The translations under genes and the position numbers were made by a program. This document shows positions 1 to 32,209 of a stretch of DNA of 32,209 nucleotides, one piece after another (position 1 is the first letter of the stretch; each line of letters starts with the position of its first letter). The DNA lies in the NCBI GenBank assembly GCA_014304875.1, contig JACRUD010000145.1:1-32209 (forward strand), written 5' to 3'. The notes under the pieces were generated by a model. It did not search any database and was not told the origin of the DNA. It saw only the letters and a program-made list of their open reading frames with translations. Source of the DNA: Vulcanimicrobiota bacterium (GTDB lineage: Bacteria; Vulcanimicrobiota; Vulcanimicrobiia; Eremiobacterales; Eremiobacteraceae).

Positions 1-1013
1 CCTCCGTGCGATGGTCGTTGACCATCGTGTACGGCTGCAGGGTGTAGGAACGAATCTGGCTGCCCCACTCGATGGCGCTTTTCTGGCCGCCTAACGCCGC
101 CATCTTGGCAGCGCGCTCCTCACGCTCGCGCTGAGCCAGTTTCGCCGCCAGCATCTTCATCGCCCGATTGCGGTTCGCAAGCTGCGAACGTTCGGTCTGG
201 CAGGCGACGATCAGCCCGGTCGCTTTGTGAATGATACGGATCGCGCTTTCCGTCTTATTGACGTATTGCCCACCCGCGCCGCCGCTTTTGTAAGTCTCCG
301 TCTCGATCTCGTCCGGCTTGATCTCCACGTCGTCGTCGGAGTCTTCCAATTCCGGCGTGACGTCCACCGAGGCGAACGAAGTATGGCGGCGCTTGGCGGC
401 GTCGAAGGGCGAGATGCGCACCAGCCGGTGGACTCCCCGCTCGCTCTCGAGATACCCGTACGCGTTGCGGCCCTCCACTAAGAAAGAGACGCTCTTGAGG
501 CCCGCTTCTTCGCCCTCCAAAGTATCGACGATCTCGGTGCGATAGCTATGGCGCTCCGCCCAGCGCAAATACATGCGCAGCAGCATCGCGGTCCAGTCGC
601 ATGCCTCCGTGCCGCCGGCGCCCGCATGGATGCTGATGATCGCGCCGTGCGCATCGTACTCGCCGTCCAAAACCGCGGTCATCTCGGCCGCGTCGACGTC
701 CGCCCGCAAGCCTTCTAGAGCTCTCGCCAGCTCCGATTCCAAGGCGGCATCGGAATCGCCTAACGCCAAGTATTCTTGGACCTCTCCGGCAGCAGCCGCA
801 ATCCTTTCCAGCGGCTCGATATCGGCCTTTAGGTCGGCGACCCTTTTCATGTGCCGTTGGGCCGCCTGGGAATCATCCCAAAAGGAAGGCTGATTCGTCT
901 CTTCTTCGCGCCGCGCTATCTCCCGACGTTTGCCCGCGGCGTCAAAGGCGCACCAATAAGGTTTGTAAACGGTCCTGGAGTTTGGCGAGATCGGTGTGGA
1001 GCTGTTCGTTCAT
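1..1013 (-). CDS. prfB: Peptide chain release factor 2 (RF2), C-terminus off the left edge; in-frame UGA after codon 23 bypassed by +1 frameshift
   Basis: Reverse strand reads ATG AAC GAA CAG ... GTG CGC CTT TGA C, then in +1 frame DAAGKRREIARREEETNQPSFWDDSQAAQRHMKRVADLKADIEPLER. GGQ motif region SGGAGGQYVNKTESA near 240-290 and QIRSYTLQPYTMVNDHRTE at the left edge. Confidence 0.95.
941..947 (-). promoter_or_regulatory. RF2 programmed +1 frameshift site CTTTGAC
   Basis: Reverse complement of 941-947 is CTTTGAC. A GGTG stretch sits upstream, where the SD-like element lies in E. coli prfB (AGGGGGTATCTTTGAC). Confidence 0.92.
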
Positions 1014-1039
1014 CGGGATACCTCATCAGGGGGAAAATA

Positions 1040-1065
1040 ACGGACCTAAGGTCCGTGGTTACATT
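1040..1065 (-). repeat. REP-like palindrome R1
   Basis: Minus strand: AATGTAACCACGGACCTTAGGTCCGT; perfect 8-nt arms. Confidence 0.75.
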
Positions 1066-1078
1066 CCTTGGCTACGCT

Positions 1079-3742
1079 CTACGCGGCCGTCGCGCCGTGG
1101 CACTTTTTGAACTTCCTCCCAGAACCGCACGGGCACGGATCGTTGCGGCCGACCTTGCCGTTGGTTCGGCGCGCCGGTTCGGGGCCGCTCCCGTCCTCAC
1201 GATTGCTGTGCAGCTGGTCGAATCGGCGAGCGGCGGCCGGATCGAGCGGCAGAGCCTTGCCGGCGGTCTCAAACGGCGCGTCGGAAGGAGGCGCGAGCGT
1301 ATCTGGAGGCGGCCCCTGGACGACGATGTGGAAGTCGTCGCCGGCGAACATGGCCGCCAAGAACTCTTCCTGAATCGCGACCTTGAGGTCTTCAAAAAGC
1401 TCGAACGCCTCTTTTTCGTACTCGACGCGCGGGTCTTTTTGACCCCAGCCGCGCAATCCGATCCCCTGTTTCAGGCTGTCCATCGTGTACAGGTGGTCGA
1501 TCCACAGCCGATCCACGATCTGCAGCATGGTCCCGCGCTCCAGCATACGCAAACCTTCGCGCAGACCCGCTTCGTCCAGCTGCGAGTAGCGCGCTACCAT
1601 GCGGTCTTCTTTGTCGGAATACATGCGGTCGGCTTCAGTCGCCAGCAGTTCGACCATCTCGTCCTTAGAGAGCGGTTGCAGCCGATCGGCGGTAACGGGC
1701 TGCCCGATTCCACGCACCGACGTCTCCGTATCCGCGATGATCTGGTCGCGATCCCACTCTTGCGGGTGCGCGTTTTCGGGACAGTTGCCGTCAACTGCCT
1801 GTCTTGCTTTCCAGCGCACGATCTCGCTGATCGAGGGCCGCAGATCGTGGCCTTCAAGCACGCGCCGGCGTTCGCTATAGACGACCGTGCGCTGCTTGTT
1901 CATGACGTCGTCGTATTCCAGGACGTGCTTGCGGGCCTCGTAGTTGTGCGCTTCCACCTTCTTTTGCGCGCGCTCGATGCTGGCGGTGAGAATGCCCGCC
2001 TCGATCGGCGTGTCGTCGTCGATTTTGAAGCGCTCCATGATGTTCAAGATGCGCTCGCCGCCGAAGATGCGCATCAGTTCGTCATCGAGGCCGACGTAGA
2101 AGCGCGACGACCCCGGGTCGCCCTGCCGTCCGGAGCGGCCTCGCAGCTGGTTATCGATGCGTCTGGACTCGTGCCGCTCCGTTCCGATGATATGCAGGCC
2201 GCCGGCTTGGGTGACGCCCTCTCCGAGCTTGATGTCGACCCCGCGACCGGCCATATTCGTCGCGATGGTCACCCGCCCGGCCAGACCGGCATCTTTGATG
2301 ATCTGCGCTTCCTTCTCGTGGTACTTCGCGTTGAGGACTTGATGGTCGATGCCGCGCTTGGACAGCATGGCCGACAGCCGTTCCGATTTTTCGATCGATC
2401 GCGTTCCGACCAGAACCGGCTGCCCTTTTTGGTGCAGCTCTAAAATCTCGCCGATGACAGCACGGAATTTTCCCTCCTCGTTCTTGTAGACCATATCGTC
2501 GTAGTCTTTGCGCTTGACGGCGACGTTGGTGGGAACGGCGATGACGTCCAGCCGGTATATCTCGCGAAACTCGCGCTCCTCCGTCTTGGCCGTGCCCGTC
2601 ATGCCCGCCAGCTTTTTGTACAACCGGAAGTAGTTCTGAAACGTGATCGTGGCAAGCGTTTGGTCTTCGCTTTTGACCTTGATGCCTTCTTTTGCCTCGA
2701 TGGCCTGATGGATGCCGTCGGAATAGCGACGGCCGTACATCAAGCGGCCTGTGAACTCGTCGACGATGACGATTTCGCCGTCCTTGACGACGTATTGCTC
2801 GTCGAGGCGGAACAGCTCTTTGGCTTTGAGCGCGGCCTGCAATTGATGCGCCAGCTCCAGGTTGACCGGGTCGTACAGATTTTGGGTTCCGAGCAGGCGC
2901 TCGACCTTGGCGACTCCTTTTTCGGTGATCGGAACCGCGTGCATCTTCTCATCGACGGTATAGTCCTCGTCTTTGACGAGTTGAGGCATGATCGTGCGGG
3001 CGAATTTCTCATAGAGATGAGAAGCGTCTTCGTAGCGCGGTCCCAAAACCGCCTCGGGCCGGCCGCTGATGATGAGCGGCGTGCGGGCTTCGTCGACCAA
3101 GATGGAATCGACTTCGTCCACGATGGCGTAGTTCAACTGTCGCTGCACGCAGTAGTCGATGCTCGGCGCCATGTTGTCGCGCAGATAGTCGAACCCGACT
3201 TCGTTGTTTGTCACGTAGGTCACGTCGCTTGCGTACGCTGCATGGCGCTCGGCCGGCGCGAGAAAATGCTGGATGACGCCGACCGAAAGTCCGAGCGCAT
3301 TGTAGATCGGAGCCATCCACTCCGCGTCTCGCTTGGCGAGGTAGTCGTTGACGGTGACCAGGTGCACGCCTTTGCCTGCGAGCGCGTTGAGATACACCGG
3401 CAGCGTCGCGACGAGCGTCTTCCCTTCGCCCGTCCGCATCTCGGCGACTTTGCCCTCATGCAACACCATGCCGCCGATGAGCTGGACGTCAAACGGCCGC
3501 ATGTTCAGGGTCCGCTTGGCGATCTCGCGACAGGCGGCGAACGCCTCCGGCAGCAGCTCGTCCAACGTCGCCCCGCGAGCCAGCCGCTCGCGAAAATCCG
3601 GGGTTTTGGCGGCCAGCTCGGCGTCGCTGAGAGCCTGCATGCCGGACTCCAGCGCGTTGATACGCACCACGGTTCGGCGCAGGCGCGCGACCTCGCGGTC
3701 GTTGCCGTCGACCAGCGACTTGATCGAGTTCAGGAACGACAA
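1079..3742 (-). CDS. secA: Preprotein translocase ATPase SecA
   Basis: 887 aa; [55 protein letters not shown]-terminal SEC-C motif [14 protein letters not shown]. Confidence 0.98.
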
Positions 3743-3754
3743 ACTTCGAGAACC

Positions 3755-4084
3755 TTAGCGGGCGGCATCCGTCGCGGGAGCGTCGTTTGCGCGATGATGG
3801 CGTCCGATTTTCTTCGTCTTATACTTGCGGATTTGCTGCTCCAAACTGTCGCGCACCAGATCGACCGCGGCATGCATGGTCTGCGAGCGTTCCTCGGCTT
3901 TGATGAGATAGTGAGGCAGATTCAGCGTGACATCGACGATCTGTTCGCTTCTCTCCGTGCGCAGCGTCACGTGCGCGTCGATGATGCGTTCGAAATAGTG
4001 TGCCAGGTGACCGATCTTCTCTTCGATGTAGCCGTGCAGCGCATCGTTGACGGAAAAGTTCTTGCCTTTGATGAAAACTTGCAT
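3755..4084 (-). CDS. hpf: Ribosome hibernation promoting factor / RaiA family (short form)
   Basis: MQVFIKGKNFSVNDALHGYIEEKIGHLAHYFERIIDAHVTLRTERSEQIVDVTLNLPHYLIKAEERSQTMHAAVDLVRDSLEQQIRKYKTKK; start reassigned from the 4402 of the ORF track to 4084. Confidence 0.9.
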   Translation of the reverse strand: MQVFIKGKNFSVNDALHGYIEEKIGHLAHYFERIIDAHVTLRTERSEQIVDVTLNLPHYLIKAEERSQTMHAAVDLVRDSLEQQIRKYKTKKIGRHHRANDAPATDAAR

Positions 4085-4269
4085 GGAAGCGTTGCCTCGA
4101 AACGTGCCATCCGCACGGAATGCGCGGCCTTTGCGTGTTCCCGCATCCAAAGATGCGGTCCTGCCCAATAGATGAGCGCGGCGATCGCCGCCAAAACAAT
4201 GATCAAAATCACTATGCGCGCGACGATGTAGGGCCGCTGGGGGCGCGTCTTTATGATCTGTCTGCTCAT
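3967..4269 (-). CDS. Small single-TM protein, overlapping the 5' end of hpf out of frame
   Basis: ATG at 4269 preceded by GAGGGAGC; MSRQIIKTRPQRPYIVARIVILIIVLAAIAALIYWAGPHLWMREHAKAAH has one hydrophobic helix; the tail overlaps hpf by 118 nt. Confidence 0.4.
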   Translation of the reverse strand: MSRQIIKTRPQRPYIVARIVILIIVLAAIAALIYWAGPHLWMREHAKAAHSVRMARFEATLPCKFSSKARTFPSTMRCTATSKRRSVTWHTISNASSTRT

Positions 4270-4310
4270 GCTCCCTCGTTCGACGCACGCGGCGATAAAA
4301 TCCCGCGCCG

Positions 4311-5111
4311 TCAGCGCAGGGTGATGCGGACCGGATCGTTGATCGCGTCGATCGGCAACCGCCTCTGTAATTCGGACAGAGTGACAAACGTGAAACCGGC
4401 ACGGCGATACGCGCTCACGATGTCCGCAAGGGCCTGAATCGTGGGCTCCTTTCCGTTGTGCAGCAGTATCACCGCTGGTGAGCGCGCCTGCGCGACGACG
4501 CGGGTCACAACGTCGGCCGGCGTGACGGTTCGCCAGTCGCCGGCATCGACGTTCCAAAGCGCCACCGTTTCCCCAGCCGCCTTGGCGGCTTGCAGCGTCG
4601 CTTCGTCAAAATTCCCATGCGGCGGCCGAAAATACGTCGTCACCCGGCCGGTCACGCGGCGGATCGTCACCGCTCCATCGACGATCTCTTCGAGTTGCGC
4701 CGGGAAGGAAAGCGTCGACATCTCGGGATGGGTCAAGGTATGATTGCCCAGTTCCATGCCGGCTTGCGCTAAACGAAAAGCTATGTCTGGTTGCTCGCGT
4801 GCGTCGTCGCCGATGAGGAAAAAATCGGCGCTGACTGCGAGCCGTCGGAGGGTGGCCAGCAAAGCCGGCGTCGTGACCGGATAGGGTCCATCGTCGAACG
4901 TCAGCACGGCCAGGCGCTCGCGGCGCGGCGGCGTCAGCACGTCGGCGATGTCGCGCCTCATTCGGCTGGCCAGCTCTTGCGCCGGCGGATGCGCGATCGC
5001 GGCCGCATCCAGCGTCGCCGGCACGATGGCCGGCACCAGTTCCAGTTGAGCGTGATGCACCCAGCGGCGCATCTCGACGAACGACGCGAAGAGCATTAGG
5101 GTGACGACCAC
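4311..5111 (-). CDS. Polysaccharide deacetylase (NodB homology domain)
   Basis: LTFDDGPYPVTTPALLATL, ELGNHTLTHPEMSTLS, TTYFRPPHGNFD motifs. Confidence 0.93.
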   Translation of the reverse strand: MVVTLMLFASFVEMRRWVHHAQLELVPAIVPATLDAAAIAHPPAQELASRMRRDIADVLTPPRRERLAVLTFDDGPYPVTTPALLATLRRLAVSADFFLIGDDAREQPDIAFRLAQAGMELGNHTLTHPEMSTLSFPAQLEEIVDGAVTIRRVTGRVTTYFRPPHGNFDEATLQAAKAAGETVALWNVDAGDWRTVTPADVVTRVVAQARSPAVILLHNGKEPTIQALADIVSAYRRAGFTFVTLSELQRRLPIDAINDPVRITLR

Positions 5112-5145
5112 CAGGCGAACGGCACGCCGGCGGCCCGCGCCGCCG

Positions 5146-6432
5146 TTATTGGATGCGATAGTCCTGGCCGACCACGATATCGATGTCGCCGCCCTTTACG
5201 CGTCCGACGGAAAAGCGGACGTTATGCATGGGCAACCGTTTTGTTACCTCGCCGAGCAGAGTCGCGTTGACCCCGATCACGGTGGTTTGAGCATTGTTGA
5301 ACGTGCCGGCATTTCCCGTCCCCACGATAGTGAATCCGCGTTGGCGAAGATAGTCGGCCAGCGCAGAAGCCGCACCTGGCGTGCCGGAGCCGTTTTCGAC
5401 CTTGACGTGAACCGTCGACGGATCGAACCGGGAACCGAAACCCACGACGAGATACTTGCGCACCAGTTCGCCGGTTTGCGTCCGGTCCTCGTATAAGACC
5501 GATTGGCCGTCCGTCCAGCCCACGTCTGCGGGGACCTGCGCGCTATGCACCTTTTGCGGTGTGACCTCGCGCAGACCAGCCGCTAGATCGACCATCTTGT
5601 CCACCGGCATGTCGGATCGCGCGTTGGCCCGTACGACTTCGATCAGAGCCGGAACGCGCAGCGCGATCGCCGGACCCTGAAAACGTCGGACCAGCGTCTG
5701 GGTTATCTGCCGCTGGCGCCGCATGCGCCCCAAATCGCCTTCCTCATCGTGCCGGAAACGTATGTAGCCGACGGTCTGCTCGCCGTTTAAGTGCTGAAGC
5801 CCTTTCTTCAAATGGATGTGCAGGTGACCCCACGAGTCGTCGTAGTCCATGTCTTTTTCGACGTTGACCGCAAGACCGCCGATGGCGTCGACTATCTTTC
5901 TGGTCGCATCGATCTTCAGCACGAAGTAGTAGTCGAACGGCGGCGTCCCAAGAGTTTTTTCAACGGTCAGCTCGCTACGCTGCGGTCCGCCGCCCGAAAA
6001 GGCGCTGTTGATCTTGCCGAAACCACTTTTGGGGATATCGACCCACAGGTCGCGCGGGATCGATAGAATGCCGATGTCCTTGGTGTTCAGGTCGATGGAA
6101 ACGGCGAGCAGCGTATCGGTGCGCGCGCCGGCTGTGTACGACTCGTCCAGATCGTTCCAGTTATCATCGATCCCCATGACCAGAACGAGCAGCTTGTCTT
6201 TGCCGAATGCCTGCGGCAAGTTTCGCCCGACGACGAGCGGGATATCTGCCAGCACGTTTCGCCAGCCGCCGTTGGTCCCCAAAAGCGCGGCGCCGGCCGC
6301 AGCGGCCAGAACCAATGCGAGAGCGATGAGCAGCAGCGGCGCGCCGCTGCGTTTGCGCGCCGGGGGGCTTGGCAACACGATCGTATCCTCGCGATCGTCC
6401 GCCGGCCGCGCATCGTCGAAGGAACGCGGCAT
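5146..6432 (-). CDS. LytR-CpsA-Psr (LCP) family protein with C-terminal LytR_C domain
   Basis: N-terminal TM; DTLLAVSIDLNTKDIGILSIPRDLWVDIP, GLQHLNGEQTVGYIRFRHDEEGDLGRMRRQRQ; C-terminal VHVKVENGSGTPGAASALADYLRQRGF. Confidence 0.93.
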   Translation of the reverse strand: MPRSFDDARPADDREDTIVLPSPPARKRSGAPLLLIALALVLAAAAGAALLGTNGGWRNVLADIPLVVGRNLPQAFGKDKLLVLVMGIDDNWNDLDESYTAGARTDTLLAVSIDLNTKDIGILSIPRDLWVDIPKSGFGKINSAFSGGGPQRSELTVEKTLGTPPFDYYFVLKIDATRKIVDAIGGLAVNVEKDMDYDDSWGHLHIHLKKGLQHLNGEQTVGYIRFRHDEEGDLGRMRRQRQITQTLVRRFQGPAIALRVPALIEVVRANARSDMPVDKMVDLAAGLREVTPQKVHSAQVPADVGWTDGQSVLYEDRTQTGELVRKYLVVGFGSRFDPSTVHVKVENGSGTPGAASALADYLRQRGFTIVGTGNAGTFNNAQTTVIGVNATLLGEVTKRLPMHNVRFSVGRVKGGDIDIVVGQDYRIQ

Positions 6433-6433
6433 T

Positions 6434-6922
6434 CTAGCGGTAGTTCACGAATTGAACGGGGAAATCGAGCTCCATGCCGTTGATCAGGGCGATCGCTTTT
6501 TGCAGGTCATCCTTTGATTTGCCGGACACGCGCAGTTGTTCATCCTGGATCTGAGTGCTGACCTTGAGCTTGGCGGCTTTGATCCCTTCGGCGAGCTTCT
6601 TTGCCCGATCTTTCGCGATGCCTTGCTCCAACGTGATCTCCTGACGGATCGTGCCTTGAGCCGCCGGCTAGGCCTTGCCGTACTTCAGCGCCTTCAAGGA
6701 GACCCCGCGTTTCACGCATTTGCTCTGCAGGATGTCGACCAAGTTCTTCAATTTGAGTTCGTCATCCGCGATCATCGTGATCTGAAGCTCGCGCAGATCG
6801 AACGATGACTTCGAATTTTTAAAATCAAAACGGGTCGCGATCTCGCGCTTGGCTTGGTTGACTGCGTCCTCTAAGCTCTGCTTGTCTACGCGCGATACGA
6901 CGTCGAAAGAAAAATCACTCAT
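6434..6922 (-). pseudogene. yajQ: YajQ-family nucleotide-binding protein, interrupted by one in-frame TAG
   Basis: Two ORFs of the track (6668-6922 and 6434-6631) are in the same frame; joined: MSDFSFDVVSRVDKQSLEDAVNQAKREIATRFDFKNSKSSFDLRELQITMIADDELKLKNLVDILQSKCVKRGVSLKALKYGKA*PAAQGTIRQEITLEQGIAKDRAKKLAEGIKAAKLKVSTQIQDEQLRVSGKSKDDLQKAIALINGMELDFPVQFVNYR. Confidence 0.88.
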
Positions 6923-7679
6923 GCGTTCTGTTATCCGGCAACGGCGTCTTCACGGCAAAGGTTCGTTCCTGGACCTGGCCAGGGCTGCCCAGCGTGCCGA
7001 GCGCCCGGCCGTCGATGACTGCCGTCACCCCGCCCGCGTTGCCGGCTCGCAAGAGGATCTCATGAACGCCGTGAAAGCTCCTCTTCGTGCCGGCCGGAAG
7101 GGTGTTGTAGATGACCCGCTTGCCGTCGACCGTCACGGATAACCAGGATTCTTGGGTGAGCGCTAAGCGTAGGTCGATGCCCCGATGGACGTTTTCCGTC
7201 CCTGCGGCGGCCACGGCTCGCGGTGCCGGCGCGATCGCCGGATTCGCGCTGAGCGTTGCGGGCGGCCGGACGGTTCGCGTCTCGTGGCCGTGCAGCGCGA
7301 TCCCGAAGAAGTTCCAGACGACGAGCCCCACCAGCAGCGCGGCAATCGTGCTCATGGGCCACATCAGCCATGGATACCAAGAATTGGATTGGCGAGCGGC
7401 TGGGGACCGCAGCGAGACGTCCGGCGAGGTCGGGCGCGTCGGCCGGTATCGACCATCGAGGTCAGCGACGAGGCTGTCGGCGTCCAGACCGAGCAGGCGC
7501 GCGTAGTTGCGGAGAAATCCTCGCGCGTAGACCGGTTCGCCCACGGTCGCCCAATCGTCACGTTCCATGGCGGCGACGAACATCGCGCGCATGTGGAGGC
7601 GGTGGCCGGCGTCTGCAACCGTGAGTCCGTTTGCCTCGCGGGCTTGAACTAGGCGTGATCCGATTGTTTCCATTTCCAT
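6915..7679 (-). CDS. RodZ-like protein: N-terminal HTH_25, TM helix, C-terminal DUF4115
   Basis: MEMETIGSRLVQAREANGLTVADAGHRLHMRAMFVAAMERDDWATVGEPVYARGFLRNYARLLGLD; TM near WPMSTIAALLVGLVVWNFFGI; C-terminal LTQESWLSVTVDGKRVIYNTLPAGTKRSF. Start moved from 7988 to 7679. Confidence 0.88.
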   Translation of the reverse strand: MEMETIGSRLVQAREANGLTVADAGHRLHMRAMFVAAMERDDWATVGEPVYARGFLRNYARLLGLDADSLVADLDGRYRPTRPTSPDVSLRSPAARQSNSWYPWLMWPMSTIAALLVGLVVWNFFGIALHGHETRTVRPPATLSANPAIAPAPRAVAAAGTENVHRGIDLRLALTQESWLSVTVDGKRVIYNTLPAGTKRSFHGVHEILLRAGNAGGVTAVIDGRALGTLGSPGQVQERTFAVKTPLPDNRTHE

Positions 7680-7821
7680 TTTGCGGCATTCATGACGATC
7701 GGCGCTGGTAAAGGAAATCGAAGAAGCAGCCGCCGGCAAACCGGATGGCCGGAAGGACTTTTGCCCGCGCGAGGCTAGTCCTTTAGTGATTATGACGTCC
7801 GCCGCCCCAAGCCCTGGAGTC

Positions 7822-8934
7822 ATGCCTTCGGTCGACGAGCGTGCGTTGGTTGCGGGCCGCGAAGTCGCAGCATTGAGCGGCGGCGTCGACAGCGCGGTCG
7901 CTGCGGCGCTCGCGGTGCGCGGCGGTCGCGACGCGGTGGGTATCACCATGCGGCTGTGGACCCCCGGTGACGGAGCGGCGAGCGACAAGGCGCGTCTGTG
8001 CTGTGGGCTAGAGGCCTATGAAGACGCGCGTCGGGCGGCCGGCGTGATCGGCATCCCGCACTACATCATCAACTTCGAGGCAGCCTTCGAGCAGGCGATC
8101 GTACGCTATTTCTGCACCGAATATTTGGCCGGGCGGACTCCCAACCCGTGCGTGGCTTGCAACAACCTCATGAAATTCGGCGCGTTGCTGGATTTTGCGC
8201 GCGCGCTCGGCGCTGCGCGCATCATCACCGGACACTACGCTCGGGTTCTTCAGGCACCCGACGGCCCGCGCCTTTTGCGTGCCGTGGACCGAGCCAAGGA
8301 CCAGTCCTATATGCTCGCCGGTCTGCGCGCCGATCAGCTCGCTTCCATGGTGCTGCCCCTGGGCTACTGGCCCAAGGAGCGCACCCGGCAACTCGCGCGC
8401 GATTTCGGTCTCGACATCGCCGAAAAGCGTGATTCGATGGACTTGTGCTTTGTCGACGGGGACTATCGCGGTTTCATCGCCCGACGCTTCCCAGAAAGCC
8501 AGGCCCCCGGGCCCGTGATGACGACAGACGGCCGCATCATCGGCCGCCACGACGGCCTGGTGGGTTTCACGGTCGGTCAGCGTAAAGGTGTGCCCGGCGA
8601 CGGCGACAACGGACCGCTCTACGTCGTTCGAACGGAAAGATCGACGAACTCGGTGATCGTCGGCAGGCGCGAGGAGCTCGCGCGAGAGTCGCTGTTATGC
8701 AGCTCGCCGAACCTCGTGCGCCCGCAGTCTTTCGCGGACGGGCGGCGGGTCAGCGGTCTTGCGGTGTGTCGCTACCGAAGCAAAGGAGTACCGGCGACCG
8801 CGCATCTGCAGGACTCCGATTCCCTTGCGGTGCGCCTCGAAGTCCCGACACCGGTGGCCCCTCCCGGCCAGTTGCTGGCGTTCTACGATGAAAAGGACGA
8901 GGAAGTGCTCGCGTCCGGGATCATAGAGCAGTAG
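7822..8934 (+). CDS. mnmA: tRNA-specific 2-thiouridylase MnmA
   Basis: AALSGGVDSAVAAAL PP-loop, TPNPCVACNNLMKFG, DLCFVDGDYRGF, TVGQRKG. Start could be 7792; 7822 has upstream GGAG. Confidence 0.95.
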   Translation: MPSVDERALVAGREVAALSGGVDSAVAAALAVRGGRDAVGITMRLWTPGDGAASDKARLCCGLEAYEDARRAAGVIGIPHYIINFEAAFEQAIVRYFCTEYLAGRTPNPCVACNNLMKFGALLDFARALGAARIITGHYARVLQAPDGPRLLRAVDRAKDQSYMLAGLRADQLASMVLPLGYWPKERTRQLARDFGLDIAEKRDSMDLCFVDGDYRGFIARRFPESQAPGPVMTTDGRIIGRHDGLVGFTVGQRKGVPGDGDNGPLYVVRTERSTNSVIVGRREELARESLLCSSPNLVRPQSFADGRRVSGLAVCRYRSKGVPATAHLQDSDSLAVRLEVPTPVAPPGQLLAFYDEKDEEVLASGIIEQ

Positions 8935-8972
8935 ACGGCAACCGATTGGCTTTCTCCCGCGTACTAGAGAAT

Positions 8973-10097
8973 ATGAAAACTTCTTCCCGCGCCTGCGCGA
9001 TTTTGCTGCTCGCAGCCGCCACCCTTGGGCTGGCCGTGGGCCACTCGGGAAGCGCCTCAAGAGCTGCCGCCCTTGGCCAAGATCAAGGCATTCCGTCATT
9101 GGACGGGAGCATCGGCTGGCTGAACTCGAGGCCGCTAAGCGTGGCGGATCTCAAAGGCAAGGTGGTGCTGGTCGATTTCTGGGAGTACACTTGCGTCAAT
9201 TGCTTGAAGACTTTACCCTATGAGAAGGCGTGGTACGATCGCTACGCCCGTTACGGCTTCACAATAGTCGGTGTCCACACGCCCGAATTCAAGTTCTCTG
9301 GAGAGCCGCGCAATGTGGCCGCCGCTGTGGAACGCCTGGGCATCCGCTGGCCGGTGGCGCTGGACAGCAACGATATCATCTGGCAGCGCTGGAATAACGA
9401 TAGCTGGCCGCACGAGTTTCTGTTCGACGAAAGCGGCCGACGGGTCGCCGATCACTCCGGGGAAGGTGACTATCCCGAGATGGAGATGCGGATCGCCGCG
9501 CTCGTGCGAAAGAACCATCCCGGCGTGAAGTTGCCGAAGCTGATGGGCTACCTGCCGGCCGACAACTATAGCAAACCCGGCGCCGTTTGCTATCCGAGAA
9601 CGCCGGAGGTCTACGCCGGGAATTGGCGCGGCGACGGAGCGTTGGGGAACGCCCAAGGCTATCAGCCTGAGGTGACCGTGCAGTACGACGATTCTACGCA
9701 GCGACACCAGGACGGGCGCGTCTACCTACAGGGAAGTTGGCACAGCATCAATCAGGCGCTGGTGTACGACGGAGCTTCGACCGCGACGGCCAAGGATTAC
9801 ATCGATCTGCGGTACCACGCGATCGAAGTCGTGTCGGTCCTCAAACCCGAAGATGGGAAGCCCGTGTTGGCCTACGTCGAACAGGACGGCAAACCGCTGC
9901 CCAAGGAAGAGGCCGGAGGCGACGTCCGTTACGATTCCGCAGGGCGTTCCTACATCGTGGTGAATGCGGCGCGCGAGTACGGCCTGGTGACGAATCGACA
10001 TTTCGGTCATCACGATCTGCAACTGCGTCCGGCCGACCAAGGCCTCGGAGTCTACACCTTTGCCTTCGAATCGTGTCAACTGGGCGCCGACCGGTGA
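8973..10097 (+). CDS. DipZ-like thioredoxin-family protein (CVNC active site) with C-terminal DipZ-type domain
   Basis: KGKVVLVDFWEYTCVNCLKTLPYEKAWYDRYARYGFTIVGVHTPEF; signal peptide-like N-terminus; C-terminal YPRTPEVYAGNWRG...VNAAREYGLV. The ORF extends to 8946. Confidence 0.85.
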   Translation: MKTSSRACAILLLAAATLGLAVGHSGSASRAAALGQDQGIPSLDGSIGWLNSRPLSVADLKGKVVLVDFWEYTCVNCLKTLPYEKAWYDRYARYGFTIVGVHTPEFKFSGEPRNVAAAVERLGIRWPVALDSNDIIWQRWNNDSWPHEFLFDESGRRVADHSGEGDYPEMEMRIAALVRKNHPGVKLPKLMGYLPADNYSKPGAVCYPRTPEVYAGNWRGDGALGNAQGYQPEVTVQYDDSTQRHQDGRVYLQGSWHSINQALVYDGASTATAKDYIDLRYHAIEVVSVLKPEDGKPVLAYVEQDGKPLPKEEAGGDVRYDSAGRSYIVVNAAREYGLVTNRHFGHHDLQLRPADQGLGVYTFAFESCQLGADR

Positions 10098-10104
10098 GGG
10101 CCCG

Positions 10105-10743
10105 ATGACTACGGCGCGCGGCCGGCGTTGGGTCGCCCCAGGCGCGCTGTTTTATCTGATCGCGACGATCGTTCTCTACGGCTGCGCCAAGCCGCCGGCG
10201 CCTGAGGGTTTTCGAGCGGGAGTCGCTCCCGGCGTTTCCCGCGCCAAAATCGTGCAGCTACTGGGGAAACCTTCGCAAGCGGGCGGCGTCGGCGTTTCGG
10301 GCACGCCGCCGACCGATTTGATGGCGTATCCGTTCGGACAGATACTGCTCCAAAAAGGGCGCGCCGTTGCGGTCACGATCGCTAGCGATGCAAGTTACGT
10401 CGGGCCCTACGGCATAAAGCTCGGCATGGCGGAAGATAAAGTAAAAGCCGCTCTCGCCGCGCATCGAAAGCCTCGCCAAGGCCACATGTCGTCCTATACG
10501 GTGACGGCGGGCACGATGGACACGCGCTCGCGCGATCTCTACGATGTCACGGACGGTTTGGTGATCGAGATGGCGGCTGCAAACGCGATCGACCCGCTGG
10601 CTTCCTTTAACGTCGTAAGCATCAGTCTCGTGAATCCCGACGGCGCGCGCCTCCTCAGCGGTATGACGAAAGCCAAACTGACCGGTCTCAACGCTTCCGA
10701 GCACGTCTACAATTTCGTGGACGAGCCGTGGTCGACGCGATGA
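10105..10743 (+). CDS. Putative lipoprotein with two SmpA/OmlA-like repeats
   Basis: N-terminal hydrophobic segment with lipobox-like LYGC; GVAPGVSRAKIVQLLGKP and GIKLGMAEDKVKAAL repeats. Start placed at ATG 10105. Confidence 0.6.
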   Translation: MTTARGRRWVAPGALFYLIATIVLYGCAKPPAPEGFRAGVAPGVSRAKIVQLLGKPSQAGGVGVSGTPPTDLMAYPFGQILLQKGRAVAVTIASDASYVGPYGIKLGMAEDKVKAALAAHRKPRQGHMSSYTVTAGTMDTRSRDLYDVTDGLVIEMAAANAIDPLASFNVVSISLVNPDGARLLSGMTKAKLTGLNASEHVYNFVDEPWSTR

Positions 10744-11342
10744 GCGACGGCGATCTAAGCGCCCCGGACGAATTCAGCATCGAGCTGCCCCCCAACTCCC
10801 GAATACGCGCTCTGAAGTTCGAGATGGAGAAGGACGTTCTGCATGTGTTCTTTGACGACGACGGTGCGGAGCGCGTTCTCAAGCCCGCTGACCTGCTGGC
10901 ACTGCACGGCGGCTACATCCGCAGCGAAACACTGACGCGCACCCCCACGAAGTCCTCGTCCAAGCCTTCCTTCGGCAGTCTCGGAATGATGGCGATGACC
11001 GGGATGCCCATCAACCCGGGCAAAGTCGTCGATAAGATCATTTCGAAAGACCAAGTGCATCTGTCCGAGGAGTTTCATTTCGTCTTGGGTTTGCGCGTAG
11101 CGCGCACGCCCGCGCTCTGGTACTTGCGGGCATCATCGTTCAATTTCCGCACGGCGCTTGGGCCTGAAGCGACCTACTCGACGGAGATAAACTGCCGCCA
11201 GCTCGTGCGCCGTTTATGCGGGTTTGCGCCCGACGCCGTGCGCGACAACTTCATCACCGCGTATTCCCAGCGGCTGCCGCTGCCGCCCGCGTTGAACGGC
11301 CTGATCGAATTCCTTCGAGTCGCTTCCGGAGCGCGTCTATAG
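10740..11342 (+). CDS. Conserved-looking hypothetical protein
   Basis: ATGA overlap with the upstream stop (10740-10743), codon usage consistent; no family recognised. Confidence 0.7.
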   Translation: MSDGDLSAPDEFSIELPPNSRIRALKFEMEKDVLHVFFDDDGAERVLKPADLLALHGGYIRSETLTRTPTKSSSKPSFGSLGMMAMTGMPINPGKVVDKIISKDQVHLSEEFHFVLGLRVARTPALWYLRASSFNFRTALGPEATYSTEINCRQLVRRLCGFAPDAVRDNFITAYSQRLPLPPALNGLIEFLRVASGARL

Positions 11343-11371
11343 GCGCGGACCTTAGGTCCGTCCGTCGCGCC
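11340..11371 (+). repeat. REP-like palindrome R2
   Basis: TAGGCGCGGACCTTAGGTCCGTCCGTCGCGCC between convergent stop codons. Confidence 0.75.
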
Positions 11372-12474
11372 TACGCCGGCGTCGCGAGCGGGTAATCCCG
11401 CTTTTGGAAATACGTATCGCGTACGGCGGGCACGTATCCGGCTTGGCGGATCGTCCGTTCGAGATCGGCTCGCGAGGCGCTGTTCGTATTGCCGGCTAGC
11501 GTCACGACTTTTTCTTCCAAGATCGTCCCGCCCATATCGTCCGCTCCGAAAAGCAACGCCAGCTGCCCCAGTTTCATGCCGGGCGTCAGCCATGACGACT
11601 GGATGTGCGCGAAGTTATCCAGGTACAGCCGGCTGATCGCGATGACGCGCAGATAATCGAGGCCCGTCGTCTCCTTGCCTTTGAGCGGCGTCTTGTACGG
11701 GACGTAGTACCAAGGGATGAAAGCCGTAAAACCGCCCGTCTCGTCCTGCAGCTCGCGCAGGACGTCGAGGTGTTTGATACGCTCTTCGTCGGTTTCGATA
11801 GAGCCGAACATCATCGTCGCGGTGGTCGGCATCCCGAGTCGTTGCGCGACCCGCATGACGTCGAGCCAGCGGTCGTTGTCGATCTTGCGGGCGGAAATGC
11901 GACGCCGCACCCGCTCGACGAGGATCTCGGCTCCGGCGCCGGGGAGCGACTTTAGACCGGCCGCGCGCAGCGTGGTCAGCACGTCCTCGATCGGCATGCG
12001 CTCGCGCTTTGCGATGCCGCAGATCTCGCTCGTGGACAGCGAGTGGATGTCCACATCGGGGAACTCGCGTGCGATGCGCTCGAACAAATCGACGTAGTAG
12101 GTCAGCGGCAGGTCGGGATTGACACCGCCTTGGATCATGATCTGGGTGGCGCCCTGATCCACCGACCACTTCACGCGCGCAAGGACATCGTCGTGCGTCA
12201 TCGTGTAGCCTTCGGGATGGCCTTCCGGTCGGAAGAACGCGCAGAACGAGCAATGAACATTGCAGACGTTCGTATAGTTTATGGTGGTGTCGATGACGTA
12301 CGATACTTCAGGCCCCGGAAACAGGTCGCTTCGGCGACGATGGGCGGCTTGCCCGATGTCGTGCAGAGAGGCCTCTCTGTAGAGCCGCACGCCATCCTGA
12401 TAGCTCAAGCGGCGGCCGGCGGCCGAGCTCTCCAGCAGAGCGGCGATCTCAGACACGTTCGTACGCCTCTTCAA
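11371..12474 (-). CDS. mqnC: Cyclic dehypoxanthinyl futalosine synthase (radical SAM, MqnC)
   Basis: Radical SAM motif NYTNVCNVHCSFCAFFRPEGHPEGYTMT; adjacent to mqnA and mqnE. Confidence 0.92.
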   Translation of the reverse strand: MKRRTNVSEIAALLESSAAGRRLSYQDGVRLYREASLHDIGQAAHRRRSDLFPGPEVSYVIDTTINYTNVCNVHCSFCAFFRPEGHPEGYTMTHDDVLARVKWSVDQGATQIMIQGGVNPDLPLTYYVDLFERIAREFPDVDIHSLSTSEICGIAKRERMPIEDVLTTLRAAGLKSLPGAGAEILVERVRRRISARKIDNDRWLDVMRVAQRLGMPTTATMMFGSIETDEERIKHLDVLRELQDETGGFTAFIPWYYVPYKTPLKGKETTGLDYLRVIAISRLYLDNFAHIQSSWLTPGMKLGQLALLFGADDMGGTILEEKVVTLAGNTNSASRADLERTIRQAGYVPAVRDTYFQKRDYPLATPA

Positions 12475-13297
12475 GAAATGCCAACGCTGGGCGGCTCTCC
12501 AGCACGCCGCAGCGCTCGGCCAATTCGTAAAACGCTTCCAGTCCGGCGCGTGCCGTCTCGTCCAAGCTGAAATTTAGCTTGCGATAATAGTCCGCGTAAA
12601 AGCCGGCCGTCCGGGGCAGCAAGGCTTGCGCTCGCGGAACGACCTCGTCGTCTAGGTGCGCGATTCCCCAGTGAAGTGAGTCGAGCAAGGCGGCGTTGAC
12701 TTGCGCTACCGTCGCCGGGTGCTCTTCCGCGAAACGACGCCTTACCGCCCACACCGCGTAGACCATCGGATGGCCGGTCGATTCCCGCCACATTGACCCT
12801 AAGTCGTAGACCTGCTCGCTGGGAGCGCGCCCAGCCGCCTCGACGGCAGCGTCCCCGATCAGCACGCGCGCATGCCCGTAAGTCTTACCGTCCGGTTCGT
12901 CCGCGATATAACGCGGCGCGAAACCGTAACGCGTCCGGCAAAGAACATCGAAAAGCGCGCGGCCCGTCGCCGACTCCGCCGTCACGCACACGCCTTGGCC
13001 GGCCAGGCGCTCCAGCGGCAGCGCCGAGATGCAAAGCACGCTGAGAACGGCGCCCTGCGATGCCACGCACAATCCCGGCAAAAGCCTCAGGTCGTCCGGA
13101 TGTGCGGCGTAGTAGATCGAAGAAACCGGGCTGCAATCCAACTCGGCGCCGAGCAGCATGCGGTTCAGCTGCGCCGGAACTCCGCGGACGAGGCGGCCGG
13201 GAAAACTCCGGGCGCCGGCATCGAAGGCGGCGTAGACCGGCAACACGTTGGTATAGCTGATGCGGCCGCAACGCGCGTTCTCCGGCATGGACGTCAC
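12449..13297 (-). CDS. mqnA: Chorismate dehydratase MqnA
   Basis: RISYTNVLPVYAAFD, GVPAQLNRMLLGAELDCSPVSSIYYAAHPDDLRLLPGLCVASQGAVLSVL; overlaps both neighbours. Confidence 0.9.
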   Translation of the reverse strand: MTSMPENARCGRISYTNVLPVYAAFDAGARSFPGRLVRGVPAQLNRMLLGAELDCSPVSSIYYAAHPDDLRLLPGLCVASQGAVLSVLCISALPLERLAGQGVCVTAESATGRALFDVLCRTRYGFAPRYIADEPDGKTYGHARVLIGDAAVEAAGRAPSEQVYDLGSMWRESTGHPMVYAVWAVRRRFAEEHPATVAQVNAALLDSLHWGIAHLDDEVVPRAQALLPRTAGFYADYYRKLNFSLDETARAGLEAFYELAERCGVLESRPALAFLEEAYERV

Positions 13298-14439
13298 GCC
13301 GGTTCCATGACCGCGTAGAGCAAGTTACGCCGAGTCGGCTCGAAGCCCGCCTCTTTGATGGCGCGTTTCAGCTCCTGCGCCGGCGTGCTTTGATCGGTGG
13401 TGCTGCCGGCTTCGCGGTAGATGCGCTGCTCGTTATCGACGGTGCCGTCGATGTCGTCAGCGCCGAAATGGAGTCCTAACTGCGCCAGCTTGATCCCGTA
13501 CGAAATCCAATATGCTTTGATGTGATCGATGTTATCGAGCATGAGCCGCGATACCGCAATCGTCCGCAGGTCATCGATTCCGCCGGTCCAGCCATACTCT
13601 TCGAGGTCGTTTCCCTCGGGATGGAACGCCAGCGGGACGAAGCACTTGAAACCGCCCGTCTCGGCTTGGAGCTCGCGCAATAGCGCCAAGTGCTCGACTC
13701 GCTCCTCGATCGTCTCGACGTGTCCGTAGAGCATCGTGCAGTTCGTTTTAATGCCAAGCCGGTGAGCGACCCGGTGGACTTCAAGCCATTCCTCGGCGGA
13801 TGCTTTGCGCGGACAGACGAGTTTGCGCACGCGTGCCACCAGGATTTCGGCACCGCCGCCGTTGAGCGACGTCAAGCCGGCGTCGCGCAGCAGCCGCAAG
13901 CCTTCTTCGTACGTGCAGCGCGCCCGCTTGCACATATAGTCGATCTCCGCTGCCGTGAACAGAGCGAGTTGCACGTGCGGAACTCGGCGGTGCAGCTCCT
14001 CGATGACGGGAATCCAGTACTCCAGGCTGGTCTGTTTGGGATCGTGGCCGCCGACGATATGCAACTCGTCGTAATCGGCCGGCTCCGCGCAGGCGCGGGC
14101 TACGATATCGCCCGCGGTCATCCGGTAGGAACGCGCCTCTTTTTCATGCGCGGCAAACGAGCAAAATTTGCAGCCTGCATAGCAGATGTTGGTCGTGTTG
14201 AGGTAGCGCTTGAACACGTAGTAGGCGCGATTGCCGTTTTTCTCGGTGCGGACTTGGTGCGCGAGCTTGCCGAGAGCGTGAAACGGCGCTTCGGTGTAGA
14301 GATACACGCCGTCGGCGCGGCCGAGCGGCTCGCCGGAGCGCACCTTCCGGCTGATGGCTTCGAACGCGGGGGCGCCGTTCATGAGGCCATCCGCCTTCGG
14401 CGATGCGTCGTGCGCCGCCTGGCCCTCAACCAGCGCCAA
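13294..14439 (-). CDS. mqnE: Aminofutalosine synthase (radical SAM, MqnE)
   Basis: YLNTTNICYAGCKFCSFAAHEKEARSYRMT; four-base overlap with mqnA. Confidence 0.92.
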   Translation of the reverse strand: MALVEGQAAHDASPKADGLMNGAPAFEAISRKVRSGEPLGRADGVYLYTEAPFHALGKLAHQVRTEKNGNRAYYVFKRYLNTTNICYAGCKFCSFAAHEKEARSYRMTAGDIVARACAEPADYDELHIVGGHDPKQTSLEYWIPVIEELHRRVPHVQLALFTAAEIDYMCKRARCTYEEGLRLLRDAGLTSLNGGGAEILVARVRKLVCPRKASAEEWLEVHRVAHRLGIKTNCTMLYGHVETIEERVEHLALLRELQAETGGFKCFVPLAFHPEGNDLEEYGWTGGIDDLRTIAVSRLMLDNIDHIKAYWISYGIKLAQLGLHFGADDIDGTVDNEQRIYREAGSTTDQSTPAQELKRAIKEAGFEPTRRNLLYAVMEPA

Positions 14440-14441
14440 GC

Positions 14442-14470
14442 GTAGCGGCGCGACTTTAGTCGCGCAACGG
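14442..14470 (+). repeat. REP-like palindrome R3
   Basis: GTAGCGGCGCGACTTTAGTCGCGCAACGG, GTAG head plus 8-nt perfect arms GCGCGACT/AGTCGCGC. Confidence 0.7.
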
Positions 14471-14491
14471 ACCGAGCTAAGGCAGCCGGCA

Positions 14492-14518
14492 CGGACGGAC
14501 CTGAAGGTCCGCGGCTAC
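14492..14518 (-). repeat. REP-like palindrome R4
   Basis: Minus strand: GTAGCCGCGGACCTTCAGGTCCGTCCG. Confidence 0.75.
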
Positions 14519-14547
14519 CTTACCCGACGCGGCCGATCGCGGCTGCA

Positions 14548-16815
14548 CTACAATAACGTCTGCTCCGGCCGGCGCGGGGCGAGCATCGCCGCGAGTTGCT
14601 CGACATCGCCTTCGCCGACCATGATTTTGCGCGGTTTGGTTCCCTCGGAAGGCCCGACGATGCGGTATTCCTCAAGGATTTTGATCAACCGGACGGCCCG
14701 CGGATGGCCGACCTTCAATTCGGCTTGCAACAAGGCCACCGACGCCATCTGGCGTTCGATGATGATCCGGGCCGCCTCGTAGGCGAGATCGTCTGCCGGG
14801 CCGGCGCCTTCTTCCTGCACTTCGCTCAACGCTATGTCGATGCGATTATCGGGATCATCTTGCTCGCGCCAAAACTCGCACAGCCGCTCGATCTCGTCGC
14901 CTGTGACGAGCGCGCCCTGCACGCGGACGGGCTTCGGCGCGTCGATGGGCAAGTAAAGCATGTCGCCGCGCCCCAGCAACCTTTCCGCACCCGCCATGTC
15001 CAAAATCGTTCGCGAATCGACCTGTGAGGAGACCGCGAAAGCGATGCGAGATGGAATGTTGGCTTTGATCAGGCCCGTGATCACGTCGACGGAGGGCCGT
15101 TGCGTTGCGACGACCAGATGGATGCCGGTTGCCCGCGCGAGCTGCGCGATGCGGCAGATGCTCGTCTCGACTCGCGTCGGTGCCACCAGCATGAGGTCCG
15201 CCAACTCGTCGATCACCACGATGATGTAAGGCAGCCGTTCCTCAGGATACTGCTGGTTGTACTCTTCGATCTTTCGGACGCCGGCACGCGCGAAACGTTC
15301 GTAGCGGGAGTCCATCTCTTTGGTCAACTCGTAGAGAGCCCCAGCTGCGAGCTTCGGATCGGTGATGGTATCCTTGATGAGGTGCGGGATGCCGGTATAG
15401 CTCGTCAGTTCGACGCGCTTGGGATCGATGAGCAGAAGCTGCACCTGATCCGGAGTTGAGATCGACAGCAGCGACGCCAGGATCACGTTGAGGCAGACGC
15501 TCTTGCCGGCGCCCGTGGCGCCCGCGACCAAGAGGTGCGGCATGCGGCCCAGGTCGGCGATGATCGGCCGTCCGCTGATGTCCTTTCCTAGGCCGATCGA
15601 GAGCTTGCCATCTCCTTTGGGCAAGTAGTCGAGAATCTCCCGGATAGCGACCAGCGATACGGCGCTGTTCGGCACCTCGATGCCGACGGCGGCTTTGCCC
15701 GGGATCGGCGCTTCGATCCGGATGCTATGTGCTGCCAAAGCCATTTGGATGTTGTCCGACAGCGATTTTATGGCGCTGACTTTCACTCCCTTACCGGGCA
15801 TCATCTCGTAGCGGGTCACGCTTGGGCCGCGCTCGATGTGAGTCACCGCGGCCGTCACGCCGAAGGAGGCCAGCGTTTCTTCGAGCAGCACGGCGGCGCT
15901 GTTCTCATTCTGGATACGCTTCTCGGGAGGGTTGAACATCGCGAAGTCAGGCAGATGGTAGCCCCCGCGCGCGTTGCCTCGTGCAGCAGGCTTCGCCAAG
16001 TCGGGAGGAGGCGGCGGAAGAACGGAAACCTCGGGTGAGATAATAGGCGCGAAGATCCCAGCAGTCGGCGCCGCCGCGTCCTCGGTAGAGCCGTTCGGCG
16101 CGATCTCCTGCACGTGCGAAGCGGCGCTGGACGCGGCTCCGGTTTGCGCCTGAGCTTGCGGCGCATCGACGCCGGCGGATGTCTGCGTCGTCGGCACCGG
16201 GCTCAGCCCGTCGGTAGACGGGCAACGCGCTAACTCAGCCGGCCGATCCGCGCTCGTGGCGATCGTCTTTGAGCGCTGGGGTGTCAGAGATCGAATCTTC
16301 GCGAGCAGCGAGCGAGCGGAATCCGCCAGCCCTGCGCTCGTGCGTTTGAGCGAGATGCCGGTCGGCGCGATCGCAAGCGCGATCGCGAAGCTAAAAAGGA
16401 TCACGTTGGCGCCGGCGAGACCGACAAACCTTTGCAAGCCGATCGCCAGGCTGTCGCCGACGATCCCACCGTTGCCGACAGAGCCTAACAGGCAGTCGAT
16501 CACCAGAAATTCGCCGGCTGCGCAGGCCGCTAAGCCAGCCATAGTTCGCGGCATCCGGACTTCCATGAAGATGATCACCGCCAGGGCCAGGACGGCAAGC
16601 ATAAAAAGCCACGCTCCGGCCACGCCGAACCAGCCGTGTAGCGCCTCTTTGACGACCGGCCCAAACCATCCGGACTGGCCGTGCGGCAGGGCGAGGGAGA
16701 GAGCCAGGACGATAGCCGCGCAAAGCAAGCCGATGCCCAGGACCTCGAGGTTGAAGCTGAGCCCCGGTAACGGGTCGACGCGCCGCGATCGCGCGGATAC
16801 CTTTGCGCGTTTCAT
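14548..16815 (-). CDS. ftsK: DNA translocase FtsK/SpoIIIE
   Basis: N-terminal TM helices; PHLLVAGATGAGKSVCLNVILASLL Walker A, YIIVVIDELADLM Walker B; C-terminal winged-helix gamma-like region. Confidence 0.95.
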   Translation of the reverse strand: MKRAKVSARSRRVDPLPGLSFNLEVLGIGLLCAAIVLALSLALPHGQSGWFGPVVKEALHGWFGVAGAWLFMLAVLALAVIIFMEVRMPRTMAGLAACAAGEFLVIDCLLGSVGNGGIVGDSLAIGLQRFVGLAGANVILFSFAIALAIAPTGISLKRTSAGLADSARSLLAKIRSLTPQRSKTIATSADRPAELARCPSTDGLSPVPTTQTSAGVDAPQAQAQTGAASSAASHVQEIAPNGSTEDAAAPTAGIFAPIISPEVSVLPPPPPDLAKPAARGNARGGYHLPDFAMFNPPEKRIQNENSAAVLLEETLASFGVTAAVTHIERGPSVTRYEMMPGKGVKVSAIKSLSDNIQMALAAHSIRIEAPIPGKAAVGIEVPNSAVSLVAIREILDYLPKGDGKLSIGLGKDISGRPIIADLGRMPHLLVAGATGAGKSVCLNVILASLLSISTPDQVQLLLIDPKRVELTSYTGIPHLIKDTITDPKLAAGALYELTKEMDSRYERFARAGVRKIEEYNQQYPEERLPYIIVVIDELADLMLVAPTRVETSICRIAQLARATGIHLVVATQRPSVDVITGLIKANIPSRIAFAVSSQVDSRTILDMAGAERLLGRGDMLYLPIDAPKPVRVQGALVTGDEIERLCEFWREQDDPDNRIDIALSEVQEEGAGPADDLAYEAARIIIERQMASVALLQAELKVGHPRAVRLIKILEEYRIVGPSEGTKPRKIMVGEGDVEQLAAMLAPRRPEQTLL

Positions 16816-16889
16816 CTGTTTGCCAACTGACGTACGGGCGTTCGATGACAGCGAAAATCCGCCTGCGCCACGACGGTGTGAGATGCTTA

Positions 16890-16918
16890 TGTATCCAGGG
16901 ACCTTTAGGTCCGTCCGC
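16890..16918 (+). repeat. REP-like palindrome R5
   Basis: TGTATCCAGGGACCTTTAGGTCCGTCCGC. Confidence 0.7.
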
Positions 16919-16933
16919 TGCTGACGCCGGTCG

Positions 16934-18664
16934 CTAGACTTCCATGACGACCGGCACGATCATCGGCCTTCGCTTGGTGCGGTCGTAGACAAAGCGCTGC
17001 AGACCTTTATGGACGTGCTCGCGGATAGTCGTCCATTCCGTGAGACCTTGCGTCGCTCCGGATTCGATGATTTGCCACGCTTGGCGGCGCACGTCTTCGA
17101 CGATGCTGTCATTTTCAGTCCGCTGACCGAAGGTAAACCCACGCGTTGTGATGTCCGGGCCGGCGAGCACTTTGCCGTCGGAACTGTCGATGGTGACCGT
17201 CACGACGATCATCCCGTCCGCCGAGAGATGCTTGCGGTCGCGAAGCACGACCTCGCCGACGTCGCCGACGCCAAGTCCGTCGACGAACACCGGGCCGCCA
17301 TTCGTCTTGCCGACCGGCTTTGCGCCGTCGGGAGTCAGTTCAAGAACGTCGCCGTTTTCTAAGACGAACGCGTTGGACGCCGGAACGCCCGTCTTCAGCG
17401 CGAGCCGCACGTGCTGCGCGAGCATGCGATATTCCCCGTGCAGCGGAACGAAATACTTGGGTCGCACAAGATTGAGCATCAGCAGGAGCTCCTCCTGACA
17501 CCCATGACCTGAGACGTGGACCATGCGGTCCCTTCCGTAGATGACGTTCACGCCGAGCTTGAATAGATTGTTGATCGTGCGCCCGACGCTGCGCTCGTTG
17601 CCCGGAATAGGCGTTGCGGAAAGGATGATGGTGTCGCCGCGGACGAGCTTCACCGTGCGGTGATCGCGCGCCGCCATGCGCGTGAGCGCCGACGTGGGCT
17701 CACCTTGGCTCCCGGTCGTGCAGATCACCACCTTATGCGGCGGATACGCGTCGATCTCGTGCTCGCGGATCAATTGACCCGCCGCCACCGCGAGATACCC
17801 GTGCTCGATGGCGATGCTGGACACGTTCTGCATGCTGCGCCCGACGAAACACACTTTGCGGTCGTGCTGCGCCGCTGCGTCCGCGGCTTGCTGCAAGCGA
17901 GGCACGTTGGAAGCAAATGACGTGATGATGATACGGCCCTTGCAGCGCGAAAAAATGTCCGCGAATGTCTCACCCACCACCCGCTCTGAAGCCGTGTGAC
18001 CGGGTACCTCGGCGTTCGTCGAGTCTCCGGCAAGCAGAAGAACGCCCTCCTCGCCGCAGCGCGCGAATGCTGCGATATCGGAGGGGTGGCCGTCGATCGG
18101 CGTCTGGTCGAATTTGTAGTCACCGGTGTGCAGCACAAGCCCGAGCGGCGTACGCAGCGCCACCGAACAAGACCCGGCGACGGAGTGAGTAATCGAAATG
18201 AACTCGCCGCGCAGCCGTCCCAGCTTGATGATCTCACCGGGGTCGATAACGTTCACACGGGCGACATCGAGCAGTTTGTGTTCTTTGAGCTTTCCCCGCA
18301 GTAAAGCCAGCGTCACACCGGTTCCGTATACCGGCACGTTGAGCTGCGCTAGAAAGAACGGCACCCCGCCGATGTGGTCTTCGTGGGCGTGAGTCAGCAA
18401 CAGGCCCCGCACTTTGGCCGCCCGCTCCAACAAGTAGGACATGTCGTTGATGACGAGGTCGACCCCCATCATCTCTTCCTCGGGGAACTGAACGCCGGCG
18501 TCGATGACGACGATGTCGTCAGCCGTCTCGTAGACCGTCATATTGCGGCCTATCTCGCCGCACCCGCCCAGCGGAATGACGCGCAGATATTCACCCGCCG
18601 GAGGCTCGGCGAGCACGTGGGCATCTCCCGTGCGCGCGGGAGTAGGAAAAAACTCATGTTGCAT
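16934..18664 (-). CDS. rnj: Ribonuclease J
   Basis: LLLTHAHEDHIGGVPFFLAQLNVPVYGT metallo-beta-lactamase motif; C-terminal beta-CASP/RNase J features, 576 aa. Confidence 0.93.
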   Translation of the reverse strand: MQHEFFPTPARTGDAHVLAEPPAGEYLRVIPLGGCGEIGRNMTVYETADDIVVIDAGVQFPEEEMMGVDLVINDMSYLLERAAKVRGLLLTHAHEDHIGGVPFFLAQLNVPVYGTGVTLALLRGKLKEHKLLDVARVNVIDPGEIIKLGRLRGEFISITHSVAGSCSVALRTPLGLVLHTGDYKFDQTPIDGHPSDIAAFARCGEEGVLLLAGDSTNAEVPGHTASERVVGETFADIFSRCKGRIIITSFASNVPRLQQAADAAAQHDRKVCFVGRSMQNVSSIAIEHGYLAVAAGQLIREHEIDAYPPHKVVICTTGSQGEPTSALTRMAARDHRTVKLVRGDTIILSATPIPGNERSVGRTINNLFKLGVNVIYGRDRMVHVSGHGCQEELLLMLNLVRPKYFVPLHGEYRMLAQHVRLALKTGVPASNAFVLENGDVLELTPDGAKPVGKTNGGPVFVDGLGVGDVGEVVLRDRKHLSADGMIVVTVTIDSSDGKVLAGPDITTRGFTFGQRTENDSIVEDVRRQAWQIIESGATQGLTEWTTIREHVHKGLQRFVYDRTKRRPMIVPVVMEV

Positions 18665-18730
18665 GGGTAATTAGACTTAAGGCGGGGTGCGCGCATGGCC
18701 TGCTCGGTTTAGTGGCGGCATCGTCCGAAC

Positions 18731-18758
18731 CGACGGACCTGAAGGTCGGCGGCTACAT
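18731..18758 (-). repeat. REP-like palindrome R6
   Basis: Minus strand: ATGTAGCCGCCGACCTTCAGGTCCGTCG. Confidence 0.72.
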
Positions 18759-18764
18759 TACGCT

Positions 18765-19388
18765 TTAAAGCCGCGCCGCGGACCACTCGATGGAGCTCGG
18801 CACCAAAGCCGCAGGGCAGAGCAACTCGATCCGCCGGCTCTCGTGCGGCGCAAGTCGCTCGATGGCGAGCGAAGCCGTCGCCTTTGGACCGTCTGAGGTG
18901 GCGATGACTGCAGTCACGACGTAGGAAACATGGTCGGGCGAAGTGTTGGTGACGCGAGCCCTGATTATGGGGCTGCCGACGAAGTCCAGCGTCACGCTGA
19001 CATCGTCGATCTCTATGCCTTCGGCTAGCGCGTGCCGCCGATCATCCCGCATGACCTGACGCTCGGTCGAGGCCCCCACTAAGAACTCGCTCAGCAGAGC
19101 CTCGCGTCGTTCGAGCATCGCGATTCGGGCGAGCCGGACGACGCGGCGACGCAGCAAACGCTCTTCTTGGCGGCTCGAATCGGGCGACGAGGCTTCGGGT
19201 TGCCCGCACGCTGGCTTGCGTTTTTTACGGGTGTGCTTTTTCTTGACCTGATGGACCGCTGCCGTCGCGGGTGATTCAGTCAGCGCGATATTGGCCCGAC
19301 CTCCGCCGCAATGCGAAGCGTTCCCTACGCCGCCATCGAACCCAACGGCGATGACCAGGGCGACCAACGGCACTATCGCAAGCAGCAT
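18765..19388 (-). CDS. Hypothetical secreted or membrane-anchored protein
   Basis: N-terminal hydrophobic segment MLLAIVPLVALVIAVGF; basic linker; C-terminal half looks like a beta-sandwich domain (VTLDFVGSPIIRARVTNTSPDHVSYVVTAVI). Confidence 0.6.
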   Translation of the reverse strand: MLLAIVPLVALVIAVGFDGGVGNASHCGGGRANIALTESPATAAVHQVKKKHTRKKRKPACGQPEASSPDSSRQEERLLRRRVVRLARIAMLERREALLSEFLVGASTERQVMRDDRRHALAEGIEIDDVSVTLDFVGSPIIRARVTNTSPDHVSYVVTAVIATSDGPKATASLAIERLAPHESRRIELLCPAALVPSSIEWSAARL

Positions 19389-19434
19389 GCCCCAACATCA
19401 CTGTTGTCGACCGCGCCATCAAGCATCTGGGCCG

Positions 19435-19464
19435 TTGACAACGGGCGGACCTTCGATATATCAT
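19435..19464 (+). promoter_or_regulatory. Sigma70-like promoter for the GntR/export operon
   Basis: TTGACA (19435-19440), then TATATC (19457-19462) or TATCAT (19459-19464). Confidence 0.6.
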
Positions 19465-19468
19465 ACGC

Positions 19469-19490
19469 TTGTCTTAAATGCCTAAGACAA
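19469..19490. promoter_or_regulatory. Perfect inverted repeat TTGTCTTA-AATGCC-TAAGACAA, probable GntR operator
   Basis: 8-nt perfect arms, 6-nt spacer, just downstream of the promoter -10 and upstream of the GntR gene. Confidence 0.7.
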
Positions 19491-19550
19491 TAGGACAGCC
19501 CAACGGCCACCGCAAGGGAACTGAACTTTCGGCTCGAGCCCGCCACGAAG

Positions 19551-19895
19551 ATGCCGCTTTATCTGCAGCTGAAAAGCCAACTGCTCCACGCTCTCACGAG
19601 CGGAGCCATCGCGGCCGGCGACCAGCTTCCGACCGTTCGTGAACTCGCTGTACACCTTGCGATCAATCCGAATACCGTCAATCGCGCGTACGCAGAGCTT
19701 GAATGGGACGGCGTTTTGGCGACGCGGCGCGGACGCGGTACTTTTGTGGCAAGCTCCGCCCGCCCGGCCGATTTCGCGGCGCAAGCCGCCCGACTTCACG
19801 ACATCGTGAAGCGGGCACTAACCGAAGCTGGCGCTTTCGGCTTTGGCCCAGCCGAACTCGTTGAAGCCATCGAACTGCTCGGTCGCGGAGAATAA
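19551..19895 (+). CDS. GntR-family transcriptional regulator, YtrA subfamily
   Basis: PLYLQLKSQLLHALTSGAIAAGDQLPTVRELAVHLAINPNTVNRAYAELEWDGVLATRRGRGTFV; short effector-less C-terminus. The true start may be upstream (CTG 19521). Confidence 0.92.
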   Translation: MPLYLQLKSQLLHALTSGAIAAGDQLPTVRELAVHLAINPNTVNRAYAELEWDGVLATRRGRGTFVASSARPADFAAQAARLHDIVKRALTEAGAFGFGPAELVEAIELLGRGE

Positions 19896-19950
19896 CGATA
19901 AAGACGCTCGTTAACTTTGGAGCACAGCCGCTTGACGGAGGTTTGAAACG

Positions 19951-20979
19951 ATGCCCACCCTATCTTCATCGCGTCCCAAGGCAGCCGCACGCCCGGCGCC
20001 CCCGGCGGTCCGGCCGCCGCAAGTTCGCAGATCCACCTCGGAAACGCGGTGTCATGGCTGATCGCCGGATTGCTTTTGGTCTTAGGAGTGCTGGGGACGG
20101 CTGCAACGGATACTCCTCTCCCGCTCTTCGCCGCGATCATCCTAGCAGCGATCACCGTCGCCAGCCTTCAGATAGCGAAGGCGTGGGAACGAGCCGTCAT
20201 CTTACGCATGGGACGTTTCCAAAGTCTGGTTGGACCCGGCCTTTTCTTGTTCCCGCAGTCGATACCGTTGCTGCCTGGATCGATCAGCGCGTACAGAGAG
20301 CACCTTTACCGCCCAAGAATCGCTGACCAAGGATACCGTGCCGGTTGACGTCGACGCCGTTTTGTTCTGGATCGTGTGGGATGCGAAAAAAGCGGCGCTG
20401 GAAGTGGCTTCATACGGCCAGGCCATCGCATGGGCTGCGCAGACGGCGTTGCGCGACATCATCGGAACGACCGACCTTGCCGACCTGCTTTCGAACCGGC
20501 AGACGGTGGACCAGCGGCTCCAGCAGGCCATCGACGCCCGAACGACGCCCTGGGGCATCACCGTACAGTCAGTAGAGATCCGCGACATCAAGATCCCCGC
20601 CAATTTGCAGGATGCGATGTCGCGCCAGGCGCAGGCTGAACGGGAGCGCCAAGCGCGCGTGATTCTCGGCGAGGCAGAGCGGCAAATCTCCGAATCTTTT
20701 CTCGAAGCCGCCAAAGCGTATGCGGGCAATCCCATCGCGTTGCATCTGCGCGCCATGAACATGCTTTATGAAGGCCTGAAGGAGAAGGGAGCTATGATCG
20801 TCGTCCCCAGTACGGCAGTAGAGACGATGGGCTTAGGCACCATCGCAGGGTTAGCCGCGCTCGGCGGCGCCAGCGCGGGCGGCCCCGGCGGCGCGCTCAT
20901 CGGCTCGCCGGCCGCTGCGGCGACCAGCATCCCGCCGCGCCCGCAGGTAAGCGAAACCATCACCGGAGCGGCGCAATAA
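19951..20979 (+). pseudogene. Slipin (SPFH/stomatin-like) gene with two or three apparent -1 frame shifts
   Basis: SD GGAGG precedes ATG 19951 (frame 1). Homology then runs in frame 0 (AKAWERAVILRMGRFQSLVGPGLFL), frame 2 (VPAVDTVAAWIDQRVQRA) and frame 1 (FTAQESLTKDTVPVDVDAVLFW...MLYEGLKEKGAMIVVPSTAVETMGLG). Confidence 0.85.
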
Positions 20980-21698
20980 TGGCGAGCGACGCCCTCAGCG
21001 GGCCGCCTGGACGCGTGAACGGATTGGCGACCTACTTTTCCATCGTCCCGACACCGAAAGCAGCCTTCGCTCAGCTCGCCCGCACGCCGATGTGGGGGTG
21101 GGCCGCCGTGGCCGGCATCGTCTTGACGTTGATCGGATCCGTCCTTGCCGCGCCGGCGACCGCGCATTTCGCACAGATCATGCAGCAGCAGCGCCTCGCG
21201 CAGCTACCTGCCGACCAGCGGCAGCAAGCTGCGGCGGCCATGGCGGCAAGCGCTTCGTTCGTGAACTTCTTTATCGCCGCAGGCGGAGTCGTCACGCCGT
21301 GGATCGTCTGGCTTGTCACGGCCGCCATATTTCTTGCCGGGGCAGCGCTCCTCGGCGGGCAGGCACGCTGGAAGCTTGCTTGGGTCGCCGCCGTCAATGC
21401 CTACGTGATCTCCGCCATCGCGGCAGTTATCTATGGCATCATTCTGCGTTTGCGAGGACCGCTGAGCGTCAACAGCACCGCAGACGTCTACGTGCTGCCG
21501 TCTCTCTCCCAGTTCGTGCACGGCAGCGTCAAACTGGCGGCGTTCCTTGCCGCGTACAACGTGATGTACATCTGGTATTACATCGTCGCCATCATCGCTT
21601 TGGAACAAATATTGAAGCTGAGGCGAAGCGCAGCCATCGGCACGGGCATCGCCGTGAGCCTCTTATCGGCCGGGTATGCCGCTCTTGTCTCGCGCTAG
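20979..21698 (+). CDS. Yip1-domain-like integral membrane protein
   Basis: N-terminal FSIVPTPKAAFAQLARTPMWGWAAV followed by several TM helices. Confidence 0.75.
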   Translation: MASDALSGPPGRVNGLATYFSIVPTPKAAFAQLARTPMWGWAAVAGIVLTLIGSVLAAPATAHFAQIMQQQRLAQLPADQRQQAAAAMAASASFVNFFIAAGGVVTPWIVWLVTAAIFLAGAALLGGQARWKLAWVAAVNAYVISAIAAVIYGIILRLRGPLSVNSTADVYVLPSLSQFVHGSVKLAAFLAAYNVMYIWYYIVAIIALEQILKLRRSAAIGTGIAVSLLSAGYAALVSR

Positions 21699-23106
21699 CT
21701 CCTCCATGCCGCGTTTTTGGTCGCTTGTCGCCGCAGTCGCGACTGCGCTCGCGGTTGCGGCGCCGGCCCTGGCCGACGGCTCCGCCCAGTCGCCTAGCCC
21801 GCTAAGCTTAGCGCAGGCGGTCGACTTCGCGCTGGCACACAACGCTTCGGTCCTGCAAGCCCAAGCGCAGGTCGCTTCCGCCGGTTCGGTTCTGGCGCGC
21901 GACCGCTCGCTGGAGCTGCCGCTCATCGCAGGCCAAGCGCAATCGGTCTTGGACCGCCAAAGCGCGAACAACGCGGGAAGCCTGGCGCAGTTCGGGCTGC
22001 GCCCCAGCCCGAACTTTTCCCAAAACACCGCGCAACTGCTCGGGTCGCAAAACGTCTTGAACTTGACCGACACGCTGCAGGCGAAGCAAGCCAAGCACGC
22101 CTACGACTCCACCGTCGAGAACCTGCGTCTCGCGCGCGAGCAAGTCACCTTGAACGTCGACTCGGGGTACTATGCGCTCGTCCAAAACTCCAACATCGCC
22201 GCCCTAGACCGGAGCGACGAGCTGTACCAGCGTGCGCTGCTGCAGATCGCTCAGGCGAATTTCAAAGCCGGCAGAGTCGCCGGCATCGACACGCTTAAAG
22301 CGCAAGTCCAGCTCACGACGGCGCAGGAACGGCACGCGTCCGCACTCGCTGACGTCGCTGATGCCGGAGAAAACCTTGGGCAGGTGATCGGAGCGCCTCC
22401 GGGCACGAGTTTCATCATCGCCGCGACCGTGCCGCAGCCCGAGCCGAAGACCACGGATCTGGCCGTCTTGCGCGCAACCGCATTGGCCAATCGACCTGAA
22501 GTGGCGATCGCCGGAGCCAACCTGCAAAATGCGCTGCTGTCGAACGGCTTGGTCGATGCTCCGAACCTGCCCAGCGTGGCCTTAAACGGCGGTTACGGCA
22601 ACCAAGTGTCCCCAACCACCAACGCCGCGTTCGTCGATCAATGCATCGCGTCGAACAACAATCCGAACCGCCCGCCGACGATCCCGATCCAAAACTGCTC
22701 GCCCGGCACATCCCACTTCTACAATATCGGGCTGACGTCGACATGGACGCTGCCGATCGTCGATTGGGGGGCGACGCACGCCGCCCATCGCAGCGCGTAC
22801 TCAGCGATCGACCAGCAGCGGGCGGCTTTGGATCTGGCGCGCAACCAAACCACCGTCGATGTCGACCAAGCCGTGCGCCGGCTTCAGGTCGATAAGGAAA
22901 ACGTCGGTTTGGCGCAGGCCAACGCTCGTTTGGCCAAACAAGCCGCCGATATCGCGCAGGTGCAGTACCGATTGGGCGTCATCAGCCAAGTCGACGTCAC
23001 ATCGGCCGAGCAGAGCTACCAGCAGGCCGCTCGCGATCTGCTGGCTGCGCAAGTCGGCTACGCGCTCGCCGTCGACAAAGTCGAATTGGCCACGGGGTCC
23101 TTGTAG
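21676..23106 (+). CDS. TolC-family outer membrane efflux protein
   Basis: Signal peptide; LSLAQAVDFALAHNASVLQAQAQVASAGS; internal duplicated coiled-coil region ending in YQQAARDLLAAQVGYALAVDKVELATG. Confidence 0.92.
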   Translation: MPLLSRASSSMPRFWSLVAAVATALAVAAPALADGSAQSPSPLSLAQAVDFALAHNASVLQAQAQVASAGSVLARDRSLELPLIAGQAQSVLDRQSANNAGSLAQFGLRPSPNFSQNTAQLLGSQNVLNLTDTLQAKQAKHAYDSTVENLRLAREQVTLNVDSGYYALVQNSNIAALDRSDELYQRALLQIAQANFKAGRVAGIDTLKAQVQLTTAQERHASALADVADAGENLGQVIGAPPGTSFIIAATVPQPEPKTTDLAVLRATALANRPEVAIAGANLQNALLSNGLVDAPNLPSVALNGGYGNQVSPTTNAAFVDQCIASNNNPNRPPTIPIQNCSPGTSHFYNIGLTSTWTLPIVDWGATHAAHRSAYSAIDQQRAALDLARNQTTVDVDQAVRRLQVDKENVGLAQANARLAKQAADIAQVQYRLGVISQVDVTSAEQSYQQAARDLLAAQVGYALAVDKVELATGSL

Positions 23107-23108
23107 AG

Positions 23109-24668
23109 ATGCCTAAGTGGGCGATCGCCGGCCTGATCGCCGCCGGAATCGCGCTTGTGGTCATTATCGGCGTCGGATCTCACCGCAGCAACGGCGACGT
23201 GGCCGTCACAGCGATCACCGTCAGGCCGGTTATCTTGATCACGAAGCTGCCGGAAAACGGAGTCGTCGATCTGCCGCAGACGGCGACCATCGCCGCCCAG
23301 ACGGCAGGCAGCGTCGTCAGCATCGAAGCGCGCGGCGGCGAACGGGTGCGCAGGGGTCAGCTTCTCATGAAGTTGGACGATCGCGCGATCTCGGCCAAAC
23401 TCAGCGCCGACGACGCCTCCTTGGCGCAAGCGGCCGCGGCGCTGCGCAAAGCCCAGCAGACCGCCGCAACCGCCGGGGACACCAGTGCGCAGACGGTCGC
23501 GCAAGCACAACAGACGCTGCTGGCGGCGCAGGCGCAGCTGCAGTCCGACGTCAACGGCAAGCGCGAAGGGCAAATCTCCGGCTCAATCTCAGGGGTCGGA
23601 TCGCTGGGAGTCAGCGGCCGGGCGCAGATGGTCCAGCTACAGCAGCAGGTGGAGAGCGCCGATTCGAATCTGCGCACCGCGAAAGAGACGTACGACTCCG
23701 ATCGTCAGCTTTTCAAGATAAACGCGCTTGCCCGCCAGCAACTAGACCGGGACCGCGCCCTGTACGAACAGGCACAGGCGACGAGCGTGTCCGTTCACCA
23801 GCAGTACGATCTGACGGCCCAGCAGTTGCGCGACAACGCGGGGCAACTCGGCAGCCGCATCGAGGCCGACCGCCACGCCGTCGAAAGCGCCCAAGCCGCC
23901 CTGGCCGGCGCCCAGGTGCAGTCCCACCAGGACAAGACGGTGGATGTGGGCTCGGCCGAAGCGGGCGTCGCGTCGGCGCAAGCCCAACGCCAATATGACG
24001 CCCAGCAGTTGGCCGACACCGAAGTGCGGGCGCCCTTTGACGGAGTCATTCAAACTCTCGGCACCGCGCCGTCTGGCTCGGGCACCGCGGCTGCTGCCTT
24101 AGCCGTCGGAGACTCCGTCACCGCAGGGCAGAGCCTTTATACCATTGCGGGGGCCGGCGCCATGGTCGTCAAGGCGCAAGTCGACGAACAAGATATCTTC
24201 GGTGTCAAAATAGGTCAGCATGCTCTGGTCAGCGGCGAAGACTTTCCAGGCTACACTTTAGTGGGAACCGTCACCGCCATCGCGCCGGTCGTGGTCGCGC
24301 AAAGCCAGGGCGGCAATGCGGCCAAGAACGTCGAGACGACCATCGCGCTTTCAAAGCGCTACCCATTTTTGCGTGACGGCATGTCGTGCGATGTCGACAT
24401 CATCACGGGCAAAGCCGTGCGAGCGCTGACCGTGCCGCAGACCGCCGTTCTCGGTGACCGGAACAAGCGCTACGTTTTCGTCGTCCGCGCAGGTATCGCT
24501 CGCAAAACTTCGGTGCGGGAGGGTTTGCGCAACGACACCGACGTCGCCATCACGTCCGGCCTGCGCTCGGGCGACGTGGTCGCGGTCGGCGACGTGAAGG
24601 CGATCAAGGACGGCGTTAAAGTCCATGCAACGGCTGCATCGCCGGCTCCAGCTGCTTCTGCGTCGTGA
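23109..24668 (+). CDS. HlyD/RND-type periplasmic adaptor subunit
   Basis: N-terminal TM, biotinyl-lipoyl-like GSVVSIEARGGERVRRGQLLMKLDD, long Gln/Ala-rich coiled coil, VRAPFDGVIQTLG. Confidence 0.92.
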   Translation: MPKWAIAGLIAAGIALVVIIGVGSHRSNGDVAVTAITVRPVILITKLPENGVVDLPQTATIAAQTAGSVVSIEARGGERVRRGQLLMKLDDRAISAKLSADDASLAQAAAALRKAQQTAATAGDTSAQTVAQAQQTLLAAQAQLQSDVNGKREGQISGSISGVGSLGVSGRAQMVQLQQQVESADSNLRTAKETYDSDRQLFKINALARQQLDRDRALYEQAQATSVSVHQQYDLTAQQLRDNAGQLGSRIEADRHAVESAQAALAGAQVQSHQDKTVDVGSAEAGVASAQAQRQYDAQQLADTEVRAPFDGVIQTLGTAPSGSGTAAAALAVGDSVTAGQSLYTIAGAGAMVVKAQVDEQDIFGVKIGQHALVSGEDFPGYTLVGTVTAIAPVVVAQSQGGNAAKNVETTIALSKRYPFLRDGMSCDVDIITGKAVRALTVPQTAVLGDRNKRYVFVVRAGIARKTSVREGLRNDTDVAITSGLRSGDVVAVGDVKAIKDGVKVHATAASPAPAASAS

Positions 24669-25864
24669 AGCTGGGCGGGTTTTTCGCCTCTGCCGTCGAC
24701 ACGTTGTGGGCGAACCGCATGCGTTCGCTGCTGACGATGATCGGCATCGTCATCGGCACGGCGGCGGTCATCGCGATTTTAGGCATCGGCCAGAGCGCTT
24801 CGAGTTCCATCGGAGCGACGTTGGGCTCTTTCGGCAATCAAGGCGTCATCATCATGCCGGAGCAGGGTTCGCGCCGCGTCGGGCAAGCGCAAATCCAATG
24901 GAGCGACGTCCAAGTGCTGCGCGACGATTGCTCGCCCTGCGGCCACGTGCTGCCGTTTTACGACAGCTATTATTTCATCCGCCATGGCCATACCAAAGAT
25001 GCTTTCGAGCTGGCATCCGACTCAGACTACGTCGTCGACACGCTGGCGATGGCCGAAGGACGCCGCTTCAACTCGGACGACGTCAACGGGGCGCGCCCCG
25101 TGTGCGATCTTCTGTCGGGTGCCAAACAGAAACTCTTCGGCGACGCGCCAGCGTTGGGGAAGTACGTGCGCATCGCCGGCCGCCGTTTTCTGGTCGTCGG
25201 AGTCTTCGCTCCGGCCAGCGCCGGGATCGTGGGCGCGGTCGGCGGCGGGAGCGACAGCATCAACATCCCTTACACCACCTATCACAAGCTGCCCGACACG
25301 GTCATCTTGGGAATACAAGTGTACCCGGCGGCCGGTGCGACGGCCGCTGAGGTGACGGACGAAACGCAGGCGATCCTGCGCCGGCTGCACGGCACCCGCG
25401 TGAAGTATCAGTCCATCGACATCACGCAGCAGGAGACCGTGTTCTTAAACGTCATCAAGTACGTCTCGATCGGGGTCTCCGCCATCGGCGCGATCGCACT
25501 GGTCGTCGGCGGCATCGGCGTCATGAACATCATGCTTGTGTCGGTCATAGAGCGGACCCGCGAGATCGGCATCCGCAAGGCGATCGGAGCGTCGCGCGGC
25601 GATATTTTGCTACAGTTTCTGATCGAGGCGGTGACGATAGCGTTGATAGGCGGTGTGGTCGGCGGTCTGGTAGGGGCCGGCGCCGCCGTCGCCGCGAGCG
25701 CGGTGCTCGTCAAGCAGCTCGCGGGGTCGGTCGCCGCCATTCATTGGCTGTCGATCGTCACGATCGCCCTCGGGACGTCGCTTGCGATCGGGATCTTCTT
25801 CGGTACGTATCCCGCGTTGCGTGCGGCGCGCTTATCCCCCATCGAATGCTTGCGCCATGAGTGA
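24665..25864 (+). CDS. MacB/FtsX-type ABC transporter permease 1
   Basis: [83 protein letters not shown]. Confidence 0.95.
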   Translation: MKLGGFFASAVDTLWANRMRSLLTMIGIVIGTAAVIAILGIGQSASSSIGATLGSFGNQGVIIMPEQGSRRVGQAQIQWSDVQVLRDDCSPCGHVLPFYDSYYFIRHGHTKDAFELASDSDYVVDTLAMAEGRRFNSDDVNGARPVCDLLSGAKQKLFGDAPALGKYVRIAGRRFLVVGVFAPASAGIVGAVGGGSDSINIPYTTYHKLPDTVILGIQVYPAAGATAAEVTDETQAILRRLHGTRVKYQSIDITQQETVFLNVIKYVSIGVSAIGAIALVVGGIGVMNIMLVSVIERTREIGIRKAIGASRGDILLQFLIEAVTIALIGGVVGGLVGAGAAVAASAVLVKQLAGSVAAIHWLSIVTIALGTSLAIGIFFGTYPALRAARLSPIECLRHE

Positions 25865-25870
25865 AGCCGC

Positions 25871-25900
25871 ATGTAGCCACGGACCGTTAGGTCCGTCCCC
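25871..25900 (+). repeat. REP-like palindrome R7
   Basis: ATGTAGCCACGGACCGTTAGGTCCGTCCCC. Confidence 0.75.
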
Positions 25901-25915
25901 CGCGGCCGTGACGAC

Positions 25916-27124
25916 ATGAATAAGATCGCCGAGCTGTGCGGCCAAGCCTTCGACCTCTTCTGGAACAACAAGCTGCGCTCGCTGCTCACCATGCTTGGGC
26001 TCATCATCGGGGTCGGGTCGGTCATCGCGATCATGGCCGTCGGCGACGCGACCAATAAGTCCGTTCAGCATTTGCTTTCGCCCTACTCCCTGGCGTCGAG
26101 CTACATCGCGCCCAAACCCGACCAGCCGGATCCCGAGACCGCCCAAATCCGCTTTGAGGATGCTCGCCGGGTCGCTCGAATGGTACCGGCCGCTGCGAGC
26201 GTGCAGCCGATCCTATCCTTGCCGATGGAGACGCGCGTTCAGCACACGGACAAGACGATTTTGGTCTTCACGGCCGGCGAGGGAGTCGGTTTCGATTCCA
26301 CCCCGTTGTCGGATGGCCGCCGCTTCACGCAACAGGATTTAAGCGCCCATAGGCGGGTGTGCATCATCTCGGCCAACACGCGCGACGAGTTGTTCGGCGC
26401 GGGCGCGCCGGCGCTTGGCAGGACGATCCGGCTGGATGGCAGTTCCTTCACTGTGGTGGGCGTGCAAGCGCCGCCCCAAAGCGCCGGGCTGTTGCAGACC
26501 AACGCCGGCTCGCCGACGGCTTCCATTCCCTACTCGCTGGCGCCGGCGCTCGGCTACCGCTACGTGAACGCGCTCGCGGTAGTCGCGAGCGGTCCGGACG
26601 TCGTCACCCAGACGGGCGACGCAGCCATCGCCGCATTGAAAAAGATCCATGGCCAGCGCTCTCAGTACCAAGAGCGCGATATAAAAACGCTTGACGAGGG
26701 TATCGCCAAGACCTTCGCGGTGCTCACCGGCGTGATCGGCATCGTCGCCGGCATCTCGCTTCTGGTCGGAGGTGTGGGCATCATGAACATCATGCTGGTC
26801 TCGGTCACCGAACGCACCAGAGAGATTGGCCTGCGCAAAGCCATCGGAGCCAAGAGATCGGACATCCTGGCGCAATTTCTGATCGAAGCGCTGCTTTTAT
26901 GCTGCATCGGGGGAATCATCGGCCTAGCCGGCGGGGTCGGCTTGGCGGAGCTCGTGATCCATTTACTGATCGTCAAGCTGACGGGCGCCATCGTTTCGTT
27001 CGCGTGGCTGCCGATCGTGTCGGTCGCCGTCATATTTTCGGTCGGCGTCGGCATCCTCTTCGGCACGTATCCAGCCGTCCGGGCGTCCTATCTAGACCCG
27101 ATCGAAGCCCTGCGCTATGAGTGA
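25916..27124 (+). CDS. MacB/FtsX-type ABC transporter permease 2
   Basis: [82 protein letters not shown]. Confidence 0.95.
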
Positions 27125-27818
27125 CGTCATCGAGATCACTGCGATGACCAAGATCTACGAGATCGGCGACATTAAAGTGGAAGCGCTGCGCGGGGTCACT
27201 TTTACGATCCAGCGCGGCGAGTACGTCGCCATCATGGGGCCGTCGGGCTCGGGAAAATCGACGCTGATGAACCTCATCGGCTGTCTAGACAAGCCGACGA
27301 GCGGGCTTTATCGGCTGGACGGAGTCGATGTCGAAGCGCTGGCGGACGACCAGCTCGCCGCCCTGCGGCTGCGCAAACTTGGGTTTGTTTTTCAAGGGTT
27401 CAACTTACTCGCCCGGACCTCGGCCGTCCGCAACGTTGGTCTTCCGCTTTTCTACGCCGGGGATCGCGACCGTGATGCCAAGGCTGCAGCGATGCTCAAA
27501 CTCGTGGGTTTGGGGGACCGCTTGGACCACCGGCCGAACGAACTATCCGGCGGCCAGCAGCAGCGCGTGGCCATCGCGCGGGCCTTGGTGAATGACCCGG
27601 CCTTGCTCTTGGCCGACGAACCGACAGGTAATCTCGATTCCATCACGGCGGAAGAATTGATGGCGCTGTTCGCCCGCGTCAACGAACAGGGACGGACGAT
27701 CATCATGGTGACGCACGATGAGAACGTCGCGCGTCACGCCCGCCGCATCATCCGCTTGCGCGACGGCCTCATCGTCAGCGATGACCAGGTGGCGGGCCGC
27801 GTCGCGTCGCCGATGTAG
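27117..27818 (+). CDS. ABC transporter ATPase (LolD/MacB type)
   Basis: [25 protein letters not shown] Walker [34 protein letters not shown]. Confidence 0.97.
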
Positions 27819-27845
27819 CGCCGCGATACTTTAGGTCGCCGGCGG
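27813..27845 (+). repeat. REP-like palindrome R8 (degenerate)
   Basis: ATGTAGCGCCGCGATACTTTAGGTCGCCGGCGG; its TAG is the stop codon of the ABC ATPase. Confidence 0.55.
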
Positions 27846-27862
27846 CCGCATCGTCCGGACCA

Positions 27863-27894
27863 ATGTACCGCCGCGGCTTTAGTCGCGGCCCGTC
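27863..27894 (+). repeat. REP-like palindrome R9
   Basis: ATGTACCGCCGCGGCTTTAGTCGCGGCCCGTC. Confidence 0.6.
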
Positions 27895-28234
27895 GTCAAC
27901 CGAAAAAATCACGGGCATGGCAGCGCCAGACTTGACGGGATCCGCCGGAGGGTTACATTAGTGGAGAGCGATTGTGGAGGTAGCCGTGAAACCCACCGCG
28001 CGAGTGATCTCCTGTACGATGTAGATTTTGCTGCCTGGCTCGACAGGCCCGATTGAAGTGGAGTACGCGGCGTCTCTCCACTTTCTTGGACTCTTCTTAC
28101 AGGCGTCGGTCTGGGCGAAGCAACATCAGAGGCCGCTGCTATGTCAGTCTTGCCGCTTCGCGGCACATGGGTTGGCACGTTGGCCGTTAGCCGAACACAA
28201 CAGTGCTGCTACTCCAGTATGAGCCCAAATTTAG

Positions 28235-28258
28235 GAGGCCGGCACCATGGCCGGCCTC
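28235..28258 (-). terminator. Possible terminator hairpin downstream of the TonB receptor gene
   Basis: GAGGCCGG-CACCATGG-CCGGCCTC, 8-bp perfect stem; the following minus-strand U tract is weak (CTAAATTT). Confidence 0.4.
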
Positions 28259-28289
28259 ATCTGCGGGGTTGGTCGAGGTCGCTGGCGCG

Positions 28290-31028
28290 CTAGTACGTAC
28301 CGGCGCCTTTGCCGAGCTTCGTCGTCACGGTAAAGAGGAATTCCTGACTGTTATTGATTGATGCTGGAATGTATGGGCCTTGGCCGTAGTGCAGGAATCC
28401 GTTGAATCCGCTGCTCGGATCGGTAGCCGTGGTAAAGTAGGGATTCTGCTCGACGGCCAGCGGCGAGTACGCCTTATTCAGGTTCTGCCACTGGATCCCA
28501 AGCTGGGTCGCTCTAGTCACATTGTAATAGACATTTAGGTTGGCAGTTATGACGGAACAGCACGTCCGACCGTCGGAGAACGTGCTCTCCGCCGGATCAG
28601 CAACATTGCCGTTGGCATCGAACTGGGCAGCGTTCGGGATCAAGGCGCCGCACGCGGGCAGCGTCGGGCCGATGAGGCTGGCCCGGTCTCCCGGGCAGTT
28701 CGTGTTCGCATGGACGATACGGCCGACACCGTAGGGGTATCCGTCGACATAGGTGATCACCGGATTGAACGTCCATTTGTCATGTTTGAAGTTGGCGACT
28801 AGATTCGCCACGTTCGGCGGCACAAAAGAGACGGGATAAAGCGCATGCGCCGCCTTGTCTCCTGGGTTGAGCGCTTGATTGAAGTCGCCCGTCACCGAGG
28901 AGAGCGCCCGGGTATGCGTGTAGTCGATGTAGCCGGACCAGCCGTTGCCGGGCCGTTGCAACTGCACCTCTGTCTCAAGACCGTTGACGTAGTAGGGCCC
29001 GACTGCTTGCGGAAGTCCCGCTGGCTGTCCGGGGTTCTTGAACGTCAGAATAAGGTCGGTGGTCGTCCGCAAAAACGGCGAGACCTTCAACGACCAACCG
29101 TCTCCGATGTCATGTTCTACCGACAGATCGGCGGAGTGGTTTTCAGTGGGCGCTGGCTGCGCATCCCGCAGAGTTAGTTGGTTCGGTCCGGAGATATCAA
29201 CGTAGTTAGGCGCTAGCGTGAAGATACGTTCCACGCGCCCTGTATCGGGCAAGCGAGCGAAGTTACCGTAGGAACCTCGAATCACCGTATTACGGGCCGA
29301 CTGCCAGGCGAATCCAAATCGCCCTTGAGTGGCCCGATCCGTGAATTTCGGGGCCGAGAGACGATCGTAGGAACGGGAATCGTAGCGACCGCTGATATCG
29401 AATGTCAGCTTGTCGTTCGGCTTGAACGTGTCCGAAGCGAAGAAGTTCGCGTCGTGGTTGTTCGCCGGCTCGACGACGGCGTATCCGGAGCTGGGGAGCG
29501 GTTCAAAGAGAGCGTTCTTGCTAAAGATCGTCGCGCCGCCCAGTTTGATTAGGTTTTGAGAATTTAGCTGGGTCGTGTATTCAGCGCTGACTTCGTGCTG
29601 GTTTGAATTTCGCGTTTCGTAGAAATCGCCGAACCCCGCGTCGCCGAACGGATAGCTGAAGGTCACGAACGACCCCACGAGGGCGTAGCGCAGGTTGATG
29701 AAGGAACTCGAGTTGAAGTTGTGCGTCAACTGGAGCTTGTCGATGAAGTATCCCTGATCATCGTGATCGCTCGAGTTTCCCGTCCCCTGAGCGCACGACT
29801 TTTGGCCTGGAAACAAGCCGACCTCACCGCCTCCGTTGGGGCTTGGCCCGGTGGGGGTATCCGCACATAGGCCGGTCGCGGGATCGAAGTAAATCTCGGG
29901 GCCGACGTTACCCAGTTGTGCCGCGGTCGCGGGATTGGTGCTGGGGTAATACAGCGCCCGGATGCTGTTGTCGTAGTGTTCGATGCCGGTAGTTGCTAGG
30001 TATTGTAGATCATTCTCGTTGTTTTGGCCGAATTTGTAGTGCAGGTTGACGACTTGGTCCCGGCTGGGAATGACATCTCCTAGCGGCCCGCCGCCGAAGG
30101 CCGTTTCAGCGCTTTGAGCCCCCGGAGTGAACGAGCCGCGGCGAGCCCAATCGTAACCCGAATTCCAATAAACCCCGGAGAGGTAGTAGCTGAAGCGGCC
30201 GTTGGGTGTGGCGCTCCCGTAGTCGAAGTTGATGCCGTGATAATACGTCGGCGCTTGGGATAGCAGGGTGACGCTGCCCGAGCCAGGGTAGGAGCCTTGC
30301 CCAACGACGGTGTTCACGATACCCGAGATCGCATTGCCGCCAGAGGCCGAGTAGCCGCCCGTGGTGACTTCGATGCGCGCCAGCCCATCGTTGACCAAGT
30401 TTGTCGAGAAGCCGTCGGTGATGGGCTCCACCGTCGTGATGCCATCGTATTCGTAGCCGACTTCGTTAAAGCGGCCACCGCGGATATGCGAGTAACCGCC
30501 GGCGTCGAGCGTTACGCCTGGTAGCGTGCCGATGACGCCGGGTGTCTGATACAATCCGTACGAACCGCCCGAACCGTTCGTGGAGTTCACCGCCGCCGCA
30601 TTAAGAGTGTACTGATCGGGAGCGGTGTTTGGCTGAACCAGCGCGGCCTGGCCGCGAACCGCGATCTGACCCAGCGATTTAATCTGCTTGCTGAGCTCCA
30701 GGTTAACTCCTGTGTTCTGTTCTTGGTTGACCGTATTGCCCGGGCTGGAGGTAACTTCGTAACCGACAGCCGAGGCGGTAACCGTATAGGTATCGGGAAA
30801 GACGTTGACAATCGCGTAAAAACCGTTGGCCCGCGTCGTCGCTGTGTACTTGCCCGTCGGGGAAATTGCCGTTACTCTCGCGCCGGCGACCGGCGCGTGT
30901 GTTGCCGCATCGGTGACATGGCCTGAAAGCTCTCCGGTTGATGCGGCCAGTGTCCTTGTTGCCTGGCCGAAAACCAATGCGAAAGCCGCGGCTACGCCGA
31001 CGACGATACGGAGTGACCTTTGATTCAT
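28290..31028 (-). CDS. TonB-dependent receptor with N-terminal carboxypeptidase-regulatory-like domain
   Basis: Signal peptide; GELSGHVTDAATHAPVAGARVTAISPTGKYTATTRANGFYAIVNVFPDTYTVTASAVGYE; plug-like IRGGRFNEVGYEYDGI; large beta-barrel; SD GGAGGAG before ATG. Confidence 0.9.
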   Translation of the reverse strand: MNQRSLRIVVGVAAAFALVFGQATRTLAASTGELSGHVTDAATHAPVAGARVTAISPTGKYTATTRANGFYAIVNVFPDTYTVTASAVGYEVTSSPGNTVNQEQNTGVNLELSKQIKSLGQIAVRGQAALVQPNTAPDQYTLNAAAVNSTNGSGGSYGLYQTPGVIGTLPGVTLDAGGYSHIRGGRFNEVGYEYDGITTVEPITDGFSTNLVNDGLARIEVTTGGYSASGGNAISGIVNTVVGQGSYPGSGSVTLLSQAPTYYHGINFDYGSATPNGRFSYYLSGVYWNSGYDWARRGSFTPGAQSAETAFGGGPLGDVIPSRDQVVNLHYKFGQNNENDLQYLATTGIEHYDNSIRALYYPSTNPATAAQLGNVGPEIYFDPATGLCADTPTGPSPNGGGEVGLFPGQKSCAQGTGNSSDHDDQGYFIDKLQLTHNFNSSSFINLRYALVGSFVTFSYPFGDAGFGDFYETRNSNQHEVSAEYTTQLNSQNLIKLGGATIFSKNALFEPLPSSGYAVVEPANNHDANFFASDTFKPNDKLTFDISGRYDSRSYDRLSAPKFTDRATQGRFGFAWQSARNTVIRGSYGNFARLPDTGRVERIFTLAPNYVDISGPNQLTLRDAQPAPTENHSADLSVEHDIGDGWSLKVSPFLRTTTDLILTFKNPGQPAGLPQAVGPYYVNGLETEVQLQRPGNGWSGYIDYTHTRALSSVTGDFNQALNPGDKAAHALYPVSFVPPNVANLVANFKHDKWTFNPVITYVDGYPYGVGRIVHANTNCPGDRASLIGPTLPACGALIPNAAQFDANGNVADPAESTFSDGRTCCSVITANLNVYYNVTRATQLGIQWQNLNKAYSPLAVEQNPYFTTATDPSSGFNGFLHYGQGPYIPASINNSQEFLFTVTTKLGKGAGTY

Positions 31029-31165
31029 GGCTCCTCCGAGTAAGTTTTAAGGTGCTGAAAAGGTCAAACCAGGCTGGCGTCGCACCTTTGGACTCCAGCG
31101 TGTTTGGAGATTTTCAGGAAACTTCTAGTAATCCTGTCCGCACCTGCGAACGGGTAGAGCCCACC

Positions 31166-31195
31166 TTGGCGTTTTAGCACTCTCGGTGCTGTAGT
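31166..31195 (+). promoter_or_regulatory. Sigma70-like promoter overlapping CIRCE 1
   Basis: TTGGCG (31166-31171), 18-nt spacer, TGTAGT (31190-31195); same layout as the promoter at CIRCE 2. Confidence 0.5.
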
Positions 31196-31200
31196 GGTAA
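31174..31200. promoter_or_regulatory. CIRCE-like element 1 (HrcA operator)
   Basis: TTAGCACTC-TCGGTGCTG-TAGTGGTAA against consensus TTAGCACTC-N9-GAGTGCTAA (2 mismatches). Confidence 0.82.
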
Positions 31201-31254
31201 GCGAACCGCCTTCCACAATTCGAGCAGGCAAGCGAGCTACTGCTAGGCAGCGCC

Positions 31255-31284
31255 TTGACGGTTTAGCACTCTCGGTGCTATAGT
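31255..31284 (+). promoter_or_regulatory. Sigma70-like promoter overlapping CIRCE 2
   Basis: TTGACG (31255-31260), 18-nt spacer, TATAGT (31279-31284). Confidence 0.7.
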
Positions 31285-31289
31285 GCTAA
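31263..31289. promoter_or_regulatory. CIRCE-like element 2 (HrcA operator)
   Basis: TTAGCACTC-TCGGTGCTA-TAGTGCTAA against consensus TTAGCACTC-N9-GAGTGCTAA (1 mismatch). Confidence 0.9.
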
Positions 31290-31472
31290 TGAAAGATTTT
31301 GGCGGGCTTTTTGAGATCGGCGAGCGGGCCGAAAATGGCACTGTCCCTGAAACCCTCAGGCAGCGTACCGAGTACCACCACCCAAGGCCGGATCACCGGC
31401 TGTCGGCAACGCATGCGCCGTGCATGGCGAGGGCGATCAGCCTGCCGATATCGACAAGGGAGCTTTAAATCA

Positions 31473-32209
31473 ATGAATTCCACGTCCCGCACATCGCTGG
31501 GCTTTCTTCTGACGGGCGTCTTGGGCGTGATCGTCGGCGCCTTCGTGGTGGCTTGCACGACGGGTCACTTCCTCAACGGGAGTTCCGTCGGACAGGCTTC
31601 AAATATAGCGTCTGCAGCACCGCTGCGAGGAGCGTCAACGGATCTCGAACAACGCCTGATCGATACGGTCAAGCGCACGGAACCGTCCGTCGTCCTCATC
31701 CAGTCGACCGTTCACGGCCAGCAGATCCAAAGTCCCTTCGGCAACGATCCGTTTTTCCGGCAGTTCTTCGGCGATCAGGGCCCGGGCGTCGCGCAGCCGT
31801 TCACCCCTAAGGCCTCCGGCTCGGGTTTCATCATCAAGCGGGAAGGCGAAAGCGCGATCGTGGCCACCAACGCTCACGTCATCTATCACGCCGACAAAAT
31901 TTCCGTGCTGCTGTCGACCGGCCGGCGAGTCGACGCGAAGGTCATGGGCAGCGACATCCGCACTGATCTCGCGCTGCTCAAGATCACCGGCAGCAACTTG
32001 CCGCCCGCTTTGCCGGTCGGCAACTCGAATGCGCTGCAGCAGGGCCAATTCGTGCTCGCTATCGGAGAGCCCGAGGAGTTTCAAAATTCGGTGAGCTTCG
32101 GAATCGTTTCCGCGCTGCACCGCACGAGCATCGTCGCCGGCGGACAAGAGAACATCCCGGCGATCCACTACCAGGATATGATCCAGACAACGACGCCAAT
32201 CAATCCCGG
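31473..32209 (+). CDS. HtrA/DegP-type serine protease, truncated by the window edge
   Basis: ATG 31473 with upstream AAGGGAG; N-terminal anchor; SGSGFIIKREGESAIVATNAHVIYHADKISVLLSTGRRVDAKVMGSDIRTDLALLKI (His and Asp of the triad). Missing from the ORF track because it has no stop in the window. Confidence 0.93.
   Translation, partial: MNSTSRTSLGFLLTGVLGVIVGAFVVACTTGHFLNGSSVGQASNIASAAPLRGASTDLEQRLIDTVKRTEPSVVLIQSTVHGQQIQSPFGNDPFFRQFFGDQGPGVAQPFTPKASGSGFIIKREGESAIVATNAHVIYHADKISVLLSTGRRVDAKVMGSDIRTDLALLKITGSNLPPALPVGNSNALQQGQFVLAIGEPEEFQNSVSFGIVSALHRTSIVAGGQENIPAIHYQDMIQTTTPINP

Follow-up and report, generated by a model that had tools for sequence, protein, structure and literature searches.

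The closest described relatives of the elements considered here are the GTAG REPs and their REPtrons, which, as described in PMC3733652 and PMC2817692, have a GTAG outside a 6-9 bp stem with a short loop, are extragenic and numerous, form dimers or clusters, enclose a RAYT (REP-associated tyrosine transposase) gene between inverted copies, and co-vary with that RAYT between species. In the BIMEs of Escherichia coli (PMC2817692), at least two REP types, the Y and Z units, with bulged stems, alternate in mosaics with spacers, and a single group 2 RAYT, yafM, is flanked by two REP types. The Pseudomonas REPINs (PMC3116915) are inverted REP pairs with their heads outward, which are possible dispersal units. 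In the Marinomonas REPtron Mb (PMC8266576, PMC6006769), the GTAG lies 1-2 nt from a 5 bp stem with a TTTA loop, the third base of which is dispensable (PMC8266576), and the enzyme is one of the group 3/subclass 2.5 RAYTs.

The hairpins reported here share traits with each of these systems, and very probably they are REPs of the GTAG superfamily, occurring singly and in BIME-like mosaics, which have a RAYT in a REPtron and are most likely mobilized through single-strand folding and RAYT cutting. They constitute a well-documented new case of the known REP/RAYT (REPtron/BIME) system and not a new kind of element. They differ from the GTAG REPs described before in their host, a family of Candidatus Eremiobacterota (Vulcanimicrobiota), and a literature search for this phylum together with REP or RAYT returned nothing relevant. 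They further differ from Marinomonas in having 7-8 bp stems and several arm types per genome, from E. coli in their near-perfect stems and in a local RAYT with a stop codon, and from the REPINs in that pairs usually combine different types (A with C or B) and that most clusters, 66 of 99, are singlets.

The window, by which we mean the whole 32,209-nucleotide stretch of DNA that was analysed, contains the following elements, designated by approximate start:

1035-1066, minus strand: type A REP "1040", degenerate, with head GTAAC and loop TTA, 3' of secA (25.7 bits).
11335-11371, plus strand: type A REP "11340", with a degenerate head (TATAGG) and loop TTA, between the convergent genes 10728-11342 (plus) and 11371-12456 (minus) (21.3 bits).
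14438-14470, plus strand: type B REP "14442", found by covariance model and profile.
14490-14522, minus strand: type A REP "14492", the other half of an A/B dimer, found by covariance model and profile.
16887-16919, plus strand: type A REP "16890", between the RNase J gene and ftsK.
18708-18719, plus strand: a type C half-copy, seen by direct reading as GCCGCCACTAAA on the minus strand.
18728-18760, minus strand: type A REP "18731", upstream of the RNase J gene.
25869-25901, plus strand: type A REP "25871", between two co-directional MacB-type permease genes.
27811-27850, plus strand: type C REP "27813", whose stem is interrupted, located where the ABC ATPase gene 27117-27818 ends (17.9 bits).
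27861-27893, plus strand: type C REP "27863", in tandem with the preceding copy.

The first-pass annotation had listed nine palindromes at gene boundaries, and all nine were read out at or near those places, their location at gene boundaries being borne out. When the window was searched without filters, a covariance model whose training set partly consisted of window copies recovered exactly these nine at E<0.01, the next-best match being 8034-8068 (E 0.043). Gap-free profiles built from 123 copies outside the window score six of them at 26-43 bits; the highest score in 40 shuffled versions of the window was 11.7. The remaining three (1040, 11340 and 27813) are degenerate: TTA replaces the TTTA loop in the first two, and no GTAG head is left in 11340. 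Rfam gives zero matches in the window at gathering thresholds. The A and B copies at 14438-14522 lie tail to tail with their GTAG heads pointing outward, between ftsK and a radical SAM (MqnC/CofH-like) gene (13294-14439), and the half-copy at 18708-18719 is the decayed C partner of 18731, the remnant of an A/C dimer.

A REP unit spans 25-33 nt: the head, GTAG[C/T], is followed after 1-2 bases by a near-perfect hairpin of 7-8 bp, which has the tip C-TTYA-G. The single consensus proposed earlier gives way to at least three arm types, which have the head and tip in common:

Type A, ACGGACC-TTYA-GGTCCGT: window copies 1040, 11340, 14492, 16890, 18731 and 25871, i.e., six of the nine; the most decayed type.
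Type B, GGCGCGAC-TTYA-GTCGCGCC: window copy 14442.
Type C, GCCGCSRC-TTYA-GYSGCGGC: window copies 27813 and 27863.

The looser pattern GTAGC-N(2,9)-CTTYAG proved too permissive (84 hits versus 83 in the reversed control) and was used only for reading arm variants. Over 128 copies, in whose choice head similarity was itself partly used, the head bases are conserved at G 95, T 98, A 95 and G 95%. The hairpin is conserved as a structure: 86.7% of stem cells are paired, and the covariation score is 0.511, versus 0.163 in shuffles and at most 0.175 when the stem is slid. Part of the arm covariation noted in the first-pass annotation is the difference between arm types, but pairs also covary inside type C alone. 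Loop variation falls mainly on the third base (TTYA), the position found to be dispensable in the Marinomonas REP (PMC8266576), and we count this in favor of the REP reading. The elements occur as singlets and as A/B/C mosaics, including dimers with shared spacers; the A+C- pairs lie 32-37 nt apart, several with the spacer GACGACGG.

The window copies are part of a larger set: this genome of an uncultured member of Eremiobacterota has some 150 copies or more, bearing out the predicted genome-wide enrichment. Type A has 77 copies (0 in its reversed-pattern control) and type C 85, with the controls for the two types at 0-1, and the covariance model finds at least 147. Their context was studied in a 1.02 Mb sample, taken in stretches partly chosen for contigs holding copies and with genes called by a crude, home-made caller; it holds 142 copies versus 2 in the shuffle, and just one of 138 good copies falls inside a gene though 87% of the DNA is coding. 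The clusters in this sample (n=95) comprise 46 co-directional, 40 convergent and 9 divergent cases, where 46.8, 19.3 and 28.8 are expected (p ~2e-8). Such a preference for 3' ends and convergent gaps, together with the strong stems, is what might be seen if the hairpins were immobile intrinsic terminators or mRNA-stabilizing structures at 3' ends, with a local or selective origin, and such roles are hypothesized for REPs of other genomes (PMC3733652). However, a TTTT within 12 nt downstream is found in only 1 of 138 copies, the GTAG head, which lies outside the stem, is 90-100% conserved, and copies with the same arms are near-identical at unrelated genes. Dimers with shared spacers and RAYT genes flanked by copies in several genomes likewise speak against this explanation, which we regard as highly improbable.

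The REP reading also calls for an enzyme, and the genome encodes one RAYT, as the REP-like architecture had suggested. It lies between inverted REPs with heads outward, in the order C+ B+ RAYT B- C-. The RAYTs of the family are about 150 aa long, with the conserved motifs DHxH, WQ and the tyrosine of the NP motif (YxxxNP), and resemble the group 3/subclass 2.5 RAYTs by motif and length against the table in PMC6006769. The best PDB match, 4er8 (TnpA_REP, E 8e-14), settles the fold at the level of sequence comparison. The local reading frame is interrupted by a TAG, a true nonsense codon unless it is a sequencing error. The earlier suggestion that a RAYT acts on the window copies is supported, with the refinement that the local gene has a stop and its flanks are of types B and C, not of type A, which dominates in the window. 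In the genome, profile searching down to E 10 turned up no further RAYT, whole or decayed, that could belong to type A; a cognate RAYT for this type is absent from this assembly (G000).

The REPs of relatives bear on both points. The predicted related Y1 transposases exist: the RAYT homologs of relatives are open reading frames, and at least ten intact ones in six family relatives show the same layout of inverted REPs with heads outward, nearly all with arms of their own; two RAYT genes, at G002:C26 (a contig end) and G001:C115, are without a clear REP on both sides. Counts in 14 family genomes gave 497 copies of the g4 arm type in G003, 324 in G010 and 0 in the 12 others, the first two being the genomes whose RAYTs carry this type; the type C pattern is confined to G000 and G005, where the RAYTs are likewise associated with C or a C-like type. 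The arm types tested are limited to few genera, and RAYT presence tracks the abundance of cognate REPs for g4 and C. The exception is type A: neither G000 nor G005, which is 97% complete, has a RAYT flanked by it, despite many copies in both. This might mean that type A is no RAYT substrate but a structured repeat of unrelated nature, e.g., a signal for protein binding or DNA uptake, that coexists with true RAYT-linked B and C elements. We deem this very unlikely, given that A, B and C have the head, spacing and CTTYAG tip in common, that A forms dimers with B and C, and that in G007 an intact RAYT (L136) has a closely similar hairpin, GTAGCGGCGGACCTTTAGGTCCGCC, at its flanks.

As the enzymes share their Y1 superfamily (Pfam PF01797) with those of IS200/IS605 elements, and an IS200-type TnpA is found in another family of the class, the hairpins could in principle be decayed ends of autonomous insertion sequences of that kind. 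This is extremely improbable: all 15 family enzymes match NCBIfam REP_Tyr_transpos, they are single copies or few diverged paralogs per genome, and the repeats outnumber them by ~100:1. The Y1 genes examined in G017 and G018 are IS200-type without REP-like flanks, and were set aside as not being RAYTs.

For the REPs themselves, we infer single-strand processing, its link to replication, past activity and the mobilization as such. When one strand becomes single, e.g., during replication, the REP would fold, and the RAYT, a Y1 HUH nuclease related to IS200/IS605 TnpA, would recognize the head and loop, cut next to the REP, and transfer or copy the REP, or a dimer, into another site, mostly a 3'-intergenic one. 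The one RAYT of the genome forms a REPtron with its flanking copies, and the hairpins are probably copied by such an enzyme. Type A may be an older family whose own RAYT has disappeared or is missing from the assembly, or a family that the B/C RAYT moved as well. The anticipated empty sites are present: most relatives, all from other genera, have orthologous gene boundaries lacking the REP. Seven of nine lack the element at the ftsK/radical SAM boundary, and the RNase J-ftsK gap is 119 bp here versus 956-1980 bp in nine relatives.

Given the nonsense codon (or sequencing error) in the RAYT, the REPs of this genome are probably being lost by mutation. Where RAYTs are intact, 74 of 91 copies in G003 and 37 of 43 of the cognate type in G005 are exact, as against 8 of 60 type A copies in G000 and 14 of 35 in G005, in a comparison of patterns that differ in length and degeneracy. 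A stop-codon RAYT with diverged repeats, set beside the intact RAYTs and near-identical repeats of relatives, offers a natural before-and-after series of decay.

These observations add an uncultured family, in a phylum for which we found no report of such a system, to the known range of complete REP/RAYT systems. The family provides ~12 diverged RAYT/REP pairs, including a recent duplication with a joint switch of head and loop, and this set makes the question of what a RAYT recognizes testable. The tree of these RAYTs is poorly resolved outside genus g4, and its deep branches are not drawn on here. We tentatively propose, with slightly less than even confidence, that in this family a RAYT reads the head and loop of its REP rather than the stem, such that one enzyme could serve different arm families, and a RAYT could, after duplication, shift head and loop with the arms kept. 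If so, the g4 pair would be a natural head/loop swap that locates REP specificity. In this genus, two paralogous RAYTs are associated with REPs of identical arms (GGTCGAG/CTCGACC), one with GTAG and the tip CTTYAG and the other with GGAG and the tip ATTYAT. The head/tip combination is kept in 74 of 79 copies across 456 kb (26/1 versus 4/48; Fisher p ~1e-15, the copies not being independent).

The nine short palindromes of the window that the first-pass annotation had grouped as REP-like were read out and lie no more than a few bases from its positions. In the window, a covariance model built from 77 copies of the home genome (G000), some of them window copies, recovers these nine and no others at E<0.01, the best further match having E 0.043. 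Because this model includes window copies, the window was rescored with profiles from 123 outside copies, which place six of the nine at 26-43 bits; 40 shuffled windows peak at 11.7. Three copies are degenerate, with the loop shortened, the head lost or the stem broken.

REP elements of the window (A, B and C, arm types sharing a GTAG head and CTTYAG tip)
1040-1065, minus strand: degenerate copy
11340-11371, plus strand: degenerate copy
14442-14470, plus strand, and 14492-14518, minus strand: B/A REP pair
16890-16918, plus strand: REP copy
18731-18758, minus strand: type A REP, followed by half of a C copy
25871-25900, plus strand: REP copy
27813-27845, plus strand: degenerate copy
27863-27894, plus strand: REP copy

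Invariant across the types are (A)TGTAG[C/T], a loop-closing C-G pair and the loop TTYA, which varies mainly at its third base, a position dispensable in a Marinomonas TTTA-loop REP (PMC8266576). The arms are type-specific, yet paired: stem covariation is 0.511, against 0.163 in shuffled alignments and at most 0.175 with partners slid. The earlier claim of arm covariation holds above controls and within type C, where arms change in step (GCGGC/GTCGC, GCGAC/GTCGC, GCCGC/GTGGC, GCCAC/GTGGC), but part of the signal is the difference between two families and is not to be tallied as many independent events.

The enrichment anticipated beyond the window is pronounced. In G000 the type A pattern (GTAGCCNCGGACCTTNAGGTCCG, at most 3 mismatches) occurs 77 times (41 versus 36 by strand) and its reversed control not at all, the type C pattern has 85 versus 1 in its control, and a 1.02 Mb sample, partly chosen for contigs with copies, holds 142 elements (72 A, 64 C, 6 B) versus 2 in a second-order shuffle. 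Their confinement to gene boundaries also stands, with 1/138 within a called gene where 86.5% of the sequence is coding; convergent gaps are over-represented and divergent ones under-represented. A TTTT run follows just 1/138, which rules out ordinary intrinsic terminators. One third of the clusters in this sample have at least two copies. A and C pair mainly tail to tail (A+C-), with centres 32-37 nt apart and often the spacer GACGACGG, or else head to head at 43-63 nt, and two clusters read A+C-A+. BIMEs and REPINs have this architecture, which in G000 joins unlike partners.

A candidate for the transposase proposed to act in trans is the single Y1 gene of G000, laid out C+ B+ [rayt] B- C-. 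This REP-associated tyrosine transposase (RAYT) and 14 homologues from nine relatives all match the NCBIfam family of that name (15/15), retain the catalytic motifs and have as best PDB match 4er8, the E. coli TnpA_REP structure. By motifs (DHxH, WQ, YxxxNP) and length (~150 aa) they resemble group 3/subclass 2.5 RAYTs. One TAG, where most relatives have W or Y, breaks the G000 frame; known from the assembly alone, it may be a sequencing error or a mutation that the population has fixed.

In G000 (2.49 Mb, 211 contigs, 93% complete) the window corresponds to contig C127. Its RNase J shares 72-77% identity with the counterparts in several MAGs of Candidatus Eremiobacterota, a group now placed by NCBI under Vulcanimicrobiota. 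Thirteen further family genomes, every one from another genus, were compared. Ten or more RAYTs from six relatives have inverted hairpins on both sides, heads outward, with arms mostly specific to each RAYT lineage; G002:C26, which lies close to the end of its contig, and G001:C115 are ambiguous, and the two genes of G009 are flanked atypically. It is in this family that the phylum's RAYTs concentrate (10/14 genomes versus 10/135 others, the latter mostly sub-threshold matches). One 5.6 Mb genome of another family, G051, has twelve RAYT-like matches. Among the 14 family genomes, type C is confined to G000 and G005; type A counts are 77 in G000, 86 in G005 and 21, in variant form, in G007; GGTCGAG arms number 497 and 324 in the genus g4 pair of genomes and 0 in the other 12. 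The RAYT-less G004, G006, G011 and G013 give 0, 0, 1 and 0 matches to the REP model, other arm types lying outside that search. G005, with a single RAYT, has at least two more hairpin types, with GTAGCGTTCCGAGCGAAGCTCGG and GGAGC/GCTCC arms, mostly head-to-tail (e.g. at L216:14394-14530 and L217:7695-7810 of that genome).

Genus g4 has two paralogous RAYTs, each common to two species (stretches L131 and L140 in G003; L133 and L134 in G010), whose REPs have identical arms. One set carries GTAG with CTTYAG and the other GGAG with ATTYAT, head and loop being linked in 74/79 copies (456 kb). As the enzymes diverged in head and loop and not in arms, this suggests that RAYT specificity resides in the REP head and loop; in-vitro selection placed it in the loops of group 3 REPs (PMC8266576).

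Exact copies make up 74/91 in G003 and 37/43 of type C in G005, where the cognate RAYT is intact, versus 8/60 of type A in G000 and 14/35 in G005, which lack a known cognate; G000 type C is intermediate (32/70, under a more permissive pattern). This correlation across three genomes fits a working RAYT keeping its REP population uniform, with decay following its loss.

Empty orthologous boundaries were found. The ftsK-radical SAM gap, 108 bp with the B/A pair in the window, is 6-47 bp or an overlap and lacks the element in 7/9 relatives, the remaining two carrying REPs of their own types. Upstream of RNase J the gap in the relatives is 41-79 bp and free of the element, except in G005, where two REPs of that genome's own types occupy this boundary. 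Different REP types have therefore invaded the same gene boundaries in different genera. The RNase J-ftsK gap (window 16816-16933) is 119 bp versus 956-1980 bp in nine relatives; the DNA found there in relatives is missing and a REP is present.

Earlier papers (PMC2817692, PMC3733652, PMC8266576, PMC6006769) already describe REPtrons (rayt genes flanked by inverted REPs) and BIMEs, as well as RAYTs specific to their repeats and the co-evolution of these components. Our literature search found no report of a REP/RAYT system in this phylum, and the host family and the comparative set are what is new here.

Separately, two tandem CIRCE-like operators (TTAGCACTC-N9-GAGTGCTAA; window 31174-31200 and 31263-31289, with 2 and 1 mismatches against a chance expectation of 0.01) sit upstream of a gene at 31473 for a trypsin-like protease of DegP/HtrA type, making this gene a candidate, worth a look, for HrcA-type heat-shock control.
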